From the IMG/VR virus record IMGVR_UViG_3300032093_000042, positions 1 to 64,000 of that record: a stretch of 64,000 bases of DNA; one strand, given 5' to 3'. A model generated the notes under the pieces. It was not told the DNA's origin, made no database searches, and saw nothing but the letters and a program-made list of their open reading frames with translations. Below, one piece after another: positions 1 through 64,000 of the stretch. Made by a program: the position numbers and the translations under genes. How positions within the stretch are numbered: the first letter of the stretch is position 1; each line of letters starts with the position of its first letter. The stretch is from a virus.

Positions 1-222
1 TTTCCTCGGGGTAGTATTATCAGTCCTAGTTACAGTGCTATTAATCTTCTTCAGGCACTTGGTCGTATTCATCGTGCTGAGGGTAAGACTAAGTGTATTC
101 AGAAGGTTATGTTTGCTGCTGGTACTATTGAGGAAGATGCATGTAAACGTGTTCAATCTAAGCTTAATAACCTTGAGTGTCTCAATGATGGTGATCTGAC
201 TTATAGTGTTCGTATTGCTTAA
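1..222 (+). CDS. Superfamily 2 helicase, C-terminal end (partial)
   Basis: The reading frame is open from base 1 to a TAA at 220-222, giving 73 residues of a protein that starts outside the window. It contains QALGRIHRAEGK, a good match to helicase motif VI (QxxGRxxR) of SF2 DEAD/SNF2-type ATPases, where the arginines contact ATP. The tail ELECLNDGD-like region is family-specific and not recognised. A role in DNA or RNA unwinding follows from family knowledge. The next gene starts 15 nt downstream. Confidence 0.7.
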   Translation, partial: FPRGSIISPSYSAINLLQALGRIHRAEGKTKCIQKVMFAAGTIEEDACKRVQSKLNNLECLNDGDLTYSVRIA

Positions 223-236
223 TTAATATAAAATAT

Positions 237-509
237 ATGACTAAAGTACTTGCAGTGAAATATCCGTCTAGTGTGGATCGTGTTAAACAGAGTTTTGATC
301 ATCTACGTCAGGTGTTTGAAGTGCCTGATGTTAGCAAGATCAAAGATATGTTTGCTACATTATTGTTTGATGAAAGTACATTGTTTAGGTACAATTATTG
401 TTTGGTGAGGTTTGATAATAAGTTGTATGTGATTGAACCAGTTGATTTGGCAAAATGTACATATGTACGTAAGCAAGTGGAGTATCATCCATTGAGTAAT
501 ATGATTTGA
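237..509 (+). CDS. Hypothetical protein, 90 aa
   Basis: Not recognised. A 90-residue soluble protein starting MTKVLAVKYPSS, with a charged N-terminal half and a beta-rich C-terminal half (RYNYCLVRFDNKLYVIEPVD). It follows the helicase gene after 15 nt, with an AT-rich leader (aaaatatATG) and no Shine-Dalgarno, so it is probably co-transcribed with it. A terminator lies about 70 nt after its stop. Confidence 0.7.
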   Translation: MTKVLAVKYPSSVDRVKQSFDHLRQVFEVPDVSKIKDMFATLLFDESTLFRYNYCLVRFDNKLYVIEPVDLAKCTYVRKQVEYHPLSNMI

Positions 510-581
510 TCTTCCCCGGTGTTTATACAGTTTCATCGGGATCCACAACAAACAAAAAGCTATAGGTCGGTATTTCATTGT

Positions 582-613
582 GGGGTTGGGAGGGTGACTT
601 CCCAACCTCTTTT
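582..613 (+). terminator. Rho-independent terminator
   Basis: GGGGTTGGGAG at 582-592 pairs with CTTCCCAACCTC at 598-609, and TTTT follows. It ends the helicase/90-aa operon. Confidence 0.7.
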
Positions 614-705
614 CGTGCGCATAGGCGGTCAATAGGCGCGTGTTTGGTGAGTGGGTAGGGTGATCACATGGGTGGGCGATCAAAGCGGCCTATAAACGAT
701 TCTGT

Positions 706-770
706 AACCTTAACGTTATAACGTAACTTGGGTAGCTCCTGGTCCCCTACCCTGGCTGTTAGCCGATCTT
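706..770 (-). ncRNA. Candidate small structured RNA A
   Basis: On the minus strand, GATCGGCTAACAGCC folds as GGCT/AGCC, followed by GGGTAG-loop-CTACCC with the loop starting GGGGACCA, then a near-palindromic ACGTTATAACGT. A homologous RNA with its own promoter lies on the + strand at 11421-11483, and the stems differ by compensating or shifted pairs. No open reading frame accounts for the conservation. The 3' end is not certain and no U-run is seen. Confidence 0.5.
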
Positions 771-776
771 GAATAG

Positions 777-804
777 ACTATACCAGCTGGCTTCAGGACC
801 TCAA
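777..804 (-). promoter_or_regulatory. Minus-strand promoter of small RNA A
   Basis: Read on the minus strand: TTGAGG (804-799), a 16-nt spacer, TATAGT (782-777). It faces the structured RNA at 706-770 and sits just upstream of the divergent + strand promoter at 839. Confidence 0.5.
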
Positions 805-838
805 GCAAAAAGTGCAAAAAAGATTTTTGATTTTTTCG

Positions 839-875
839 TTGACTTTTTGGTTGGCGGTGGTAATCTATTTCCACG
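839..875 (+). promoter_or_regulatory. Leaderless-type promoter
   Basis: TTGACT at 839-844 and TAATCT at 861-866; then ATTTCCACG runs directly into ATG 876. Predicted transcript start at or next to the ATG. Confidence 0.8.
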
Positions 876-1181
876 ATGAAGCTGTTGACCAAGGAACTGA
901 TCGCCAAGCTGACCAAGGCTGGCTACAACAACGAGACTCCGATTTGTAAGCTCTTCACACCGTGGGGCCGGGCTACCTGGCTGCTCACTGGTATGGAGGA
1001 TGGTATTCTGTATGGGTACGCTGATCTGGGTATGGGATGTGTGGAGTGGGGTGGCATTGAGACTCTGGAGGCTCTGGAGTCGATTCGGGGTCCGTTTGGG
1101 CTGAAGATCGAGCGTGATCTCTACTGGACCCCGAAAGAGGGTGTGAACTATTCCGAGCGGGAAAGCCTGATTGGGGCTTGA
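876..1181 (+). CDS. Hypothetical protein, 101 aa
   Basis: Not recognised. It starts MKLLTKELIAKLTKAGY and is rich in Gly and Trp in the middle (WGRATWLLTGMEDGILYGYADLG). The sequence LLTGMEDG...GYADLGMG...E resembles the DUF2958 family of short phage/plasmid proteins, which is a tentative assignment. The gene is clearly more GC-rich than the late half of the window. Its TGA stop (1179-1181) lies inside the -35 hexamer TTGACA of the next gene, so the two units are packed without spacer. Confidence 0.7.
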   Translation: MKLLTKELIAKLTKAGYNNETPICKLFTPWGRATWLLTGMEDGILYGYADLGMGCVEWGGIETLEALESIRGPFGLKIERDLYWTPKEGVNYSERESLIGA

Positions 1182-1214
1182 CATTTCCTGAAAGTCTGGT
1201 AATCTATTTCCACG
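1178..1214 (+). promoter_or_regulatory. Leaderless-type promoter
   Basis: TTGACA 1178-1183 (overlapping the upstream stop codon), TAATCT 1200-1205, then ATTTCCACG and ATG 1215. Confidence 0.8.
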
Positions 1215-1535
1215 ATGAACAACATTAAGATTATCAATTTGACCCCACACGATATTAATGTCATCGTTGACGGCGATGTTACTGTCATTCCCAGAGATGG
1301 AACAGTGGCCAGAGTCAACCAAATTTCCACAGTTGTGGATAAGATCAATGGAATTCCCGTTAGCGTCGTTCGATTTGGTGATGTGGTAGGGCTGCCTGAT
1401 CCTGTGCCTGGTGTTATCTGGATCGTTTCGGCACTTGTGAAACAGGCGGTCAACCGATCTGATGTGGTGAGTCCTGGCGAACTGGTACGTAATTCGGATG
1501 GTAATGTGATCGGCTGCAAGGGTTTCTTTTACTGA
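1215..1535 (+). CDS. Hypothetical protein, 106 aa
   Basis: A compact beta-rich protein starting MNNIKIINLTPHDINVI. The LTPHxINV opening followed by VIPRDGTVARV and a later PGVIWIVSALV resembles a family of small phage proteins of unknown function seen next to other early genes. No catalytic motif can be pointed to. It has its own leaderless-type promoter and is followed by a short AT-rich gap before the next promoter. Confidence 0.7.
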   Translation: MNNIKIINLTPHDINVIVDGDVTVIPRDGTVARVNQISTVVDKINGIPVSVVRFGDVVGLPDPVPGVIWIVSALVKQAVNRSDVVSPGELVRNSDGNVIGCKGFFY

Positions 1536-1565
1536 ACCATCTCTGTCTAAAAGTTAAAAAAGTTG

Positions 1566-1602
1566 TTGACTTCCGCTGAAAATCCTGTATACTATTTCCA
1601 CG
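1566..1602 (+). promoter_or_regulatory. Leaderless-type promoter
   Basis: TTGACT 1566-1571, TATACT 1588-1593, ATTTCCACG, ATG 1603. Close to the family consensus. Confidence 0.85.
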
Positions 1603-1812
1603 ATGAATCCTGAAATTCGAGAGATTGAGAATCGGTTGATGAACCTTCGGTTGGACAAGTATGCTGTTGACCAGGGGTTGATGTTGAATTGTTTGGTTGG
1701 TGCTTTGGTTGGCTATATTGTTTGGCAGGATGGTGAGGGTAAGGTGAGTGCTAGTGATATTGTGAGTGCTATTGAGAAGTATCACAATCAGTGTAAGTTG
1801 GTTAATAACTAA
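1603..1812 (+). CDS. Hypothetical protein, 69 aa
   Basis: Not recognised. Helical and acidic/basic mixed, with a central hydrophobic stretch (LMLNCLVGALVGYIVW) that could be a short membrane or buried helix. First gene of a two-gene unit: the next gene begins 10 nt after the stop through the leader taaactaatATG, without a promoter of its own. Confidence 0.65.
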   Translation: MNPEIREIENRLMNLRLDKYAVDQGLMLNCLVGALVGYIVWQDGEGKVSASDIVSAIEKYHNQCKLVNN

Positions 1813-1822
1813 ATAAACTAAT

Positions 1823-2032
1823 ATGACGTTTAACGAAATTCAGAATCGTTTGGTTGATATGTTGAACCAGGCGCAAATCAAGATTGGATCTAAGCAGGGA
1901 CGGTTGATGGAGTGGGTGTATGTACAGGCACTTCGTGATAATGGAGTGACTATTCCTCCAGCGGTTGACATGATGTTTTTGTGTGGTAGGTCTGTGGCTG
2001 GATACAAGGAACAGGTTCAACGAGTTCATTGA
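1823..2032 (+). CDS. Hypothetical protein, 69 aa
   Basis: Not recognised. Same length as the preceding gene and a loosely similar opening (EIQNRLVDML versus EIENRLMNLR), so an old tandem duplication is possible. Mostly helical, no cysteine motif. Its start is preceded by an A/T-only stretch rather than a Shine-Dalgarno, which is the rule for second genes in these short operons. Confidence 0.65.
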   Translation: MTFNEIQNRLVDMLNQAQIKIGSKQGRLMEWVYVQALRDNGVTIPPAVDMMFLCGRSVAGYKEQVQRVH

Positions 2033-2049
2033 TTAGTTGAAAAAAGTTG

Positions 2050-2101
2050 TTGACTTCTTGAAAAAAGCTGGTAAACTAGTTCCGTAATAAAAATAAAAGA
2101 T
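2050..2101 (+). promoter_or_regulatory. Promoter with short A-rich leader
   Basis: TTGACT 2050-2055, TAAACT 2072-2077, but the ATG lies 24 nt further down after AATAAAAATAAAAGAT. A member of the family whose transcript has a leader. Confidence 0.75.
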
Positions 2102-2332
2102 ATGGATAATCTGTTTGTCGCTCGTATTCATAATAACAGTCTTGGTAGTTGTGTGATGGTTGACACTATTACCGATGGTGTCAATCTGATTCGTGAGTAT
2201 GTCAAGGATCAATTCAATCGTGATTTGACTGCTGAGGAGAATGAGATTCTGGAGAATGACTATGAGTTCTACAACGATGATGATGCTGATAACATTATTA
2301 GTTTTAGTCTTGGTACTCTCTCCACTCAATAA
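2102..2332 (+). CDS. Hypothetical acidic protein, 76 aa
   Basis: Not recognised. Begins MDNLFVARIHNNSLGS and ends in a strongly acidic segment (EFYNDDDADNI). The last 31 nt of the gene and the following 33 nt up to the next ATG are duplicated exactly at 7818-7881, in front of a different small gene, so this 3' end has been copied by recombination. Confidence 0.65.
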   Translation: MDNLFVARIHNNSLGSCVMVDTITDGVNLIREYVKDQFNRDLTAEENEILENDYEFYNDDDADNIISFSLGTLSTQ

Positions 2333-2365
2333 TAACCCACAATAAATAACTAAATAAAAGATATG
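2302..2365 (+). repeat. 64-bp direct repeat, copy 1
   Basis: Identical to 7818-7881. It covers the end of the 76-aa gene, the intergenic AT-rich leader and the ATG of the next gene; identity stops immediately after the ATG in both places. Confidence 0.9.
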
Positions 2366-3040
2366 CCTAATCATACTGCTAATAATTTCACTGTGACTGG
2401 TCCGAAGGCTGATGTGCTTCGATTTGTGGCACAGGCCAAGGGTACTGATAGTGAGCTTGATTTCAACAAGCTTCTTCCTATGCCAGAGGAACTGAAAGGT
2501 ATCTCAAGTCCTGTGAATATTATGACGCAGGACGAGATTGATGAACTCTGGTCCGAATGGAACGAACGCAAAAGTCAAGGAAAACTTGGTGAGTTTGATA
2601 AGGAACGTCCTTTTGGTCTTGGATTGACCCGAGAACGATCCGAAGAATTGATCTCCAAATACGGAACGTACGACTGGTACGACTGGCGAGTTTGTAACTG
2701 GGGAACCAAGTGGAATGCTTATGATGTGACGGAGTGGAGTATCAATGAGGGTCATTGGAATGGTGAGAACTCTAGTGCTACTATCTATTATGAGACTGCT
2801 TGGAGTCCTGCCACTGCTTTGTGGTTGAATATGTCAAAGGATTATCCTACATTGGATTTCTATCATGAGTTTGCTGATGAGGGTGGATCGTTCTTGGGTA
2901 GTGAGACTATTAGGGATGGACGTATTATTAGTGAGGAGGAGTTGGATTGGGATAGTGATGATGGTATTGAGTTGAGGGAGGGATTGGGTCGGTATTGGCC
3001 GGAGGATGATGAGGATGAGGTTGAGGTGGTGAAGGAGTAA
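2363..3040 (+). CDS. YubB/Api92-like protein with ferredoxin-like fold, 225 aa
   Basis: Starts MPNHTANNFTVTG, the typical opening of plasmid/phage proteins of the DUF1281 (YubB, Api92-like) group: an N-terminal segment around FVAQAKG, a middle part with LLPMPEEL, and a C-terminal ferredoxin-like region with CNWGTKWNAYD and later YETAWSPATALW. These motifs are seen directly; the family name is from memory. The molecular role is unknown, but such proteins travel with mobile elements. The last 25 residues are almost all acidic. Follows the 76-aa gene in one unit. Confidence 0.7.
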   Translation: MPNHTANNFTVTGPKADVLRFVAQAKGTDSELDFNKLLPMPEELKGISSPVNIMTQDEIDELWSEWNERKSQGKLGEFDKERPFGLGLTRERSEELISKYGTYDWYDWRVCNWGTKWNAYDVTEWSINEGHWNGENSSATIYYETAWSPATALWLNMSKDYPTLDFYHEFADEGGSFLGSETIRDGRIISEEELDWDSDDGIELREGLGRYWPEDDEDEVEVVKE

Positions 3041-3091
3041 AAGTCAAGCAAAAAAGGTTGGGGGTCAGCCTGAAGATTTCTTCAAAAACCC

Positions 3092-3129
3092 TTGACGTTT
3101 GGGGTGGGTGGTGGTATTCTATTTTCACG
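3092..3129 (+). promoter_or_regulatory. Leaderless-type promoter
   Basis: TTGACG 3092-3097, 17-nt spacer, TATTCT 3115-3120, ATTTTCACG, ATG 3130. Confidence 0.8.
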
Positions 3130-3318
3130 ATGAAGACTTACAAGGTGCCTGTTGTTTACACGATGTATGGTTATGTTGAGATTGAGGCTGAATCTCCGGA
3201 GGAAGCTGTGAAGGAAGTGGAGAATGGTGGTGGTGATATTCCGTTGCCTTCTGTTGCTGATTATGTGGAAGGATCGTTTGAAGTGGATCACGATGGTTTG
3301 GTTGAGGAAGTTAACTAA
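3130..3318 (+). CDS. Hypothetical protein, 62 aa
   Basis: The start at 3130 is chosen because it sits exactly 9 nt behind the -10 box; an upstream in-frame ATG at 3058 lies before the promoter. The protein (MKTYKVPVVYTMYGYVEIEA) has an EAESPEEAVKEVE stretch like small phage proteins of the YcfA/DpnD-PcfM type, in which a beta strand is followed by a helix starting S/PEEA. Function unknown. Confidence 0.65.
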   Translation: MKTYKVPVVYTMYGYVEIEAESPEEAVKEVENGGGDIPLPSVADYVEGSFEVDHDGLVEEVN

Positions 3319-3350
3319 ATAAAATAAACTAAATAAACTAAATAAATAAT

Positions 3351-3572
3351 ATGAAGGATATTGCTGTTTTGGTTGGTGCTGTTGTGGGTGTGATTGGTTT
3401 GATTATTGGATTGAGTGCTTTGTTTGCACTGCCTGTGATGTGGTTGTGGAACTATGTTGTGCCATATCAGTTTGGGTTGAAGGAGATTGATTTTCTTCAT
3501 GCTTGGGCGTTGATGGTGTTGTGTGGGTTTATTTTCAAGAGTGGTTCGATCAATTCCCAGAAGAAGGATTGA
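3351..3572 (+). CDS. Small membrane protein, 73 aa
   Basis: Two hydrophobic segments are visible: roughly residues 4-34 (VLVGAVVGVIGLIIGLSALF onward) and 50-63 (AWALMVLCGFIF), with a basic tail. Probably an inner-membrane protein of two helices. Preceded by repeats of aataaact ending taataATG and no Shine-Dalgarno. Second gene in the unit begun at 3130. Role unknown. Confidence 0.65.
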   Translation: MKDIAVLVGAVVGVIGLIIGLSALFALPVMWLWNYVVPYQFGLKEIDFLHAWALMVLCGFIFKSGSINSQKKD

Positions 3573-3589
3573 GTAGTTAAAAAAAGTTG

Positions 3590-3626
3590 TTGACTTTTTC
3601 GAAAAAGCTGGTATTCTATTTACATG
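3590..3626 (+). promoter_or_regulatory. Leaderless-type promoter
   Basis: TTGACT 3590-3595, TATTCT 3612-3617, then ATTTACATG and ATG 3627. An extra ATG at 3624 overlaps the element. Confidence 0.8.
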
Positions 3627-3821
3627 ATGAAAACTGAATATTTCGGCAAGGGTGATAGTGTGAATGTAGAGTATCGTGATGGTGATATGTTTACCCACGA
3701 TTTTACTGGCACGGTCAAGGCAATTCGTAACGATAACATCATCGTGGAAGACCAAGATGGTGATTGTTGGGAGGTTGAAGCTGATCAAGTTAGTTTCTGT
3801 TCCGACGAACATTTTCGTTGA
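3627..3821 (+). CDS. Hypothetical protein, 64 aa
   Basis: Not recognised. A small beta-barrel-like sequence (GDSVNVEYRDGDMFTHDFTGTVKAI...VEDQDGDCWEVEADQVSF) reminiscent of short SH3/Tudor-like domains. The start could also be the ATG three bases earlier at 3624; 3627 keeps the fixed 9-nt distance to the -10 box. Its TGA stop (3819-3821) is part of the next -35 hexamer. Confidence 0.65.
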   Translation: MKTEYFGKGDSVNVEYRDGDMFTHDFTGTVKAIRNDNIIVEDQDGDCWEVEADQVSFCSDEHFR

Positions 3822-3854
3822 CTTTCTGAAAAAAGCTGATAGGATATTACCACG
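3818..3854 (+). promoter_or_regulatory. Leaderless-type promoter
   Basis: TTGACT 3818-3823 (contains the upstream TGA stop), TAGGAT 3840-3845, ATTACCACG, ATG 3855. Confidence 0.8.
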
Positions 3855-4046
3855 ATGAAAACTGAAAAGGGAACCATTCAATACTTTATGGAAAAGAACT
3901 TTCCCGATAATTTTGCCAGTGGTAAGTGGGGATGTGTTGAAATTCCTAATGGAAAAGGAAAGATGCCTGAACACGGATTTATGGTCGGTGTCGGAGTAGA
4001 AAAAGACAAAAAAACTTGGTATTGGGCTTGGTTAGATTATGATTGA
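3855..4046 (+). CDS. Hypothetical protein, 63 aa, paralogue of 11846-12034
   Basis: Shares the pattern MKxEKxTIQxFMxxN, then FASGKWGC, then PEHGF and a W-x-WLD-x-D ending with the 62-aa product at 11846. The two genes are therefore duplicated copies lying 8 kb apart, each with its own leaderless-type promoter. The conserved Trp, His and Gly residues suggest a small binding domain, but no known family is recognised. Confidence 0.7.
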   Translation: MKTEKGTIQYFMEKNFPDNFASGKWGCVEIPNGKGKMPEHGFMVGVGVEKDKKTWYWAWLDYD

Positions 4047-4053
4047 TTTTAAT

Positions 4054-4251
4054 ATGACTATTAAGGTTACTGACATTGTTTATGACACTACTGACAATGA
4101 GGAGCTATATCTGAATATGGATCTTCCTACTGAGTTAGTGTTTGACATTGATGGTGATAGTGATGATATTGAGTATGAGATCGTTGATGCTATTGGCGAT
4201 ATTACTGGCTGGACGGTGAAGAGTTTCAAATGGTCTGAGGTGGTAGAGTAA
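4054..4251 (+). CDS. Hypothetical acidic protein, 65 aa
   Basis: Not recognised. Highly acidic (Asp/Glu throughout, e.g. DIDGDSDDIEYEIVDAIGD) and probably an alpha/beta mini-domain. The chosen start follows the stop of the upstream gene through ttttaatATG; an earlier ATG at 4039 would overlap that gene by 8 nt and cannot be excluded. Confidence 0.6.
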   Translation: MTIKVTDIVYDTTDNEELYLNMDLPTELVFDIDGDSDDIEYEIVDAIGDITGWTVKSFKWSEVVE

Positions 4252-4264
4252 CTAAAAAAAGTTG

Positions 4265-4301
4265 TTGACTTCCCCAAAGAAATACTACAGAATATACCAC
4301 A
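4265..4301 (+). promoter_or_regulatory. Leaderless-type promoter, diverged -10
   Basis: TTGACT 4265-4270; the -10 is weaker (CAGAAT around 4288-4293), followed by ATACCACA and ATG 4302. Confidence 0.6.
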
Positions 4302-4469
4302 ATGAAATTTATTAATTTTTGGCCGTTATATTTTTTGGCAGCAGTGTATCTGCTAAATGTATACATGTATGGAAGAAAGGAAGCTAATCAAATAAATGTT
4401 TTTATGCTTCCTATTATGATCTTTTTTGGAGTTATTATTTGTTTTGTGTGTTTGATTGGACTGCGATAA
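4302..4469 (+). CDS. Small membrane protein, 55 aa
   Basis: A 55-codon frame placed directly behind a family promoter. The product is almost entirely hydrophobic: a first segment FWPLYFLAAVYLLNVYMYG, a short polar loop (RKEANQ), and a second segment VFMLPIMIFFGVIICFVCLIG. Two membrane helices in a hairpin are likely. Role unknown. Confidence 0.6.
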   Translation: MKFINFWPLYFLAAVYLLNVYMYGRKEANQINVFMLPIMIFFGVIICFVCLIGLR

Positions 4470-4496
4470 ACACTCCAAAAATTTTTGAAAAAGCTG

Positions 4497-4534
4497 TTGA
4501 CTTCTGCTGAGGCTTGGTGTAGGATATATCCACG
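4497..4534 (+). promoter_or_regulatory. Leaderless-type promoter
   Basis: TTGACT 4497-4502, TAGGAT 4520-4525, ATATCCACG, ATG 4535. Confidence 0.85.
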
Positions 4535-4693
4535 ATGAATGACGAACAGCAATTTATTGAACTAATCAGAAAGTCTTTTGATAGAGAATGCACGTCAGGT
4601 AATACTGAGATTAAGTATCTGGTTGAACTTCCTATGACTGAAGAGGAGTATGAGAACTTCATTAAAATGATTTGTGGTGAATACATAATATGA
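4535..4693 (+). CDS. Hypothetical protein, 52 aa
   Basis: A 52-codon frame directly behind a family promoter. Starts MNDEQQFIELIRKSFD and ends in a helical acidic stretch (PMTEEEYENFIKMICGEYII). The TGA stop overlaps the ATG of the next gene (4690) in an ATATGA arrangement, so the two are translationally coupled. Function unknown. Confidence 0.6.
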   Translation: MNDEQQFIELIRKSFDRECTSGNTEIKYLVELPMTEEEYENFIKMICGEYII

Positions 4694-4881
4694 AAGTTTA
4701 TCTTGTTTATGGTGATTATTTTTGTGAAGAGCCTTTTGTTAAGAAGGTCTTTGATACTAAAAGAAAAGCTCTTGACTATGTTATAAAAAAATACTATTCA
4801 GGCCCAGAATATTGTAAATTGGGTCCAACTATGTTAGATGACAATGCTAGTTGCAATGTTCAAGAAATGGAATTAGAATAA
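4690..4881 (+). CDS. Hypothetical protein, 63 aa, paralogue of 6080-6277
   Basis: MKVYLVYGDYFCEEPFVKKVF followed by TKRKALDYVIKKYY. The product at 6080 has the same plan: MKVYxx, then SSKEKAIDYVYADYM, and both end with an acidic ExE tail. This looks like a beta-strand then helix domain used for binding rather than catalysis. Overlaps the previous gene by 4 nt. Confidence 0.65.
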   Translation: MKVYLVYGDYFCEEPFVKKVFDTKRKALDYVIKKYYSGPEYCKLGPTMLDDNASCNVQEMELE

Positions 4882-4889
4882 TAAATTAT

Positions 4890-5084
4890 ATGAATAATTC
4901 ACTACAGATTGATAATAAGTTGCTTTCATGCCGTGTCGCTTATCTTCCAGTAAGAGGGGAAAGAGAAGAAGGATTTGTCAGAGCTTGCTGGCTTAATAGT
5001 GGAGGAAATCTTGTTTTCTTACTTGAATTGGATCGTGGAGGCTTTATGGAAGTGTTAGCTGGTTACTGCAAAAGAATTATGTAA
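4890..5084 (+). CDS. Hypothetical protein, 64 aa
   Basis: Not recognised. The start at 4890 follows the previous stop by 8 nt with an AT-only leader; a start further upstream would overlap that gene. The sequence is mixed beta/alpha (LLSCRVAYLPVRGEREEGFVR then LVFLLELDRGGFMEVL). Last gene of the three-gene unit begun at 4535. Confidence 0.6.
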   Translation: MNNSLQIDNKLLSCRVAYLPVRGEREEGFVRACWLNSGGNLVFLLELDRGGFMEVLAGYCKRIM

Positions 5085-5161
5085 GAAAATGGTGATAGTC
5101 GCAAACTTATTGTCAAGGATATTTATCGGGTAGAACGGGTGAAATTTTCTGAAAAAAGCTG

Positions 5162-5196
5162 TTGACTTTCCCGCTGAAATCCTGTAAAGTATTTCC
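5162..5196 (+). promoter_or_regulatory. Leaderless-type promoter, shortened
   Basis: TTGACT 5162-5167, TAAAGT 5185-5190, then only ATTTCC before ATG 5197: the usual CACG is lost and the -10 to ATG distance is 6 nt. Confidence 0.75.
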
Positions 5197-5619
5197 ATGA
5201 CTGATTCCCCGAGTGTTTTGGTTGGTAAGGTGTTTGGCATTGCTGCTACTGCTCACAATGGTCAGTTTCGGCGTGATGGCAAAACTCCGTACATCAAGCA
5301 TCCCATGGCGGTTGCTGATAGAGTTAGCAAATATGGTCATGAATATGTTTGTGTTGCGATGCTTCACGACGTAATTGAGGATACCAGTGTTACTTATGAT
5401 ATTTTGATTGAGGAGGGTATTCCTGAGAATATTGTTAAAGCTGTGGAGATTTTGACCAAGGGAGAAGGTCAGAATTATGATGAATATTTGTATTATGTTA
5501 AATCTAATGAGTTGGCTAAACGAGTGAAGATTGCTGATATCTTGAGCAATTTGGCTGATGATCCTACTGATAAACAGATTGTTAAGTATGCCAAAGCGCT
5601 GACTTATTTGATGGCGTAA
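5197..5619 (+). CDS. Small alarmone hydrolase (RelA/SpoT-type HD domain)
   Basis: A 140-aa stand-alone HD-domain protein matching the hydrolase half of Rel/SpoT and Mesh1-type enzymes, which remove pyrophosphate from (p)ppGpp in a Mn-dependent reaction. Visible motifs: AHNGQFRRDGKTPYIKHP (residues about 19-36, first metal-binding His), MLHDVIEDT (about 60-68, the HD pair and ED), and VKIADILSNLAD (about 115-126, matching the K-x-AD-x-x-x-N motif). No synthetase, TGS or ACT domain is present, so it should only degrade alarmone. The likely role is to blunt the host stringent response early in infection. It has its own promoter. Substrates other than ppGpp are possible. Confidence 0.75.
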   Translation: MTDSPSVLVGKVFGIAATAHNGQFRRDGKTPYIKHPMAVADRVSKYGHEYVCVAMLHDVIEDTSVTYDILIEEGIPENIVKAVEILTKGEGQNYDEYLYYVKSNELAKRVKIADILSNLADDPTDKQIVKYAKALTYLMA

Positions 5620-5636
5620 ATTTTTGAAAAACGTGG

Positions 5637-5674
5637 TTGACTTCCCCAAAGAAATCCTGTAGGATATATCCACG
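5637..5674 (+). promoter_or_regulatory. Leaderless-type promoter
   Basis: TTGACT 5637-5642, TAGGAT 5660-5665, ATATCCACG, ATG 5675. Confidence 0.85.
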
Positions 5675-5857
5675 ATGAACGAACCGCTTTCATTTTCTGA
5701 ATGGTGTTATGAGGTTGATATTGAAACTCAGTATCAACAATTTTATGATGAATATGGTGATGCGGCTTGTTTACTTTGTGAATACAAAGATCGTCATTAC
5801 CGAGAATATTTAGAGAATTTTGAAAAATCTGTTGACTTCCCCAAAGAAATCCTGTAG
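5675..5857 (+). CDS. Hypothetical acidic protein, 60 aa
   Basis: Not recognised. Rich in Tyr and acidic residues (SEWCYEVDIETQYQQFYDEYGD), probably helical. Its last residues (SVDFPKEIL) are encoded by the promoter of the next gene: the TAG stop is the first triplet of that -10 box TAGGAT. Coding and promoter functions are superimposed over about 25 nt. Confidence 0.65.
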   Translation: MNEPLSFSEWCYEVDIETQYQQFYDEYGDAACLLCEYKDRHYREYLENFEKSVDFPKEIL

Positions 5858-5869
5858 GATATATCCACG
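5832..5869 (+). promoter_or_regulatory. Leaderless-type promoter inside the upstream gene
   Basis: TTGACT 5832-5837, TAGGAT 5855-5860 (TAG is the upstream stop), ATATCCACG, ATG 5870. Confidence 0.85.
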
Positions 5870-6073
5870 ATGAAGCTATATGCTATTATTGAGTTTAAGA
5901 CTGGTGATGTTGGTCGTTATGGTGATATCACTGATATTGGTTATGTAACTGAAAGTATCAAGAAGAGCAATTCTTTTAGAAATAAGCGGGTCAAAGTGTA
6001 TGGATCGAATAGAAAGTCTTGGACTCGTTATGTTTCCCGTAAGAATATTGTAACTATTATTCCACTATACTAA
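5870..6073 (+). CDS. Hypothetical basic protein, 67 aa
   Basis: Not recognised. Starts MKLYAIIEFKTGDVGRYG and has a strongly basic second half (KKSNSFRNKRVKVYGSNRKSW), compatible with nucleic-acid binding but without a recognisable fold signature. First gene of a unit continuing with 6080. Confidence 0.65.
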   Translation: MKLYAIIEFKTGDVGRYGDITDIGYVTESIKKSNSFRNKRVKVYGSNRKSWTRYVSRKNIVTIIPLY

Positions 6074-6079
6074 CCAACA

Positions 6080-6277
6080 ATGAAAGTTTATATCATTCTT
6101 GACAAATCGTACAGTCTCGGCGTGGAATGTTTTGTAGATAAGGCTTTCTCTTCTAAAGAAAAGGCTATTGATTATGTTTATGCTGATTATATGAAACATC
6201 CTTACTACAAGGGAAAATCAAAAGAAGATTTGAGAAAAGCGATTGATAATCAAATTCACGAAACTGAAGTAGAATAA
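6080..6277 (+). CDS. Hypothetical protein, 65 aa, paralogue of 4690-4881
   Basis: MKVYIILDKSYSLGVECFVDKAF then SSKEKAIDYVYADYM, the same strand-helix plan as the 63-aa product at 4690, ending in an acidic HETEVE tail. Located 6 nt after the previous stop. Function unknown. Confidence 0.65.
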   Translation: MKVYIILDKSYSLGVECFVDKAFSSKEKAIDYVYADYMKHPYYKGKSKEDLRKAIDNQIHETEVE

Positions 6278-6286
6278 TTACCCACG

Positions 6287-6463
6287 ATGAATGCGTGGAA
6301 CCGAGAACAAATAGAAGGTGAACCATTACTGGAAAGTTGTGATTTTTGTAATGCGTTAATTGTAAATTGGGAAACATTAACCAATTGTTGGGTAACATTT
6401 GACAATCGTATTATCTGTAAAAACTGCAAAAAAGCTGTTGACTTCCCCGCTGAAATCCTGTAG
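6287..6463 (+). CDS. Small zinc-ribbon-like protein, 58 aa
   Basis: A 58-codon frame following CCCACG that precedes the ATG as in family promoters. It has CDFC near residue 18 and CKNC near residue 46, two CxxC knuckles spaced as in a zinc ribbon. The C-terminal AVDFPAEIL is encoded by the next promoter and the TAG stop is the start of its -10 box. Probably a small nucleic-acid or protein adaptor. Confidence 0.6.
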   Translation: MNAWNREQIEGEPLLESCDFCNALIVNWETLTNCWVTFDNRIICKNCKKAVDFPAEIL

Positions 6464-6475
6464 GATATATCCACA
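6438..6475 (+). promoter_or_regulatory. Leaderless-type promoter inside the upstream gene
   Basis: TTGACT 6438-6443, TAGGAT 6461-6466, ATATCCACA, ATG 6476. Confidence 0.85.
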
Positions 6476-6634
6476 ATGATTGAGATTACCCGCAATCCGT
6501 TTACAAAGTTGTCACTTCTCAGCAACTTTTGGATTGAAGATGATATGGTGTTTCACATCCTCATTCCATATAACACAGAACAAATCGAATTGTTGACTGA
6601 CAATGAGATTGGTCAATATATGGGCGGCAATTAA
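6476..6634 (+). CDS. Hypothetical protein, 52 aa
   Basis: A 52-codon frame directly behind a family promoter. Begins MIEITRNPFTKLSLL and ends with TDNEIGQYMGGN. Mixed beta/alpha, acidic, no motif recognised. The next promoter starts 8 nt after its stop. Confidence 0.55.
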   Translation: MIEITRNPFTKLSLLSNFWIEDDMVFHILIPYNTEQIELLTDNEIGQYMGGN

Positions 6635-6641
6635 AAAGCTG

Positions 6642-6679
6642 TTGACTTCCGCCAAGTTCTGGTATAGGATATACCCACG
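6642..6679 (+). promoter_or_regulatory. Leaderless-type promoter
   Basis: TTGACT 6642-6647, TAGGAT 6665-6670, ATACCCACG, ATG 6680. Confidence 0.85.
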
Positions 6680-6892
6680 ATGAAAGACATCTTCCAGATT
6701 ACCACACCGGTTCATGGCACCACCGACATTGAAGTCTCGGAGTTGATCAAACAGTTGCAACAGCGGTTGCGTCAAGCCAAAGAATTCAACAAACACTATG
6801 GTTGGGGGTGCACTCGTTACTCTATCACGGTGGATAATGAAGGACAACTTTGGTTGAGCGGTCACACCAAAAAAGACCTGAAAGAAATTTAA
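6680..6892 (+). CDS. Hypothetical protein, 70 aa
   Basis: Not recognised. A long N-terminal helix (IEVSELIKQLQQRLRQAKEF) followed by a short beta region (WGCTRYSITVDNEGQLWLSG). Last protein gene before the first tRNA-like RNA block. Confidence 0.65.
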   Translation: MKDIFQITTPVHGTTDIEVSELIKQLQQRLRQAKEFNKHYGWGCTRYSITVDNEGQLWLSGHTKKDLKEI

Positions 6893-6901
6893 AAAAAGTG
6901 G

Positions 6902-6930
6902 TTGACTTTTCGGAGGTGGTAGGGTAAGAT
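6902..6930 (+). promoter_or_regulatory. Promoter of the tRNA-like RNA block
   Basis: TTGACT 6902-6907 and TAAGAT 6925-6930. It lacks the TTCCACGATG tail and points into structured RNA, not a gene. Confidence 0.65.
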
Positions 6931-6935
6931 ATTTA

Positions 6936-7033
6936 AAGAGTTGGGGCTGACATCGTGAGATGCAGCACGGTGGTAGTGAAAGCGTTGGAAATGTCAGTCT
7001 TTCACCGAATTACGACGGTTCCAACCAACTCTT
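6936..7033 (+). ncRNA. tRNA-like structured RNA T1
   Basis: AAGAGTTGG pairs with CCAACTCTT as an acceptor-like stem. Inside are GCTG/CAGC enclosing CATC-GTGA-GATG, and GTGAAAG/CTTTCAC. No standard anticodon arm or encoded CCA. Confidence 0.45.
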
Positions 7034-7130
7034 GAAAGTTTTTAGAAAAAGTTCTTTACAAGTCAGAAAAGTCTGATAAGATATTTTTAGTTGATGGGAC
7101 CGGAAGGAACACGACTAGCAACCCATTAAC

Positions 7131-7236
7131 AAGATTGACGGCATAACAATGTAGCCATCCGGTTTTCAATCCGGAAAAGTGAGAAATAGAGGGCAACGAA
7201 TTAGTATTCGTTGATAAATACTCACATGTCAATCTT
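7131..7236 (+). ncRNA. tRNA-like structured RNA T2
   Basis: A 9-bp acceptor (AAGATTGAC/GTCAATCTT), a D-like GGC/GCC arm and TCCGG/CCGGA with an 8-nt loop TTTTCAAT. In place of a T arm there is GTGAG/CTCAC enclosing a perfect 8-bp hairpin CAACGAAT-TAGT-ATTCGTTG. No CCA. Confidence 0.45.
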
Positions 7237-7247
7237 ACAATTTTAAT

Positions 7248-7382
7248 GCTTAGGAGAGAGCGAGTAATACGCCTCCAGTCATCTGTAATAACCAATGGAT
7301 GATGTGGGATAGAACACAGGACACCGGAATGGTTATCGGATCAACCTGTTGTAGATGGATAAAGAACCATCCCTTAGCTCCA
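7248..7382 (+). tRNA. Atypical tRNA T3 with encoded CCA, anticodon unclear
   Basis: Acceptor GCTTAGG/CCTTAGC (one mismatch), discriminator T and CCA at 7380-7382, D-like GCG/CGC, T-like stem GATGG/CCATC. The anticodon-position stem TCATC/GATGA carries a 14-nt loop and the variable region is large, so decoding is doubtful. 135 nt in total. Confidence 0.4.
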
Positions 7383-7403
7383 ATTTTTTTAGTTCTTTTG
7401 ATA

Positions 7404-7497
7404 ATTTGAGAGTTTCATAAGCTCAGCCAGAGGCTAGCAAGTAACTGGGGTATGAATTAAATAAACTCGCACTACGCTGGGTTAGCTCTCACAAAAT
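7404..7497 (+). ncRNA. Structured RNA T4, function unknown
   Basis: GAGTTTCATA pairs in two blocks with TATGAA and AAACTC; inner AGCC/GGCT hairpin; GAGAG/CTCTC near the ends. No tRNA fold can be completed. Confidence 0.3.
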
Positions 7498-7509
7498 TTG
7501 ATTGAATAT

Positions 7510-7577
7510 CTGTTGTTAGCTCAAACCTAGAGCCGTCTGTTGAGTCAGCGAGATGTAGTAACCAATCTACACAGCAG
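7510..7577 (+). tRNA. Degenerate tRNA T5
   Basis: Acceptor CTGTTG/CAGCAG, canonical D arm GCTC-AAACCTA-GAGC, T-like arm TGTAG/CTACA, but the anticodon arm is only CTG/CAG with a 6-nt loop TTGAGT. Surrounded by an extra 7-bp stem TTTGATT/AATCAAA (7497-7503/7582-7588). No CCA. Confidence 0.45.
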
Positions 7578-7590
7578 TAAAAATCAAACT

Positions 7591-7655
7591 GGTTGATGAA
7601 GCTGCAGCTAACCAAGTTATGTAAAGTGTAGAATCGTGGGACTACACCATCAACC
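7591..7655 (+). ncRNA. Minimal tRNA-like RNA T6
   Basis: GGTTGATG/CATCAACC acceptor and a T-like stem GTGTAG/CTACAC with a 10-nt loop. Only 65 nt and no complete anticodon arm. Confidence 0.4.
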
Positions 7656-7674
7656 TTATAATTTTAGTTCTTTT

Positions 7675-7812
7675 TTGATTGATATTACCTAACTGGAAAA
7701 GGAGCACATCGGCTGCCAAAGTTTTATAGGTTCATGGCGATGCATGTGCATAATCACCACGTAAGCCTAACTGGGGGTGAGGTTAGTAGGTTCGAATCCT
7801 GCTATCAATCAA
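7675..7812 (+). ncRNA. Long tRNA-like RNA T7, homologue of T8
   Basis: Acceptor ATTGATA/TATCAAT, extended by three more pairs, and a canonical T arm GTAGG-TTCGAAT-CCTGC. The D arm is CCT/AGG with a GG-containing loop. The anticodon region is a CACAT/ATGTG stem with a loop of about 34 nt, and a CACC/GGTG variable arm follows. T8 has the same plan with compensatory changes. No CCA. Confidence 0.55.
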
Positions 7813-7817
7813 AACAA

Positions 7818-7881
7818 TTTTAGTCTTGGTACTCTCTCCACTCAATAATAACCCACAATAAATAACTAAATAAAAGATATG
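7818..7881 (+). repeat. 64-bp direct repeat, copy 2
   Basis: Identical to 2302-2365. Here it follows tRNA-like RNA T7 and supplies the leader and ATG of the 53-aa gene. Confidence 0.9.
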
Positions 7882-8040
7882 ACCATTGAATCTGTAGTTC
7901 GTAAGACGATTATTGTTATCAACGGAGTTGAACATATTCTATCTGAAACTTCGTGGACTGAATCCGTACATGAAGCACAAGATAGTGGTGTGGAGTTTGA
8001 ATCTGATGAAGATGTGATTGATTGGGTTGAAAGTGTTTGA
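7879..8040 (+). CDS. Hypothetical protein, 53 aa
   Basis: A 53-codon frame whose leader and ATG come from the duplicated 64-bp segment. Acidic (MTIESVVRKTIIVINGVEH, ending DEDVIDWVESV). No promoter of its own is seen. Its TGA stop (8038-8040) forms part of the following -35 hexamer. Function unknown. Confidence 0.55.
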   Translation: MTIESVVRKTIIVINGVEHILSETSWTESVHEAQDSGVEFESDEDVIDWVESV

Positions 8041-8073
8041 CACTTTCTAAAACGCTGACAGACTGTTGACACG
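8037..8073 (+). promoter_or_regulatory. Leaderless-type promoter, diverged
   Basis: TTGACA 8037-8042 overlapping the upstream stop, a weak -10 (CAGACT), then GTTGACACG and ATG 8074. Confidence 0.55.
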
Positions 8074-8262
8074 ATGAAACCAAAAATCAAATCAAATCAA
8101 TCAATTACTTGCCATCGTGATCTAACGATTAGTTATTTTTCTGTTTATAAACAAATATGGCAAAGAGTTTCAGCATACGAATTAACTTGCAGACATGACG
8201 ATTTTGCTGCATTGAGTCAGCAAGACCGAAAAAAAATTAATTGCAAGATAAAATTGGGTTAA
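8074..8262 (+). CDS. Hypothetical basic protein, 62 aa
   Basis: Not recognised. Basic, with a Cys/His pair in ITCHRDL and LTCRHDDF that could form a small metal site. Ends SQQDRKKINCKIKLG. Separated from the surrounding RNA genes by its own promoter and followed by another. Confidence 0.5.
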   Translation: MKPKIKSNQSITCHRDLTISYFSVYKQIWQRVSAYELTCRHDDFAALSQQDRKKINCKIKLG

Positions 8263-8270
8263 AAAATCTG

Positions 8271-8298
8271 TTGACGGATGTGGAAGTTCTGGTAGATT
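8271..8298 (+). promoter_or_regulatory. Promoter of structured RNA 8316-8400
   Basis: TTGACG 8271-8276 and TAGATT 8293-8298. No start codon at the usual place; it reads into structured RNA. Confidence 0.6.
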
Positions 8299-8315
8299 CA
8301 ACGTGTCGAGAGTGA

Positions 8316-8400
8316 TTGAGGTTGAGCATCAAGTAAGGTGCCGTGGCTGATGAGCATTTCGAGTGCTACGCTAGATGATGGTAAGTGCGGCATACCTCAA
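8316..8400 (+). ncRNA. tRNA-like structured RNA
   Basis: TTGAGGT pairs with ACCTCAA, GTGCCG with CGGCAT, and a T-like hairpin AGCA-TTTCGAG-TGCT is enclosed. CGTTTTTT follows, which may terminate it. No anticodon can be assigned. Confidence 0.4.
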
Positions 8401-8417
8401 CGTTTTTTGAAAAAATT

Positions 8418-8550
8418 TTGATTGATATTACCTAACTGGAAAAGGAGCGTGTCGGTAGCCAAATAAGGTTCAAGGCGAAAACAGGCGTAACCATCATATA
8501 AACCTAAATAGGGATGGGGATTGTAGGTTCGAGTCCTACTATCAATCAAA
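8418..8550 (+). ncRNA. Long tRNA-like RNA T8, homologue of T7
   Basis: Same acceptor, D region and T arm (GTAGG-TTCGAGT-CCTAC) as T7. The variable arm is CCATC/GATGG where T7 has CACC/GGTG, and the interior keeps CGG-x-x-GCCAAA and GGTTCA-x-GGCGA. Ends in the same TATCAATCAAAACAATTTT flank. Confidence 0.55.
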
Positions 8551-8573
8551 ACAATTTTTTGAATATTATTCAA

Positions 8574-8659
8574 TGAATAATACATACAGGCGGTCAATTC
8601 TAAACTGAACTGATCGATCAGTTATGAATGTAAGGTTCGATTCCTTAATGTGTTATTCA
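8574..8659 (+). tRNA. Degenerate tRNA T9
   Basis: Acceptor AATACAT/ATGTGTT inside an 11-bp stem, T arm TAAGG-TTCGATT-CCTTA, D stem CAG/CTG. The anticodon arm is the palindrome AACTG-ATCGAT-CAGTT with a 6-nt loop. No CCA. Confidence 0.45.
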
Positions 8660-8664
8660 GTATT

Positions 8665-8800
8665 AAACAAAGATAGACACGTAAGCAAAGCATTCGGATA
8701 ATGCGCCCTCCGGTTGGGAGACTGAGTTCAATTCTCAGATGCTTACAGGGAACATATCGCTATACTACAAAAGTAATGTGAGTGAAATCCTTAATTGTTT
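8665..8800 (+). ncRNA. Three-way-junction RNA motif, copy with embedded tRNA-like RNA
   Basis: Outer stem AAAC..AAG/CTT..TGTTT, then ATAGA (8673-8677), an arm, GAAC, a second arm, GTGAAATC (8782-8789). The first arm contains a tRNA-like RNA at 8681-8746: acceptor GTAAGCA/TGCTTAC, D arm GCA/TGC, T arm CTGAG-TTCAATT-CTCAG, and a poor anticodon arm whose loop would be CGGTTGG. Confidence 0.55.
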
Positions 8801-8829
8801 GATATTTTAAACTTTTTTTAACTTTTTTG

Positions 8830-8867
8830 TTGACTTTCCTGAATCTCTGGGGTATAGTATTTCCACG
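8830..8867 (+). promoter_or_regulatory. Leaderless-type promoter
   Basis: TTGACT 8830-8835, TATAGT 8853-8858, ATTTCCACG, ATG 8868. Confidence 0.85.
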
Positions 8868-9128
8868 ATGAATATCAAAGAATACTTGGATAAACTTGAA
8901 CAGACAAAGCAGAGTCTACTGTCTCTGAATCTACCGGACAATACTCCGATTGTCGATACCCCTGATATGGGTTGTTTGACTCCAATATCTAAAACATCTA
9001 TTAAGTTTGAAGTTAAAGATGTTTACAAATACAATTTGTGTTATTATCTTTATTCACACGTTTGTGATAAAGAACTGACTGAAAAACAAATGGTTGTGAT
9101 TTTGTCTGAACATTATACACGGAACTAA
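8868..9128 (+). CDS. Hypothetical protein, 86 aa
   Basis: Not recognised. N-terminal helix MNIKEYLDKLEQTKQSLLSL, a Pro/Asp-rich middle (DNTPIVDTPDMG), and a Tyr/Cys-rich strand (YKYNLCYYLYSHVCDKE). Its own leaderless promoter; a 118-nt gap without clear features follows. Confidence 0.65.
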   Translation: MNIKEYLDKLEQTKQSLLSLNLPDNTPIVDTPDMGCLTPISKTSIKFEVKDVYKYNLCYYLYSHVCDKELTEKQMVVILSEHYTRN

Positions 9129-9204
9129 AAAATATCTAAATAAAATAATATCGTAGAAATATAAAAACACTAATTATTTAGCGCTGAAAGCGTCTAAAAA
9201 GTGC

Positions 9205-9246
9205 TTGACTTTCTAAAATTTCCTGATATTTTATAAAAAATAAAAT
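9205..9246 (+). promoter_or_regulatory. Promoter with short leader
   Basis: TTGACT 9205-9210 and TATTTT around 9227-9232, followed by an A-rich leader (ataaaaaataaaat) to ATG 9247. Confidence 0.6.
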
Positions 9247-9384
9247 ATGAAAACTAAAATTAAGAACCGCAAAACTTGGGGCACTTTGAAGCCTATTACC
9301 AAACGTATTGAGTCTCTTAAGATTTACAAGCGCAGTAAGAATAAGTTTAATTATTCAAATTATAGCTGGGGAGATCTTAATTAA
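9247..9384 (+). CDS. Small basic protein, 45 aa
   Basis: A 45-codon frame behind a promoter and an A-rich leader. Very basic: MKTKIKNRKTWGTLKPITKR, then KIYKRSKNKFNY. Probably binds nucleic acid or ribosomes, but this rests on charge alone. Confidence 0.5.
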   Translation: MKTKIKNRKTWGTLKPITKRIESLKIYKRSKNKFNYSNYSWGDLN

Positions 9385-9402
9385 TTTAAAATAATAATAA
9401 AT

Positions 9403-9693
9403 ATGTCTGATATTGATCCTGAACTGCAAGCAGAACAAACTCAAGATGCTAAGTATCTACAAGAGCTTAATCACTATGTAAACACTCTTTCAGCTCCTTC
9501 AGCAGAATCCGTAGCGCTTTATAGATCAAAGCTTAGTATGCTTGAAGATATTCATAATGAAATTCGATCCAAGTATCCTGAATTTATGCCTGTATATGAT
9601 TGTTCAAAGGAAGCTGAACTAAATCAAGCATTGGGTAAATATCAAGAACATACTTATAGTCTCAGCAGCCGAGACATGAGTGCAGAAAAGTGA
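9403..9693 (+). CDS. Hypothetical acidic protein, 96 aa
   Basis: Not recognised. Predominantly helical and acidic, starting MSDIDPELQAEQTQDAKYL; the middle (YRSKLSMLEDIHNEIRSKYPEF) could form a coiled coil. Second gene of the unit that starts at 9247, with an A/T-only leader. Confidence 0.65.
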   Translation: MSDIDPELQAEQTQDAKYLQELNHYVNTLSAPSAESVALYRSKLSMLEDIHNEIRSKYPEFMPVYDCSKEAELNQALGKYQEHTYSLSSRDMSAEK

Positions 9694-9702
9694 AAAAACC
9701 CG

Positions 9703-9739
9703 TTGACTTTAGCCAGAAATCCTGTAGACTGTATTCCAC
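9703..9739 (+). promoter_or_regulatory. Leaderless-type promoter
   Basis: TTGACT 9703-9708, TAGACT 9725-9730, GTATTCCAC, ATG 9740. Confidence 0.8.
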
Positions 9740-10309
9740 ATGAAGAAACTCCAAAAAGAATTCACCGCTAACTATGATCGGGTTGGTATGAATCGTTTTG
9801 TTCAACTCCGCAAGGAAAATGGAGTTGCCATCTATGAACGATTCAACACTGATGATACCCATCGTACTTATGAGGTGTTCATTGTGAAGGTTGTACCCAA
9901 GGGTGCTCCTCTTCCTAATGGCAAGACTGTAGAGGAGTCGTATGAACAGTATCCGGGTGCCAATGCCTTTGGTAAGACTGCTTATGATTGTCGTTCACTG
10001 GCTCGGGCAGAGGAACGATTTGATCAGTTGGTACAGAAGGTCAAGGATAGTGCTGAAGCTAAGGAAGAGTCTATTAAAACTGGTAAGCGTAATCGTGGTA
10101 AGCGTGGTACTAATAAGATCAATGTTAGTGTACCTGAAAAGGATAGTAAGTTTACTATGAAAATGCTTATCACTTCTACTGGTCTAACTCAGCCTGTGTT
10201 GTTTAGTATTGTTAAGTCTTGGATGAATAGTGGTATTGTTAAGATCAATGGATACATTAAGTCCGAAGGTGGCCGAGGTCGTCCTAGTATTGAATATGTC
10301 GTGGTGTAA
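9740..10309 (+). CDS. Hypothetical protein with C-terminal winged-helix-like region, 189 aa
   Basis: The N-terminal half (YDRVGMNRFVQLRKENGVAIYE... EVFIVKVVPKGAPLPNGK) reads as a beta-rich domain with an FGKTAYDCRSLARAEERF segment. A basic linker (KTGKRNRGKRGTNK) then leads to a C-terminal region, FTMKMLITSTGLTQPVLFSIVKSWMNSG, followed by GYIKSEGGRGRPSIEYVV, that looks like a winged helix with its wing. The 115-aa product at 10484 has a related basic HTH-type layout, so both may be DNA-binding regulators. A strong terminator follows. Confidence 0.65.
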   Translation: MKKLQKEFTANYDRVGMNRFVQLRKENGVAIYERFNTDDTHRTYEVFIVKVVPKGAPLPNGKTVEESYEQYPGANAFGKTAYDCRSLARAEERFDQLVQKVKDSAEAKEESIKTGKRNRGKRGTNKINVSVPEKDSKFTMKMLITSTGLTQPVLFSIVKSWMNSGIVKINGYIKSEGGRGRPSIEYVVV

Positions 10310-10332
10310 GTAAACATACAAATAGTTACATT

Positions 10333-10369
10333 AACCAGTTAGTGGATAATACCGCTAACTGGTTTTTTT
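10333..10369 (+). terminator. Rho-independent terminator
   Basis: AACCAGTTAG (10333-10342) pairs with CTAACTGGTT (10355-10364), followed by TTTTT. Confidence 0.9.
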
Positions 10370-10446
10370 GAATATATTTTCAGATTACTTATAAAAATGC
10401 TTGCCAACCTTCCTCAAACCTATCTCGAAAAATTCGAAAAAACTGC

Positions 10447-10483
10447 TTGAATCTGCCCCAAACTCTGGTAAATTGATTTTGTC
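10447..10483 (+). promoter_or_regulatory. Leaderless-type promoter
   Basis: TTGAAT 10447-10452, TAAATT 10469-10474, GATTTTGTC, ATG 10484. Same geometry with a diverged tail. Confidence 0.7.
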
Positions 10484-10831
10484 ATGAACGACATCAATAC
10501 TAACTCTAACGTCACCGCCACCTCCACCAAGATCACCGCCAAGGTTGGTCGGCCTGCCATGTCGCTGAAGCTGATCCTCAACAAGACCTTCAGCCTCAAG
10601 GATCTGCAGGCTCTCAATCCCGATGTCAAGCCCGTCACCATTCGGGCCGCTGTTCTTCGGGGTCTCGAGAATGGCCGATTCACCAAGCTGAATCGTACTG
10701 TTCGATCGGGTCGCAAGGGCAAGCCCGCCTCGCTCTTCATCAATACCAAGGTCTACGAGGCTAACCTTCGTAACCTCGCCAAGTCCAAGGTTACTGTCAA
10801 TGTCGCTGAGACCGATGCTGTGACCGCCTAA
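10484..10831 (+). CDS. Basic HTH-like DNA-binding protein, 115 aa
   Basis: A Thr/Asn-rich start (MNDINTNSNVTATSTKITA) leads into KVGRPAMSLKLILNKTFSLKDLQALNPDVKPVTIRAAVLRGLEN, a helix-turn-helix-like stretch, then a basic wing RTVRSGRKGKPASLF. The resemblance to the C-terminus of the 189-aa neighbour supports a regulatory role. Highly GC-rich codon use compared with the late genes. Monocistronic, with its own promoter and terminator. Confidence 0.65.
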   Translation: MNDINTNSNVTATSTKITAKVGRPAMSLKLILNKTFSLKDLQALNPDVKPVTIRAAVLRGLENGRFTKLNRTVRSGRKGKPASLFINTKVYEANLRNLAKSKVTVNVAETDAVTA

Positions 10832-10850
10832 TAAACCAACCACAACTACA

Positions 10851-10890
10851 AACCCCGCTTGACTTTCAAATCAAGCGGGGTTATTCTTTT
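10851..10890 (+). terminator. Terminator whose stem carries the next promoter's -35
   Basis: AACCCCGCTTGA (10851-10862) pairs with TCAAGCGGGGTT (10871-10882), then ATTCTTTT. The TTGACT of the following promoter (10859-10864) lies in the left arm and loop. Confidence 0.8.
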
Positions 10891-10896
10891 ACCGTT
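10859..10896 (+). promoter_or_regulatory. Leaderless-type promoter overlapping a terminator
   Basis: TTGACT 10859-10864, a 17-nt spacer made of the terminator stem, TATTCT 10882-10887, TTTACCGTT, ATG 10897. Confidence 0.7.
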
Positions 10897-11283
10897 ATGA
10901 AGAAAAACATTATTCAAGTTCTCTACCTCGACGAAGCCGTTTACTCGTTCGTCGTCACCAATGACCTCTCTGTTGAAGATAATCTGGAACGTACATTCGC
11001 TGAATGGAACCATGGTAGTGGCATGGAGTGTGAAATGTTCATCAACTCCAAAAAGCGTTCTCTGAGCGTCAATGATATTGTGTGTGTCAACGGTACTTAT
11101 TATCAATGTAGGCCGTTTGGTTGGAAGAAGGTTACTGTTGAATATGTCAATGAATTAGAGAAGGAATTGTCACAACATCCTACCCGTCACGCCTATGGTA
11201 CATGGTATGCTTTGACAGAGATCATGTATGGCCGTCGTCACGATGACAACGAGGCTCTTCTGGAAGGAGTTGAGACCGTCTAA
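10897..11283 (+). CDS. Hypothetical protein, 128 aa
   Basis: Not recognised. Starts MKKNIIQVLYLDEAVYSFVV; the middle has a Cys pair (CEMFI, IVCVNGTYYQCRPFGW) and the C-terminus is His/acidic-rich (HPTRHAYGTW... RRHDDNEALLEG). Two subdomains are likely. Monocistronic between a terminator-embedded promoter and a terminator near 11329. Confidence 0.65.
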   Translation: MKKNIIQVLYLDEAVYSFVVTNDLSVEDNLERTFAEWNHGSGMECEMFINSKKRSLSVNDIVCVNGTYYQCRPFGWKKVTVEYVNELEKELSQHPTRHAYGTWYALTEIMYGRRHDDNEALLEGVETV

Positions 11284-11328
11284 AGGGCTGCCAGAACGCG
11301 CCAGAACCGCATATGGGCGCTTTTGATT

Positions 11329-11362
11329 GCAAGGGAGGGTCTGAACACCTTCCCTCTTTTTT
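11329..11362 (+). terminator. Rho-independent terminator
   Basis: AGGGAGGGT-CTGA-ACACCTTCCCT is an imperfect stem followed by eight T residues. Confidence 0.75.
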
Positions 11363-11385
11363 TTGCACTTACTGGCACTTTTTCG

Positions 11386-11413
11386 TTGACTTTCTGGTTC
11401 AGTCTGGTAAAGT
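11386..11413 (+). promoter_or_regulatory. Promoter of small RNA B
   Basis: TTGACT 11386-11391 and TAAAGT 11408-11413, then CTTTCCAG and the RNA homologous to 706-770. Confidence 0.65.
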
Positions 11414-11420
11414 CTTTCCA

Positions 11421-11483
11421 GATCGGCTGAACAAGCTAGGGTAGGGGACCAACTCCTACCTACGTTACGTTAACGATATCGGA
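11421..11483 (+). ncRNA. Candidate small structured RNA B
   Basis: GATCGGCTGAACAAGCT folds as GGCT/AGCT; then GGTAGG-loop-CCTACC with GGGGACCA near the loop; then CGTTACGTTAACG. Same order and conserved core as the minus-strand RNA at 706-770, with altered but still paired stems. Not coding. Confidence 0.5.
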
Positions 11484-11513
11484 AGAATATCGGAAGAAAG
11501 TTGCAGAAAATGC

Positions 11514-11551
11514 TTGAGGTTTCTGCTGGGTGGGTGTAATCTATTTCCACA
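11514..11551 (+). promoter_or_regulatory. Leaderless-type promoter
   Basis: TTGAGG 11514-11519, TAATCT 11537-11542, ATTTCCACA, ATG 11552. Confidence 0.8.
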
Positions 11552-11797
11552 ATGACACTTCAGCAATTTCAAGCCGCTTTCGCCATCGCCAAGGACTTTG
11601 ACCGTGACCTGTCCAAGGTGGACGACAGTATCCTCTACGGCTACGGTCTCAGCACCTTCAAGCCGGTACATACTACCCTTGAGGCGGTGGCGAAGACCAT
11701 CCGTTGGCAAGCCCTTATGATGAACGGCGAGTGGGATGCCGAAGCATTGAACGAGGTGGCCGAGGCTGGTCGCCGTAACTTTCTGGTGCTTGGTTGA
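11552..11797 (+). CDS. Hypothetical protein, 81 aa
   Basis: Not recognised. Helical, starting MTLQQFQAAFAIAKDFDRDL, with several Trp and Ala residues (KTIRWQALMMNGEWDAEALNE). GC-rich like its neighbours. Monocistronic behind its own promoter. Confidence 0.65.
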   Translation: MTLQQFQAAFAIAKDFDRDLSKVDDSILYGYGLSTFKPVHTTLEAVAKTIRWQALMMNGEWDAEALNEVAEAGRRNFLVLG

Positions 11798-11806
11798 AAA
11801 AAGCTG

Positions 11807-11845
11807 TTGACTTCTTCAAAGAAATCCTGTAGGATATTACCCACG
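11807..11845 (+). promoter_or_regulatory. Leaderless-type promoter
   Basis: TTGACT 11807-11812, TAGGAT 11830-11835, ATTACCCACG (10 nt), ATG 11846. Confidence 0.85.
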
Positions 11846-12034
11846 ATGAAAATTGAAAAGGAAACTATTCAACACTTTATGAAAGAGAACTATCCTAAAC
11901 ATTTTGCCAGTGGCAAGTGGGGATGTCAAAATATTGGATTTGCTCATGCTGAACATTTGGATTTGCCTGAACATGGATTTCAGGTAAGTGTGGGAGTTGC
12001 CAAAAAATATTGGGTGTGGTTGGATCACGATTGA
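11846..12034 (+). CDS. Hypothetical protein, 62 aa, paralogue of 3855-4046
   Basis: MKIEKETIQHFMKENYPKHF, then ASGKWGCQN, PEHGFQV and a WVWLDHD end: the same pattern as the 63-aa product at 3855. The start at 11846 is set by the promoter; an in-frame ATG at 11807 lies within the -35 region and is not credible. Function unknown. Confidence 0.7.
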   Translation: MKIEKETIQHFMKENYPKHFASGKWGCQNIGFAHAEHLDLPEHGFQVSVGVAKKYWVWLDHD

Positions 12035-12046
12035 TTGAAAAAGCTG

Positions 12047-12083
12047 TTGACTTTTTCTAAAAACCTGATAATCTATACCCACA
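12047..12083 (+). promoter_or_regulatory. Leaderless-type promoter
   Basis: TTGACT 12047-12052, TAATCT 12069-12074, ATACCCACA, ATG 12084. Confidence 0.85.
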
Positions 12084-12317
12084 ATGAAGATCACGATTGA
12101 GTTCGATCCCTTCGCCACCGCTGAGACCGCTTACGATTATTCCAACAGCAGCAAGACCTACACCATTCGGATGATGTTGAGCCAGGTCGCTGATCGTATC
12201 GACGATGCCATCTGGTGTAACCAAGCCAAGAGCACGTTGAATACCAAGCTGAAGGACCGTAATGGCAAGGTGATGGGGTCTGTGAAAATCCGGCTTGCTC
12301 CTGAAGAAAGGGCTTGA
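12084..12317 (+). CDS. Hypothetical protein, 77 aa
   Basis: Not recognised. Starts MKITIEFDPFATAETAYDY and ends in a basic region (DRNGKVMGSVKIRLAPEERA). Its TGA stop (12315-12317) is inside the next -35 hexamer TTGACC, so the two transcription units abut exactly. Confidence 0.65.
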   Translation: MKITIEFDPFATAETAYDYSNSSKTYTIRMMLSQVADRIDDAIWCNQAKSTLNTKLKDRNGKVMGSVKIRLAPEERA

Positions 12318-12350
12318 CCTTTTTCTAAAACCTGATAATCTATTTCCACA
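12314..12350 (+). promoter_or_regulatory. Leaderless-type promoter
   Basis: TTGACC 12314-12319 (contains the upstream TGA), TAATCT 12336-12341, ATTTCCACA, ATG 12351. Confidence 0.85.
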
Positions 12351-12605
12351 ATGAAATCCTACCTGACGATTGAACAAAATTCCCGCGGTGCTACCTACAG
12401 CAACTCCGACGATACCTGGACGGTCTACGAGCACTCTACCTATCCTCGCAGTTCGGTTCTCGCCGGTCAACAGAGGCGAGTGTGGGTGGAAATCTTCAAC
12501 AGCCTGGAGGAGGCTAAGGAAGCTTTCCCCGACGCTGAGGTGAGTGGGTGTACCTATCGGGAACCCTACTTGAACCACCTGCCTGACGACGGTGCCCTCT
12601 ACTAA
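12351..12605 (+). CDS. Hypothetical protein, 84 aa
   Basis: Not recognised. Begins MKSYLTIEQNSRGATY and contains many Ser/Thr/Tyr residues, then EIFNSLEEAKEAFPDAEVSG, a helix typical of small alpha/beta phage proteins. Monocistronic; a hairpin follows. Confidence 0.65.
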   Translation: MKSYLTIEQNSRGATYSNSDDTWTVYEHSTYPRSSVLAGQQRRVWVEIFNSLEEAKEAFPDAEVSGCTYREPYLNHLPDDGALY

Positions 12606-12614
12606 CCCGAAAAA

Positions 12615-12641
12615 AAGCTCCGAAAGGAGCTTGACCTTTTT
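12615..12641 (+). terminator. Possible terminator overlapping a promoter
   Basis: AAGCTCC-GAAA-GGAGCTT (12615-12632), then GACCTTTTT. The right arm ends in the -35 hexamer TTGACC of the next gene. Confidence 0.55.
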
Positions 12642-12667
12642 CTAAAACCTGATAATCTATTTACACA
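12631..12667 (+). promoter_or_regulatory. Leaderless-type promoter
   Basis: TTGACC 12631-12636, TAATCT 12653-12658, ATTTACACA, ATG 12668. Nearly identical to the promoter at 12314. Confidence 0.85.
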
Positions 12668-12865
12668 ATGAAGACCTACTTCGACGATAACTTCGGTACT
12701 TGGGACGGTATGGATGAGCCTGAGATGGTGGCCTTTTACCATCAGTGCCAACGGTCCAATGTGACCAAGGTTTGTAAGCGGTGTGAACGGACTGTTCGTA
12801 TTCAACCGCAGTATGCTATTTGTAATAGCTGTGCAGATGCAATTGAACGGGGAATGGATTACTAA
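12668..12865 (+). CDS. Zinc-ribbon-like protein, 65 aa
   Basis: An acidic N-terminus (MKTYFDDNFGTWDGMDEPEM) precedes VCKRCERTVRIQPQYAICNSC, two CxxC knuckles 14 residues apart that should bind one zinc. Such ribbons mediate nucleic-acid or polymerase contacts. First of four small genes (12668-13574) joined by AT-rich gaps without promoters. Confidence 0.65.
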   Translation: MKTYFDDNFGTWDGMDEPEMVAFYHQCQRSNVTKVCKRCERTVRIQPQYAICNSCADAIERGMDY

Positions 12866-12876
12866 ATAATAATAAT

Positions 12877-13071
12877 ATGAATAAAGAACTATTGCGTAAT
12901 TTTATCATCTCGGTGTTGAATGATGAGAATGGTATCAGCGGCGAATCATTCTCTATTCTCTACAAGATTGCCGAAAAGGACCAATCACTTCGTGACATTA
13001 TGTTGGCTACTGATGCTTGTGATGATCGGTTCTATCTAAAAGAAGAAGAGGATGACTATTACAACAAATAA
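12877..13071 (+). CDS. Hypothetical acidic protein, 64 aa
   Basis: Not recognised. MNKELLRNFIISVLNDENG and a very acidic C-terminus (KEEEDDYYNK). Helical. Leader taataataATG without Shine-Dalgarno; part of the unit begun at 12668. Confidence 0.6.
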   Translation: MNKELLRNFIISVLNDENGISGESFSILYKIAEKDQSLRDIMLATDACDDRFYLKEEEDDYYNK

Positions 13072-13075
13072 TAAT

Positions 13076-13360
13076 ATGACTCTTACTGAACGTTATAGTA
13101 ATGATACCATGGTTCGTAATTACATTCGTATTCATGATCCTGGTCATAGCTGGCTAGAAGTGCCTATCAAGGATGTTCGTGATATCGCCGGTGTTTGGGA
13201 TATTATTACAGATTATTCACCATTGAAGCGACATAAGTTCTATCTGGAAGAAGATTGTGATATGGGTACTTTCTATAACGCAATGATTCAAAAGGGGTAC
13301 ACTATCAATATCACCAATGTTCACGTCGATGACTTTGACGAATATCTACAAAATCAATAA
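13076..13360 (+). CDS. Hypothetical protein, 94 aa
   Basis: Not recognised. MTLTERYSNDTMVRNYIRIH, then KDVRDIAGVWDIITDYSPLKRH and an acidic end. The start at 13076 follows the previous stop by 4 nt; an in-frame ATG at 13052 would overlap that gene. Same operon as the neighbours. Confidence 0.65.
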   Translation: MTLTERYSNDTMVRNYIRIHDPGHSWLEVPIKDVRDIAGVWDIITDYSPLKRHKFYLEEDCDMGTFYNAMIQKGYTINITNVHVDDFDEYLQNQ

Positions 13361-13364
13361 TACA

Positions 13365-13574
13365 ATGAATACAATGGAACAATTCCAAGAAGATATCAGC
13401 ATGAAGTTCTTTGGCCGCAGTGTGTCACTCGCCAAAGCCGCTAACCAATGTGTGTGCTGTGGTAAAAATGCTACTGAGTTTCGTGATGAAATCAGTAAGC
13501 GTGAATATCGTATCAGCTCACTCTGTCAGCATTGCCAAGACGAGGTGTTCGCCCAACTTCCAGAGGAAGACTGA
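13365..13574 (+). CDS. Zinc-finger-like protein, 69 aa
   Basis: Contains CVCCGKNA (about residue 29) and CQHCQDE (about 54), a four-cysteine zinc knuckle related in style to the 65-aa product at 12668. A second ATG four codons in (MEQFQED) is an alternative start. Last gene of the unit. Confidence 0.65.
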   Translation: MNTMEQFQEDISMKFFGRSVSLAKAANQCVCCGKNATEFRDEISKREYRISSLCQHCQDEVFAQLPEED

Positions 13575-13593
13575 AAAAAGTTGCAGAAAAAGC

Positions 13594-13631
13594 TTGAGGT
13601 CTGCCGCTGGGTACTGTAGGATATTTCCACA
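13594..13631 (+). promoter_or_regulatory. Leaderless-type promoter
   Basis: TTGAGG 13594-13599, TAGGAT 13617-13622, ATTTCCACA, ATG 13632. Confidence 0.8.
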
Positions 13632-13778
13632 ATGAACGACATGATTGATACCTCCTGTGACCTCCGTGACCAGATCACCGTTGACTATCGTGAGACCTTC
13701 ACCCAAGACGATGCGGATTACGAACAACGTGCTCGTTGGGAAGAGTGCATGACGATGGAAGATATCTTTGAGGGCTAA
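13632..13778 (+). CDS. Hypothetical acidic protein, 48 aa
   Basis: A 48-codon frame directly behind a family promoter: MNDMIDTSCDLRDQITVDY, ending ECMTMEDIFEG. Acidic and helical; the size and charge would suit an inhibitor or mimic, but there is no direct evidence for that. Confidence 0.55.
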   Translation: MNDMIDTSCDLRDQITVDYRETFTQDDADYEQRARWEECMTMEDIFEG

Positions 13779-13820
13779 TACGTTCGGGGTAATACAATAA
13801 CAATAATAATCTACAACACT

Positions 13821-14339
13821 ATGGCTAACAAAATCAAGAAGAACGATACCGTCACCAATAACATTCAACTCGTCTACGGTATTGAGAAACTCACCGTTGT
13901 GCCTGCCAATACCGAACTCAAGGTCTGGAAAGTCAAACGTGATGGTACTCTCTATTGTAGTACCACTGATCGTAACATCTACTACGGCACTATCACTATC
14001 AAAGCTAACGATGTTACCAAGGTCAATAAACCTATGCCTACTGTCAATGTGGGTGATATCTATGTCTGTTCTTGGGGTTATGATCAGACTAACATTGACT
14101 ACTACAAGGTTGTCAACGTAAAGAATAAGACGGTCAACCTCGTTAGTATCGGTCAGACTCGTAACTACACTGGTCCTATGCAAGGTGAGTGTGTGCCTGA
14201 TCCTAGTGTCATGGGTAATAAAATCTACACCAAGCGCATGATTGACAATGGTAATGGTAGTGTTAGTTTCAAAATGACCAGTTACAGTTGGGCTTACAAG
14301 TGGAGTGGTAAATCCAACCACTTTACTGAGTGGGCTTAA
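13821..14339 (+). CDS. Hypothetical beta-rich protein, 172 aa
   Basis: Not recognised. Basic at the start (MANKIKKNDTVTN), then an almost entirely beta-strand sequence with repeated Val/Thr/Asn patterns (TIKANDVTKVNKPMPTVNVGDIYV... YKVVNVKNKTVNLVSIG). Contains SH3-like KNDTV/VGDIY openings. Preceded by a 42-nt A/T-rich leader. Terminator-like hairpins follow. Confidence 0.65.
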   Translation: MANKIKKNDTVTNNIQLVYGIEKLTVVPANTELKVWKVKRDGTLYCSTTDRNIYYGTITIKANDVTKVNKPMPTVNVGDIYVCSWGYDQTNIDYYKVVNVKNKTVNLVSIGQTRNYTGPMQGECVPDPSVMGNKIYTKRMIDNGNGSVSFKMTSYSWAYKWSGKSNHFTEWA

Positions 14340-14352
14340 GGGTAGGTGGGTA

Positions 14353-14376
14353 GGGGGCTATGTCACTTTAGCCCTA
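14353..14376 (+). terminator. Hairpin downstream of 13821-14339
   Basis: GGGCTA (14355-14360) pairs with TAGCCC (14369-14374), followed by TATTTAT. A weak terminator, probably working with the next one. Confidence 0.45.
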
Positions 14377-14390
14377 TTTATAAACATGAC

Positions 14391-14422
14391 GGGGTAGGGG
14401 GTATAGCTCCCTATCCCTTTTT
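14391..14422 (+). terminator. Rho-independent terminator
   Basis: GGGTAGGG..CCCTATCCC stem followed by TTTTTG. Marks the end of the early gene region. Confidence 0.7.
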
Positions 14423-14706
14423 GTTATTATATAGGGGGGAGGTGCGGGGGCACCCTACCGAAGATGGTTCTGAACATGACTAGCCCGCGCGACCACCCCG
14501 CGTGGAGGTACACCTGACACACATGGTAAAAAATTACGTAGGTAACTTAACATATGTTATTTGCTTGTTGTACTTATAAAAAGTGGGTATAAAAGGGTGT
14601 TTTTGGGGTGTATTTTTTGTGCTTTTTTGGGTAAATGTGAAAAAAACACTGTGGGTTATTTTTTATATGGTGACTTTGCATATGTTGTGTGGTATATATT
14701 TGGTAT
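14423..14706. other. Gene-poor stretch
   Basis: The first part (to about 14530) is unusually GC-rich, with short G runs and a CGCGCG..CGCG segment that could form a hairpin. The rest is AT-rich with no convincing gene. It separates the early genes from the tRNA arrays; I can assign no function. Confidence 0.3.
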
Positions 14707-14856
14707 ATGTTTTCGTTGAATGAAAGTCAGTTATTGTTATTGGGGTGGGTAATTACGATAGGCAGTAGCTTAATTGTGATGGCATTGACATTATTGTTGA
14801 GTTATTGTTTGTATAGTTTATATAGGGTTGTCAAAGATTTTAGCAAAAAATATTGA
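14707..14856 (+). CDS. Possible small membrane protein, 49 aa
   Basis: A 49-codon frame, mostly hydrophobic: LLLLGWVITIGSSLIVMALT then LLLSYCLYSLYRVV, ending in a basic KDFSKKY. One or two membrane helices. No Shine-Dalgarno; a TATATT 6-11 nt before the ATG resembles the leaderless geometry. Real expression is uncertain. Confidence 0.35.
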   Translation: MFSLNESQLLLLGWVITIGSSLIVMALTLLLSYCLYSLYRVVKDFSKKY

Positions 14857-14889
14857 CATTAGTGATATTTGATGATATATATTAGCAAC
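14853..14889 (+). promoter_or_regulatory. Promoter, leaderless geometry
   Basis: TTGACA 14853-14858, 17-nt spacer, TATATA at 14876, then ATG 14890. Confidence 0.6.
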
Positions 14890-14976
14890 ATGAAGGTCGT
14901 AAGTACACATATTGATAATAAGCGTTGGTATACATTTACAAGAAATTGTGAATGTGTGTTGGTTGATATTGTGTAA
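14890..14976 (+). CDS. Possible 28-aa peptide
   Basis: A short frame starting at the position expected for a leaderless message: MKVVSTHIDNKRWYTFTRN and a Cys-containing end. Too short for a firm call; it may instead be the 5' part of an untranslated RNA. Confidence 0.3.
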   Translation: MKVVSTHIDNKRWYTFTRNCECVLVDIV

Positions 14977-15130
14977 TAATGATGTAATAGAAAACTTAGA
15001 AAACAATATCAACCATCACCGAAAAAGTGGTGGTTTTTTGTTTTTGGTGTTGACGTTCTTTGAAGTTGTGGTAAAGTTAGTAAACAGTGAACGACGAAAG
15101 TTGAACACGATGACAATTTAAAAAAAGTAG

Positions 15131-15335
15131 GTTGACAATGATGAAAGTCATGATAGACTGAATGAAGATTGTGGAAGGCTTGAAACTCCATCTGTTGAGC
15201 CACCGCCAGTAACCAAAGGTAAAGACTGGGAAAATCAATTGATTGGTCCGTGGGTGTTATCCTCGTAGAGAACCCATAGGGCGATGACGGAATTGCTGAG
15301 GCAATTTCCGTGAATTGGTTAAAAACAAATTTAGA
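15131..15335 (+). ncRNA. Conserved leader RNA of tRNA array 1
   Basis: Lies between a TTGACA (15132) promoter-like region and the first tRNA. It has GGCT/AGCC closing a loop with TTGAAACTCCATCTG, a CCAGT/ACTGG hairpin, and TGGGT/ACCCA closing GTTATCCTCGTAGAGA, followed by GGCGAT. The same elements in the same order precede array 2 (23441-23606), with covarying stems. Confidence 0.5.
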
Positions 15336-15337
15336 CC

Positions 15338-15413
15338 GCCGAAGTAGCTCAATTGGCAGAGCAGGACTTTTGTAAAGTTCAGGTTGCAGGTTCAAGTCCT
15401 GTCTTCGGCTCCA
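15338..15413 (+). tRNA. tRNA-Thr(TGT)
   Basis: Acceptor GCCGAAG/CTTCGGC, D arm AGCTC..GAGC, anticodon loop TTTGTAA, T arm GCAGG-TTCAAGT-CCTGT, encoded CCA. 76 nt. Confidence 0.9.
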
Positions 15414-15422
15414 ATTTATAAT

Positions 15423-15497
15423 GTTGATCGTAGCATAAAAGTAATGTCGTGGTTTGTGAAGCCACCTAAGCGGGGGCAGTACCCGTCGATCAACCCA
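15423..15497 (+). tRNA. tRNA-His(GTG)
   Basis: Acceptor TTGATCG/CGATCAA with an encoded G-1 opposite C73, the His identity pair. Anticodon loop TTGTGAA, encoded CCA. Confidence 0.85.
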
Positions 15498-15506
15498 ATT
15501 TATAAT

Positions 15507-15585
15507 GGCCTCATCGTCTACGAATGTAATAGGATTCTGGATTCTCAATCCGGAGAACTCGGTTTGACTCCGAGTGAGGCTACCA
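15507..15585 (+). tRNA. tRNA-Glu(CTC)
   Basis: Acceptor GGCCTCA/TGAGGCT, anticodon arm CTGGA-TTCTCAA-TCCGG, T arm CTCGG-TTTGACT-CCGAG, encoded CCA. Large D loop. Confidence 0.8.
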
Positions 15586-15593
15586 ATTTCAAT

Positions 15594-15671
15594 AACCCCC
15601 ATCGTTTAGTTATTAAGACTTCCGGTACCAATTAGGCGGAAACCTTGGTGCAAATCCAAGTGGGGTTACCT
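15594..15671 (+). tRNA. Atypical tRNA, anticodon unclear
   Basis: Acceptor AACCCCC/TGGGGTT with one mismatch, D arm GTTT/AGAC, T arm CTTGG-TGCAAAT-CCAAG, but the anticodon stem TTCCG/CGGAA closes a 12-nt loop. Ends CCT rather than CCA. Confidence 0.45.
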
Positions 15672-15679
15672 ATTTTAAT

Positions 15680-15756
15680 TACCCTATCGTCTAGATGTTA
15701 GGACGGATGTGTTCTCTGAGACATCAACCTTGGTGAAAATCCAAGTGGGGTAACCA
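15680..15756 (+). tRNA. Atypical Glu-like tRNA with enlarged anticodon loop
   Basis: Acceptor TACCCTA/TGGGGTA, Glu-like TCGTCTAGA D region, T arm CTTGG-TGAAAAT-CCAAG, CCA encoded. The anticodon stem GATGT/ACATC closes a 10-nt loop GTTCTCTGAG, so decoding is uncertain. Confidence 0.5.
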
Positions 15757-15762
15757 ATTTAT

Positions 15763-15840
15763 GCTTCGGTGGTGAAAATGGATTTATCACGCAACGCTAC
15801 GAACGTTGAGGTCGGGGTTCGACTCCTCGCTGAGGCGCCA
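15763..15840 (+). tRNA. tRNA-Arg(ACG)
   Basis: Acceptor GCTTCGG/CTGAGGC, anticodon arm CAACG-CTACGAA-CGTTG, T loop TTCGACT, encoded CCA. Confidence 0.85.
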
Positions 15841-15846
15841 TTTAAT

Positions 15847-15921
15847 GGCCCATTCGACAACCAGCTAAGTCACATCCCTTTCAAGGATGAGTAACCGGGG
15901 CAGCACCGGTATGGGCTACCA
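15847..15921 (+). tRNA. tRNA-Glu(TTC)
   Basis: Acceptor GGCCCAT/ATGGGCT, anticodon arm CATCC-CTTTCAA-GGATG, encoded CCA. The T loop is the unusual GGCAGCA. Confidence 0.8.
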
Positions 15922-15925
15922 TTTT

Positions 15926-16010
15926 TTGACGGCACTGTAGGGTGCAGTCGTAAGCAAGATCACCCCTAGCATAATCTGAAACAGTGAAGCGTTAAGATCT
16001 TGACCGTCAA
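15926..16010 (+). ncRNA. tRNA-like structured RNA
   Basis: Acceptor-like TTGACGG/CCGTCAA, hairpin CTG-TAGGGTG-CAG, and CAAGATC/GATCTTG closing 34 nt. No T arm or anticodon can be identified. Flanked by the usual short AT spacers. Confidence 0.4.
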
Positions 16011-16025
16011 ATTTATTTTATGTAT

Positions 16026-16100
16026 ATGGACGTGGCAGACAAGAAATGCAGCAGTCTCCAAAACTGCCCAATGTGGGAGCGTTACCCACCGTCCATGCCA
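16026..16100 (+). tRNA. tRNA-Trp(CCA)
   Basis: Acceptor ATGGACG/CGTCCAT, anticodon arm GCAGT-CTCCAAA-ACTGC, T arm GTGGG-AGCGTTA-CCCAC, encoded CCA. Confidence 0.85.
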
Positions 16101-16107
16101 TTTTTCA

Positions 16108-16226
16108 AATACATTAGTTGAAGGCAACATCTACGTAGTTTAAATGGTAGAACAACACCACAATAAGGTGGAAGCATTGGTTCGAATCCAGTCAATAAAC
16201 GGTGTTGAAGTAGTAAGTAATGTATT
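16108..16226 (+). ncRNA. Nested tRNA-like RNA
   Basis: An outer 9-bp stem AATACATTA/TAATGTATT encloses a tRNA-like core at 16125-16207: acceptor CAACATC/GGTGTTG, D-like GTAG..GAAC, CACC/GGTG with loop ACAATAA (no U33), and T arm ATTGG-TTCGAAT-CCAGT. Eight extra bases sit between the T arm and the acceptor. No CCA. Confidence 0.45.
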
Positions 16227-16229
16227 GAC

Positions 16230-16298
16230 ACTGATAGACGCTGAGTGTTATAGTCTGACGAGACTATGATTAGTAAGCGGAACGATGTGAAATCCAGT
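16230..16298 (+). ncRNA. Three-way-junction RNA motif, minimal-arm copy
   Basis: ACTG/CAGT closing stem, ATAGA (16234-16238), arm CGCT..AGCG containing the perfect hairpin ATAGTCT-GACG-AGACTAT, GAAC, a tiny arm AC-GAT-GT, GAAATC. Shares the invariant core with four other copies. Confidence 0.6.
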
Positions 16299-16317
16299 AA
16301 ACATTTTAATTTTTAAT

Positions 16318-16391
16318 TCCCGAGTAGTGTCAAAGTAGCACGGAACGCTGTTAACGTTCTTGTGGAGGTGCGAGTCCTTCCTTGGGAGCCA
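16318..16391 (+). tRNA. tRNA-Asn(GTT), copy 1
   Basis: Acceptor TCCCGAG/CTTGGGA, anticodon arm GAACG-CTGTTAA-CGTTC, encoded CCA. Confidence 0.85.
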
Positions 16392-16399
16392 TTTTCAAT

Positions 16400-16474
16400 T
16401 CCAGAGTAGCTCAATGGTAGAGCATGCGGCTGTTAACCGCAGGGTTGGGGGTTCGAAACCCTCCTCTGGAGCCA
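16400..16474 (+). tRNA. tRNA-Asn(GTT), copy 2
   Basis: Acceptor TCCAGAG/CTCTGGA, anticodon arm TGCGG-CTGTTAA-CCGCA, T loop TTCGAAA, encoded CCA. Quite different in sequence from copy 1. Confidence 0.9.
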
Positions 16475-16480
16475 ATTTAC

Positions 16481-16569
16481 GGTGAGTGTTCCCTATGGCT
16501 GTCTGTAAAACAGTTGCCATGAATAAATAGGGCGGAAGGCAAGTGGTTCAACTCCTCCACTCACCACCA
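16481..16569 (+). tRNA. tRNA-Tyr(GTA)-like, rearranged
   Basis: Acceptor GGTGAGT/ACTCACC with encoded CCA and anticodon loop CTGTAAA. A normal D arm is not seen: CCCTAT upstream of the anticodon arm pairs with ATAGGG downstream, and the T arm is poor. A Tyr identity is likely but the fold is unusual. Confidence 0.55.
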
Positions 16570-16576
16570 ATTTTAT

Positions 16577-16662
16577 GGGTTATTATACTGATAAAGACGC
16601 AGAGCGGTCTGTAAAACCGTTGCCTTCGGGCTGGATAGGAGCATTACCTATATATCCCACCA
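16577..16662 (+). tRNA. tRNA-Tyr(GTA)
   Basis: Class II: anticodon arm GCGGT-CTGTAAA-ACCGT, variable hairpin GCC-TTCG-GGC, T arm ATAGG-AGCATTA-CCTAT, encoded CCA. One mismatch in the acceptor GGGTTAT/ATATCCC. Confidence 0.8.
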
Positions 16663-16667
16663 TTTTT

Positions 16668-16821
16668 GGTATTTCTTAGCGGGAATACCTGAGTAGTTAT
16701 CGGTAGGTTGTGTGAGGGTAAGCTTTGAGAGTAACACAAATACTTACTAAATGTACGTCGTCGAGACAGATGAAGTAATGAAGCTATAACATTTGCCTCT
16801 ATTGGGGTTTGATAACTATTC
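16668..16821 (+). ncRNA. Structured RNA, function unknown
   Basis: Hairpin GGTATT/AATACC, then an 11-bp stem GAGTAGTTATC (16691-16701)/GATAACTATTC (16811-16821) enclosing TTGTGT/ACACAA and AAATGT/ACATTT arms: a multi-branched RNA of about 150 nt between two tRNAs. Not a tRNA fold. Confidence 0.45.
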
Positions 16822-16833
16822 GAATTTTAAACA

Positions 16834-16975
16834 TTGTATGTAGCTCAGTGGTTAGAGCAGAGTACCTAACTATGGGGTAAGCCCTTAAAAATCTTATGTT
16901 AGGTTGTAAAAATTTCCATTACTCATATGATAATGGTTGTAAAGATAGCCGTTGGTTCGAATCCAACCATACAGA
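16834..16975 (+). tRNA. Interrupted tRNA, possible Met(CAT)
   Basis: Acceptor TTGTATG/CATACAG, canonical D arm GCTC-AGTGGTTA-GAGC and T arm GTTGG-TTCGAAT-CCAAC, but over 70 extra bases between them. The insert holds CCTAAC/GTTAGG and CCATTA-CTCATATGA-TAATGG; the latter has CAT in an enlarged loop. Alternatively GAGTA/TACTC is the anticodon stem with an intron in its loop. No CCA. Confidence 0.5.
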
Positions 16976-17016
16976 TGAATATATAATTATATATAATCTT
17001 TATATATATATATACT

Positions 17017-17571
17017 ATGATTAAATTAAAAGATCTATTCAAAGAATCTTACGTTAAAAGGATTCCATCTTTTCCAAAAAGAAGCAAATTTGTTCAAAAA
17101 ATACCCGAATCAGAATATGAAAATATTAAAAATTTACGTTTGCGTAAAAAATTAAATATCACGCGTATTGCTGACTTATATCACACGTCTAATACAACAA
17201 TAAGTAATATACTACTGTATTTAGGACTTATAGATGTAAGAAAGTTAAAATATACATTAAAAAGTAATATTGAGCCTGAATATTATAATGACATTTTACA
17301 CTTAAAAGAAAGCGGATTGACAGCTGAAGAAATTTCTAAAAAATTAAATTTTTCTGTAGAAGAAATAAGTTCTTTATTGGAACAGTTGACACAAAATAAA
17401 ACTGCGTTTTATTGGCAAATAAAAAGTGTTCCACATTCTAAATATGAAGAAATAAAGCGTGAATTTTTGTATAATGAATCTACTTTATCTGAACTTGCAT
17501 CACGATATCGTACTCACGATGATGTAATATACGGTATTCTTAGAATGATTGAAAAACGTGAGAGAAGATAA
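17017..17571 (+). CDS. Multi-HTH DNA-binding protein, 184 aa
   Basis: Three helix-turn-helix-like stretches can be read: around residues 50-72 (KLNITRIADLYHTSNTTISNIL), 95-117 (GLTAEEISKKLNFSVEEISSLL) and 150-170 (STLSELASRYRTHDDVIYGIL). The N-terminus is basic (KRIPSFPKRSKF). There is no recombinase or nuclease domain, so it may be a regulator or the DNA-recognition remnant of a homing endonuclease, which would suit its place inside a tRNA array. The start is preceded by a long TATA repeat and no Shine-Dalgarno. Confidence 0.65.
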   Translation: MIKLKDLFKESYVKRIPSFPKRSKFVQKIPESEYENIKNLRLRKKLNITRIADLYHTSNTTISNILLYLGLIDVRKLKYTLKSNIEPEYYNDILHLKESGLTAEEISKKLNFSVEEISSLLEQLTQNKTAFYWQIKSVPHSKYEEIKREFLYNESTLSELASRYRTHDDVIYGILRMIEKRERR

Positions 17572-17582
17572 TCAAAATAACT

Positions 17583-17662
17583 TTGACAGGTGCTAGTGCG
17601 CAGGGCGTGGTAAAGGAGCAGTGATGCTGTTCCGAAAAGGTTCGATTCCTTTGACTTGTCAA
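17583..17662 (+). tRNA. Degenerate tRNA without CCA
   Basis: A 9-bp acceptor TTGACAGGT/ACTTGTCAA and a clean T arm AAAGG-TTCGATT-CCTTT. The anticodon-position hairpin AGCA-GTGA-TGCT has a 4-nt loop, so no anticodon can be called. Confidence 0.45.
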
Positions 17663-17675
17663 TTTAATTTATAAA

Positions 17676-17750
17676 CCGGTAGTAGCTGAAATAGATTAGC
17701 GTGTCCCTGAAGAGGACGAGATGTTGGAGCGTTACCAACCTGCCGGGCCA
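17676..17750 (+). tRNA. tRNA-Phe(GAA)
   Basis: Acceptor CCGGTAG/CTGCCGG, anticodon arm TGTCC-CTGAAGA-GGACG, T arm GTTGG-AGCGTTA-CCAAC, encoded CCA. Confidence 0.85.
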
Positions 17751-17754
17751 TTTT

Positions 17755-17882
17755 TTTGAGATAGACACATTTCTCTGGGGTTCGATTCCCTCTGGTGAAG
17801 GAGTATAAAATGTGGAACGGTAAGGCTGTAGCCGTTTGGGACTTACTCTCTAGAAGTAATTATCCCCCGTGAAATCCTCAAA
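17755..17882 (+). ncRNA. Three-way-junction RNA motif, large copy
   Basis: TTTGAG/CTCAAA closing stem, ATAGA, arm CACATTT/AAATGTG that contains a T-arm-like GGGG-TTCGATT-CCCT, GAAC, a branched second arm opening ACGG and closing CCGT, then GAAATC. Confidence 0.6.
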
Positions 17883-17902
17883 CATTTTTAATAAAGTTGT
17901 TG

Positions 17903-17930
17903 ACCTATGAAGTAAGTGTGGTAAGATGAT
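17903..17930 (+). promoter_or_regulatory. Candidate promoter inside tRNA array 1
   Basis: TTGACC followed at normal distance by TAAGAT; directs transcription into the second half of the array. Confidence 0.5.
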
Positions 17931-18029
17931 TATAGATGAAGGGGATAACCTCGGTTGATGACTGACCGTAGCATCTCTAAAACTCAAATAGTCATATGTT
18001 CGTTGACAATATTAGATACAGATTTTAAT

Positions 18030-18107
18030 GGATGTGTAACTCAACTGGATCAGAGTATTCGGCTCTTACCCGAAAGGTTGTGGGTTCAAATCCCACCGCA
18101 TCCACCA
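18030..18107 (+). tRNA. tRNA-Lys(CTT)
   Basis: Acceptor GGATGTG/CGCATCC, D arm ACTC..GAGT, anticodon loop CTCTTAC, T loop TTCAAAT, encoded CCA. Confidence 0.85.
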
Positions 18108-18110
18108 TTT

Positions 18111-18228
18111 TTATTAGTGATGCACCATATACTACAATCCGGCGATAAGATCAAAGGCAATCGTAACAGATTAAAAAACATTGAGAAGGAGCAACAAAAA
18201 ACGTCGCTGTTGACGAGAACACTAATAA
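18111..18228 (+). ncRNA. Structured RNA, function unknown
   Basis: A 9-bp stem TTATTAGTG/CACTAATAA encloses about 100 nt with a CGTC/GACG hairpin. Located between two tRNA-Lys genes; no tRNA fold recognised. The stretch 18229-18314 ends in CAGCACCA but could not be folded as a tRNA. Confidence 0.35.
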
Positions 18229-18314
18229 TGGGTAACTGACCCCATAAGTGACTGCTGACCGGTACAATCAGTAAAACACAGAGACGGCGTGGAGAGCACA
18301 GCACCAATTTCAAT

Positions 18315-18389
18315 GGGGTTCAAGCTTTAACGGTGAAGCAACTGGCTTTTAACCAGTAGAACACGGATCGTTACCGTGGAGCCCTACCA
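18315..18389 (+). tRNA. tRNA-Lys(TTT)
   Basis: Acceptor GGGGTTC/GAGCCCT, anticodon arm ACTGG-CTTTTAA-CCAGT, T arm CACGG-ATCGTTA-CCGTG, encoded CCA. Confidence 0.85.
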
Positions 18390-18452
18390 ATTTAGTTATT
18401 TGACAAAGCTAGTCAAAAAGGTTTGTATTGGGTCGCTCCCGATACTCTTTCC

Positions 18453-18564
18453 TTGAAGATAGATACGAATGTAGTTTAAGAGAAGAACACCGGCGATGTA
18501 GCCGGAGGCTTGAGGTGCGATCCCTCAATGAATGTAGAACGTAATTTTACGTGAAATCCTTCGA
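18453..18564 (+). ncRNA. Three-way-junction RNA motif with embedded tRNA-like arm
   Basis: TTGAAG/CTTCGA closing stem, ATAGA, an arm TAC..GTA containing D-like GTAGTTTAAGAG, CCGGC-GATGTA-GCCGG (6-nt loop) and T-like TGAGG-TGCGATC-CCTCA, then GAAC, arm ACGTAA/TTACGT, GAAATC. Confidence 0.6.
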
Positions 18565-18576
18565 AAAATCCAATTT

Positions 18577-18643
18577 AGTTATGTGTTTGATATAATATTC
18601 ACGGTGTGAAAAGCTTCCGTGGCAAAAAATCAAATACATAATA
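18577..18643 (+). ncRNA. Long hairpin RNA before tRNA-Asp
   Basis: A 13-position stem TTATGTGTTTGAT/ATCAAATACATAA with an inner CACGG/CCGTG hairpin. Function unknown; possibly a processing signal. Confidence 0.4.
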
Positions 18644-18644
18644 T

Positions 18645-18723
18645 GGGGGTATAGTGTAATTGGCTAACATAGCACACTGTCACTGTGCAGACTTGCTCGG
18701 TTCGAATCCGGCTACCCTCGCCA
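18645..18723 (+). tRNA. tRNA-Asp(GTC)
   Basis: Acceptor GGGGGTA/TACCCTC, anticodon arm GCACA-CTGTCAC-TGTGC, T loop TTCGAAT, encoded CCA. Confidence 0.85.
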
Positions 18724-18730
18724 TTTTAAT

Positions 18731-18808
18731 TGTCCCGTAGCTCAGTTGGTTTAGAGCAGTGTGTTGATAACACAAAGGTCGTTGGTTCAAATCCAATCGG
18801 GACAACCA
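18731..18808 (+). tRNA. tRNA-Ile(GAT)
   Basis: Acceptor TGTCCCG/CGGGACA, canonical D arm, anticodon loop TTGATAA, T arm GTTGG-TTCAAAT-CCAAT, encoded CCA. Confidence 0.9.
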
Positions 18809-18815
18809 TTTTAAT

Positions 18816-18892
18816 GCACTCGTAGCTCAATTGTATAGAGCCATCCGTTTCTACCGGAAAGGTTGGGGGTTAGAGTCCCTCCGGGTGTGCCA
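18816..18892 (+). tRNA. tRNA-Arg(TCT)
   Basis: Acceptor GCACTCG/CGGGTGT, anticodon stem TCCG/CGGA with loop TTTCTAC, encoded CCA. Confidence 0.85.
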
Positions 18893-18896
18893 TTTT

Positions 18897-18973
18897 GCCT
18901 CATTCGTATAAGTAGTTTATTATTCAAGTTCGGTAAACTTGAGAATCCAGTGCAAGTCTGGAATGAGGCTCCA
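18897..18973 (+). tRNA. tRNA-Thr(GGT)
   Basis: Acceptor GCCTCAT/ATGAGGC, anticodon arm CAAGT-TCGGTAA-ACTTG (C at position 33 instead of U), T arm TCCAG-TGCAAGT-CTGGA, encoded CCA. Confidence 0.75.
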
Positions 18974-18979
18974 TTTAGT

Positions 18980-19053
18980 GCCTGTTTAGTTTAGTGGCAA
19001 AACAGCTGTTTCGTAAACAGCTATCACAGGCTCGATTCCTGTAACAGGCTCCA
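18980..19053 (+). tRNA. tRNA-Thr(CGT)
   Basis: Acceptor GCCTGTT/AACAGGC, D arm GTTT/AAAC, loop TTCGTAA, T arm ACAGG-CTCGATT-CCTGT, encoded CCA. Confidence 0.85.
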
Positions 19054-19061
19054 ATTTTAAA

Positions 19062-19152
19062 GCACGATGACAGAGCTAGTGAACTGAGATGTCTGCAAAA
19101 CATCGTTGTATGAAAATACATATGCAAGGAGCGTAACCTTGATCGTGCTCCA
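19062..19152 (+). tRNA. tRNA-Cys(GCA) with long variable arm
   Basis: Acceptor GCACGAT/ATCGTGC, anticodon arm GATGT-CTGCAAA-ACATC, T arm CAAGG-AGCGTAA-CCTTG, encoded CCA. The variable arm is a hairpin TGTAT-GAAA-ATACA, unusual because bacterial tRNA-Cys is class I. Confidence 0.8.
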
Positions 19153-19174
19153 TATTTTTACTATTTATTTTTGT

Positions 19175-19348
19175 ATGGAAAAACTATCACTTTACCAAAA
19201 ATTTTTAATTATTAAAAATGAAATAGAAAAACACAAATGGATTGAAAGTGAAAAACGAGGTAACGACATTGGGTTTGAACAAGCATTGATTGAGTGGATG
19301 AATAAACATCGTCGTGGTTGGAGTGAAAATATTAAACAAAATAAATAA
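19175..19348 (+). CDS. Hypothetical protein, 57 aa
   Basis: Not recognised. Basic and helical: MEKLSLYQKFLIIKNEIEKH, ending RRGWSENIKQNK. Starting at 19175 avoids overlap with tRNA-Cys, which an upstream ATG (19106) would cause. A TATTTATT box ends 5 nt before the ATG. Confidence 0.6.
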   Translation: MEKLSLYQKFLIIKNEIEKHKWIESEKRGNDIGFEQALIEWMNKHRRGWSENIKQNK

Positions 19349-19366
19349 ATTTTATATTTATAACAT

Positions 19367-19795
19367 ATGACCAAAAACGATTTTAAAAAAATTATTAAAC
19401 AGTTGACCCGAGAAATTTTATTTGAAGATTATAAGGGTGAACCAAATCATGAAGCTGAAGTTGAGAGTGATAAATTAACATCTACTTTATCTGAGGATGA
19501 AAAATCAAAAAACATTCAAGATCTGGAAAAGCTTTTGAAGAATCCGGATCCTAGTAGAGCAAAAGATTATGGTTCTATAGAAAACTATAAAAAGATGTTG
19601 AAATTAAAAATTGCTAAACTAAAAAAACAAACAAATGAAAGTGGCGATCCTTTTAGAGACATTGTGAAGAAATACGCTGGATTATATAGAGACAGTGAAC
19701 TATCTCGTAGAGAAAAAGAAGATTATTTCAAATGGTTACAAACACATCAACCTGATAAATTTAAGAAATTAATAAATAAACATAAAAAGAAATAA
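19367..19795 (+). CDS. Hypothetical charged helical protein, 142 aa
   Basis: Not recognised. Highly charged, Lys/Glu-rich and helical throughout (KKIIKQLTREILFEDYKGEPNH... KKLINKHKKK). The opening MTKNDFKKIIKQLTREIL resembles the short N-terminal helix of other small structural-region phage proteins (e.g. the 157-aa product at 40379). Preceded by TATTTATA 4 nt before the ATG and followed by a terminator. Confidence 0.6.
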   Translation: MTKNDFKKIIKQLTREILFEDYKGEPNHEAEVESDKLTSTLSEDEKSKNIQDLEKLLKNPDPSRAKDYGSIENYKKMLKLKIAKLKKQTNESGDPFRDIVKKYAGLYRDSELSRREKEDYFKWLQTHQPDKFKKLINKHKKK

Positions 19796-19812
19796 TTCTA
19801 ATTTATATAATT

Positions 19813-19846
19813 AAAAAAGAAAAGCAAAACGCTTTTCTTTTTTTTT
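19813..19846 (+). terminator. Rho-independent terminator
   Basis: AAAGAAAAGC-AAAAC-GCTTTTCTTT followed by a T run. Confidence 0.85.
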
Positions 19847-19867
19847 GTTTCTGTATTTAAATTAACT

Positions 19868-20455
19868 ATGTATCCAGTGGTTATGAAAAAAATTTTAATT
19901 GATTGTGGTGGTAATATTGGCCAATCGTATGATACTTTTAAAAACGAATTGGATCTTGATAATTTTTATAAAATTTTTATATTTGAACCTAATATTGACT
20001 GTTACAATATTTTATTAAGAAAAATTGACGCGTCAAATGTAATAATTAAAAATCAGGCGGTTTATAATAAAAATGGAACTGTAAAATTTTATATACCTAC
20101 AAATGACGCCTACTCTTTAGGTTCTACATTAAATATTGATTTTCATAACTCTATTTATAAAAATATGTACAAGGATTCTATTGAAGTAGAATGTATAGAT
20201 TTGGATGAGTTTGTACGACAAATAGAATGTGATGCTGAGATATATTTAAAACTTGATATTGAAGGTGCTGAGTACGAAGTATTGGAACTTTTAATAAAAA
20301 ACGAAACTATCAATAGAATTCATAAAATTTATGTTGAGTTTCATGAAAAGTATGCTAATGATGAGTTGTCAGTGAAGTATGATTTAATATCACGTAAAAA
20401 TAATATTATAGATTATATAAAATCAAATAATATATCATTTACGGAATGGACATGA
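19868..20455 (+). CDS. FkbM-family methyltransferase, 195 aa
   Basis: SAM-dependent O-methyltransferase of the FkbM type. Visible: IDCGGNIGQS (residues about 10-19, SAM-binding loop), FEPN (acidic residue at the end of strand 2), and LKLDIEGAEYEVLELL (about 130-145, the family signature KxDxEGAE). Substrates of such enzymes are usually sugar hydroxyls. The next gene, 3 nt downstream, is a second FkbM enzyme, so the pair may methylate one glycan. An internal Met at codon 6 is an alternative start. Preceded by TATTTAAA. Confidence 0.8.
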   Translation: MYPVVMKKILIDCGGNIGQSYDTFKNELDLDNFYKIFIFEPNIDCYNILLRKIDASNVIIKNQAVYNKNGTVKFYIPTNDAYSLGSTLNIDFHNSIYKNMYKDSIEVECIDLDEFVRQIECDAEIYLKLDIEGAEYEVLELLIKNETINRIHKIYVEFHEKYANDELSVKYDLISRKNNIIDYIKSNNISFTEWT

Positions 20456-20458
20456 TTT

Positions 20459-21103
20459 ATGGAATTAATTATTGATAACGAAGAAAGTTTTATTACTGAT
20501 TTTTTTAAAAACGATTTGCATAATACGTTTAATTTTTTAGATATAGGTGCAAATGATGGTTTTAGTTTTTCAAACACATATAAATTATCAGCATTAGGTT
20601 GGTCAGGTGTATGTTTGGAACCTACACAAGAAGCTTTTTTGAAACTAAAAAGATTACATGGTGAAAATGGTAAAATCGAATGTATTAATGCTGGTGTATC
20701 CGATGTTACACAAGTTGTAACTTTTTATCAGTCACATGATTGGTATCAAACGAATGCTCCTGTTGGTATATTATCATCTATGGATCCAAATCATAAAAAA
20801 AATTTCATAGATATGAATTGGTCTGAAATAAAATGTATAGTTTACACATTTGAAGAATTGGAACGTCTTTATAATTTAGAAAACAAAAAATATGATTTTA
20901 TAAATATAGATGTTGAGGGTCACGATTTAATAGTATTAAAACAACTAAATAAAAAATTAAGATATTGTAGACTTATATGTATAGAAAAATCTTTAGACGA
21001 TCAACAAAATCAAAACATAATAAAAGAATTAAACACAAATAATTTTGAATTAATAGCAATGTCAGTTGATAATTTTATAGCGGTTAATAAAAAATTTTCT
21101 TGA
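20459..21103 (+). CDS. FkbM-family methyltransferase, 214 aa
   Basis: FLDIGANDGFSFSN (SAM-binding loop), CLEPT (strand 2 acid) and FINIDVEGHDLIVLKQL (signature). Closely follows the other FkbM gene but is not very similar to it, so the two probably act on different positions of the same substrate. The TGA stop (21101-21103) lies in the -35 hexamer of the next promoter. Confidence 0.8.
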   Translation: MELIIDNEESFITDFFKNDLHNTFNFLDIGANDGFSFSNTYKLSALGWSGVCLEPTQEAFLKLKRLHGENGKIECINAGVSDVTQVVTFYQSHDWYQTNAPVGILSSMDPNHKKNFIDMNWSEIKCIVYTFEELERLYNLENKKYDFINIDVEGHDLIVLKQLNKKLRYCRLICIEKSLDDQQNQNIIKELNTNNFELIAMSVDNFIAVNKKFS

Positions 21104-21138
21104 CTTACGTGGTTTTATAAAGTATACTGTATTACATC
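21100..21138 (+). promoter_or_regulatory. Leaderless-type promoter in the middle region
   Basis: TTGACT 21100-21105, 17-nt spacer, TATACT 21123-21128, GTATTACATC, ATG 21139. Same geometry as the early promoters. Confidence 0.75.
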
Positions 21139-21456
21139 ATGAATAATTTGACTAAAATTGACATGGCCAATTTGGTTGTGGACGAATCTAAAAAAACAGA
21201 AATAAGACACATATTGTGTGATAAATATGGTGCTAATGATGTACAATATCACGATTTGTCATATGGTATTTGTATAGATGTAGTTGGTACTGATAGTTTT
21301 AGATTTATTAAAAACGCAATAATTAAAACTCTGGGTGTACACGAAGATACGTTATCTGTATTGAGTGAAAACAAAAAAAGTTTAAAGGCATCTTACGTTT
21401 ATTTACCTGAAAAAGATAAAGTTTTAATTAAACGTCTTAAGAAATCAAAAATTTAA
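21139..21456 (+). CDS. Hypothetical protein, 105 aa
   Basis: Not recognised. An acidic/hydrophobic alpha-beta mix (MNNLTKIDMANLVVDESKKT... YGICIDVVGTDSFRFIKNAI), ending in a basic tail (KVLIKRLKKSKI). Single gene between its own promoter and two strong hairpins. Confidence 0.6.
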   Translation: MNNLTKIDMANLVVDESKKTEIRHILCDKYGANDVQYHDLSYGICIDVVGTDSFRFIKNAIIKTLGVHEDTLSVLSENKKSLKASYVYLPEKDKVLIKRLKKSKI

Positions 21457-21460
21457 ATTT

Positions 21461-21517
21461 TCTGAAATAATGAATTTTTATGATTATTTCGGATAACGTT
21501 AAGCTGTTCTTAACGTA
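21461..21517 (+). promoter_or_regulatory. Two hairpins upstream of the outer-membrane gene
   Basis: CTGAAATAAT/ATTATTTCGG and ACGTTAAG-CTGTT-CTTAACGT. Neither has a good U-run, so they could be a structured leader for 21553 or a processing/stability element rather than a terminator. Confidence 0.5.
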
Positions 21518-21552
21518 ACAAGTAAATAAATAAACAAAAAGGATAGTAAAAT

Positions 21553-22263
21553 ATGAAGAAAGTATTAGTATTATTGTCACTATTGACATCTCTAGCAGTA
21601 ATTGCTGGTGAAAACGCAAATATCTCGGTGGAAACTGGGTACAATAACCAATATACCGTAAATGGTGTTGCTCGGGCTGAAGACGCGGCATTTGTTAGTG
21701 TTGGTGCTGTAAAGAGTCTAAAATATGCGGATGTATATTTGGGTGGTACTCTTTTACCTACAGGAGATTCAGATCAGTCACATTGGACATTAGGTGTTGG
21801 TAAAGAAGTTGAAGTATGGAAAGATGTATTTTCGGCACGTGCTGATGCTACTGTTACTCGACACCAAGCTGGTGGGTTTGGCATTCCCAATAGTACTGAG
21901 TTTGGCGTAAAATTGGCTCTTCCAAACAAATTGATTACCCCATATGTGCGTGGTTCTTTTGATATTGATTTGGATCAAGAAGGTGTATTTGTGGGCGTTG
22001 AACGTGCACAAAAATTGCCACTTGGATTTGTAATTACGCCTGCTGTTGAATATGGTAGAGTATTTGGTACAACCAGTGATTATACAGCTGTAAATGCTAA
22101 AGCAACATTAAGTCGTCCGTTTGAATGTTCGTTTGGTGTAGTTACTCCGTTTGCTAGTGTAGGATGGTACGACAATAATTTTGATGTATCTAAATACAAT
22201 TGGGCTACTAGAGAGTTTAGTGGAGATTTAGTCTATACTGGTGGATTGAAATTCACCTTCTAA
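21553..22263 (+). CDS. Secreted outer-membrane beta-barrel protein, 236 aa
   Basis: A classic Sec signal peptide (MKKVLVLLSLLTSLAVIAGE, cleavage probably after ALA/IAG) is followed by alternating hydrophobic strands (FVSVGAVKSLKYADVYLGG, FGVKLALPNKLITPYVRGSF, ATLSRPFECSFGVVTPFASVGWY). The last residue is Phe in LKFTF, the BAM recognition pattern of outer-membrane proteins. About eight or more strands fit. One of the few genes here with a proper Shine-Dalgarno (aaggat) and its own terminator, i.e. a self-contained cargo gene. A role in receptor blocking or superinfection exclusion is inference. Confidence 0.75.
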   Translation: MKKVLVLLSLLTSLAVIAGENANISVETGYNNQYTVNGVARAEDAAFVSVGAVKSLKYADVYLGGTLLPTGDSDQSHWTLGVGKEVEVWKDVFSARADATVTRHQAGGFGIPNSTEFGVKLALPNKLITPYVRGSFDIDLDQEGVFVGVERAQKLPLGFVITPAVEYGRVFGTTSDYTAVNAKATLSRPFECSFGVVTPFASVGWYDNNFDVSKYNWATREFSGDLVYTGGLKFTF

Positions 22264-22288
22264 GTTAAAGTAAAACGTGTAATTAGAT

Positions 22289-22320
22289 AAACCCCCTCTC
22301 TTTAAGAGGGGGTTTATATT
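22289..22320 (+). terminator. Rho-independent terminator
   Basis: AAACCCCCTCT-CTTTA-AGAGGGGGTTT followed by ATATTTAT. Confidence 0.85.
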
Positions 22321-22346
22321 TATAAACGAAAGAAAGGTACATAATT

Positions 22347-23267
22347 ATGTCAACTACACTAGAAAGCTTACAGTTTGAATTAAATAGTTTAATTCAAAAA
22401 ATAATAGTTGAAGCTAAAAGAGAAGCGTCGTCAACTCAATTTTCAACTTCTGGAAATAGCGGAACTTCCAGTTTAACAAACGTACAACCCAATTTAATAT
22501 CAAAACCAGATTTAAAAGAACATATATCTTTATCATTGCAAATATTGTTGAAAGATAAAAAGGAAAAAAATATTGTTTCTGGGTTTACTATGAATCCGTT
22601 AAAATGGACACGAAACGTAAATTGTTGGGCTAGAAATCTGGATACAACTGGTATATCTATGGGAATATGGGGATTAGGTTGTGTCGGTGGCGGAACATTG
22701 ATTACTCGTAAACATGTTTTATTGGCAAATCATGTGCCGTATCCAACATTGCCATTTTTGATTTATTTTGTCGATAACAATAATAACACTTATGAATATA
22801 AAGTGATCAAAACAAAACGACTAGGTAATACTGATATATTGATTGGTGAATTAGATAGTGAAGTTCATAGTTCGTTAAAAGTATATAAAATATTGCCTTC
22901 AAATTATAAAACATATCTAACAAGCATGTTTCCTGTTTTTTATTCAGATCAAGAACGTAAATCTTTGATTGGGGAATTACAGACGGTTTATAATCAACTA
23001 GACGGCATTAATTTTTCAATGGGTAAACATTCAGATGACGTATTATCACAATATTTTGAAATGCTTGCCGTTGGAGATAGTGGCAATCCTATTTTTACAT
23101 TAGTAAATAACGAATTGGTATTAATAGGAGCTTGGTACAAAATCTGGACCAATAATACAGGTATGGGAACATTTTTACCTGCTCAAATTGCGGAGATAAA
23201 TAATATTACAAGAAATAGTGGATATGTTGTAAATGAGGTTGATTTAAGTGCATTTAAAAATTATTAA
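22347..23267 (+). CDS. Chymotrypsin-like serine protease, 306 aa
   Basis: PA-clan peptidase features in the correct order: GGGTLITRKHVLLANH (His of the triad, about residues 112-127), GNTDILIGELDS (Asp, about 165-176) and AVGDSGNPIF (the GDSGxP nucleophile Ser, about 247-256), followed by LVLIGAWYKIW as the C-terminal barrel. The N-terminal 90 residues are Ser/Gln-rich with no recognised domain and no clear signal peptide. Such enzymes are rare in phages, whose prohead proteases belong to other clans. Possible roles are cleavage of host or virion proteins. It has a Shine-Dalgarno (aaagaaagg). Confidence 0.75.
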   Translation: MSTTLESLQFELNSLIQKIIVEAKREASSTQFSTSGNSGTSSLTNVQPNLISKPDLKEHISLSLQILLKDKKEKNIVSGFTMNPLKWTRNVNCWARNLDTTGISMGIWGLGCVGGGTLITRKHVLLANHVPYPTLPFLIYFVDNNNNTYEYKVIKTKRLGNTDILIGELDSEVHSSLKVYKILPSNYKTYLTSMFPVFYSDQERKSLIGELQTVYNQLDGINFSMGKHSDDVLSQYFEMLAVGDSGNPIFTLVNNELVLIGAWYKIWTNNTGMGTFLPAQIAEINNITRNSGYVVNEVDLSAFKNY

Positions 23268-23313
23268 AATTTTTGTTGCTTTCTAAATTTACATACTATA
23301 TATTAGTAACAAT

Positions 23314-23367
23314 ATGATTTCACTATCACAACCTAGTCAAGCCAGTCAACTTCCATTGGGAAGTTGA
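23314..23367 (+). CDS. Possible 17-aa leader peptide
   Basis: MISLSQPSQASQLPLGS followed by TGA, ending within hairpin CAACTTCC-ATTG-GGAAGTTG. A terminator follows 28 nt later. This could be a leader peptide or simply a small RNA with two hairpins. Confidence 0.25.
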   Translation: MISLSQPSQASQLPLGS

Positions 23368-23394
23368 TGACGGAGTTGTTTGCTATAAAGATCC

Positions 23395-23429
23395 AACCCG
23401 TCACTCTATAAAAAGAATGACGGGTTTTT
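23395..23429 (+). terminator. Rho-independent terminator
   Basis: ACCCGTCA (23396-23403) pairs with TGACGGGT (23418-23425), then TTTT. Confidence 0.85.
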
Positions 23430-23440
23430 GATTTTTGTGG

Positions 23441-23469
23441 TTGACGGATTGAGAATGTGTGGTATATTT
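23441..23469 (+). promoter_or_regulatory. Promoter of tRNA array 2
   Basis: TTGACG at 23441 and TATATT 16 nt further; the conserved leader RNA follows. Confidence 0.7.
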
Positions 23470-23606
23470 GAAATATAACGAACGGGGTTGAAACTCTATC
23501 TGATGTCCCCAACGAAAGTTAAAACATTTGATCGGTCACTGGGTGTTATCCTCGTAGAGAACCCAACTGGCGATAATTGGAATAAAAGTAATAACGATTT
23601 TTAAAT
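23470..23606 (+). ncRNA. Conserved leader RNA of tRNA array 2
   Basis: GGGG/CCCC closing TTGAAACTCTATCTG, hairpin AAC-GAAA-GTT, then TGGGT/ACCCA closing GTTATCCTCGTAGAGA and GGCGAT. Counterpart of 15131-15335. Confidence 0.5.
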
Positions 23607-23683
23607 GGGTGGTTAGCTCAGTCTGATAGAGCATTTGCTTTACACGCAAAACGTCACAGGTTTGAATCCTGTACCACCTACCA
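23607..23683 (+). tRNA. tRNA-Val(TAC)
   Basis: Acceptor GGGTGGT/ACCACCT, anticodon arm TTTGC-TTTACAC-GCAAA, T arm ACAGG-TTTGAAT-CCTGT, encoded CCA. Confidence 0.9.
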
Positions 23684-23690
23684 TTTTAAT

Positions 23691-23775
23691 CGGAGTGTAG
23701 TCCGTAAATAGGAGCGGGCCAGTTTTGGGAACTGGATCGAAAGACCTGTAGGTGCAAGTCCTATCACTCCGACCA
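23691..23775 (+). tRNA. tRNA-Pro(TGG)
   Basis: Acceptor CGGAGTG/CACTCCG, anticodon arm CCAGT-TTTGGGA-ACTGG, T arm GTAGG-TGCAAGT-CCTAT, encoded CCA; the variable region is somewhat long. Confidence 0.85.
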
Positions 23776-23782
23776 TTTTAAC

Positions 23783-23860
23783 GGCTATGTAGACCAACTG
23801 GAAGGAGTCGTCTGTCTTAGAAACAGAATAGTGTAGGTTCGAATCCTATCATAGCTACCA
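23783..23860 (+). tRNA. tRNA-Leu(TAG) with short variable loop
   Basis: Acceptor GGCTATG/CATAGCT, anticodon arm TCTGT-CTTAGAA-ACAGA, T arm GTAGG-TTCGAAT-CCTAT, encoded CCA. Bacterial Leu tRNAs are class II; this one has only about five variable-loop bases. Confidence 0.75.
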
Positions 23861-23868
23861 ATTTATAT

Positions 23869-23946
23869 GGGCTGGCATGTTCTAAGGCTAAGCGAGACTG
23901 ATTTGCAATCAATCTGATGTGAGTTCGATTCTCACCTGGTCCACCA
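23869..23946 (+). tRNA. tRNA-Cys(GCA), copy 2
   Basis: Acceptor GGGCTGG/CTGGTCC with wobble pairs, loop TTTGCAA, T arm GTGAG-TTCGATT-CTCAC, encoded CCA. Class I, unlike the copy at 19062. Confidence 0.8.
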
Positions 23947-23954
23947 ATTTATAT

Positions 23955-24038
23955 GGAAGTAGTCCGGTAGGTCGAGGAAACTGTCTTGAAAACAGCTGGG
24001 GCCATAAACCCTCACAGGTTCGATTCCTGTTGCTTCCG
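23955..24038 (+). tRNA. tRNA-Ser(TGA), followed by a ribozyme
   Basis: Class II: acceptor GGAAGTA/TGCTTCC, loop CTTGAAA, variable arm GGG..CCC, T arm ACAGG-TTCGATT-CCTGT. CCA is not encoded: after discriminator G comes C and then the HDV-like ribozyme starts. Confidence 0.85.
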
Positions 24039-24114
24039 CGCTATGAGAAATTAGATTACCTGTCCGTGGTTCATAGTACACATCAAATTAATTGATGACT
24101 GAACATCTAATAAT
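24035..24114 (+). repeat. 80-bp direct repeat, copy 1
   Basis: Identical to 24241-24320; contains the last tRNA-Ser bases and the whole HDV-like ribozyme. Confidence 0.9.
24040..24111 (+). ncRNA. HDV-like self-cleaving ribozyme, copy 1
   Basis: Topology P1 GCTATGA/TCATAGT (G-U at the cleavage end), P2 ATTAGAT/ATCTAAT, P3 ACC/GGT with loop TGTCCGT, P4 ATCAA/TTGAT, and J4/2 with C-T-G-A (24099-24102) carrying the expected catalytic C followed by N-R-A. The nested double-pseudoknot order is exactly that of hepatitis-delta-type ribozymes. Cleavage is predicted before G24040, releasing the tRNA-Ser 3' end. Confidence 0.75.
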
Positions 24115-24154
24115 ATCGTCTCTTGAAGAAATCGGAGTTTGTCAAAAGATTTAT

Positions 24155-24244
24155 GGAGGTGACGTAGATAGTTAGGTTTCTACAGCAGTTTGCTAAACTG
24201 CCGTGGTCTAAAAGCCACTGAGGGGGCAGCACCCTTCGCCTCCG
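24155..24244 (+). tRNA. tRNA-Ser(GCT), followed by a ribozyme
   Basis: Class II: acceptor GGAGGTG/CGCCTCC, anticodon arm GCAGT-TTGCTAA-ACTGC, variable arm GTGG/CCAC. CCA not encoded; discriminator G and C precede the second ribozyme. Confidence 0.85.
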
Positions 24245-24320
24245 CGCTATGAGAAATTAGATTACCTGTCCGTGGTTCATAGTACACATCAAATTAATTG
24301 ATGACTGAACATCTAATAAT
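24241..24320 (+). repeat. 80-bp direct repeat, copy 2
   Basis: Identical to 24035-24114, offset 206 bp. Confidence 0.9.
24246..24317 (+). ncRNA. HDV-like self-cleaving ribozyme, copy 2
   Basis: Sequence-identical to copy 1, placed at the same distance behind a different Ser tRNA. Cleavage predicted before G24246. Confidence 0.75.
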
Positions 24321-24368
24321 TTTGAATACATATTAAATTATACACATAATATTTCATATTTATAAAAT

Positions 24369-24896
24369 ATGTACGATAATATTTTTGAAGGAACGTTTAA
24401 TAAACATAAACAATTAATGTTAGAATCATTAAATGTTAATGATAATAATTGGGAAGATAAAGTTAACTGGGATGTCATTGCTAACGATGTAGATTTTAAT
24501 AAAACTAAGCCGTTAACATCATTTTTTGGAATAACAGAAACAGATTTAAATACAAAAAAAGATCCTAGAAAAGTTAGTAATTATATAAATCATATAACAG
24601 ATAGATTTGAAAGAGATTTTAATAACTTACCTTTAAAAATAAAACAAACAAGCAAAGAATATTACGGTTTATTTTTACAAGATCCTACACTAGGAAAATT
24701 AAGATTTCATAGTTTAGCTCCTGGCTTAAAAGGATATGTAGCGATTAATGCGGGTAATCACGACGGTAAAACATATAGAAGTGTAGGAAAAGTTATTCAA
24801 GATCGTAAAGATCCAAATATACAACATATCAAATGGTTTTTTATAGGCGGACATGCTCAATATGACGATTTGATCAGTAGACTTCGTAAAAAGTAA
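24369..24896 (+). CDS. Hypothetical protein, 175 aa
   Basis: Not recognised. Acidic and Asn-rich N-terminal half (NVNDNNWEDKVNWDVIANDVDF) and a mixed C-terminal half (LRFHSLAPGLKGYVAINAGNHDGKTYRSVGKVI). GNHD occurs, but without the other phosphoesterase motifs, so it is not called a phosphatase. TATTTATA ends 4 nt before the ATG. Sits between Ser and Gly tRNAs. Confidence 0.6.
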   Translation: MYDNIFEGTFNKHKQLMLESLNVNDNNWEDKVNWDVIANDVDFNKTKPLTSFFGITETDLNTKKDPRKVSNYINHITDRFERDFNNLPLKIKQTSKEYYGLFLQDPTLGKLRFHSLAPGLKGYVAINAGNHDGKTYRSVGKVIQDRKDPNIQHIKWFFIGGHAQYDDLISRLRKK

Positions 24897-24902
24897 TATA
24901 AC

Positions 24903-24976
24903 GCGGGTATGATGTAATGGTAGCCTGACGCACTTCCAATGCGTATGTGAGAATTCGATTTTCTCTACCCGCTCCA
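24903..24976 (+). tRNA. tRNA-Gly(TCC)
   Basis: Acceptor GCGGGTA/TACCCGC, anticodon arm ACGCA-CTTCCAA-TGCGT, T arm GAGAA-TTCGATT-TTCTC, encoded CCA. Seven nt after the stop of the preceding gene. Confidence 0.9.
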
Positions 24977-25038
24977 ATTTTTTAAATCAATTAAAATAAA
25001 ATTGAACTTTCATTTGATTCTTACATATTTATGTATGT

Positions 25039-25722
25039 ATGAATAAAAAACGATCAAGTATTATATGGAAAATATCAGATGCTGAATTTACTAAATTGGT
25101 AAAAAATAGCAGAACGATGTCTGAATTGTTGAGACACTTTGGTATGGAAAATAAAGGTGGTAATTATAAAACTTGTAAAAAAAGAATTTTAAAATTAAAT
25201 CTTGATACCAATCATTTTCTAAAAAGAATAGATTCAAGTAATTTTACTAGAAAAGTCACAAAAAATATATTACTGGAACGATTAACTATTAATTCAAATT
25301 GTAATAGATCAAATTTAAAAAAATGGTTGGTTGAACATGATATCATAAAATATGAGTGTTCTAATTGTAAAAATGATGGTAATTGGTGTAATAAAAAATT
25401 AACTCTACAACTAGAACATAAAAATGGAATATCTAATGATAATAGAATTGTAAATTTAACATTTTTATGTCCTAACTGTCATAGTCAAACTAACACATAT
25501 GCTGGAAGATCATTAAATAAACATAAAATTAGACCGTCGGATATTAATCCTAATTGGAGAAGTAATCCTAAATATAATATCAGAAAAGTAACTAGACCAA
25601 CAAAAGAAATATTAGAACAAGAAATAAAGAATAATACTATGGTCGATTTAGGAAAAAAATATAATGTATCTGATAATGCTGTAAGAAAATGGTGTAAGAG
25701 TTATGGTATCGATATAAGTTAA
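25039..25722 (+). CDS. HNH endonuclease with HTH ends, 227 aa
   Basis: Central HNH domain: YECSNCKNDGNW (zinc knuckle, about residues 110-121), LQLEHKNGISNDNRIVNL (catalytic H-N region, about 131-148) and FLCPNCHSQT (second CxxC plus His). The N-terminus (TMSELLRHFGMENKGGNY) and C-terminus (MVDLGKKYNVSDNAVRKWCKS) look like HTH DNA-recognition helices. This layout is that of free-standing homing endonucleases. Lies between Gly and Gln tRNAs. Confidence 0.85.
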   Translation: MNKKRSSIIWKISDAEFTKLVKNSRTMSELLRHFGMENKGGNYKTCKKRILKLNLDTNHFLKRIDSSNFTRKVTKNILLERLTINSNCNRSNLKKWLVEHDIIKYECSNCKNDGNWCNKKLTLQLEHKNGISNDNRIVNLTFLCPNCHSQTNTYAGRSLNKHKIRPSDINPNWRSNPKYNIRKVTRPTKEILEQEIKNNTMVDLGKKYNVSDNAVRKWCKSYGIDIS

Positions 25723-25729
25723 TTTTAAC

Positions 25730-25804
25730 GGGGGATTAGTATAATGGCTATTATGTCTCGCTTTGAACGAGAAGAAGTTGGTTCGACTCCAGCATCCCCT
25801 GCCA
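25730..25804 (+). tRNA. tRNA-Gln(TTG)
   Basis: Acceptor GGGGGAT/ATCCCCT, anticodon arm TCTCG-CTTTGAA-CGAGA, T loop TTCGACT, encoded CCA. Confidence 0.9.
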
Positions 25805-25811
25805 ATTTCAT

Positions 25812-25860
25812 CGGAATGTAATGTCAATAGTAGACGGCCTGGTTTGGAACTTGAATCAAA
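25812..25860 (+). pseudogene. 5' fragment of a tRNA-Pro(TGG)-like gene
   Basis: CGGAATGTAATGTCAATAG followed by GGCCTGG-TTTGGAA-CTTG parallels the 5' 50 nt of tRNA-Pro at 23691 (CGGAGTGTAGTCC.., loop TTTGGGA). No T arm or 3' acceptor follows; the HNH gene at 25898 begins instead. Confidence 0.55.
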
Positions 25861-25897
25861 AATAATCGTTTAGACTATACTAATACTATTTATTAGT

Positions 25898-26437
25898 ATG
25901 GATTATACAGACATCGTAAAACACTCAAAATCAAAAAGCGATTTTGCTAAAAATTTAGGATATAAATTTTATAACGGAAAAACAAGTGCGATTATAAATG
26001 GAATTGTTAAAGAACACAATCTTGATATATCACATTTTAAATCATCTGGTGGAGGTCATAACATAAAATATTCGTTTGTTGAGGAAAAATGCCCGTGTTG
26101 TAACAAAATGTTTACAACACAATCTGGGGGGAATAATAGAAAACAAACTTGTAGTCATGCTTGTTCTAATAAATTTTTTGCATCAAAAAGAGTAACAGAT
26201 GATAACATAAAACACTATACTACATTGTGTTTTAGACATCATAAAAAACAATGTATAATTTGTGGAGAACAAAATATAGTGGCTGTACATCATTTTGATG
26301 AGAACAGAAATAATAATGTTCCAGAAAATTTGATTCCAATGTGTCCGACACATCATCAATATTGGCACAGCAAATACAAACATTTAGTTTACGATAAAGT
26401 AGTAGAATACCGAAACACATTTTTAAAAAAGATTTGA
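25898..26437 (+). CDS. HNH endonuclease, 179 aa
   Basis: Two zinc-binding parts: CPCCNKMFTTQSGGNNRKQTC..C (about residues 64-88) and the HNH core CIICGEQNIVAVHHFDENRNNN..PENLIPMCPTHHQYWHS (about 123-165), with the catalytic HH and N in place. The N-terminal 50 residues (IVKHSKSKSDFAKNLGYKFYNGK) resemble an HTH recognition domain. Inserted where a tRNA-Pro has lost its 3' half, consistent with homing-endonuclease activity. Confidence 0.85.
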   Translation: MDYTDIVKHSKSKSDFAKNLGYKFYNGKTSAIINGIVKEHNLDISHFKSSGGGHNIKYSFVEEKCPCCNKMFTTQSGGNNRKQTCSHACSNKFFASKRVTDDNIKHYTTLCFRHHKKQCIICGEQNIVAVHHFDENRNNNVPENLIPMCPTHHQYWHSKYKHLVYDKVVEYRNTFLKKI

Positions 26438-26496
26438 CTATTTGTGTATAGAATTATAGCATGCTACCTATTAGCTGGTAGAGGAGACTGAAGTTG

Positions 26497-26537
26497 ACGA
26501 GATAGACATATGGAACAAAGTATAGTGAAATCCTCGT
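26497..26537 (+). ncRNA. Three-way-junction RNA motif, shortest copy
   Basis: ACGAG/CTCGT closing stem, ATAGA, CATATG, GAAC, AAAGTATA, GTGAAATC. Embedded in a larger structure with CTACC/GGTAG (26464-26481) and GACT/AGTC; promoter-like TTGACT at 26434. Confidence 0.6.
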
Positions 26538-26612
26538 ATATTCGCAAGTCGTAGTCATCCAATTTGATTTTTAGTTTGACAAAAACTATATGTTAGTATA
26601 AATTCTTTTAAT

Positions 26613-26687
26613 GGGCTGTTGGTGATAGTGGTAGCACGGGAGCTTTGCAAGCTTTAGGGAAGAGTTCGATTCTCTTACGGTCCACCA
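26613..26687 (+). tRNA. tRNA-Cys(GCA), copy 3
   Basis: Acceptor GGGCTGT/ACGGTCC, loop TTTGCAA, T arm AAGAG-TTCGATT-CTCTT, encoded CCA. Confidence 0.85.
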
Positions 26688-26741
26688 TTTTAAATTAATG
26701 TTTGTTGAATATGTTCAACTATATATTAATGTTCAGAGAGC

Positions 26742-26815
26742 GCGGGTATGATGTAGTGGTAGCCTGCAACCTTGCCAAGGTCGATGTGCCGGTTCGATTC
26801 CGGCTACCCGCTCCA
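26742..26815 (+). tRNA. tRNA-Gly(GCC)
   Basis: Acceptor GCGGGTA/TACCCGC, loop TTGCCAA, T arm GCCGG-TTCGATT-CCGGC, encoded CCA. Same acceptor as Gly(TCC), so a likely duplicate. Confidence 0.9.
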
Positions 26816-26831
26816 TATAAAATAATGTTTT

Positions 26832-27632
26832 ATGTACAAAGGTAAAAAAGTTATATTGACTACAACTGCTTGTAAAAGAATTAACTTATTAAGAGCTGCT
26901 ATTAAAAGTTTTGGCGTATTTTGTACAGATAAACACGTAATAGATGAAGTTCATTATTACGATGATTCTTCTACAAATGAAGAACGTAGTATTGCTATGG
27001 AATATTATAAGAATTATATTCCGGACAGGTTAATTAGTTATAGATTTTTTGAAAAGGAATCTTTTCCTGATAATTATAGACATGCTAGAATATTAAATTT
27101 TTGGAGACAAGGACTCATAAATTCGTCCGGTGATTATGTTTTTCATTTAGAAGATGATCATCAATTTTATAATATGTTTACCATTGGTGAAACTATTGAT
27201 ATTATGGAAGAAAATCCGGAATATGCATATATTGGATATAATCAAAGTTGGAAAAATTTTCCCGAAAATATGTTTCCGAAAAAAATAATAGGCAAATTTT
27301 GGGAAACTGTTTATTTTGACGATAGACCGATAAACGATCATTTATTTTTAGACGATGTAATGGCAATGCACACTGGATTAGATATATGGATGTATTATAT
27401 AAATTGGCCATATTTTTCTTTAAGACCAGGAGTACATAACGTTAATAAACTTTTATCTGTAGGAGAATTTTCTACAGAATACGATAGATCTAAAATTAGT
27501 GTAGAGTTAGAATTTGCTATACGTTGGAAAAACATGGGATATAAAAGTATGATGAGTAAATATTTTACCTCATTACATACTGGTCACAACGCTGAACTTA
27601 GTGCTTATAAGTTAAACAATTCAGCTAGATAA
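26832..27632 (+). CDS. GT2/GT-A-type glycosyltransferase, 266 aa
   Basis: Opening VILTTTACKRINLLRAAIKSF, then HYYDDSST (first acidic nucleotide-sugar site) and YVFHLEDDHQFYN (EDDH in place of DxD, metal/UDP binding), all as in GT-A fold family-2-like transferases. The rest lacks membrane helices, so it is cytoplasmic. Probably glycosylates virion, DNA or host surface glycans together with the FkbM methyltransferases. No Shine-Dalgarno. Located between tRNA-Gly and the tmRNA. Confidence 0.75.
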   Translation: MYKGKKVILTTTACKRINLLRAAIKSFGVFCTDKHVIDEVHYYDDSSTNEERSIAMEYYKNYIPDRLISYRFFEKESFPDNYRHARILNFWRQGLINSSGDYVFHLEDDHQFYNMFTIGETIDIMEENPEYAYIGYNQSWKNFPENMFPKKIIGKFWETVYFDDRPINDHLFLDDVMAMHTGLDIWMYYINWPYFSLRPGVHNVNKLLSVGEFSTEYDRSKISVELEFAIRWKNMGYKSMMSKYFTSLHTGHNAELSAYKLNNSAR

Positions 27633-27638
27633 TTTTAT

Positions 27639-28021
27639 GGGCATGTACTGGTTTCGATTTAATAGTACATTAATGTTAGGCACGTAGAGGATGATAGTTG
27701 GCCTCTTTAAAACATCTATTACAACATTAACTGCTGAAGATAATGTAATCAGCTACGACTTCTCTTATGATGACGTAGCCGTTGCGGCCTAAGTTGTCGC
27801 GCCATCCTACACATTGAAGTCTGATATTTGTGTTGGGTGTAAATTATTGGACTGGATCAAATGTTTGATTTATGCAAATGATCGAGAAATTATTAAATCT
27901 TAAGGATAATATTTTTAGATATTTTTTATTATTACTTCCTAACAACTTAAAATATATAAACGTGTAGTCTGATATTGATTATCTATTAAAGACGGGAGTT
28001 CGACTCTCCCCATGTCCACCA
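27639..28021 (+). ncRNA. ssrA: tmRNA (transfer-messenger RNA)
   Basis: 5' GGGCATGTACTGGTTTCGA is the tmRNA hallmark. The 3' end GGGAG-TTCGACT-CTCCC then CATGTCC-A-CCA completes the tRNA-like domain, including a G3-U70 pair for alanyl-tRNA synthetase. The tag frame at 27733-27792 starts with GCT after TTAACT and encodes AEDNVISYDFSYDDVAVAA then TAA, ending in hydrophobic AVAA like bacterial degradation tags. 383 nt. It should rescue stalled ribosomes and mark their products for proteolysis. Confidence 0.93.
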
Positions 28022-28060
28022 TTTTAGTGTAATAAATATATATTCATATATTTATAAGTA

Positions 28061-28474
28061 ATGAAGAAGTACAGTTTACTATACGAAGCTAGTAGCATAT
28101 ATGATTATTTAATATGGGAACCTACTGGTAGGTTACAATATATTGCAGATGAACTTGACAAATTTTCAAGTGATAGTAGTAAACTATATAGAGGTATGTC
28201 TGAAGCAGAATACAATATTTTAAATACTACTGGTAAAGTAACATCTAGAGGCACAGGTAATACTAGAAATATAATCGGCAGTTATTTATCTAGTGATTTT
28301 AAATTAGCGGCACGTTTTGCTTTAGTTAATTTCAGGAATAAAAATAACGGTATAATTGTAACTGTTGATAAAAGTAAGTTACCTGATTTGAAAAGTGTAG
28401 ATCCTGGAAATTATGTTACTACTTATATACCGAAGGAAGCCGTAACGCAAGTTTTAAATTTAAAAACATTATGA
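28061..28474 (+). CDS. Possible ADP-ribosyltransferase-like protein, 137 aa
   Basis: LYRGMSEAEY (about residues 41-50) fits the R of an R-S-E type ART, GSYLSSDFKLAARFAL (about 80-95) fits the STS/aromatic second motif, and YIPKEAV near the end could carry the glutamate. T4-like phages carry ART proteins (Alt, ModA/B) that modify host RNA polymerase, which gives a plausible role. The match is by eye and short; a toxin-fold protein without activity is possible. TATTTATA ends 4 nt before the ATG. Confidence 0.45.
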   Translation: MKKYSLLYEASSIYDYLIWEPTGRLQYIADELDKFSSDSSKLYRGMSEAEYNILNTTGKVTSRGTGNTRNIIGSYLSSDFKLAARFALVNFRNKNNGIIVTVDKSKLPDLKSVDPGNYVTTYIPKEAVTQVLNLKTL

Positions 28475-28662
28475 GTAATATTAAATTAACAAAATCAGAA
28501 GCTGAGAAAAAAGTATATCAATTAACAGAAGATCTTTTACATGTTAAAAAGGATTTTAAAGATGTAGCCGCTGGCTATAAAGAACGTATGAAAGAAATTG
28601 AATCTGAAATTAAAGCTATTGTAGAAGAAGCTTCAATTGGAGATCCAACGAAAATTAACTAA
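28471..28662 (+). CDS. Hypothetical coiled-coil protein, 63 aa
   Basis: Not recognised. Lys/Glu-rich heptad-like helix (KSEAEKKVYQLTEDLLHVKKDF.. MKEIESEIKAIVEEAS). Overlaps the previous gene by 4 nt (ATGA), so translationally coupled. A terminator shared with the convergent 92-aa gene follows. Confidence 0.6.
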   Translation: MSNIKLTKSEAEKKVYQLTEDLLHVKKDFKDVAAGYKERMKEIESEIKAIVEEASIGDPTKIN

Positions 28663-28665
28663 TAT

Positions 28666-28698
28666 AAAACCCGGTTTTACACCGGGTTTTATTTTTTA
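28666..28698. terminator. Bidirectional terminator
   Basis: AAAACCCGG-TTTTACA-CCGGGTTTT with T runs usable on both strands, between convergent genes. Confidence 0.85.
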
Positions 28699-28977
28699 TT
28701 ATTTTGATATTCGTCTAAACGTACCGTCTTTTAAGTTTAAACTTCCATCTCCATATTTTTGACTCAACGAATTTAAAATATTGACTTCTTGTTGTTGAAG
28801 TTTTTTCCAGTTGTCATATATCTCAGTACGTTTTTTAGTAATTTCGTCCAATTGAAGTTGTAAATCAGTTTTTTCTAAATCTAATTGACCGAGTGTATAA
28901 ATTGACTGTTGATAATCAGACTGTAATTTAGCTATTGATTGTATTTCTTCTTCTGTAAATTTTACGATATCGCTCAT
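28699..28977 (-). CDS. Hypothetical coiled-coil protein, 92 aa (minus strand)
   Basis: The only clear minus-strand protein gene in the window. MSDIVKFTEEEIQSIAKLQS continues as a long helix (LQLQLDEITKKRTEIYDNWKKL) and a small Gly-rich end. Probably an antiparallel coiled coil of two helices. Divergent from the promoter at 29036 and convergent with 28471. Function unknown. Confidence 0.65.
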   Translation of the reverse strand: MSDIVKFTEEEIQSIAKLQSDYQQSIYTLGQLDLEKTDLQLQLDEITKKRTEIYDNWKKLQQQEVNILNSLSQKYGDGSLNLKDGTFRRISK

Positions 28978-29035
28978 ATGTAGATATACATAGTTGTATA
29001 CAATAAAAGTTAGTTATTATAAATTAAAATTAAGA

Positions 29036-29063
29036 TTGACATATGAGTTATTCTATGTATAAT
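29036..29063 (+). promoter_or_regulatory. Strong sigma70-type promoter with hairpin leader
   Basis: TTGACA 29036-29041, 16-nt spacer, TATAAT 29058-29063 (both perfect). The transcript begins near TTCAAGA-CCGGTAA-TCTTGAA, a 7-bp hairpin, and reaches ATG 29141 after about 70 nt. Confidence 0.85.
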
Positions 29064-29140
29064 TTAGTTATAGTTCAAGACCGGTAATCTTGAATTTGTA
29101 AAAAAATACCGAGTAATAAACGAAAATATATTTGTAATAT

Positions 29141-29320
29141 ATGTTAACAAAAAAAGAACAAATAACAAAGTTTGCTGTTATTAGAAACGGTCTAAGAGTG
29201 TCTGAATTAGACTATTTGACTAAGGATGAAGCTAAAGTAGAATACGATCATTGGTCTAGCATTATCAAAAGATGGCCAGATGGTAGTAAACTTGAAATAG
29301 TTGAAGTGAAAGGTAAATAA
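29141..29320 (+). CDS. Hypothetical protein, 59 aa
   Basis: A 59-codon frame behind a strong promoter. MLTKKEQITKFAVIRNGLRV then TKDEAKVEYDHWSSIIKRWPDGSKLEIVEV: strand-helix-strand, small alpha/beta protein. The next gene follows after 2 nt. Confidence 0.6.
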   Translation: MLTKKEQITKFAVIRNGLRVSELDYLTKDEAKVEYDHWSSIIKRWPDGSKLEIVEVKGK

Positions 29321-29322
29321 TT

Positions 29323-29535
29323 ATGGGGGTTAGAGAACAAATTAAACATTCAAATTCAAGACAAGAAATTGATGAATTACTAAAGTTAAGTAAAACATTT
29401 GAATTTGCGTCTCCGTTTACTAAACGTGCTTGGCTTTCAACTGCAAAAATTAGAATAACGCAGTTAGAAAGTAACGATTCTGCACAAGAACCTAAACAAC
29501 CGATCAAATCGGAAAAGAAAAAATCAAAACGTTAA
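29323..29535 (+). CDS. Hypothetical basic protein, 70 aa
   Basis: Not recognised. Helical (MGVREQIKHSNSRQEIDELL), ending in a Lys-rich tail (KSEKKKSKR). Same operon as the 59-aa gene, ended by a terminator at 29559. Confidence 0.6.
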   Translation: MGVREQIKHSNSRQEIDELLKLSKTFEFASPFTKRAWLSTAKIRITQLESNDSAQEPKQPIKSEKKKSKR

Positions 29536-29558
29536 GTTAAATACTTACATTTTTAGTA

Positions 29559-29592
29559 AAGACGTTATTATCATAACGTCTTTTTTATTTTT
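29559..29592 (+). terminator. Rho-independent terminator
   Basis: AAGACGTTAT-TATC-ATAACGTCTT then TTTTATTTT. Confidence 0.9.
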
Positions 29593-29610
29593 TTGATATT
29601 TATTAATTGA

Positions 29611-29964
29611 ATGACAGAATCATTTAAATCACTGACTTTGCCATCTGTTTATGATGAGATGGAACTCTTTATAAAGAATAACAAAGTTAAATTAACAGAA
29701 CAAATTGTTTCATCCGTACAGTACGCGCTTGATAATAATTATTCGTCTATTGAAGTCTTCAAATTTAAAGATACAGATTTTATTGTGATGTTAGAAAAAT
29801 CGTCATTTAAAGAAAATATCAATAATATTTTTAATTTTTATATAAAAACTGAAAAATATGAGTTTTGTGATCGGTTAGTGAGATTAAAAAAACAAATCGA
29901 AGAACATGAGCAAAAAAAACTTAAACGATACAAGTCCAAAAATTCATCAAAACCCAAAAATTAA
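29611..29964 (+). CDS. Hypothetical protein, 117 aa
   Basis: Not recognised. MTESFKSLTLPSVYDEMELF, helical with a beta centre (SIEVFKFKDTDFIVMLEKSS), and a basic C-terminal helix (RLKKQIEEHEQKKLKRYKSK). The last 59 nt overlap the start of the PhoH gene. TATTTATT precedes the ATG by 6 nt. Confidence 0.65.
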   Translation: MTESFKSLTLPSVYDEMELFIKNNKVKLTEQIVSSVQYALDNNYSSIEVFKFKDTDFIVMLEKSSFKENINNIFNFYIKTEKYEFCDRLVRLKKQIEEHEQKKLKRYKSKNSSKPKN

Positions 29965-30622
29965 AGATGCTATTATAATAGATGATAGAGAATTAACAGA
30001 AAAGCAAAAAAATTTATTACAAATATTACAAGATAAAAATACAAAATGTGTATTCATATCTGGTCCGGCAGGTACATCCAAAACATTTACAAGTATATTG
30101 GCAGGACTGTATTTAATAAATCAAAAACGAGTAAGTGAGATTGTTTATGTACGTAGTATCGTTGAAAGCAGTGATAGTAAATTAGGATTTTTACCCGGAG
30201 AAATGGATGAAAAAATGAGTCCATACATTCAACCATTAATTGATAAATTAGAGGAGTTGTTATCAAAACATGATATTGATAAACTTAAAAAAGAAGAACG
30301 TATTCATGGGTTTCCTATAAACTTTCTACGTGGTTTGAGTTGGAACGCTAAATGTATTGTTGCGGATGAAGCACAAAACATGACTAAAAAAGAACTCGTT
30401 ACATTATTAACTAGAGTTGGCGAATTTAGTAAATTGTTTATATGTGGCGACCCAGATCAAAGTGATATTAATGGTAAAAGCGGATTTGTACCAATCATTA
30501 ATTTATTTGACGACGTTGAAAGTAAAAATAACGGCGTTTTTGTTTTTAGATTTGATGAAGAAGACATCGTAAGAAGTGGATTAGTTAAATTTATATTAAA
30601 AAAACTTAAAACTTTGTCATAA
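29906..30622 (+). CDS. phoH: PhoH-like P-loop ATPase, 238 aa
   Basis: Walker A FISGPAGTSKTF (about residues 49-60), the PhoH-type YVRSIVESSDSKLGFLPGEMDEKM segment (about 82-105), Walker B CIVADEAQNMT (about 151-161) and CGDPDQSDI (sensor region). This is the compact single-domain PhoH common in marine T4-like phages; proposed roles are RNA-helicase or NTPase activity in RNA metabolism or phosphate stress. The start overlaps the previous gene; a later start would shorten only the Lys/Asn-rich N-terminus. Confidence 0.9.
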   Translation: MSKKNLNDTSPKIHQNPKIKDAIIIDDRELTEKQKNLLQILQDKNTKCVFISGPAGTSKTFTSILAGLYLINQKRVSEIVYVRSIVESSDSKLGFLPGEMDEKMSPYIQPLIDKLEELLSKHDIDKLKKEERIHGFPINFLRGLSWNAKCIVADEAQNMTKKELVTLLTRVGEFSKLFICGDPDQSDINGKSGFVPIINLFDDVESKNNGVFVFRFDEEDIVRSGLVKFILKKLKTLS

Positions 30623-30640
30623 TTATATTTATATATTATT

Positions 30641-32062
30641 ATGGCAGTATTATCTAATAACGGAAGATTAATTTCAAGTTTACCTATTGCACCGAGTATT
30701 ACCGGTACCGATGAACTATTAATTCAATCAAATGGAGTTACTCGTCGAATACAATATACAAATATATCCTCTAGTTTATTTTCTAGTTTAAGTTCGTATA
30801 CAGGATTAGTTAATTTATCTAACACAAATAACCAATTCACCGGAAGTTTTTACAATCCAACAGGTAAATCTTCTAATTTTTATACCGTTAGAGTTAGAGA
30901 TAATTTAACAGTTGATGGTAAAATTACAGGAAATTTAACGGGAAGTGTATATGATACAACCTTGAGTAAATTCATGGATGTTTATATACAACAAGAATTA
31001 ACTGCTTCAGATGCTAAGCTTATCAAAGCAAACATAACAGACGGTAAGATGGTTAGTGTTGAAATTGATGATTCTCCAATTGGCGGTACGACTCCAAATA
31101 CTATAGTTGGTACAACAATTACTGCAAGTACAGGATTTGCAGGTAATATAACTTCTACAGGCACAAGTACTTTTAGCAGTATAGATGTCAATGGTGGTGT
31201 TATAGACGGCACAGTAATAGGAGCTTCATCCGCAGCAGCTGTTACAGGAACAACAATAACGGCAAATACTGGATTTGTAGGTAATTTAACAGGAGATGTT
31301 TATAATTCAACATCAACAAAAGTATTGGAAAGTGGCAATACGACACCAACTATAAATGGCGGTGTCTCCTCAGCATTTTTCTACGGTACATCGTCTTATG
31401 CTACACAAGCACTCACAGCGGCATATGCAGCTGCAGGAGTAGGTAACGGATTGCCCGCAGGCGGAAGTACATATCAAGTATTAGCCAAAACATCAAATTC
31501 GGATTATCAAGTTACATGGACAAATCCAATTACAGCAAGTACCGTGGGAGTAGTAGATTACGTGGCTGTGTGGGATGGTGCTAGAACATTAAAAAATTTA
31601 AATAATTTTAGTTATTATGGAGGCACGTGGAATTTTTCTGTACCTGTGAGTGTAGGTGGCAGACTGACGAGTCAAACAATAACTGTTAGCGAATTACAAG
31701 GCGGCATTACCGGTTCTTTTGTAGGTTACTCAGACTCCGTAAATGTTACTGGTGGTAGTCAATATAAAAAAATAAGAGGTGATAGATACTCGTCTGTTAA
31801 ATTAAAACTAAGTGCCAGTGCTTATTGTACCATGTCTTTGTTGAAAGGACAAACAACCACTGTGTTTGTACATAATAGCGGCAAATTTAAAGTCTTAAAG
31901 TGGTCCGGAAGTTTAGACGGAGGTTCTACCGCAACTACAAAGGTTTATTGGAAAAATGGACTAAGCGCGTCTATCACTATGGCAACAGGAAGTAAAGATA
32001 TTATAACTTTCACAAATATTGACGATAAAATATTTGGTAGTGCAATAAATAATTTCCAATAA
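30641..32062 (+). CDS. Tail-fibre/structural repeat protein, 473 aa
   Basis: An N-terminal segment (MAVLSNNGRLISSLPIAPSIT) that recurs in related form in the two following large genes, then Gly/Thr/Ser repeats such as GTTITASTGFAGN and GTTITANTGFVGN, and a C-terminal domain (FSYYGGTWNFSVPVS...). Glycine-threonine beta-solenoid repeats are typical of phage fibre shafts and cyanophage structural proteins. Probably on the virion surface. TATTTATA lies 7 nt before the ATG. Confidence 0.65.
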   Translation: MAVLSNNGRLISSLPIAPSITGTDELLIQSNGVTRRIQYTNISSSLFSSLSSYTGLVNLSNTNNQFTGSFYNPTGKSSNFYTVRVRDNLTVDGKITGNLTGSVYDTTLSKFMDVYIQQELTASDAKLIKANITDGKMVSVEIDDSPIGGTTPNTIVGTTITASTGFAGNITSTGTSTFSSIDVNGGVIDGTVIGASSAAAVTGTTITANTGFVGNLTGDVYNSTSTKVLESGNTTPTINGGVSSAFFYGTSSYATQALTAAYAAAGVGNGLPAGGSTYQVLAKTSNSDYQVTWTNPITASTVGVVDYVAVWDGARTLKNLNNFSYYGGTWNFSVPVSVGGRLTSQTITVSELQGGITGSFVGYSDSVNVTGGSQYKKIRGDRYSSVKLKLSASAYCTMSLLKGQTTTVFVHNSGKFKVLKWSGSLDGGSTATTKVYWKNGLSASITMATGSKDIITFTNIDDKIFGSAINNFQ

Positions 32063-32065
32063 TTT

Positions 32066-32392
32066 ATGAATTTCCCAACTTCATTTTGGAAAAATGTTGA
32101 TGATATACCTGGTGTAAATTATAAAATTTTTCAAACATATACTACTGTAAATGGACCTGTAATTGCGAACGGCGCTGTAGAAGCTTATTATGATTATACT
32201 TCGGCTAGTTCTGGTCCAGGAACTTTAAGAGCCGAGTTTAATAACGTAGGATATAGCTTGCCGCCATTAGGGAGTTCGGCACTTATTACATGCTGTTTAC
32301 CATTTGACTCGACTGGTTTTACGATTGTAGTCGGAGAAGGAGTTCCTGGTAGTAGTCCGGGCACACCAACAAATTCCGGTGTAAATTGTTAA
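32066..32392 (+). CDS. Hypothetical structural-region protein, 108 aa
   Basis: Not recognised. Pro/Gly/Ser-rich with several Tyr (MNFPTSFWKNVDDIPGVNY... ALITCCLPFDSTGFTIVVGEG). Lies 3 nt after the 473-aa gene, in the fibre-like cluster; probably a small virion or fibre-associated protein. Confidence 0.6.
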   Translation: MNFPTSFWKNVDDIPGVNYKIFQTYTTVNGPVIANGAVEAYYDYTSASSGPGTLRAEFNNVGYSLPPLGSSALITCCLPFDSTGFTIVVGEGVPGSSPGTPTNSGVNC

Positions 32393-32425
32393 CTTTAAAA
32401 TTTCAAAAATATATACTTATATTAT

Positions 32426-33481
32426 ATGGCAATAAGTTCGTGTAACAGTTTAAATGTAAAAACTCTGAGAACAAGTCAGTTGGCAAATGCATCCACATTA
32501 TCAAATAACGATGTAATACAAATTTCACAATATAGTGGTGGAAATTATTTTTCCAAAAAAAGTAGTTTATCTAATTTGAAAGATTATTTCACCAACGGAG
32601 GAATTTTTAGTGGTAGTTTTAGTGGTAGTTACTGGGGTAGAATAGTTAGCAAAAATACCAAAGCTACAGGTAGTTTTTATGGCACAAACAACAAACTGAG
32701 TGGTAGTTTTAGTGGTAGTTATTTTGGTAGTGTAACTAGCAAAAACACAAAAGCTACAGGTAGTTTTAGTGGTAGCTTTAAAGGTAAATCAAGTGGTAGT
32801 TTTAGTGGTAGTTATTTTGGTAGTGTAACTAGCAAAAACACAAAAGCTACAGGTAGTTTTTATGGCACAAACAACAAACTAAGCGGTAGTTTTAGTGGTA
32901 GTTATTTTGGTAGTGTAACTAGCAAAAACACAAAAGCTACAGGTAGTTTTTATGGAACAAACAATAAATTGAGTGGCAGTTTTAGTGGAAGTTATTTGGG
33001 TAAAATAACAAGTAAAAATTCTTTATTAACAGGCAGCTTTAGAGGTATAGATAATATTACTAATTTTAAAGGTACTGGTAAAAACGTATCTTATAATGGT
33101 ACTTCAAGTTACGCTGTAAGCGGTAGTCATGCCGTTAAAAGTGATTATGCCATAACAAGTAGTTATGTAAATCCACAATATAATCCTGCTATTACAAAAG
33201 CATGGGTAAACTTTAGTAACACAGGAGCAATTATATCCGCATATAATGTTTCATCGGTAACAAAAAATGACACAGGTGATTATACTGTTAATTTTTCGTC
33301 TCCGACTCCATTTTCTAATTCTAATTACGTAATGGTTACCGCAACCAACCAGTTTCATACAGCAGGTTATAATGTATACGTTCCAACTAAAACTACTTCA
33401 CAAGTTAGAGTTTCTGTTTATAGAACCGAAGTAGATCTTGCAGCAAATGAAGGCGCAAATCTTGTTTTCTTCGGATATTAA
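32426..33481 (+). CDS. GSFSGS-repeat adhesin/fibre-like protein, 351 aa
   Basis: N-terminal 60 residues (LNVKTLRTSQLANASTLSNND) are followed by about 150 residues of tandem repeats built from GSFSGSYFGSVTSKNTKATG and GSFYGTNNKL, three near-identical 30-residue (90-bp) units at 32690-32990. Then come a conserved FRGIDNITNFKGTGK hinge and a C-terminal beta domain. The hinge and repeats are shared with the 388-aa neighbour. Likely a trimeric beta-helical surface protein. Confidence 0.65.
   Translation: MAISSCNSLNVKTLRTSQLANASTLSNNDVIQISQYSGGNYFSKKSSLSNLKDYFTNGGIFSGSFSGSYWGRIVSKNTKATGSFYGTNNKLSGSFSGSYFGSVTSKNTKATGSFSGSFKGKSSGSFSGSYFGSVTSKNTKATGSFYGTNNKLSGSFSGSYFGSVTSKNTKATGSFYGTNNKLSGSFSGSYLGKITSKNSLLTGSFRGIDNITNFKGTGKNVSYNGTSSYAVSGSHAVKSDYAITSSYVNPQYNPAITKAWVNFSNTGAIISAYNVSSVTKNDTGDYTVNFSSPTPFSNSNYVMVTATNQFHTAGYNVYVPTKTTSQVRVSVYRTEVDLAANEGANLVFFGY
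32600..33010 (+). repeat. Tandem coding repeats, 90-bp period
   Basis: Near-identical 90-bp units encoding GSFSGSYFGSVTSKNTKATG plus GSFYGTNNKLS. DNA identity between units is high enough for recombination. Confidence 0.8.
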
Positions 33482-33499
33482 TGTTAATATTTATTATAT

Positions 33500-34666
33500 A
33501 TGCCAAGTCCATGTAACAATTTAAATGTAATTCCTATCAAAGTTAGTCAACTTGTTAGATATAAAAATATAGACGTTGATGATTTTTTGCTTACGATAGA
33601 ATCGGGATCTGGTTTATATTCCAGAAAAAGTACTTTTGGAGATTTAGTAGACGCATTGGGAAATGTAACTGGTTCATATACAGGTAGTTTTAGTGGTAGT
33701 TTTAGTGGTAGCTTTAAAGGTAAATCAAGTGGTAGTTTTAGCGGAAGTTACTGGGGAAGTGTAATTAGTAAAAATACCAAAGCTACTGGTAGTTTTAACG
33801 GAAAAACAAGTGGTAGTTTTAGTGGTAGTATATTGAGTAAAAATACAAAAGCTACTGGTAGTTTTTATGGTAATAAAAGTAATATAAGTGGTAGTTTTAG
33901 TGGTAGTTTTTATGGCAGTTTACTTAGCAAAACCACAAAAGCTAGTGGTAGTTTTAGTGGTAGTTTTTATGGAAGTTTATTGAGTAAAAACACAAAGGCA
34001 AGTGGCAGTTTTAGTGGCAGTCATTATGGAAGTTTACTGAGCAAAAATACAAAAGCCAGCGGCAGTTTTAGTGGCAGTCACTATGGAAAAGTAATTGGAT
34101 CAAACGGATCGTTAATCACAGGATCTTTTAGAGGCATTGATAATATTACTAATTTTAAGGGCACAGGCAAAAAAGTATCATTTAATGGTACATCGAGTTA
34201 CGCTGTAAGTGCTAGTTATGCACTTACGGCGAGTTATTTAGCCGGAGTTAGTGTTGCTGGCGATATATTTGCAAACGCATCTTATAATCAAAAAACCGGA
34301 GCTAATATACCTGTCAAGTCGGGTACATCAAACGTTTTTGGAGCTTTCGGTGAAGCTGGCAAAAAAATAAAATGGTTCAAAATAGAAGGTAGTTTTAATG
34401 TAGGTGAAAATGATTATGTAATACTTAATGGCGTAACTTTCAAATTATATGGCGAAGTTGGAGATGGAACTTTACTTACGTCAAACATATATTCAAGTTG
34501 GGGATGGCAAAACGGATATTCATACAATCCGGACGGCGGAACTATAAGAACTCATTTTACAATTGAAGGTGCTCCTCCTACATCATATACGGGAGGACAA
34601 ATTATACTACTTTTATGGGCGGCGGGATCGTATAGTTGCCAAGGATATTCAGTTGGTTACTATTAA
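33500..34666 (+). CDS. GSFSGS-repeat adhesin/fibre-like protein, 388 aa
   Basis: Same plan as the previous gene: N-terminus LNVIPIKVSQLVRYKNIDVDD, repeats of GSFSGSFYGSLLSKNTKAS at about 45-residue spacing over residues 60-205, the shared hinge FRGIDNITNFKGTGK and a different C-terminal domain ending GSYSCQGYSVGYY. Paralogue with an exchanged tip, as expected for receptor-binding or adhesion proteins. Confidence 0.65.
   Translation: MPSPCNNLNVIPIKVSQLVRYKNIDVDDFLLTIESGSGLYSRKSTFGDLVDALGNVTGSYTGSFSGSFSGSFKGKSSGSFSGSYWGSVISKNTKATGSFNGKTSGSFSGSILSKNTKATGSFYGNKSNISGSFSGSFYGSLLSKTTKASGSFSGSFYGSLLSKNTKASGSFSGSHYGSLLSKNTKASGSFSGSHYGKVIGSNGSLITGSFRGIDNITNFKGTGKKVSFNGTSSYAVSASYALTASYLAGVSVAGDIFANASYNQKTGANIPVKSGTSNVFGAFGEAGKKIKWFKIEGSFNVGENDYVILNGVTFKLYGEVGDGTLLTSNIYSSWGWQNGYSYNPDGGTIRTHFTIEGAPPTSYTGGQIILLLWAAGSYSCQGYSVGYY
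33680..34090 (+). repeat. Tandem coding repeats in the second GSFSGS gene
   Basis: Repeated agtggtagttttagtggtag-type units encoding GSFSGS and SLLSKNTKAS; related to 32600-33010. Confidence 0.8.
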
Positions 34667-34675
34667 AACATTGAC

Positions 34676-34704
34676 ATTTTTCTTCAACTGTGTTATATAT
34701 ATTG
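34676..34704 (+). promoter_or_regulatory. Promoter of hsp20-like gene
   Basis: TTGACA at about 34676 and TATATA 17 nt later; a leader of about 90 nt with a hairpin (CACTATCTACTATAGTG) precedes the gene. Confidence 0.6.
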
Positions 34705-34800
34705 TTAGATGGTGATCTTATAGACACTATCTACTATAGTGCTCGAGTGAGGCTATTAGGTTAATAAGTTCAATAGAATTATTAAAAGAAAGGTAAATAT

Positions 34801-35286
34801 ATGTCAGTAATTAAATATAGTCCGTTTGCATTGCGTCACGTAGATCGTGATGAATTTCTAACTCCGTTTGATCGTGTATTTGATGAAGTATTCGCAAATC
34901 ACTTTCCAGAATTAACAAAAGAACTAGGTGTTGGATTTTTTGAAAAACAAAGTTATCCACGTGTAGATGTGGTTGATTATAGTGATAGAGTTGAAATTCT
35001 AGCAGAAATTCCGGGTTTAAGTAAAGATGAAGTTACCGTTGAAGTACAAGAAAACGTGCTTACAATTAGTGGTCAGAAAGTTCGTAAGTTAAATGATGCA
35101 GATCTACAAGATCGTAGATATATTCGTAGAGAACTTAAACATAGCAGTTTTAAACGCAGTTTTACATTGGGTGATATAATTGATAAAGATCAACCGATTG
35201 CTAAATTTGAAAATGGACTTTTAACTGTTACACTTAATAAGTTAAAACCAACGATTCCCACTACTAAGAAAGTAAAGATTGATTAA
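34801..35286 (+). CDS. Small heat-shock protein (Hsp20/alpha-crystallin), 161 aa
   Basis: An alpha-crystallin domain spans about residues 48-150: PRVDVVDYSDRVEILAEIPGL, the V-x-V pairing strand VTVEVQENVLTISGQK, and FENGLLTVTLNK near the end, followed by a short basic tail. The N-terminal arm (residues 1-45) is typical for oligomer formation. ATP-independent chaperone that holds unfolded proteins; also found in cyanomyoviruses. It has a promoter, a structured leader, a Shine-Dalgarno (aaagaaagg) and a terminator, so it is a separate unit. Confidence 0.9.
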   Translation: MSVIKYSPFALRHVDRDEFLTPFDRVFDEVFANHFPELTKELGVGFFEKQSYPRVDVVDYSDRVEILAEIPGLSKDEVTVEVQENVLTISGQKVRKLNDADLQDRRYIRRELKHSSFKRSFTLGDIIDKDQPIAKFENGLLTVTLNKLKPTIPTTKKVKID

Positions 35287-35305
35287 TATTCAATCGTGGT
35301 TATAT

Positions 35306-35340
35306 AACCCACGTTATTAATTTAACGTGGGTTTTTATTT
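35306..35340 (+). terminator. Rho-independent terminator
   Basis: AACCCACGTTA-TTAATT-TAACGTGGGTT followed by TTTATTTT. Confidence 0.9.
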
Positions 35341-35357
35341 TATATATATTTATAGAT

Positions 35358-36320
35358 ATGATCAAATTTAATCATTTAGTAATAGGCACTTCACTTTTAA
35401 TCGCCGGATGTGCAGCGTATTTTAGTGTGTATGGCATCGGATTGTTATTTTCGGGAGCTACAATTGCTGCTATGATAATGGCATCATCTTTGGAATTAGG
35501 CAAATTAGTAACAACATCGTGGTTATTTAGATATTGGTCAAAAGCAAATTTTTTTATAAAAACTTATATGATAACAGCTATATTTGCTTTAATGATGATT
35601 ACATCACTCGGTATTTATGGATTTTTAACTGCTGCATTTCAAAAATCTTCTTTGGAAAACGAATTGTCTATTAACAAAATTTCAACATTACAGATACAAA
35701 AAAACGAAGAAGTGCTTAAAATTGATTCAACAAAAAAATCTATAGAAAAAATATATATTTTAAGAAGTTCACAAGAATCACGTTTAAATGAGATTTTAAC
35801 AAATGTTTTAATCTCTCGTAATCCTATTCAATTACAAAATATACAAAATCAAATAAATGAACAAATATTAGATTTAAATAAACAATTAGAAGACGAAAAC
35901 AACAAATTAAAAAGTTATGACGATAAACGTACACGGATAGACGATGATATTTTTAAATTGAAAGTTGAAAATAGTCAAAAGAAAGACATAACTACGTTTA
36001 AATTTGTTGCTGAACAATTCAATACAACCATTCAAAATGTTGTAAAATGGTTTATAATTGTTCTTATAACCGTATTTGATCCACTTGCTGTGATTTTATT
36101 GATTGCGTATAATATATCATCAAATAAAAAATATGTAAATGAAGAATCTGAGAATAAGACAGATAATATTCATGAAAAGATTGTTACGGTAGAAAAACCG
36201 GTTGAAGTGGAAAAAATTATTACTGTAGAAAAACCAGTTGAAGTGGAAAAGATTGTTGAAAAGGTGGTAGAAAAACCTTCAAAAAAATCAAAGGGTATAA
36301 GAGGTATGTTTAGTTTTTAA
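35358..36320 (+). CDS. Membrane protein with coiled coil, 320 aa
   Basis: Three N-terminal hydrophobic segments (about residues 7-24, 28-48, 70-92), a long polar coiled coil (about 95-215), and one more membrane segment (VVKWFIIVLITVFDPLAVILLIAYN, about 228-252). The C-terminal tail repeats VEKPVEVEKI with period about 12 and ends in a basic segment. Related membrane proteins with VEKxVEV tails occur in cyanophages; function unknown. TATTTATA ends 3 nt before the ATG. Confidence 0.7.
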   Translation: MIKFNHLVIGTSLLIAGCAAYFSVYGIGLLFSGATIAAMIMASSLELGKLVTTSWLFRYWSKANFFIKTYMITAIFALMMITSLGIYGFLTAAFQKSSLENELSINKISTLQIQKNEEVLKIDSTKKSIEKIYILRSSQESRLNEILTNVLISRNPIQLQNIQNQINEQILDLNKQLEDENNKLKSYDDKRTRIDDDIFKLKVENSQKKDITTFKFVAEQFNTTIQNVVKWFIIVLITVFDPLAVILLIAYNISSNKKYVNEESENKTDNIHEKIVTVEKPVEVEKIITVEKPVEVEKIVEKVVEKPSKKSKGIRGMFSF

Positions 36321-36368
36321 ATTAAAATAAATTTAATATTTTTTCGTTTTATACGTACTTATACGTAT

Positions 36369-36518
36369 ATGGACGACACAGAGATACTGGAATTATATAA
36401 AATTTTAAAACGCGGATTTAAAAATTCGGATTGGGATTTGATACAAGAATCTATAGACTATGTAACTGAATATATAGATATAGACGATTGTGAAGAAACA
36501 ACTGACGACTCAAACTAA
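36369..36518 (+). CDS. Hypothetical acidic protein, 49 aa
   Basis: A 49-codon frame starting 5 nt after TACTTATA. MDDTEILELYKILKRGFKNS and an acidic end (DIDDCEETTDDSN). Its TAA overlaps the next ATG (TAATG), so it is coupled to the membrane protein that follows. Confidence 0.55.
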   Translation: MDDTEILELYKILKRGFKNSDWDLIQESIDYVTEYIDIDDCEETTDDSN

Positions 36519-36835
36519 TGATAATTTTTTTATTATTCTTGTTATTATTATCTATAATAACAAATATTTTTTTAGTTGTCTCTTTAAAGAAATCGTTTAA
36601 TCAAATTGATATATTAGAAGACTGGTTGGTAGAGTTTAGATTTTTAATTAAAAATACATATAATAAGTTGAAATCCATTGATGATAAGGGTATATTTGAA
36701 AAAGATGATGAAGTAGGTGTGTTATTTACAGATTTACTAGAAATTATCAAATTAACAAATAAAAGAATTCAAACCGATGACGATAACTCCTTCGATATTA
36801 ATGAAAAAAACAAAACGCAAGTCTTCAAAACTTAA
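36518..36835 (+). CDS. Small membrane-anchored protein, 105 aa
   Basis: N-terminal membrane helix (MIIFLLFLLLLSIITNIFLVV) and a charged helical remainder (ILEDWLVEFRFLIKNTYNKL). A single-pass anchor with a cytoplasmic coil is likely. The last 59 nt overlap the sigma-factor gene in another frame. T4 has small proteins encoded next to gene 55, but no homology is claimed. Confidence 0.6.
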   Translation: MIIFLLFLLLLSIITNIFLVVSLKKSFNQIDILEDWLVEFRFLIKNTYNKLKSIDDKGIFEKDDEVGVLFTDLLEIIKLTNKRIQTDDDNSFDINEKNKTQVFKT

Positions 36836-37751
36836 TAAAAAAACCGTTTCTGTTGTAGCCAAAAAAAGGGTTAGTAACAAAACAAAATTAAAAAATAAAA
36901 AATCGCCAGTCATTGATAAAATCAATATTGGCGTTTTATTGCCTGAAAAAGAAATTTCAACTATAGAAGTGCCTCGTACCGTCAAACACGAAGTCGTAGA
37001 GGATCAAATTTTAGAAACTAACGACGAATCTATTTTTGATGAAAATGGAATGCGTAAAAAACGACGTGGTAGAAATAAAAAAGAAAAAATATATTTTTCC
37101 AAAAAAACAGAAGATGCTATTGTAGAGTATAATACTGAGGAAGATGTAGTTAAAAGAAATGAAATATACGAAACAAAAATAAAATTTAGCTTTGAAAAAC
37201 TTGTAGAAAATATATTCAATACGTTTAAGTTTACATATTTTGATAATAGTCCTTTAGAAATACAAAAAGAAACTGTTTCTCACTTGGTTACTAATATTAA
37301 CAAATTTCAAGCAGGCAAAGGAAAAGCTTTTAGTTATTTTAGCATAGTGGCTAAAAATTATTTAATTTTTCATAATAATAATAATTATAAAAGATTTAAT
37401 CAACATGTAGATATTAGCGAAACTCCGAGTGAATCTTCCGTATGTTTACAAACCGAAGACGAACACTATAAAATTGTACAGAATCAAGAATTTATGAAGT
37501 TACTCATAAAGTATTGGGAAGAAAACATTACAAAAATATTTAATAAACAAAAAGATTTAAAAATTGCATATGCTGTAATTGAATTGTTTAGAAACTGTGA
37601 ACGAATCGAAAACTTTAATAAAAAAACATTATATTTGTATATACGTGAGTTAAGTGACTGTAAAACCCAACAGATTACTAAGGTTTTAAATAAAATGAAA
37701 AATTATCAAAATATTGTTACTAAAAATTATTCAAATCGGGGAATAATATAA
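36777..37751 (+). CDS. Late-transcription sigma factor, gp55-like, 324 aa
   Basis: After a very basic, low-complexity N-terminus (residues 1-100, ending MRKKRRGRNKKEK) the core reads KIKFSFEKLVENIFNTFKFTYF.., then FQAGKGKAFSYFSIVAKNYLIFHNNNNYKR, which matches sigma region 2 of T4 gp55-type factors (AFSYFSxxAKNYLI). The C-terminal part (LFRNCERIENFNKKTLYLYIREL) would hold the promoter- or RNAP-binding helices. Expected to direct host RNA polymerase to late promoters, probably the TATTTATA boxes in this window. Start could also be Met-9 (36801). Confidence 0.8.
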   Translation: MTITPSILMKKTKRKSSKLNKKTVSVVAKKRVSNKTKLKNKKSPVIDKINIGVLLPEKEISTIEVPRTVKHEVVEDQILETNDESIFDENGMRKKRRGRNKKEKIYFSKKTEDAIVEYNTEEDVVKRNEIYETKIKFSFEKLVENIFNTFKFTYFDNSPLEIQKETVSHLVTNINKFQAGKGKAFSYFSIVAKNYLIFHNNNNYKRFNQHVDISETPSESSVCLQTEDEHYKIVQNQEFMKLLIKYWEENITKIFNKQKDLKIAYAVIELFRNCERIENFNKKTLYLYIRELSDCKTQQITKVLNKMKNYQNIVTKNYSNRGII

Positions 37752-37768
37752 AATCTAAATAATCAATA

Positions 37769-37797
37769 AAACCACTCTAAATAGAGTGGTTTTTCTA
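37769..37797 (+). terminator. Rho-independent terminator
   Basis: AAACCACTCTA-AA-TAGAGTGGTTT then TTC. Confidence 0.85.
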
Positions 37798-37808
37798 TTT
37801 ATAGCTAT

Positions 37809-38156
37809 ATGGACTTAAATTTTGAAATTTATAAAGGTAAAAATTTTTCTAGTCTCTGTAAAGACATAGTTAAAAATTCTGAAAATAAAAAGGATCAAAT
37901 TGATATTTTGATATCCGAGTTACGTACATTAATTAAAACAGTTAATGATGCTGTAATAATAGTGCCATTAATTAAGGATTATTATGATGTAGGTATCAAA
38001 AATGACGAACAATTAGTTAAATTGGCATCTGTAGTTCAGAGACTAGTAGCTAAAAGTGAAACTAGTGGAGAAGGTCCTGCTATGGTTTTGAGTGAGGAAG
38101 AGAGAAAACAATTAATGGATGAAGTTATAATAATCAGTAAAAATCAACAATCGTAA
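37809..38156 (+). CDS. Hypothetical protein at head of baseplate operon, 115 aa
   Basis: Not recognised. Helical: FEIYKGKNFSSLCKDIVKNS, then ISELRTLIKTVNDAVIIVPLIKDYYDVG, and a polar end. TATTTATA ends 5 nt before the ATG and a terminator lies just upstream, so this is probably the first gene of the baseplate operon. Its stop overlaps the start of the next gene. Could be an assembly factor. Confidence 0.6.
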   Translation: MDLNFEIYKGKNFSSLCKDIVKNSENKKDQIDILISELRTLIKTVNDAVIIVPLIKDYYDVGIKNDEQLVKLASVVQRLVAKSETSGEGPAMVLSEEERKQLMDEVIIISKNQQS

Positions 38157-39862
38157 TGAGTACAAATATATCTACAATAGTTAGAAATTCAAATCCGTCG
38201 ACTACGACCATAACAAATTCCACTTTAAAAGGAACAGATACTAGTTTTTTGCAATTAGCCGTTGTTGTTGATGTAATATTGGATGATAAACATCCATTTT
38301 TTGGAAAAACTACCAACAATAATAATTCTAAAATCGCTCCTACAATTAGGTATCAACAAATACCTATCAATTATGAAAATAAAATACCAGAAGCTAACAA
38401 CGTTGATTACACGTATATTGGCAGAGCTAAAATTCGCATTTTAAGCGAAGAAAAACAAACATCCAATGATAAACTACCATGGGCAATACCACTGGATAAT
38501 ACAATTACACAATTTCCATTACTAAACGAACAAGTGTTGGTATTGAAAGTTGGAGATAATTATTATTATACTAAACCATTTAATAGAGTAAATCTATGGG
38601 GTACAAATGGAGAATTTATAACAGAAAAATCTAACAGCGAAGATGCAAATAGTGCCGTACCGTATTTGGAGCCAAAAAATCGTAAAAGTTATGTAAGTCA
38701 TCCATCATTTTTAAGCTTGAATAAAAATGGTTATTTCGGCAATTATTTTATACTAAATCCCTACATTAGGGGAGTGAGACAGTTTGAGGGAGATACAGTA
38801 ATACAAAGTAGATTCGGACAGTCTATTCGTTTTAGTGCATACGATGATGACCGACTAAATGATAAAGGTAGATATCCATCTTATGCTTTGGTTGGAAATT
38901 TATTAAAAGAATCTGTAGAAGGTGGTTATGGTAATCCAAAAATTACAATAAGAAACAGACAACGTAATATAGCTCAAAATAAATCACAACAGTTACATCC
39001 AAAACTTCCACCAATACCTTCCATAAAAGAAAAAGAAAAAAATTATGGTGGTCAGATAGATGAAGATGTTAACAACGATGGTACTACTATACAAATAACA
39101 AGTGGATATACCATAAGTTCATGGCAAACCACTGTGTACAAAAGCGTTTTTGGTATTACAGACGACAATAAACCGACCGAAGAACAAACTAGATTTAATC
39201 CGAATGGTTCAACCAACTTTAAATTTCCTATATTAGACGGTGATCAAATAGTAATAAATTCTGATAGATTAATTTTAAGTAGTAGATTTGCAGAAACATT
39301 TCATTTTAGTAAAAAACGTTATGCGGTAGCTACCGACAGTGAATATACGGTTGACGCAAATGACAATGTTGTTATTACCACAAATAACGTAGCTTGTATT
39401 AATGCGCCTCAAATATTTCTGGGTCAATACGGTGAGACAAATGAACCAGCTTTATTAGGTCAAACAACAGTAGATTGGATGTATGATCTGTGTAATTGGT
39501 TATTGGATCACGTACATTGGTATCACCACGTACATCCACATCCACATGGACACGAAGACGCAGGTGCAATAAGCTCGGAAAATACAAACGACGCGTTACC
39601 AAATCAAACACAGATACCCGTACAACAAATAAAACTTAAATTATTGAGAGACAATCTACATAAGACACTAAGTAGACGAGTATTCGTTACTGGTGGTGGA
39701 TATGCGCCCGGTAGTAACGGAGTAAAACCAACGAGTAGTGGAGTTGAATGTAAAGATCCAATAAATATAAATATTGTTACGGGTCAAGGAGTCGTCGGTG
39801 ATTTTAAAGGTAGAAATCGTAGAGAAGCTCCTGTACAATTTGAATTTGAATTTCAAAATTGA
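38156..39862 (+). CDS. Baseplate hub/spike protein, gp5-like, 568 aa
   Basis: An N-terminal OB-like part (residues about 90-160, EQVLVLKVGDNYYYTKPFNRVNLWG) is followed by the phage spike signature RGVRQFEGDTVIQSRFGQSIRFS (about 200-222) and NPKITIRNRQR, as in VgrG/gp5-type proteins. A beta-helical part ends in DNVVITTNNVACINAPQIFLG. A His cluster HVHPHPHGH lies near residue 460. No lysozyme domain is visible, unlike T4 gp5. Central membrane-puncturing spike of the contractile tail. Confidence 0.7.
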   Translation: MSTNISTIVRNSNPSTTTITNSTLKGTDTSFLQLAVVVDVILDDKHPFFGKTTNNNNSKIAPTIRYQQIPINYENKIPEANNVDYTYIGRAKIRILSEEKQTSNDKLPWAIPLDNTITQFPLLNEQVLVLKVGDNYYYTKPFNRVNLWGTNGEFITEKSNSEDANSAVPYLEPKNRKSYVSHPSFLSLNKNGYFGNYFILNPYIRGVRQFEGDTVIQSRFGQSIRFSAYDDDRLNDKGRYPSYALVGNLLKESVEGGYGNPKITIRNRQRNIAQNKSQQLHPKLPPIPSIKEKEKNYGGQIDEDVNNDGTTIQITSGYTISSWQTTVYKSVFGITDDNKPTEEQTRFNPNGSTNFKFPILDGDQIVINSDRLILSSRFAETFHFSKKRYAVATDSEYTVDANDNVVITTNNVACINAPQIFLGQYGETNEPALLGQTTVDWMYDLCNWLLDHVHWYHHVHPHPHGHEDAGAISSENTNDALPNQTQIPVQQIKLKLLRDNLHKTLSRRVFVTGGGYAPGSNGVKPTSSGVECKDPININIVTGQGVVGDFKGRNRREAPVQFEFEFQN

Positions 39863-39863
39863 T

Positions 39864-40361
39864 ATGAACAACATTTTTAAAGATCCAACCCCGTCATTAT
39901 CAGGACCGCCTACCCAGACCGTTAGTGGAGTAACAAATAAATCAGCTATTATTGACAATAAAAATTTAAAAGTTCAGTACGATCCGTCCGATGTTAAAAC
40001 GACCGGGTCCGAGACATCAACCATAAAACCTAATGGTATAGGTAAAGATTGGACTCCTAATCAATATAATCCACAATCTATTTCGGGAAATGATACATTT
40101 GTATATCCTAAAACAGGAAATGTAGGATCTACCGCTGAATTAGCTAAAACAACAAAAACAGAACCTACTAACGACGTAGTTAACAACGGTATAACAAAAA
40201 CATCCGAAACGAGACTAAAAGAAGTACAGGCTGGTTTGCCTAAACCAAAAGTGCCTAAACCAGTTAATACACCTCGTATAAAAACAATAAAAATACCAAG
40301 ACCGACTGATTCAAAAGACGTAACAGATTTATTAAATTTACCTAAATCTAGTTTAGGTTAA
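39864..40361 (+). CDS. Hypothetical Pro/Thr-rich structural protein, 165 aa
   Basis: The start at 39864 follows the previous stop by 1 nt. Low complexity, rich in Pro, Thr, Lys and Asn (TPSLSGPPTQTVSGVTNKS... PKPKVPKPVNTPRIKTIKIPRP). Probably disordered and an assembly linker or minor baseplate component. No family recognised. Confidence 0.6.
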   Translation: MNNIFKDPTPSLSGPPTQTVSGVTNKSAIIDNKNLKVQYDPSDVKTTGSETSTIKPNGIGKDWTPNQYNPQSISGNDTFVYPKTGNVGSTAELAKTTKTEPTNDVVNNGITKTSETRLKEVQAGLPKPKVPKPVNTPRIKTIKIPRPTDSKDVTDLLNLPKSSLG

Positions 40362-40378
40362 TAATTATATATAATATT

Positions 40379-40852
40379 ATGAAAATAGAAGTATTAAAAG
40401 AATTCATTAAAAAAACGGTACAACAAGAAGTGCGTAGTGTTATTCAGTCTGAACTTAAACTTCAGTTAACAGAAATATTTTCTAAAGAAGTTGGTCAGAA
40501 AAAGAAAAAATCATCCGATTCTGATTTAGAACAACAAATTTTAAAAGAATTGGAAACTATGAATGAATCTTCTATGATTGAAGAAGAAGTTAAACCTGTC
40601 AAAAAGTTTGTAAAATACACAAATAATCCATTATTGAATGATATTCTTAATCAAACAACAGGCGGAGTTCCACAAGAAGGTGGTATGGTAAGTATGTTGG
40701 GCGGATATGGCGGTGGTGGCAGTCAAGAAGTTATTGCGGAAACCAAAGTACCAGAAAATGCTTCTGAACCAGTTAAAAGTGTATATACGGCTCTCAATAG
40801 AGACTATAGATCATTAATGAAAGCCGTAAGCAAGAAAAAAGGTGAAAAATAA
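40379..40852 (+). CDS. Hypothetical structural-region protein, 157 aa
   Basis: N-terminal helix MKIEVLKEFIKKTVQQEVRSV followed by a charged coil, a Gly-rich loop (MVSMLGGYGGGGSQEV) and a C-terminal motif SEPVKSVYTALNRDYRSLMKAV. The pattern resembles small virion-assembly proteins of T4-like marine phages, with no firm homology. Immediately upstream of the gp25 gene. Confidence 0.6.
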   Translation: MKIEVLKEFIKKTVQQEVRSVIQSELKLQLTEIFSKEVGQKKKKSSDSDLEQQILKELETMNESSMIEEEVKPVKKFVKYTNNPLLNDILNQTTGGVPQEGGMVSMLGGYGGGGSQEVIAETKVPENASEPVKSVYTALNRDYRSLMKAVSKKKGEK

Positions 40853-40860
40853 GGTAACTA

Positions 40861-41262
40861 ATGGCTACACCTAAAAAAGCAATAGGATTATCACTACCGA
40901 TACAACTTGGTAATGAAGGTTATTTTGCAACAAACAAAGATACGATTTCACAAGTTGCTGATAATTTACAAAATATGTTATTAACTATACCAGGAGAACG
41001 TAGATTTAATAACAGTTTTGGTTCTGGACTTTATAATTTACTTTTTCAATCAATTGATAACGACGTTTCTAATGATATCATTTTGGATGTAATTCAACGA
41101 GATATTGATAAGTATTTAAAGGGTATAGCTATATTGAAAGTAGAATTATCTCAACAACAAGTGGAAAATAATGATAAAAATTCAATATTTATAAGTATTA
41201 CGTTTAGATATAACAATACTATAGGCACAACACAACTAAATTTGGAAGGTAATAGAATATAA
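40861..41262 (+). CDS. gp25: Baseplate wedge protein, gp25-like, 133 aa
   Basis: Short single-domain protein of the gp25/GpW family: LGNEGYFATNKDTISQVADNLQNMLLTIPGERRFNNSFGSGLYNLLFQ includes the conserved L-T-x-PGERRxxxxFGSGL motif (about residues 44-60). It forms the link between tail tube, hub and wedge in contractile tails. Its stop overlaps the ATG of the gp6-like gene (TAATG), conserving the gp25-gp6 gene order. Confidence 0.9.
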   Translation: MATPKKAIGLSLPIQLGNEGYFATNKDTISQVADNLQNMLLTIPGERRFNNSFGSGLYNLLFQSIDNDVSNDIILDVIQRDIDKYLKGIAILKVELSQQQVENNDKNSIFISITFRYNNTIGTTQLNLEGNRI

Positions 41263-43241
41263 TGTCAAAATTAATAAATAAAACATTTGATGCTAATACA
41301 AAAGATATAAACTATCTTAATAGAGATTTTGCGTCACTTCGTCAACAGTTAATTGACTTTACAAAACAATATTACCCACAAAGTTATAAAGATTTTAGTG
41401 AAAGTTCACCTGGTCAAATTTTTATAGAACAAGCTGCATATGTCGGAGATGTATTATCTTACTATACAGATCAACAATTCTTTGAAAGTTTTATACAATT
41501 CGCACAAGATCGTAGAAACATCATTAATGGTGCTAAAATGTTGGGTTATAAACCTAAAGTATCCTCTGCGTCGTCTACGGGTGTTGATTTATTTCAACTA
41601 TTGCCTGCTAAACGAACTGAGAACAACGAATATATTCCTGACGAACGTTATTGTTTAATATTAAAACCATTTACACGATTAACAAGTGTATCGGGTATAG
41701 ATTTTATTGTTGAAGAAAGTGTAGATTTTAGTCAAGATACAAAATTTTCGCCGCGGGAAATTACTGTATACAATCGTGATAATACAGGAGCGCCTCAGTT
41801 TTATTTAATTAAAAAAACAACCAAAGCATATTCTGGAACGTTAATTGTTAAACAAATTTCCGTTGGCGAACAAACTCCATTTTTTAGTATAAAATTAAAC
41901 GAAACTAATGTTCTTAAAATTGTGAGTGTAACCGACAGTAATAATAATTCTTATTATGAAGTGGAGTATTTAGCTCAAGATACAATTCCTATAGAAATAG
42001 ATAATGTTCCTCTTAATAATCAAACACTATCTTCATATAGAAATGAAACGCCGAAAATATTAAAATATTTAAGAACTGAAAAACGTTTTGTTACAACAAT
42101 CGACGAAAATAACCAAACAACAATACAATTCGGTGCTAATACTGAAAATTATGATAACACTATCATAGTACCAAATCCAACTAACATCGGCGTTTCATTA
42201 TCAAATCTTAAAAATTTGAATATATCTCTTGACAATACAAATGTATTAAAGGCTAACAGTTATGGTACCTCACCGTCAAATACTACTCTTACTATTAGTT
42301 ATATTGTTGGTGGAGGTGTAAATTCAAATGTAAATTCGGGTGAGATAAATAAGATTGTCGCCGTATCATATTTAAATGATGTAACATCTTTAACTGACAG
42401 CGAAGTTATATTGTTAAATAATATACAAAATTCTTTGAGAGTTAATAACCCAGATTCTTCTTCGGGTGGAGACGATGCTGAAAGTGATGAAGAAATAAGA
42501 CAAAATTCTATATTAAACTTTTCTGCACAGAATAGAATGGTTACTGACGACGATTTTATTTTAAGAGTATATGCTTTACCTCCACAATTAGGAAACATAG
42601 CAAAAGCTTATATTGAAAGCAATTTAACAAGAGAAGTTCAATACAACGGATTAATAAACGGAGTAGTAAATACATCAAATAATTCTACATTGGATTTGAC
42701 ACCTTTAAATCCGTTAGATAGACGTAAATTTTTACAATCAAATAATCCATTTACAAACAATTTATATATTCTGGGTTACGATGTAAATAAAAATTTAACA
42801 CAAATTAACCCAGCGACATTACAAAATTTGGTTACTTATTTACAAAACTACAAAATACTTACAGATAGAATAAATATAGTAGATGGATATATCATAAATA
42901 TAGGCGTTGAATTCAAAATATCTGTATTTAAAGGTTTCAATAAATCAGAAGTGTTAAACGCATGTATACAATCTGTTAAAAACTTTTTTGATATAGACAA
43001 ATGGAGTTTTAACCAACCTATAAATTTAAGTCAGATTAATTTTGAAATAATGCAAAACGAAGGTGTACAGTCTGTTGTAGATATAACAGTTAAAAATTTA
43101 ACTATTGATGACGGTAATTATTCTCCCGTCGCATACAATATTACCATCGCTACACAAAACAACATAATTTATCCATCAAAAGATCCATCTATATTTGAAA
43201 TAAAATATCCCGATAGTGATATAAAAGCACTCGTAGTTTAA
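41262..43241 (+). CDS. gp6: Baseplate wedge protein, gp6-like, 659 aa
   Basis: The N-terminus INYLNRDFASLRQQLIDFTKQYYP..YKDFSESSPGQIFIEQAAYVGDVLSYYTDQQ is the gp6/baseplate-J signature (about residues 15-75). A middle beta region and a C-terminal part (VQSVVDITVKNL) follow. Length is close to T4 gp6 (660 aa). Two copies per wedge form the iris ring that opens on infection. Translationally coupled to gp25. Confidence 0.9.
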   Translation: MSKLINKTFDANTKDINYLNRDFASLRQQLIDFTKQYYPQSYKDFSESSPGQIFIEQAAYVGDVLSYYTDQQFFESFIQFAQDRRNIINGAKMLGYKPKVSSASSTGVDLFQLLPAKRTENNEYIPDERYCLILKPFTRLTSVSGIDFIVEESVDFSQDTKFSPREITVYNRDNTGAPQFYLIKKTTKAYSGTLIVKQISVGEQTPFFSIKLNETNVLKIVSVTDSNNNSYYEVEYLAQDTIPIEIDNVPLNNQTLSSYRNETPKILKYLRTEKRFVTTIDENNQTTIQFGANTENYDNTIIVPNPTNIGVSLSNLKNLNISLDNTNVLKANSYGTSPSNTTLTISYIVGGGVNSNVNSGEINKIVAVSYLNDVTSLTDSEVILLNNIQNSLRVNNPDSSSGGDDAESDEEIRQNSILNFSAQNRMVTDDDFILRVYALPPQLGNIAKAYIESNLTREVQYNGLINGVVNTSNNSTLDLTPLNPLDRRKFLQSNNPFTNNLYILGYDVNKNLTQINPATLQNLVTYLQNYKILTDRINIVDGYIINIGVEFKISVFKGFNKSEVLNACIQSVKNFFDIDKWSFNQPINLSQINFEIMQNEGVQSVVDITVKNLTIDDGNYSPVAYNITIATQNNIIYPSKDPSIFEIKYPDSDIKALVV

Positions 43242-43242
43242 T

Positions 43243-45135
43243 ATGCATACATTTATTTACTCATCTCAAGACACTTATATAAATAATTCCGAAAAATTTA
43301 TTAATAAAAATTTTGGATTGGATGAAGTGTTAGAAATATATGCTTCTAATAAAGGCACAACTACTGTATATACGGATCCAAATTGGCATCCGGCGCCTAT
43401 CACAGCTTCATCGTATGGTAATGAGGGTTGGTTAGCATATACTACATCTTCTTTTTGTATATATTCAGGAAGCAAATGGTACGCATTTAGTTTAAATTCA
43501 TCAATAATACCATTTACATCGTTTATATCTAACTTTAACGGCAGACTTTCAAATGTAACAACCAATCCTAAAAAGGAATTGTACATTACGGGATCGTCGA
43601 ATTTTGCATCGGGTTCTTTTAGCGGCAGTATTTATATAACTAGTTACTCACATTTTACAGGTTCTTGGTCAACCGGTAGTTTTTCGGGTTCAATTTTACA
43701 AGGGGCTACATTTTCTAATCTAAGATTAGGATCTACAATCTATACTATAAGTCCACTTACATCGTCGTTAAGTGGTACCGGTAGTTACAAAAATTTAAAA
43801 GGAGAAATACTCGGTAAATCAAATACAGGTATCCCATGTACTCCTGGATTTTATCAACCAGTAACTAATTTTACATCAGGATCTTTTACCGGTTCTTTTA
43901 GTGGATCTAATTTTAAAGGACTCGTACAAACACTTACATCAAGTAATTTGTATTATGTGGATGTTGTAAATTTTAAAGGTTATTTCAAAGGAATGTATAG
44001 TGGTTCTTTTACAAGACCATCCACAGCTACATATTTGAATTATCCAGAATTTTCCAGAACTCTTATTAAGTTTGACATTAACGATTTAAGTCAATCCATA
44101 TCTAATAACAAAATTAGCGGTTCAAACATTAAATTTACTTTAAACTTAAAATCATGTGGATCTAGAAATTTACCGTTAAATTATAAAATTTATGCTTATC
44201 CCGTAAGTCAGAGTTGGGATAACGGTAACGGTAGATATGCAGACGAGGGATCCCAATTGGGTGTTAGTTGGAATTATAAAAATTACGACGGCAACGGTTT
44301 GTGGTATGGATCCGAATCTACTAACGCTTATCAACAAGTTGATTATTTATTGTCTGCGTCATATTCTAGTGCTAGCTTTGAAAATCAAGGAGGTACTTGG
44401 TTTTATAAAGTACCACCTTCTTATACAAACAAACCTAAATGGATATGTTCTTCAAATACGTATCCGTCATTGGTAAATCAAAGTTTGATTTGTAGTCAAT
44501 CTTTTAATTATGGTCAACAAAGTGACATATCCATGGATATTACACGAATCGTTAGATCGTGGTTGTGTGGTTGTGTACCAAATCAAGGTTTAATATTGAT
44601 AAGTTCATTGGAATTATCTACACCACCTTTACAACAAACCAATGGGTTATTACAATTTTTTAGTAGAGATACAAATACTATTTATTCTCCTTATATTGAT
44701 GTAGCTTGGGATAATAGTGTTTATAATACGGGCAGTTTATCGCCTGTTACTGGATCTGTTCAAAATGTAATTACATTGAATTATTTAAAAGATACATATA
44801 AGGCGGGTAGTTTACCAAGAATATTTGTATTTGCTAGAGACAGATATCCATTGAAGAACTTTCAAAAATCATATCAACAAGTATCAATGGTAACTCCTAA
44901 ATATTTGCCCACAAGTTCTTACTATATGGTAAAAGATGCTGAATCCGAGGAGGTTTTAATTGGATTTGATGAATATACAAAATTAAGTTGTGATCCAAAT
45001 CAAGGTAATTATTTTGATTTACAAACCACAGGATTGCCTCAAGAACGTTATTTGAAAATATTTATTAAGACAGAATATACGGACGGTATAGTAGACATTA
45101 CGGACACACAAAAGGTATTTAAAATAATAAGATAA
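43243..45135 (+). CDS. Structural protein with DNRLRE-like domain, 630 aa
   Basis: Opening FIYSSQDTYINNSEKFINKNFGLDEVLEIYAS and later RTLIKFDINDLSQSI (about residue 275) match the D-x-Y-I..N-F-G..L-I-K-F-D pattern of DNRLRE-type beta domains found in surface and phage structural proteins. GSFSGS segments like those of the fibre genes lie between them. Follows the gp6-like gene by 1 nt, so a peripheral baseplate or fibre-attachment role is likely. Confidence 0.65.
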   Translation: MHTFIYSSQDTYINNSEKFINKNFGLDEVLEIYASNKGTTTVYTDPNWHPAPITASSYGNEGWLAYTTSSFCIYSGSKWYAFSLNSSIIPFTSFISNFNGRLSNVTTNPKKELYITGSSNFASGSFSGSIYITSYSHFTGSWSTGSFSGSILQGATFSNLRLGSTIYTISPLTSSLSGTGSYKNLKGEILGKSNTGIPCTPGFYQPVTNFTSGSFTGSFSGSNFKGLVQTLTSSNLYYVDVVNFKGYFKGMYSGSFTRPSTATYLNYPEFSRTLIKFDINDLSQSISNNKISGSNIKFTLNLKSCGSRNLPLNYKIYAYPVSQSWDNGNGRYADEGSQLGVSWNYKNYDGNGLWYGSESTNAYQQVDYLLSASYSSASFENQGGTWFYKVPPSYTNKPKWICSSNTYPSLVNQSLICSQSFNYGQQSDISMDITRIVRSWLCGCVPNQGLILISSLELSTPPLQQTNGLLQFFSRDTNTIYSPYIDVAWDNSVYNTGSLSPVTGSVQNVITLNYLKDTYKAGSLPRIFVFARDRYPLKNFQKSYQQVSMVTPKYLPTSSYYMVKDAESEEVLIGFDEYTKLSCDPNQGNYFDLQTTGLPQERYLKIFIKTEYTDGIVDITDTQKVFKIIR

Positions 45136-45136
45136 T

Positions 45137-45613
45137 ATGGCAAACATTCCATTAAATTACGATGTTGCTACCGACGAAGTTTCACAATTTAAAGAATTTG
45201 GAACATTTAATAATAATGTGGATTCGTTTGGAAATATACAATTGGTTTATTTAGTAGCACAATCCGTACAAGCTAATTTAAATTATGTAAAAATTCCACT
45301 CAAAAAGTTTGAGTATAATCAGAATAAAATAATTGACGCAAATACTGTAAGTTTTTCTGAATTAACCACTGTTGTAGGAGAGGAAAAGAGAAATGTAGAT
45401 GAAATATTACAACAATATAATGTACTTTTAGAAGAAAACAGATTGTTAAATCAAACAGTCAATGAACTTGTTGAAAAATATGAAAATAGCGATGATAAAT
45501 CGGTTATAAATGCTTTAAAAAATACAATAATAGATTTAAGAATAAAATTAGGTCAGGGAAATGTGCCTTCGGATTTTAGTGACGATTTTCCATTTTTACC
45601 TTTAATTTCATAA
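45137..45613 (+). CDS. Coiled-coil structural protein, 158 aa
   Basis: Starts MANIPLNYDVATDEVSQFKEF and has a heptad-rich helix (VDEILQQYNVLLEENRLLNQTVNELVEKY, about residues 85-115). Compatible with a trimeric baseplate or fibre connector. Lies 1 nt after its upstream neighbour and 1 nt before the 1498-aa gene. Confidence 0.6.
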   Translation: MANIPLNYDVATDEVSQFKEFGTFNNNVDSFGNIQLVYLVAQSVQANLNYVKIPLKKFEYNQNKIIDANTVSFSELTTVVGEEKRNVDEILQQYNVLLEENRLLNQTVNELVEKYENSDDKSVINALKNTIIDLRIKLGQGNVPSDFSDDFPFLPLIS

Positions 45614-45614
45614 T

Positions 45615-48600
45615 ATGCCTTACGATTATTTAACAATAAACACCAATGATCTTTCGTATGGAATAGTAAGTGCATCTTACTTGCCAGAAAATTTGCAATC
45701 TTTATATGAACAAAAATTAGTAAATGATTCTGCTTTTTTTGGCGATTCAGGCGACGACATCATAGAATTTACAGTTTACAATAACAATCAAGAACCACTT
45801 CTATTTAATAGAATTGTTCCTAAAGTTACTTATAGTGTTATAAATTCAACATATAAAGACATAAACAATGTTGAACAATCTTATCAAGTTGCAAATCCAT
45901 TTACAAATTATGCTTTAAATAATAACGACCTGTTATTACATACGCAATTTGATTTAAAAATTAACGAACTTAGTCCCGGATTATATTATGTTTTATATAA
46001 TCCTATACGGAATATAGCTGGAAATTCTACAAATAAACTGTTTATAAAAGAAATCTCTCCTAGCAGAACTGAATTGAGATTGTCTTTTGCGTTTAATAGA
46101 AATACAAATTTAACTTCTAATTTAGACGCTATTAAAATTTCAGCATTTGCTGAGAAAAAGTTTTTGTTTTTACAAATAATCGATCAAATTGTACCGATAA
46201 TAGATACGAACCCAATTTTTAATAATTTTAATATTGAACAAAATAATTTTAATTACTATAAAATTACACAATTACTCGGTTTTAAAACAACGGCGGAATT
46301 ACAATCTTTTATTAATGATACGTATGTCGGTTATAATAAAATATTAAATCTATCAAACGAAGACGACGTAGTAATTGAAAGTATAAAATTTACAGGTGTG
46401 TCTGAACAACTTAAGAATTTTGTTTACACATATAATTTGTCCGAATTTACATTTAATGAAATATTGTCTGCATTTGAACTTATTGTTAGAAAAGTGTGCC
46501 AAGACGCAATTTTACAAAGAACGACTTTATTAAATACAGATTTACAAGAAACATTAAACGTATTTTTAAAAATTATTTATACAGATTGGTTGTTGCCAAA
46601 AACAAGCAATCTTTTAGAAAAATACACCAATAAATTTTACGATTATTATAAAAACGCTTTAAATTTTGATAATGGAAATTTAGTTAAAATTTTAACACAT
46701 ACGAGTTATTTTAACGAAGTTGACGGCGTTGCAAATATTCAAATAAAATTGGATGAACCTTTGCCGCTTGAATATAGTTTAAAAGATACATGTTGGATTT
46801 CAAACATTTCATTATCTCCGTTATACTTTAAAACAAATTTATATACAGCGCCGATATCTAGAAAAGTATTTTTGAACGGTACAAATTTTACGGTTGGAGT
46901 ACCAAAAGTAACTCTTGCAAGTGAAACGTTTACGGAAGTGGACGATAATACCGTATTTTCGGCTGAATCTAAATTAAAAACAAAGGTCAATGATTTATTA
47001 ATCAATTATGACGATTTTTCAAATTTCATTAATTTTTCATCTGCCGAATTAAGAACAAAAATTGCAAAAAATAAGATTTTAAAGTATAATTCATATGTTG
47101 ATTCAGCCAACAGTATCAAATCCAACGCAAATAACACTTCAAACTCATCTATATCTGCGTCGTATAATCAAGAATTAAAAACTGTAACTGAACAACAGAT
47201 ATCTTTATTAAATAGTTTTGATGACTATGAATCATATTTGTTTTATTATACAGGAAGTATAGACGATAAAATTGATTTGGGTATAGAATTTGATAAAGTT
47301 AATTATAACAGTTTATTTTATCAACTTCCACAATACATAAAAAATCAACAATCATATGAAGATTATGTTAAGTTTACTGCGATGGTAGGTCATTTTTTTG
47401 ATAATATATTGGTTTTTATTAAAAAATTTCCAAAATCATATCCTCTTGATTACAACGATAATAATCATTATCCAAAAAATTATATTGAAGAACTGTTAAA
47501 TTCGTTTAATTGGGACGTAACAAATTTTAAATTTAATACCAGTGATATAAATCAACTTTTATTTAATAATCAAGAAACAACTGGTAGTTTATCGTCATCA
47601 TACTTTGACTATGCAAAATCTATATTTAATAGAATTGCTAATAATTTAAATTACATTTACAAAACCAAAGGTACAGCCACTTCTTTTAATTTAATACGTA
47701 CTATATTCGGTATAAATTCAGATTTAATTAATGTAACGGAATATAGTAGTCCTGATGTATTAGCTAATAAAAATGTATTTTATGATTTTGATGACGTTAT
47801 ATACGCTACAAAATACGACACAGATCAATATGTAAAATTTAATTTTACAAGTAGTGAGTATACTTACAATTTTAAACAAGACAGTATTAGTGGCAGTTAC
47901 ACAGGAAGTTATACAGGCGATAATATTTATATAACCCGTTCTTTTATAGAAAATTTTACAGGAGTTTCCACCGTAGAAATGTCTTTTAGGTCCAATAATT
48001 GGAAAAAATATAATTTTCAACAAAGAATTCCTTTAATTAAAAAAATAAGAAATAAAAATGTAGATTGGCAAATTTATTTAAGTAAAACTAAACAAAAAGA
48101 ATCTGCCAAATTAATATTTGAGTTTACTCCTATTGAATCATTAACTACATCCAGTATATCAAGTATAGAATTACCTTATTTGAATGGCGACTTTTATACG
48201 TTTATGTTAAGAAAAGAACCAAATAGTAATATACGATTTGATTCTCTTCAATCAACATCTTCAAATACACAAGTTATAGGTTTTTATGGAAATTATAATG
48301 TTACTCAATCAATTAACAATGTATATTATCCAAATTCAAACAAATTTACGCCACAAAATTATACATTGGCGGTAAATCAGTATTATGGTAGTTCTTTAAA
48401 CTTTACCGATAGAAAAACCAAGAGCATTTTATATGGACAAGATCAATATTTTTCATCAGGAAGCTATTATGTAGGAAATTATTCATCATCCATTCAATTT
48501 TATGGAAATATAGATAAAATAAAAATACAAAAATATGCGTTGAACGATTCCGATTTTAATGAACATTCTTATAACTTAAATTCTATTTCTATACCGGATA

Positions 48601-50111
48601 AATCTCAGACATATGAAAATTTATATTATTTATGGTCGTTTGATACACCTGTAAATTTGTACGGTACAAGTTATGCAATTGTTAACAATCAAAATACACG
48701 TTACAACAACTATTTTTACGCTTATAATTTTAACAGAAATACAAAAACTAGAGGATATCCACATTGTGATACAATCTCAACTGATATTTTTCCTTATCAG
48801 TTTGAAAAATTTAATATTAAACAAGCAATAAATTCAAATAAATACGGCCCTAATTATAAAGCAAATGCTAATATTAATAAAATAACACAAGAAATCAATT
48901 CAAATTTAGTACCATACGAATATTCTACATATACAACCGATATATTAGGTAGCGATTCAAATCTCGTAGGATATTATATCTCTCCATATAACTATTTAAA
49001 CAATAAAATTGAAGACTTTTTGGGCAAAGAAGGTATAAGTGATATTATCGGCGATCCTAAATATTTAACTTCTAGAAGTTATCCAGAATTAAAGAACAGA
49101 CAACTTGAATTTTCACAAACAAATCAAAAGTATGTATATCCACAAGAGTTTTATACAACTTATAAATTTTATATTGATTTTTCAATATTTGACTTTGTTA
49201 AAAAAATAAATCCTACACGCAGTGCGTTAAAAACAGGTCTATTATTAGAACCATCAATTTTCGAACGTGTTAAATTTAATTACAAAGACGTTGTATTTAA
49301 TACAATTGATTCAAACGATACAAGTAGTTTATTATATTACAATATAAATACTAGATTTACGTCGTCATTAATAAACACAAATGATACATCAAGTAATACC
49401 ACAATTGATATTAATCTAAATTATCTTCAAACTGACCACAATACCTTTAATTATTCAACGTTTGAAATAAAAGACATCGTCGATAATCGTGATTTTATTT
49501 TTGCTAACAAAGGAAAGTATGTTTATGTAGATACAACTGGATTTAACATTAGAAATGTTGTTAATTTGCCCACTGAAGATCATTATCAAATGACCAATAA
49601 TGTTTCACACTCATATATTACATTCACTTCTAGTTATAATTCAGTACAAACTCTAGGATCTGGTTCTGGTTTACCGTTTAATCAAATCACAGGCAGTCGT
49701 TCATTAAAAAATCTTTATAGTGGATCTTTGGGGAGTGGATATTCAAATAGACATTTGAGTAAGTTTGTAAAAGTTGGTACGAGGGTCAAAAAACAAGCTT
49801 TGTCTGGCTCTTTTTATACAAATAATAACGGCGTAACTACTTTAGTAGCTGGAAAAATAAAATACTATTCTTATACAAAAGGTAAAAATGATTATACTAC
49901 AACTGTAAATCGTAAAGGATTGCCTAACGGAAGTTCTCCTATTATTTCAATACCTGGATTTTTAAGCGTTGATATTGAAAGTGATAATTTTCCAATATAT
50001 GGAACACTCACCGGATCGGCAGGATCGCCAAATAGTATATTTATACAGTCGCCGTTAACGTGTTCTACGTGTACGAGCGCTAGTTTGAATAATTACATTA
50101 TGAATTTATAA
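45615..50111 (+). CDS. Giant baseplate/tail structural protein, 1498 aa
   Basis: The largest gene here. The N-terminal 350 residues include repeats of FxFNRNTN and a helical domain; the middle (about 760-1000) has a LamG/concanavalin-like run of strands (VSTVEMSFRSNNWKKYN... WQIYLSKTKQKESAKLIFEF... LNGDFYTFMLRKEP). The C-terminal part is Ser/Tyr/Gly-rich and ends near a CSTCTSA cysteine cluster. Its place after gp25-gp6 corresponds to wedge proteins gp7/gp8 of T4, but no homology is seen. It may bind carbohydrates through the LamG-like part. Confidence 0.65.
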   Translation: MPYDYLTINTNDLSYGIVSASYLPENLQSLYEQKLVNDSAFFGDSGDDIIEFTVYNNNQEPLLFNRIVPKVTYSVINSTYKDINNVEQSYQVANPFTNYALNNNDLLLHTQFDLKINELSPGLYYVLYNPIRNIAGNSTNKLFIKEISPSRTELRLSFAFNRNTNLTSNLDAIKISAFAEKKFLFLQIIDQIVPIIDTNPIFNNFNIEQNNFNYYKITQLLGFKTTAELQSFINDTYVGYNKILNLSNEDDVVIESIKFTGVSEQLKNFVYTYNLSEFTFNEILSAFELIVRKVCQDAILQRTTLLNTDLQETLNVFLKIIYTDWLLPKTSNLLEKYTNKFYDYYKNALNFDNGNLVKILTHTSYFNEVDGVANIQIKLDEPLPLEYSLKDTCWISNISLSPLYFKTNLYTAPISRKVFLNGTNFTVGVPKVTLASETFTEVDDNTVFSAESKLKTKVNDLLINYDDFSNFINFSSAELRTKIAKNKILKYNSYVDSANSIKSNANNTSNSSISASYNQELKTVTEQQISLLNSFDDYESYLFYYTGSIDDKIDLGIEFDKVNYNSLFYQLPQYIKNQQSYEDYVKFTAMVGHFFDNILVFIKKFPKSYPLDYNDNNHYPKNYIEELLNSFNWDVTNFKFNTSDINQLLFNNQETTGSLSSSYFDYAKSIFNRIANNLNYIYKTKGTATSFNLIRTIFGINSDLINVTEYSSPDVLANKNVFYDFDDVIYATKYDTDQYVKFNFTSSEYTYNFKQDSISGSYTGSYTGDNIYITRSFIENFTGVSTVEMSFRSNNWKKYNFQQRIPLIKKIRNKNVDWQIYLSKTKQKESAKLIFEFTPIESLTTSSISSIELPYLNGDFYTFMLRKEPNSNIRFDSLQSTSSNTQVIGFYGNYNVTQSINNVYYPNSNKFTPQNYTLAVNQYYGSSLNFTDRKTKSILYGQDQYFSSGSYYVGNYSSSIQFYGNIDKIKIQKYALNDSDFNEHSYNLNSISIPDKSQTYENLYYLWSFDTPVNLYGTSYAIVNNQNTRYNNYFYAYNFNRNTKTRGYPHCDTISTDIFPYQFEKFNIKQAINSNKYGPNYKANANINKITQEINSNLVPYEYSTYTTDILGSDSNLVGYYISPYNYLNNKIEDFLGKEGISDIIGDPKYLTSRSYPELKNRQLEFSQTNQKYVYPQEFYTTYKFYIDFSIFDFVKKINPTRSALKTGLLLEPSIFERVKFNYKDVVFNTIDSNDTSSLLYYNINTRFTSSLINTNDTSSNTTIDINLNYLQTDHNTFNYSTFEIKDIVDNRDFIFANKGKYVYVDTTGFNIRNVVNLPTEDHYQMTNNVSHSYITFTSSYNSVQTLGSGSGLPFNQITGSRSLKNLYSGSLGSGYSNRHLSKFVKVGTRVKKQALSGSFYTNNNGVTTLVAGKIKYYSYTKGKNDYTTTVNRKGLPNGSSPIISIPGFLSVDIESDNFPIYGTLTGSAGSPNSIFIQSPLTCSTCTSASLNNYIMNL

Positions 50112-50160
50112 TACATTTTTTTATTAAAAACTCAAAACGATTGATAATTATTAAATATAT

Positions 50161-50799
50161 ATGGCATATCTAAATAACAACGTTCTCACCGTTAACGCTA
50201 TTTTAACTAAAAAAGGTCGTGAAGTGTTGGCAAAGACAGGTGGATTAAATATTACCGCTTTTGCTTTGTCTGACGATGAAATTGATTATACACAATTTAA
50301 TCCAACACATCCACTAGGCAGTGCTTATTATGACATTGCCATTCGTAATACTCCTATAATGGAACCTATTACGGATGAGTCACAAATGTTGAAGTATAAA
50401 CTAGTGACATTAAATAACGGCGTTACATCCGTTCCTACAATTACTATAGCACCACCAACAATTTCAATACCTCGTACATATACGTCGGCGATAGATGTAA
50501 TTCCAAGTACTACACCTACATATAACGTAAACTTAGGATATACCGCTATTTTAGCAAATAAGAACGTTGGTACTTTAGTTGTAACCGAAACTAACAATTT
50601 AAATAGTAGTACATCTACTATTCCAACATTTAGTGGCGATTTGTCTTCACAATCGTCACAAGTTGTTATAGGAAATAAGTTTCGTTTTATACCAAACAAT
50701 TCTTTATCAACAACAACAACAACAAATATTACAATTATTGGAAATGAAAGTGGCGGTAGTGCATCTATAACCGTTACTGTAAGCGTTCCTACAACCTAA
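50161..50799 (+). CDS. Structural protein, 212 aa
   Basis: The N-terminal 80 residues (VLTVNAILTKKGREVLAKTGGLNITAFALSDDEIDYTQFNPTHP) match a conserved N-terminal segment of virion structural proteins in marine T4-like phages (LTKKGRE..FALxDDEIDY). The C-terminal 100 residues are Thr/Ser-rich beta, Ig-like. Probably a small virion surface or neck/baseplate component. Confidence 0.65.
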   Translation: MAYLNNNVLTVNAILTKKGREVLAKTGGLNITAFALSDDEIDYTQFNPTHPLGSAYYDIAIRNTPIMEPITDESQMLKYKLVTLNNGVTSVPTITIAPPTISIPRTYTSAIDVIPSTTPTYNVNLGYTAILANKNVGTLVVTETNNLNSSTSTIPTFSGDLSSQSSQVVIGNKFRFIPNNSLSTTTTTNITIIGNESGGSASITVTVSVPTT

Positions 50800-50805
50800 T
50801 TTATT

Positions 50806-51915
50806 ATGATATTTACTCCATTTTCATCAGACGATATCGTAACAGGCAGAATAAACCAAGTATCCTCGGGTATGTTTGGTACCGGCAGTTTAACGGTGGC
50901 ACAATCAACATTTGTAACAGCATCATCTCAAGCAAACGTATTGACTGGATCAAATCCATATGACGTTAAAAACGGACAGTATTATTTGGATGTATATAGC
51001 GGCGCCGATCAATATTTTTCTATAGCTTACGGAGATTATTATAACTCAGGAAGCAGTCAATTTGACTGGACCGGCAATACTACTCAAGTCTTGACAAATG
51101 AAACAAAAATTATATACACACAATACAAAAACACTCTTCTACAACCAGGAGATAATTTATTTAGTTTTGCGTCTAGTAGTATAAATACACCAATTGATAG
51201 TTCTGCTATCTTTGTAGTAAATTTTACAGCCGATAAATTCCAAGATCAAGTAGATCCTGGTCAAATTCAATTAAACTTTAGTGGTGCAAATGGTCAATAT
51301 AGTTATATTGACGACTCTCAAGTTATAAATAAACAACAAAACGTTTATAACTTAATTTCGGGATCAATTATTAATGGAATTCCGACTCCATATACACATG
51401 GAGGTACGGTAACAGCATATTATCAGGGTACAGGTCTATTTTATCCAACGAACGGCGTTGTTATATTGAATGCCGTTGCTCTAGATAAAATTGTAGGCAT
51501 TACAGATGCATCTCCACAAATTACAGCAACTGGGCGTCCTAGTAATCAAACGTCAACACAATTTAAGAGTTATTGGAGAGATTGGATACGTAAGTTTTTC
51601 TTAAGTTTACGTAGATCAAATAAGAATATGGCAGTACGTAAAAGTGAATTTGTACCATCAACGAACTATTTTATAAGAGTTAAAAATAAAGAGTTTAACT
51701 ACAGCAACAATCCTACATTTGTTTCTAACGGAAATGATGGTAAAACTCAAGGTACTATAATTTATCCCGAATTAATAAGTAATCCACGTACCTATGTTAC
51801 TACAATCGGATTGTACGATTCTAACAATGAATTATTAGCAGTTGGTAAATTAAGTAAGCCAACGCAAAAATCATTTGATAATGAATTGTTAATCAAGTGT
51901 CGTATAGATTTTTAA
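50806..51915 (+). CDS. Structural protein with conserved C-terminal tail motif, 369 aa
   Basis: Beta-rich with many Ser/Thr and Tyr. The C-terminus RTYVTTIGLYDSNNELLAVGKLSKPTQKS..ELLIKCRIDF is nearly the same as the end of the 884-aa product at 52704 (YITTVGLYSDQGELVAVAKLAQPI). This shared tail, also known from other marine myovirus structural proteins, probably docks the proteins to the same partner. Role otherwise unknown. Confidence 0.65.
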   Translation: MIFTPFSSDDIVTGRINQVSSGMFGTGSLTVAQSTFVTASSQANVLTGSNPYDVKNGQYYLDVYSGADQYFSIAYGDYYNSGSSQFDWTGNTTQVLTNETKIIYTQYKNTLLQPGDNLFSFASSSINTPIDSSAIFVVNFTADKFQDQVDPGQIQLNFSGANGQYSYIDDSQVINKQQNVYNLISGSIINGIPTPYTHGGTVTAYYQGTGLFYPTNGVVILNAVALDKIVGITDASPQITATGRPSNQTSTQFKSYWRDWIRKFFLSLRRSNKNMAVRKSEFVPSTNYFIRVKNKEFNYSNNPTFVSNGNDGKTQGTIIYPELISNPRTYVTTIGLYDSNNELLAVGKLSKPTQKSFDNELLIKCRIDF

Positions 51916-51947
51916 TATAATTTTTAATTTTTCCTATTTATATTAGG

Positions 51948-52682
51948 ATGGTTAAATTTTTAAAAAATCAAGATATTCAGGTAACTACATTTGCGATTGC
52001 TAAAAATAAAATAGCTAATACCTTATTTTCCGATTTGTTATTAGCAAGCGATGGCACATATGATTTTCCGTTAATAATACCGGTTGAACAGTGTGTTTAT
52101 AATTTTAACACTTTAGCCACCGGTTCATTTGTTACCGTGGCGAGTTCATCGTGTGATGGTTCCACTATTAATACTAACGGATATTTAGCGTGTTCTCCCA
52201 ATTTAAACGAAAATAATCCAAATATGCAGTTTGGATTCAAACAGTCTGCCGATTCAGTTTTTTATCCAATTGGCACGCCAGAATATAATTCGGTAAATAA
52301 TCCTATAAATTCCGACGGTACATACCAAGTACAAGTATATAATACTATAAAAAATATGTATTATAATACTTACAATAATTCTTATCAGATATTCGGCTTT
52401 GATGGATTTAATAATTCCAACACTAAGTTGCAACTTGACGATAAGTTTATAAGTTATACTTTAAATGTTACACAAAGTGGAGATAGAATTAGACAAAAAA
52501 GTGTTGTTATTAATAATCAAACAGGAGATATAGTTGCCGATATTAAAGATGACGGTTTAAATAATTTATATTTGTCAGGTTCGTATTTTGTTAATAACTA
52601 TAATATATATTCAAATACAACCGATACTGTGACTAACACCGGTGAAAGTGGTTTGGGAAGATATTTGATAAACAATAACTAG
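51948..52682 (+). CDS. Hypothetical structural protein, 244 aa
   Basis: Not recognised. Asn/Ser/Tyr-rich beta protein (LKNQDIQVTTFAIAKNKIAN... YNTIKNMYYNTYNNSYQIFGF). TATTTATA ends 5 nt before the ATG, suggesting its own late promoter. Placed between two proteins that share a C-terminal tail, so probably part of the same surface structure. Confidence 0.6.
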   Translation: MVKFLKNQDIQVTTFAIAKNKIANTLFSDLLLASDGTYDFPLIIPVEQCVYNFNTLATGSFVTVASSSCDGSTINTNGYLACSPNLNENNPNMQFGFKQSADSVFYPIGTPEYNSVNNPINSDGTYQVQVYNTIKNMYYNTYNNSYQIFGFDGFNNSNTKLQLDDKFISYTLNVTQSGDRIRQKSVVINNQTGDIVADIKDDGLNNLYLSGSYFVNNYNIYSNTTDTVTNTGESGLGRYLINNN

Positions 52683-52703
52683 TTACAATTATATTTATAG
52701 TTA

Positions 52704-55358
52704 ATGGCGAATTTAGACACAATTTATAATGAAAATTATGGTTCAACCGTAGTAACCAACGGTGATTTTATTGCTATAGGCAATCCACCGTGGAAAAAAT
52801 ACTCACAATGTGAGGGATTTTCAAGAATAGGTCAAGTATTTTTAATTAAAAATGATCGGTTTAATTCAAAATATCCTGTTATCAAAACGTATACAAAAAA
52901 GTTTTCTACTGAAAATGGTTATTTACCTACATATTATACTGAACAGAGTAGTAGTACATCATTTACAGCATCGTTTACAAAAGATGACGGTTACTACAAC
53001 GATACATCCACATCATGTAGTTATTTAGTAATTGAAGATGATAATATACACACATATCAGTCAAATTACGGATCTTCAATTGACATGTGTGATTATTTCT
53101 TAGCGATAGGAGATACAGGTGTAACAGCTAGTTTTTATACAGGTTATACATCTTCGTTTGCTTCCGTAGATATTTATGTAATTAATTCTAATTATACATA
53201 CGACACATCTAACGGCATAATGTCTTCGTTTAATGATTGTGACTCGGAATCAAATAGTCAGTTAGACAATAGTCCGGTTTGTGTAATAACTGGATCTATA
53301 TCCGAACATTTCGGTAAAACCGTAAGTATTACTAATAATTATCTAGCGGTTGGTGCACCTAATTACAATTCAGGAAGAGGCTGTGTTTATATATACAAAT
53401 ATGTAGACTCAGAATGTATATATCAACTGCAATCTACGGTGTCGTGTAGTTTAACTACATATCCATTACAATATAATTTCGGCAGTTCTATATGCTTAGA
53501 TAAAGCTACAGAAACTACACTGGTAGTAGGTAGTAATCAACTTTCACAATCAAACGTTTATATATTTATATCATCTTCAAATGGTTGGCAACTAAAACAA
53601 ACGTTAAGTCAAAATACGAGTTCTAACTATTATAAATTAAACGACGCAAACTTTGATTTTGTTGCGAGTGGCAGTCAGATAAATTCTAGATATGGATATT
53701 CGGTATCAATACACAAAAATTTACTAGCCGTAGGTGCACCAAATGATTTGATTTATTGGGAATATTCTGGATCAAATGTATTAAGACAACGTGGATCCGT
53801 TTATTTGTATACCGATGATATTTGTAACAATTCGGAAATAAGTGGTAATTTATTAGTAAACTATACGTTGTTAACGAAAGTATACGGAGACTCATCCACA
53901 TTTAAAGATAATTTATTTGGATTTTCAGTATCCACACATAATAATAAAGTTTTGATCGGATCGCCAAAACCATATTTTCCATTTAGTTCTATTTTTATTT
54001 CAAGTTCCATAGATTTTTATGATAATACATTCGATCAAACCGATTTCGGAGAATCTACGTATTGTGGCCAAACTTTATTATATTATGTAACTAATTCCAA
54101 CGTAGTACAACTGACTACAACTCCTATTTCAAAGCGAAAAGAATTAGGCAAACCGTACAATGCATTCGGATATTCTGTATCTGTGTCAGACGACAATTTA
54201 GTTATAGGAGCTCCCATACCACTTAACGACGATTTTCATCTACAAAGTTTGATAATAACCGAATCAGGCAGCGCTTCTCAACCACTTTATAAATTAACAT
54301 CGTCTTATCAAAGTGAAGACTGTTATATAACTTCTAGTTTTGTTTTAAATCAACTCGAAGAATGTATTAGTTGTGATTTTGGCGGTCCTATTAGTGGCGC
54401 TATTAGTGGCGCTATTGGTGGTGTATGTGACAATCTGATTATATTTGTTAACGAAGACGGAGATACTCAATACGTATCAAGTCAAATATTCGGCATGTCT
54501 TACATCTATGACATGAAAGATTTACAAAAAAATCATCACGTTGGTAATGTGTTTTACAATAATAATAAAATTGTTATTAATAATACAGGTAGTATATTAA
54601 AGAATTTGACACTTGATCCCACCGATTTTAACAATTCATATTTGTATATGGATTATCAAAGTCAAATGTCTCTACATGAAAAACAGTATATATGTACAAT
54701 TGAACCCGGCGAATTTAACGTTTCAACAAATCCATCTGCAATAACATCTTCATACTTTGAATATGATATACTGAATAAAAACGTGTTTGATTTTAATAAT
54801 CTTGATATTATAATGAGATATCTAAATTATAGAATTACAAATAATTCTTCGGAGAAATGGTGGTTAAATTTTGTGAGCGGTGATGTAGATGAATCCGTGT
54901 TTAATTATTACACATCTTCATTTACGAATTACGACGATAATCGTCTAACACAAACAATAAAAGATAAGTTCTGTGACGTCGATTTAGATATTAACAACGA
55001 TGGTGTTACAAATAATCAAGACGCAGAAATATTATGGAAATATTTTATAAATGATTTGACAATAAATAATTATCAGAATTATTTAAATCCACGAGCAAAA
55101 CGTACAAATTATGATAATATTGTTGGATTTTTAAATGAAAAAACGGGAAAATTTAATACAAAACTAATTAAACAAGAATTTTTTAATTTTAATTATAGTT
55201 CTTCAATTGATATAACAGGTTCATATCTAGCCCCATATATTACAACGGTTGGTTTATACAGCGATCAAGGAGAATTGGTCGCGGTTGCTAAATTAGCTCA
55301 ACCAATTAAAAATACAAGTGAAATTCCAATTAATATTGTTGTTAAATGGGATACTTAA
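52704..55358 (+). CDS. FG-GAP beta-propeller structural protein with dockerin-like loop, 884 aa
   Basis: At least six repeats of the type FGYSVSVSDDNLVIGAPxP or GKTVSITNNYLAVGAPNYNSGRGCVYIY (about residues 110-510), the FG-GAP blades of integrin-alpha-like propellers. Residues about 752-770 (DLDINNDGVTNNQDAEIL) form a calcium-binding EF-hand/dockerin-like loop. The C-terminus has the tail motif shared with 50806. A surface adhesin or receptor-binding protein is likely. TATTTATA ends 4 nt before the ATG. Confidence 0.7.
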   Translation: MANLDTIYNENYGSTVVTNGDFIAIGNPPWKKYSQCEGFSRIGQVFLIKNDRFNSKYPVIKTYTKKFSTENGYLPTYYTEQSSSTSFTASFTKDDGYYNDTSTSCSYLVIEDDNIHTYQSNYGSSIDMCDYFLAIGDTGVTASFYTGYTSSFASVDIYVINSNYTYDTSNGIMSSFNDCDSESNSQLDNSPVCVITGSISEHFGKTVSITNNYLAVGAPNYNSGRGCVYIYKYVDSECIYQLQSTVSCSLTTYPLQYNFGSSICLDKATETTLVVGSNQLSQSNVYIFISSSNGWQLKQTLSQNTSSNYYKLNDANFDFVASGSQINSRYGYSVSIHKNLLAVGAPNDLIYWEYSGSNVLRQRGSVYLYTDDICNNSEISGNLLVNYTLLTKVYGDSSTFKDNLFGFSVSTHNNKVLIGSPKPYFPFSSIFISSSIDFYDNTFDQTDFGESTYCGQTLLYYVTNSNVVQLTTTPISKRKELGKPYNAFGYSVSVSDDNLVIGAPIPLNDDFHLQSLIITESGSASQPLYKLTSSYQSEDCYITSSFVLNQLEECISCDFGGPISGAISGAIGGVCDNLIIFVNEDGDTQYVSSQIFGMSYIYDMKDLQKNHHVGNVFYNNNKIVINNTGSILKNLTLDPTDFNNSYLYMDYQSQMSLHEKQYICTIEPGEFNVSTNPSAITSSYFEYDILNKNVFDFNNLDIIMRYLNYRITNNSSEKWWLNFVSGDVDESVFNYYTSSFTNYDDNRLTQTIKDKFCDVDLDINNDGVTNNQDAEILWKYFINDLTINNYQNYLNPRAKRTNYDNIVGFLNEKTGKFNTKLIKQEFFNFNYSSSIDITGSYLAPYITTVGLYSDQGELVAVAKLAQPIKNTSEIPINIVVKWDT

Positions 55359-55389
55359 TTATATTTATTATATATAACACAATAAAAAT

Positions 55390-55713
55390 ATGGCAACCTC
55401 ACCTGATAGTAAAAAAATTAATCGTGAATCATTAAATCAAAGTCTATCCGACAGATACATTAGTGGTCAATCCGCAGGCGGCGCATATCAGCCAGTACAA
55501 AAAAACGTTAAGACAGTTGGGTCCAATGAAATTTCGTTAGGCGGTAGTACTTTTGATACAAACTATACTGTAACCAAGGGTTTTAAAATTAAACAAGGTA
55601 CACAACAAACCGAGTTTAAAGACGCTGTTGATGGTCAACGATCATTACAACAGTCAATATATTTAAAAGGTTTTAATAATAAGAAATATACTAACGGATC
55701 TTTTGGTCGTTAA
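55390..55713 (+). CDS. Hypothetical structural-region protein, 107 aa
   Basis: Not recognised. Polar, Gln/Ser/Gly-rich (KKINRESLNQSLSDRYISGQSAGGAY), ending basic. Preceded by TATTTATT and a 20-nt A-rich leader. Last gene of the tail region; possibly a small scaffold or minor virion protein. Confidence 0.6.
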   Translation: MATSPDSKKINRESLNQSLSDRYISGQSAGGAYQPVQKNVKTVGSNEISLGGSTFDTNYTVTKGFKIKQGTQQTEFKDAVDGQRSLQQSIYLKGFNNKKYTNGSFGR

Positions 55714-55725
55714 TATATATTCTAA

Positions 55726-56235
55726 ATGGTTATATTAGGATTAGATTCATCGACATCAGTAACAGGTTGGGCTTTCAGTGAAAACGGAAAGATACTGGAT
55801 GCTGGCTTTATTGACACAAAAAAATTTGATACGACTAAAGAAAAAACATTTCATGTAATTTCAGAGTTGGAATCAAACAAATATTGTAAATTATTTGAAC
55901 AAATTAACTTGGAAGCTGCTCTAAGCGGGTTCGCCGGCGGTTTTACTAGTCAACAAACGATTATTACACTCGCAAGACACAACGCGGTCTTTGCATACAT
56001 AATAGAAGAACACTTTAAAAAGAAAGTAAACCTATTGAGCGTAAATACAATGCGTAAGCAAATATTTGGTAAATGTAGAATCAAAGGAATAAAGTCCAAA
56101 GACTTTGTTAAGCAAGAGTTGGAATCGTTGATACCAGACGTTGTTAACTTTACGGTTAAGAATAAAAAAGGTAATTGGGATGAACGCAACTGTGATATGT
56201 ATGACGCTATCGTAGCCGGCTTATATAAAAATTAA
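55726..56235 (+). CDS. RuvC-like Holliday-junction nuclease, 169 aa
   Basis: RNase H-fold nuclease: ILGLDSSTSVTGWAF (first catalytic Asp, residue 7), EQINLEAALSGFAGG (Glu, about 65) and RNCDMYDAIVAGLY near the end (C-terminal Asp pair). Length and motif order fit RuvC-type resolvases encoded by many large phages, which cut branched DNA before packaging. The neighbours (primase, Mre11/Rad50-like) support a replication/recombination cluster. Confidence 0.75.
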   Translation: MVILGLDSSTSVTGWAFSENGKILDAGFIDTKKFDTTKEKTFHVISELESNKYCKLFEQINLEAALSGFAGGFTSQQTIITLARHNAVFAYIIEEHFKKKVNLLSVNTMRKQIFGKCRIKGIKSKDFVKQELESLIPDVVNFTVKNKKGNWDERNCDMYDAIVAGLYKN

Positions 56236-56240
56236 AGTGC

Positions 56241-56276
56241 TTGATTAAATTTAAATGTTTTGATATACTATAGTAA
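56241..56276 (+). promoter_or_regulatory. Leaderless-type promoter of the primase gene
   Basis: TTGATT 56241-56246, 17-nt spacer, TATACT 56264-56269, ATAGTAA, ATG 56277. Only 7 nt from -10 to ATG. Confidence 0.7.
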
Positions 56277-57194
56277 ATGACTAATGGTTCTGTTATAGAA
56301 ACGCTTTCAAAACTGTTTAAGCAAAAGCCTCATATACAAAAAGGTGGAGATGAAATATTAGTTTTTTGTCCGAATTGTAAACATCACAAAAGAAAATTAA
56401 ATATCAACACCACAACCGGTTATTATCAGTGTTGGGTATGTGGCTTTAGTGGTAAAAGTTTTACGTCTTTGTTGAAGAAAGTAAAAGCGCCTGCTGAATT
56501 TTATAAGGTATTGTGTAAGGACAAAGTTAAGATAACTTATACAATTGAAGAAGATAAAAAAGATCTCGTTTTACCTGAAGAATTTAAACCTTTGTGTAAA
56601 CCCAATAAAGACTTTGCTTATAAACACGCTTTAAACTATTGTTTACAACGTAATCTTACAATTCATGAAATTGTTAGATACAACATTGGATACTGTTCCG
56701 AAGGCAATTTTGCTAATAGGGTAATTATTCCATCATATGACAAAGACGGAAAGTTAAACTTTTATTGTGGTAGAGATTTTTGTGGCGGCAAACTCAAATA
56801 CAGACTGTGTGATGGTAGTAAAGATATAATTGGCTTTGAATTATTTACAGACTTTAATCAACCTCTCACAATCGTAGAAGGACCGTTTGATGCTTTGTCG
56901 GTTAAATACAACGTCGTACCTTTATTTGGTAAAACTCTATCAAGAAAATTAAAAATAAAATTGATGGTGAATAAACCACCTAGAGTAAATGTTCTTTTGG
57001 ATAACGATGCTTTATCTTCAAGTATCAAAATCTGTGAGTTTTTAGTAAGTAACAATATAGAAACACACTTGGTATTGTTGGATGGCAAAGATCCAAATGA
57101 AATAGGTCACAAAAAAACTTGGCAAACCATCAGTAACAGTGTTAGAATGGATGAAAGTCTATTGTACCGATATAAGTTAACAAATAAATTATGA
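56277..57194 (+). CDS. DnaG-type primase, 305 aa
   Basis: N-terminal zinc ribbon FCPNCKHHKRKLNINTTTGYYQCWVCGFSG (CxxC..CxxC, about residues 30-62), then a TOPRIM domain: LTIVEGPFDALS (catalytic Glu, about 196-207) and VNVLLDNDALSS (DxD, about 236-247), followed by DGKDPNEIG. Synthesises RNA primers for lagging-strand replication, as T4 gp61. Compact, without a helicase domain. Overlaps the start of the next gene by 4 nt. Confidence 0.85.
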   Translation: MTNGSVIETLSKLFKQKPHIQKGGDEILVFCPNCKHHKRKLNINTTTGYYQCWVCGFSGKSFTSLLKKVKAPAEFYKVLCKDKVKITYTIEEDKKDLVLPEEFKPLCKPNKDFAYKHALNYCLQRNLTIHEIVRYNIGYCSEGNFANRVIIPSYDKDGKLNFYCGRDFCGGKLKYRLCDGSKDIIGFELFTDFNQPLTIVEGPFDALSVKYNVVPLFGKTLSRKLKIKLMVNKPPRVNVLLDNDALSSSIKICEFLVSNNIETHLVLLDGKDPNEIGHKKTWQTISNSVRMDESLLYRYKLTNKL

Positions 57195-60100
57195 TTGTAT
57201 TAAAAAATACAGATGAAAAAATCAATTGCATAGTGCACATTGCAGATATTCATATTCGTCTTACACAAAGACACGATGAATATAAGTCGGTTTTTCAAAA
57301 GTTTTATGCAGCCCTTGATAAAGCAAAAACACTAAATGCATTGTTAGTAATTGCAGGTGACATTTTTCATAATAAATCCGATCTAAGTCCGGAGTGTGTG
57401 AAAATTGGAAGTGAATTTTTAAAGAACTGTGCAGATCGTCTTCCTACAATTCTCATAGCTGGAAATCATGATGCTACATTAGCTAATAAATCTAGATTAG
57501 ATTGTTTAACTCCAATCGTAGACAGTTTAAATCATTCAAATCTTTATTACTTAAAAGCTAGTGATGTATTTAGATATGAAAACATCTTATTTAATAATTT
57601 CAGTGTATTTGATAGTCCTGAAAAATACGTAAAATTAGACGATGTACCCGCAAAGTATCTGGTTGGTACGGATCATCATATTGCACTATTTCACGGCCCA
57701 GTAAATAATGCAATTACTGATATTGGATATACCGTGAGCAATCGTGCAATCACAAACGAACTGTTTGATGGACATCATATTGCAATGTTGGGTGATATTC
57801 ATAAACATCAAGTTCTACAAGAATATGATGAAAAGGAAAATAAACCAGTCATTGCATATGCATCAAGCATGATTCAACAAAATCATGGTGAAGAACTTAG
57901 AGGACATGGATTTTTGATGTGGGACTTAAAACGTAAAGTATTTAAACACTACGAGTTATCTAATGACTATGGGTTTTATACAGTTGAAATTAACAAAGGC
58001 AAACTAGTAACGGATATTTCATCAATTCCAAAGAAGGTTACATTAAGAGTAATCTGTAGGGAATCTATACCCTCACAGGTAAAGGAAATCGTAAGTGAAA
58101 TTAAAGAAAAATGTACTTTAGTTGAAACTACTTATGTTCGTGGCGATGAACTTTCTAATGATTTGACTTTAAAGTCTGGTCAGATATTTGACATACACAA
58201 CATTTTTAATGTAGATTATCAAAATAAACTTATTGAAGATAATCTCTTAACTAAGAACATAGATAAAGATATCATAGAGAAGGTTAAAGAGTTAAATAAA
58301 TCTCTAAACAAAGAGATATCTAAAGATAAGACACCAAAGAACATTCGATGGAAGCCAAAGATGTTTGAGTTTGATAACATGTTTAGTTATGGTGAGGGTA
58401 ACATAATTGATTTCACAAAACTAAAAGGCACTATCGGATTATTTGCACCAAATGCAAGTGGTAAATCAAGCATCATGGATGCACTTGCATTTTGTGTATT
58501 TGATAAGTTTAGTAAAGGGTTCAAAGCATCACATGTTTTAAATACTCAAAAGATGAGCTTTCGTTGTAAATTTAATTTTGAGGTCAACGGTGTTGATTAC
58601 TTTATTGAACGTGATGGTAAATCCGATAAAAAAGGAAATGTTAAAGTTGAGGTTAAGTTCTATAAAATAGAAAACGGTAATGAAGTACCATTAAACGGAG
58701 AAGCTCGGCGAAGTACAAATGATATAATCAGAGATTACGTAGGCACGTATGAAGATTTTATTTTAACGGTTCTTAGTATACAAAATAGTAAGGCCGGATC
58801 TTTTATCGATCTGGGTCAAACTGAACGTAAAGATTTGTTGTGCCAATTTATGGGATTAACTGTATTTGATCAATTGTATAATTTGGCAAATGATAAGTTT
58901 AAAGAAACAAATACACTTTTAAAGAATGTAAGCAAAGAACAGTTACTACAAGAATTACAAAATGTATCCAGTAGTATTGATAGTAATAATACAAGTATTA
59001 CACAATACAATTTAGAAGTAAAAGACTTAGAATCTAAAAAAGATGATCATAATAACAAGTTATTAGAACTATCAAATAATGTTATTAAGACATCTTCGTT
59101 TGATATTGACATTACTAAACTAGAATCCGAAAAGAAATCTTTAGAATCTAATATCAATAGATTTGAAAAAGATATCAATGATAAAAAGACCAAGTTTTCA
59201 TCTATTGAAACTGAGTTATATAGTTTATCTTCTTCATTAAAAAGTTGTGAAAATATAGAAACCGATTATGATCAATATAAAATTTATAAAGATGAAGAAT
59301 CAAAAAAATCTTCAGAAATTGATAAGCTTAAAGTAGTAGTTAAAAATAAAATTGATAAACTTAAAAAATTAGAAGAACACAAATATGATCCTAATTGTAC
59401 GTATTGTATAAATAACGTTTTTGTGAAAGATGCTATCAAGACTAAAGAAGAACTGGAACATGATAAAAACAAAGGAAAATTATTGGTAGAAGAATATAAT
59501 GTTATTAAATCTAAGTTAGATTTTTTTGGTGACATTGAATCTCGTTACAAAGAATGTCAACGTGTAAATTCTGAAAAGGTTAGATTAGAAAAATCCAAAG
59601 AGATTTTGTCTACAGCAATACTACGTGATGAAAATTTTAAAATCAGATTACAAAACGATTTGAGTAATGTAATTCATAATATTGAAAATTTTTATAAAAA
59701 TAAAGATATTATTGAAAATAACATCAAGTTAATAACAGAAATTGATGTTGTAAAATCTTCTATCAAAGATTATGAATCTCAGATTAAATCATTGAATAAT
59801 AAATTGTTTAATATTTCTACGGAAAAAGGAAGACTTGAGTTGCAGTATAAAAATACTACCGATCAACTTAGCAAAGTTAAAGAGCTTGAAGATTCGTATG
59901 AGTCTTATAAACTATATACCAATGTTATAAGTCGGGATGGAATTCCGTATGAAATTATTACCAAGACTTTGCCTGAAATTGAAAAAGAAGTTAATAATAT
60001 TCTTCAACAGTTAGTTGAGTTTACAGTAACTATGCAAACAGATGGTAAGAATATTATGACTAATATAGTTTATGACGATAAACGTTGGCCACTTGAAATG

Positions 60101-60376
60101 GCAAGTGGCATGGAGAAGTTTGTAAGTGGATTAGCAATTAGAGTTGCTTTAATTAATATTAGTAATTTGCCTAGACCAAATATTATTTGTATAGACGAAG
60201 GATTTGGATGTGCTGACAGTGATCATTTGGGTCAAATGGGCGTGTTGTTTAATTATTTAAAACATCAATTTGAGTTCATATGGATAATCAGCCATTTGGA
60301 CCAAATGCGTGATATGGTGGATACCAGAGTGGAAATAAAAAAAGAAGGAGGATATAGTAAAGTAGTATGTATTTAA
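57191..60376 (+). CDS. Fused Mre11-Rad50-type (SbcD-SbcC/gp47-gp46) recombination nuclease, 1061 aa
   Basis: The N-terminal metallophosphoesterase domain has all motifs: IADIHIRL (about 16), IAGDIFHN (about 55), AGNHDAT (about 93), FHGPV (about 155) and GDIHKHQ (about 200). The C-terminal SMC-like ATPase has APNASGKSS (Walker A, about 418), long coiled coils with a CTYC zinc hook (about 736), signature MASGMEKFVSGLAIRVAL and Walker B IICIDEGFG (about 1000). T4 and bacteria encode the two subunits separately; here one frame holds both. It should resect DNA ends for recombination-dependent replication. Coupled to the primase gene. Confidence 0.9.
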   Translation: MIVLKNTDEKINCIVHIADIHIRLTQRHDEYKSVFQKFYAALDKAKTLNALLVIAGDIFHNKSDLSPECVKIGSEFLKNCADRLPTILIAGNHDATLANKSRLDCLTPIVDSLNHSNLYYLKASDVFRYENILFNNFSVFDSPEKYVKLDDVPAKYLVGTDHHIALFHGPVNNAITDIGYTVSNRAITNELFDGHHIAMLGDIHKHQVLQEYDEKENKPVIAYASSMIQQNHGEELRGHGFLMWDLKRKVFKHYELSNDYGFYTVEINKGKLVTDISSIPKKVTLRVICRESIPSQVKEIVSEIKEKCTLVETTYVRGDELSNDLTLKSGQIFDIHNIFNVDYQNKLIEDNLLTKNIDKDIIEKVKELNKSLNKEISKDKTPKNIRWKPKMFEFDNMFSYGEGNIIDFTKLKGTIGLFAPNASGKSSIMDALAFCVFDKFSKGFKASHVLNTQKMSFRCKFNFEVNGVDYFIERDGKSDKKGNVKVEVKFYKIENGNEVPLNGEARRSTNDIIRDYVGTYEDFILTVLSIQNSKAGSFIDLGQTERKDLLCQFMGLTVFDQLYNLANDKFKETNTLLKNVSKEQLLQELQNVSSSIDSNNTSITQYNLEVKDLESKKDDHNNKLLELSNNVIKTSSFDIDITKLESEKKSLESNINRFEKDINDKKTKFSSIETELYSLSSSLKSCENIETDYDQYKIYKDEESKKSSEIDKLKVVVKNKIDKLKKLEEHKYDPNCTYCINNVFVKDAIKTKEELEHDKNKGKLLVEEYNVIKSKLDFFGDIESRYKECQRVNSEKVRLEKSKEILSTAILRDENFKIRLQNDLSNVIHNIENFYKNKDIIENNIKLITEIDVVKSSIKDYESQIKSLNNKLFNISTEKGRLELQYKNTTDQLSKVKELEDSYESYKLYTNVISRDGIPYEIITKTLPEIEKEVNNILQQLVEFTVTMQTDGKNIMTNIVYDDKRWPLEMASGMEKFVSGLAIRVALINISNLPRPNIICIDEGFGCADSDHLGQMGVLFNYLKHQFEFIWIISHLDQMRDMVDTRVEIKKEGGYSKVVCI

Positions 60377-60380
60377 TATT

Positions 60381-63020
60381 ATGAAAATTTTGTTTATAAC
60401 ACCTCACTTATCTACCGGAGGAGCTCCTCAATACCTTTTAAAAAAAATATTAGAATTGATAAATAACCACGAAATTTATTGTATTGAATATTCAAATATT
60501 ACAGGAGGAGTTTTGGTTGTTCAAAGATCACAGATAGAACAATTATTGGGTAATAAACTTATAACTCTGACGGATAATAAAACCGAATTGATCGATCATA
60601 TAAAAAATATAAATCCGGATATAATTCATTTAGAAGAATTGCCCGAATATTTTTGTGACCGAGAAATATCCAAAAAAATATATACCAATGAACGATCATA
60701 TAAGATCATAGAAACCTCACACGACAGTAGTTTTAATATTTCACAAAAACAATTTTTTCCTGATAGTTTCGTTTTTGTTAGTGAGTATCAAAAAAACATG
60801 TTTTCACCGTTATCTATACCATCTTACGTGGTAGAGTATCCTATATCATATAAAGTAAAAACTGATCGTAATAAATCACTTTTAAATCTCGGATTGGATC
60901 CTAATAAAAAACATTTTCTGAATGTTGGGTTGTTTACTTCTAGAAAAAATCAGTCTGAAATTATTGATTATGCCAGAAAATTATTAGATAAAAACGTACA
61001 ATTTCATTTTGTCGGTAACCAAGCGGATAATTTTAAAAGCTATTGGGAACCTTTAATGAAAAGTTTTCCTGCAAATTGTAAATGGTGGGGAGAAAGACGA
61101 GACGTTGATACGTTTTACAACGCTATGGATGTTTTTATTTTTACTTCAAGAGGACACGCTAACGATAAAGAAACAAGTCCTTTAGTTTTAAGAGAAGCAA
61201 TTGGTTGGAATATGCCTATATTGATGTATAATCTACCTGTATACTGTGGGATGTACAATAAATATAAAAATATTACGTGGTTAACTAATGATTTGGAAGA
61301 TAATCTATTTTTAATAAAAAATTTCATATCTGATACCGTTATCAATGAGTCTACCGACCCCAAAACAACATTAGATACATCTGTTAAAATTAATAATTTA
61401 TTCAACGTTAAGTTTGAAAATTCAAATAAAATTGTTTTTGAATATTTAAGCGATAAAAATATAGAATGTCACGTTGTTATAAAAGATGTTGATTCAAATA
61501 TTCCTATCTATAATTTTAAGAATATTTTTTATAAAAATTCGACATTTTGGACCATTCCTATTCCAACACACGTGTTTGATTTTGAAAAAGAAGATACGTT
61601 TCGTGGATTTTTAATAGAAATATATGATCTAAATAAAAAAATAATAACGTCTACGGAATTGTATATTGATAAAAATAGAAAGAATGATAAATTTAAATTT
61701 AATATAATAAATCCTTTTGATTTGTTATTTCACAACTATCTAGAAATGTTTGTGAAAAAAAATTATGATTGTTATGGTATAGATAATTTATCTACAGTTA
61801 TAGATATAGGTGCAAACTCAGGATTATTTTCTAAACTGTGTTTTGATAAAAACGCAAAACAAATTTTTGCTATAGAGCCAAACATAAATTGTTTATCAAA
61901 CTTACGTAGTATTTTTAACGACGAAAACAGAATTACAATTATTAATAAAGCTATCTCTGACTTTGTGGGGACGGTTGATTTGTATACAAACGATGATTGT
62001 ACTACGTTAAGTTCTTTATATAAAGAACACGCTAATACTAATACTTGTACTCAAACCGTAGATTGTACTACTTTGGAAAAAATAGTTAATGATTATAACA
62101 TTAAACAAATATCTCTGCTTAAACTAGACGTAGAAGGAGCCGAGTATTCTATATTAGAAAATCTAAACAAAAATATTTATGATATCACCGATTCAATTTT
62201 ATTGGAATATCATGACAATAAAGACAAACGTGTTAAAAAGCTAGTGGAAATATTAGAATCACATGGATTTAGTATTTTACAAGTTAGAAATCACAGTAAA
62301 AATAACGAAGATATAATTGACAATTATCTAAATATAGATAATGCAACTATATATGCAAAAAAAGAAAATAAAAAAGAGTTACTAGTTACTGATATAGAAT
62401 TCCTTAAAAAAGAAATTGCTAATATAAAAGGAATTTGCCATGTAGGATCTCACGTAGGAGCTGAAGTTAAAGAATATGTTAAAAATGATGTAGATACAAT
62501 GGTTTGGGTCGAAGCCAATTATTTAATATTAAATAAATTAATTAATAATACGGCTAAGTTTGGTAAAAAACAATATTGGTTACCGTTTACTCTTTATAAT
62601 AAAGATGATATAATTAAAAATTTTAATATATCAAATAACGAAGAAAGTTCTTCCGTTTTAGAGTTAGGAGAAGAACATAAAAAACAATATCCACACATTC
62701 ACTATAATAATAAAATATCGGTATTGACAAAAAGATTTGATACATATGTCAATAGTCAGACTGATTTTAATTGGAATGATATTAATATGTTAGTAGTAGA
62801 TTGTCAAGGATCAGATTTACAGGTTTTAGAAGGATTCGGAGATTTACTACACTCACCTTCGTTAAAGATAATAAAAACAGAAGTAAACATAGGTAATATG
62901 TATGAAGGAAATGCTTCGGAAGAAGATATAGTTAAATATTTGTCAAACTTTAATTTTATTAAAAAGTATTGGTTTTACACATATCATCAGTGGGGCGATA
63001 TTGTTTTTGTTAAAAATTAA
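60381..63020 (+). CDS. GT4 glycosyltransferase fused to two FkbM methyltransferase domains, 879 aa
   Basis: Residues 1-310: GT-B fold, opening ILFITPHLSTGGAPQYLL, with NVGLFTSRKNQSEIIDYA and SPLVLREAIGWNMPILMYN (nucleotide-sugar binding region of GT4). Residues about 310-445: beta domain. About 460-640: FkbM domain 1, VIDIGANSGLFSKLC, FAIEPN, LLKLDVEGAEYSIL. About 670-879: FkbM domain 2, GICHVGSHVGAEVKEYV, WVEANY, MLVVDCQGSDLQVLEGF. One polypeptide could thus add a sugar and methylate it. Follows the recombination gene by 4 nt, yet is functionally unrelated, pointing to a glycan cassette. Confidence 0.8.
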   Translation: MKILFITPHLSTGGAPQYLLKKILELINNHEIYCIEYSNITGGVLVVQRSQIEQLLGNKLITLTDNKTELIDHIKNINPDIIHLEELPEYFCDREISKKIYTNERSYKIIETSHDSSFNISQKQFFPDSFVFVSEYQKNMFSPLSIPSYVVEYPISYKVKTDRNKSLLNLGLDPNKKHFLNVGLFTSRKNQSEIIDYARKLLDKNVQFHFVGNQADNFKSYWEPLMKSFPANCKWWGERRDVDTFYNAMDVFIFTSRGHANDKETSPLVLREAIGWNMPILMYNLPVYCGMYNKYKNITWLTNDLEDNLFLIKNFISDTVINESTDPKTTLDTSVKINNLFNVKFENSNKIVFEYLSDKNIECHVVIKDVDSNIPIYNFKNIFYKNSTFWTIPIPTHVFDFEKEDTFRGFLIEIYDLNKKIITSTELYIDKNRKNDKFKFNIINPFDLLFHNYLEMFVKKNYDCYGIDNLSTVIDIGANSGLFSKLCFDKNAKQIFAIEPNINCLSNLRSIFNDENRITIINKAISDFVGTVDLYTNDDCTTLSSLYKEHANTNTCTQTVDCTTLEKIVNDYNIKQISLLKLDVEGAEYSILENLNKNIYDITDSILLEYHDNKDKRVKKLVEILESHGFSILQVRNHSKNNEDIIDNYLNIDNATIYAKKENKKELLVTDIEFLKKEIANIKGICHVGSHVGAEVKEYVKNDVDTMVWVEANYLILNKLINNTAKFGKKQYWLPFTLYNKDDIIKNFNISNNEESSSVLELGEEHKKQYPHIHYNNKISVLTKRFDTYVNSQTDFNWNDINMLVVDCQGSDLQVLEGFGDLLHSPSLKIIKTEVNIGNMYEGNASEEDIVKYLSNFNFIKKYWFYTYHQWGDIVFVKN

Positions 63021-63024
63021 TCAT

Positions 63025-64000
63025 ATGAAATTAAGCGTAATAATACCGTGTTATAAATTTGAAGAGTACATAGAGGAATGTGTAAATTCTGTACTTAATC
63101 AACAAGTTGATTTTGAATATGAAATAATAGTTAGGGATGATGGTTCTAATGATAACACTTACAATATTATTCATAGTAAATTTTCTCATTTAAAAAATTT
63201 GAAATTGTTGGATAACAGTGTTAATTACGGCGTTTCTCACAATCCAATCATTCTTAATAAAGAATGTAAAGGCGAATACGTATTTTATATAGATGGAGAC
63301 GATTATCTTACAGATATAAATTATTTTCAAAGAGCCGTTAGTTTTTTAGACAATAATAAACAATATGTAGTCTATTCTTCTGGATGTAAGTATAAACAAA
63401 ATGATAAAATATTTCCAGAAACACACTGGGTTTGTAGTTCTTTAAAGATTGTTAAATTGAAAGATCTGCTTATAACAAATTATATTTGTTTTGGTAGAGT
63501 GTATAGAAGATTAGAAATAAATACAATGGATAAATTTTTGAATTATCCATATCCCGATTGGATTTTTAATTTTGAACTTTTAAAAAACGGCGATGGTTAT
63601 TGTGATAATGATAAATGTGTTGGAATTTATAGGTTTAGAGAGTCGTGTGTATTTAGTACTAAAACCGATGAGGAAAAAAATGTTAATAATGAAATAATAA
63701 AAAGAGAATTAGAACGTAGATATGTACATCATGTAAATAAAACTATTACTATAATTGATAGTTTTGTTCATAACGATGCTATCAAAAATAAACTAAGTAA
63801 TACTTTAAATTGGATGAAAGAAGATGGACACGAAGTACTCTTAGTTTCTAATACTCTTATAGACATAAACATTATAAACGGAGTTAAATATTATTTATAT
63901 GATAGTAATAATAACCTGTTTAGTGATACCTATACTAATTTACCGTATTTAGATACTTGGAAATTAATTGGTAATATGGAATGTCACGATATATCTTATA
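63025..64000 (+). CDS. GT2 glycosyltransferase (partial, runs off the window)
   Basis: MKLSVIIPCYKFEEYIEECVNS, then IIVRDDGSNDNT and YVFYIDGDDYL: the GT-A family-2 fold with the DDGS and DGDD (DxD-type) metal and UDP-sugar sites, in the first 100 residues. About 210 more residues follow before the window ends without a stop. The C-terminal part (TITIIDSFVHNDAIKNKLS) may start a second domain. Member of the glycan cassette with the preceding gene. Confidence 0.85.
   Translation, partial: MKLSVIIPCYKFEEYIEECVNSVLNQQVDFEYEIIVRDDGSNDNTYNIIHSKFSHLKNLKLLDNSVNYGVSHNPIILNKECKGEYVFYIDGDDYLTDINYFQRAVSFLDNNKQYVVYSSGCKYKQNDKIFPETHWVCSSLKIVKLKDLLITNYICFGRVYRRLEINTMDKFLNYPYPDWIFNFELLKNGDGYCDNDKCVGIYRFRESCVFSTKTDEEKNVNNEIIKRELERRYVHHVNKTITIIDSFVHNDAIKNKLSNTLNWMKEDGHEVLLVSNTLIDINIINGVKYYLYDSNNNLFSDTYTNLPYLDTWKLIGNMECHDISY

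Follow-up and report, generated by a model that had tools for sequence, protein, structure and literature searches.

A compact RNA junction motif with a near-invariant core, dispersed among tRNA arrays, tRNA-like RNAs and GOLLD RNAs of uncultured phages

The locus and five copies of a shared RNA motif

The window, that is, the whole stretch of 64,000 nucleotides analysed here, comes from an uncultured virus and contains a tRNA array at 15338-19053 on the plus strand (ARAGORN, Rfam tRNA). Rfam detects tRNAs and one tmRNA in the window and nothing at the core of the motif described below; the tmRNA (27639-28021) has the tag AEDNVISYDFSYDDVAVAA. Several tRNA genes at 15420-16660 possess odd T-loops (AGCGTTA, AGCATTA, GGCAGCA, and TGAAAAT) and D-loops without GG, and some of them are missed by ARAGORN. 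At 839-12670, a promoter-like unit, TTGAC-N-GGTAATCTATTTCCACRATG, recurs at least 15 times in nearly identical form; the start codon comes about 10 nt downstream of its -10 box, which suggests an array of leaderless early genes. Two similar structured stretches at 7680-7815 and 8420-8548 (tgattgatattacctaactggaaaaggagc ... tatcaatcaaaacaattttt) are possibly another paired noncoding RNA. A near-identical repeat (cgctatgagaaattagattacctgtccgtgg...) is located at 24032-24131 and 24234-24320, about 200 bases apart, adjoining a tRNA-Ser and another tRNA-Ser-like RNA, and an HNH endonuclease gene (25808-26437) follows the apparent 5' part of a tRNA-Pro(TGG), the 3' part of which was not found.

An earlier note on this DNA described five copies of a common frame, at 8665-8800, 16230-16298, 17755-17882, 18453-18564, and 26497-26537, and all five are borne out. 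The core of each is G-AUAGA-[Y..P2..R]-GA-AC[P3]GU-GAAAUC-C, with G-ATAGA, GA, AC..GT, and GAAATC-C exact in every copy. The word GTGAAATCC occurs five times on the plus strand of the 104,908-base virus record and never on the other strand, and all five occurrences lie within the motif; the reversed control of this pattern has no match on either strand. The outer helix P1 was said to differ in each copy while still pairing, and indeed it does: ACTG/CAGT, TTTGAG/CTCAAA, TTGAAG/CTTCGA, and ACGAG/CTCGT in copies 2 to 5, respectively. The P1 of copy 1, not listed in the note, also pairs, most weakly of the five (AAG/CTT adjoining the core, followed by a bulged AAACA/TGTTT). The observation that P3 opens with AC and closes with GT is exact for all copies, and P2 spans the range originally claimed, from 6 nt in copy 5 to arms with tRNA-like folds in copies 1 and 4.

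All copies are on the plus strand. Copy 1 consists of G 8672, ATAGA 8673-8677, P2 8678-8749, which encloses the tRNA-like fold, GA 8750-8751, P3 8752-8783, GAAATC 8784-8789, and P1' from C 8790; its assignment is based on the sequence, a constrained fold, and a score of 22.6 bits with a covariance model (R1, see below). The next three copies are within the tRNA array. For copy 2, P1 is 16230-16233/16295-16298, ATAGA 16234-16238, P2 16239-16279, GA 16280-16281, P3 16282-16288, and GAAATC 16289-16294 (33.4 bits with R1); its P2 pairing is kept in a diverged orthologue from another phage (L289). Copy 3, with relatives in L289 and L202, is formed by P1 17755-17760/17877-17882, ATAGA 17761-17765, P2 17766-17814, which holds a T-arm-like hairpin, GA 17815-17816, P3 17817-17870, consisting of two hairpins, and GAAATC 17871-17876 (28.7 bits). 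The elements of copy 4 are P1 18453-18458/18559-18564, ATAGA 18459-18463, P2 18464-18536, again enclosing a tRNA-like fold, GA 18537-18538, P3 18539-18552, and GAAATC 18553-18558, supported by 24.8 bits with filters off and by a constrained fold. The compact copy 5 comprises P1 26497-26501/26533-26537, ATAGA 26502-26506, P2 26507-26512, GA 26513-26514, P3 26515-26526, and GAAATC 26527-26532, and scores 48.9 bits with R1, in the training set of which it is included. Compact copies are 33-41 nt long, and because P2 in the smallest of them is a single C-G pair closing a loop of 3-4 nt, the third helix is optional in length.

Covariation of the helices and constancy of the core

P1 and P2 covary strongly, and shuffled, slid, scrambled, and order-permuted controls fail. 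In an alignment of 22 compact instances (A1), five P1 pairs show changes on both sides, and the covariation score is 0.539, whereas shuffling yields 0.137 and sliding the partners no more than 0.177; for alignment A4, the score is 0.381 against 0.117. Hits selected irrespective of P1 gave 63 distinct flanks; 59 of these form the second P1 pair, which adjoins the fixed G-C, and 51 form the third, both pairs occurring in all Watson-Crick types. Among 66 model-aligned matches (51 distinct), P2 has 32 C-G and 13 U-A pairs.

Across 40 distinct gap-free model-aligned rows, core changes are rare and all fall in the AUAGA strand, where replacement of the U with A or G is tolerated in some copies matched by R1. 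One set of related copies, which are weaker R1 matches, departs from the core elsewhere: AC begins with C in place of A, and G replaces an A in GAAAUC. This constancy should be viewed with the caveat that the pattern scans required an exact core; R1 does not, but it was trained on exact cores.

Distribution in phages

The same core is present in dozens of other uncultured phage contigs. R1 was built almost entirely from other phages, with copy 5 included and copies 1-4 excluded; with filters on, it recovers copies 5, 2, 3, and 1, and with filters off, copies 5, 2, and 4 are strong matches, the E-values being rough. It matches 46 of the 47 phage records tried, which had been selected for carrying a hit, and finds no more than five copies in any one of them; one further contig stretch, L202, yields six matches, one of them a weak variant. 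All instances come from uncultured phages, and some tallies count related phages more than once. A phage contig of 264,912 bases (L128) encodes a bacterial class A RNase P RNA (3063-3440, 170 bits).

Pattern scans of viral contigs gave mainly chance matches plus true relatives when the pattern was loose, the two being told apart by P1 pairing (the matches in L186, L197, and L167, within long ORFs, are probably due to chance), and many more instances with a tighter pattern. A strict compact pattern matched 39 stretches in the motif order, compared with only 3 in the P2-open order and 0 in the P3-open order when the three blocks were permuted. Two of these 3 adjoin tandem motif copies and one is without supporting helices; no permuted-order match that would represent a ribozyme-style circular permutation stands up. 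The retrieved loci contain 44 exact cores with five or more P1 pairs, compared with 0 reversed and 0 scrambled cores; most of these loci had been selected for holding the exact core.

In 257 Gb of bacterial and archaeal contigs, the strict pattern produced five matches, a chance-level number, none of them convincing; L294, from a prokaryote contig, has four P1 pairs but overlaps long ORFs. Because the prokaryote-contig matches look like chance, the element is, within the sequences tested, a feature of viruses. No convincing copy was identified in phages T4, T5, G, RaK2, CcrColossus, PAU, KVP40, Atu_ph07, XacN1, PA5oct, CM1, Mel-JY01, and immuto, or in two huge phages, and a BLAST comparison of the motif loci with named phages returned nothing.

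No Rfam 15 family scores above the gathering score, and none matches copy 5 up to an E-value of 10, in agreement with the original remark that no riboswitch or ribozyme class familiar to its author has such a core, although Rfam is limited to families already described; literature searches found no description of it either, subscription papers and preprints being outside their reach. The earlier note held that its case would fail if no further instances with compensatory pairing existed or if an Rfam family matched. Many such instances were found in other phages and no Rfam match was, so the interpretation of the motif as a possibly undescribed RNA stands.

Linkage to tRNAs, tRNA-like RNAs, and GOLLD RNA

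In 56 of the 81 instances, the locus includes a tRNA; the closest one always shares the strand of the motif and, for 32 of them, lies within 100 nt. Beyond what the first description recognised, the motif is modular: besides lying between tRNAs, it is carried by tRNA-like RNAs and is positioned at the GOLLD 3' end.

At 26435-26561 (plus strand) is a tRNA-like RNA, non-decoding and delineated with a 12-member alignment (A3), that has copy 5 at the tip of its T-arm. The acceptor TGACTAT (26435-26441) pairs with GTAGTCA (26551-26557), which is followed by T and then CCA (26559-26561). Together with its relatives, this RNA forms class A, in which a 7-bp acceptor ending in T-CCA is combined with D-like and anticodon-like arms, the latter with a variable loop; the T-arm is lengthened by GAA/TTC and bears the motif at its tip. 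RNAalifold recovers the class A cloverleaf from A3 unprompted, with both-side changes in 9 pairs and pairing in 98% of the cells. Among the features of decoding tRNAs, the 7-bp acceptor with CCA is met by copy 5 and class A, and the 7-nt anticodon loop with a stable anticodon is not: the class A loops vary in both length and sequence, and most other acceptor-enclosed members have loops that by eye are 5-6 nt long (L193 can also be drawn with a 7-nt loop). The copy 5 RNA is not called as a tRNA by ARAGORN and has no Rfam match up to an E-value of 10.

A perfect 7-bp acceptor with N-CCA surrounds 18 of the 68 distinct instances, compared with a mean of 1.7 and a maximum of 6 when downstream flanks were swapped between instances; the 18 cases are not independent, because about half are class A relatives. 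The motif is at the tip of the T-arm in class A, L035, L216, and L304, and, by eye, in the D-arm in L193 and L226, and in copies 1 and 4, L306, and L280, P2 encloses the tRNA-like RNA. The P2 arm of L280 (855-957, minus strand) runs in the order T-arm, acceptor, D-arm, like a circularly permuted tRNA; this order was found in this one copy and is not a general design.

In 5 of the 10 GOLLD-bearing phages, the motif follows GOLLD RNA (RF02032) on its 3' side; it does not itself match RF02032, and matches to the 416-position GOLLD model end 7-18 nt before it. Of the other five GOLLDs, two, when read at their 3' ends, proved to be without the motif, and in three, motif copies are located elsewhere. 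GOLLD was not detected in 30 of 40 motif-bearing records and is absent from the record of the window. In yet another setting (L175), the motif lies between an ORF and a terminator-like hairpin, directly before the hairpin.

Among 35 motif-bearing records, which may be incomplete, Ro/TROVE is encoded in 1, RtcB in 4, and a T4 Rnl1-like ligase in 6; hosts were outside the Ro/TROVE test. Thus, none of the three is a general phage-encoded partner, which leaves a host factor or no partner at all. One 174,395-base phage (G049, the record of L298) encodes both a Ro/TROVE protein and RtcB.

Possible functions of the motif

We propose, with a probability of roughly 0.45, that the motif is a phage-specific docking or decoy module: stable scaffold RNAs would present it, and a conserved host factor or RNA would recognise it. 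The near-invariant internal loop or three-way junction, made up of AUAGA, GA, and GAAAUC plus the fixed G-C, A-U, and C-G closing pairs, would adopt a single fixed shape atop the variable helix P1. Non-decoding CCA-ended tRNA-like RNAs, tRNA-containing arms, and the GOLLD 3' tail would provide the scaffolds, and several RNAs of one phage might all present the same surface to a host-conserved factor, probably a host protein or RNP. We infer a recognition tag because one shared fold on unrelated scaffolds is what such a tag would look like. Transcription and independent folding are likewise inferred, in the absence of transcription data, as is partner recognition, rather than catalysis, as the purpose of the motif. 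Against the docking or decoy role, no partner has been identified, and near-invariant unpaired residues suit a catalytic core equally.

These residues, together with a 3' half that resembles that of the hammerhead, keep open the possibility, which we consider unlikely, of a new small self-cleaving ribozyme that cuts, for example, at GAAAUC/C and processes tRNA-like RNAs, GOLLD 3' ends, or tRNA spacers. The small size, variable stems and loops, scattered contexts, and several copies per genome would all be compatible with such activity, and it is no more probable that we are dealing with a phage-restricted new class of catalytic RNA, unlike described ribozymes, that is built into tRNA-like RNAs and GOLLD transcripts. 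However, circular permutation is unsupported, cleavage within closed T-arms or D-arms would nick the scaffold, and neither the hammerhead C3, U4, and stem III nor a match to any Rfam ribozyme was found. Docking or decoy is a better fit than cutting, given that the motif is placed in closed arms, that a phage holds several copies, and that circularly permuted forms are lacking.

It is slightly more doubtful still that the motif is a stability cap, that is, a rigid junction that blocks exonucleases or replaces the tRNA elbow and so preserves stable phage RNAs. The locations 3' of GOLLD, on tRNA-like RNAs, and before the terminator-like hairpin of L175 fit this possibility, but internal T-arm and D-arm sites with a closed P1 need no 3' block, half of the GOLLDs in motif phages lack the motif, and a simple stable hairpin could do without so conserved a core. 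Less plausible again is that function resides in the tRNA-like RNAs, as decoys for tRNA-acting host or defence enzymes, with the junction merely building the T-arm or D-arm. The covarying class A cloverleaf with CCA, the acceptor-enclosed instances, and the T5 precedent of tRNA-like stable RNAs of unknown function speak for this, but about three quarters of the instances, including those behind GOLLD, have no acceptor, and the core is unchanged there. A selfish or mobile RNA or DNA insert spreading via tRNA arrays seems the least likely reading: several copies per genome at different loci and nearby HNH genes are suggestive, but the window copies share only the core and differ in all helices, which points to selection on structure rather than recent copying.

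Whether docking or decoy module or not, a core that dozens of unrelated uncultured phages have in common, and that the tested bacteria and Rfam lack, implies strong selection for a shared use. The motif ties together phage tRNA arrays, non-decoding tRNA-like RNAs, and GOLLD cages, all of them little understood, and its compact copies are short enough for direct tests of cleavage, structure, and binding partners.

Comparison with known RNAs

The 3' half of the motif, GA-[R..Y]-GAAA-UC, resembles the hammerhead core from G8 to H17: in both, GA precedes and GAAA follows a helix closed by a purine-pyrimidine pair, and UC then precedes the outer helix. The hammerhead, however, has a CUGAN strand where the motif has AUAGA-[P2], with P2 inserted. 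Its CUGANGA strand (C3, U4, G5, A6) is not matched by AUAGA-[P2]-GA, in which the U is replaceable, and stem III, between A15.1 and U16.1, is missing, GAAAUC being contiguous in every copy; the Rfam hammerhead models do not match copy 5 up to an E-value of 10 or anything in 8300-28300. There is also a possible word match to helix 21 of E. coli 16S rRNA (GTGAAATCC..GGAAC), in an order different from that of the motif. Kink-turns and k-junctions share with the motif, as a resemblance of sequence only, tandem GA opposite GA beside a helix in a junction; the motif differs from the kink-turn in the extra unpaired A after the GA pair. Bacterial Y RNAs (YrlA, RF02553) are similar in being noncoding RNAs that mimic tRNA, and YrlA has only a weak, chance-level match in the window, over tRNA genes.

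GOLLD is, like the motif, found in phages near tRNA islands, a setting that GOLLD and ROOL cages share with the motif (PMC12286853), but the GOLLD model does not cover the motif, which is also present where no GOLLD was detected. The nearest precedent in setting is provided by the stable RNAs of T4 and T5, which do not contain the motif (R1 with filters off, best E-value 0.8): T4 rnaC and rnaD and T5 RNA1, RNA2, RNAI, RNAIII, and RNAIV are small RNAs of unknown function in tRNA clusters, and T5 RNA1 and RNA2 are annotated as tRNA-like.
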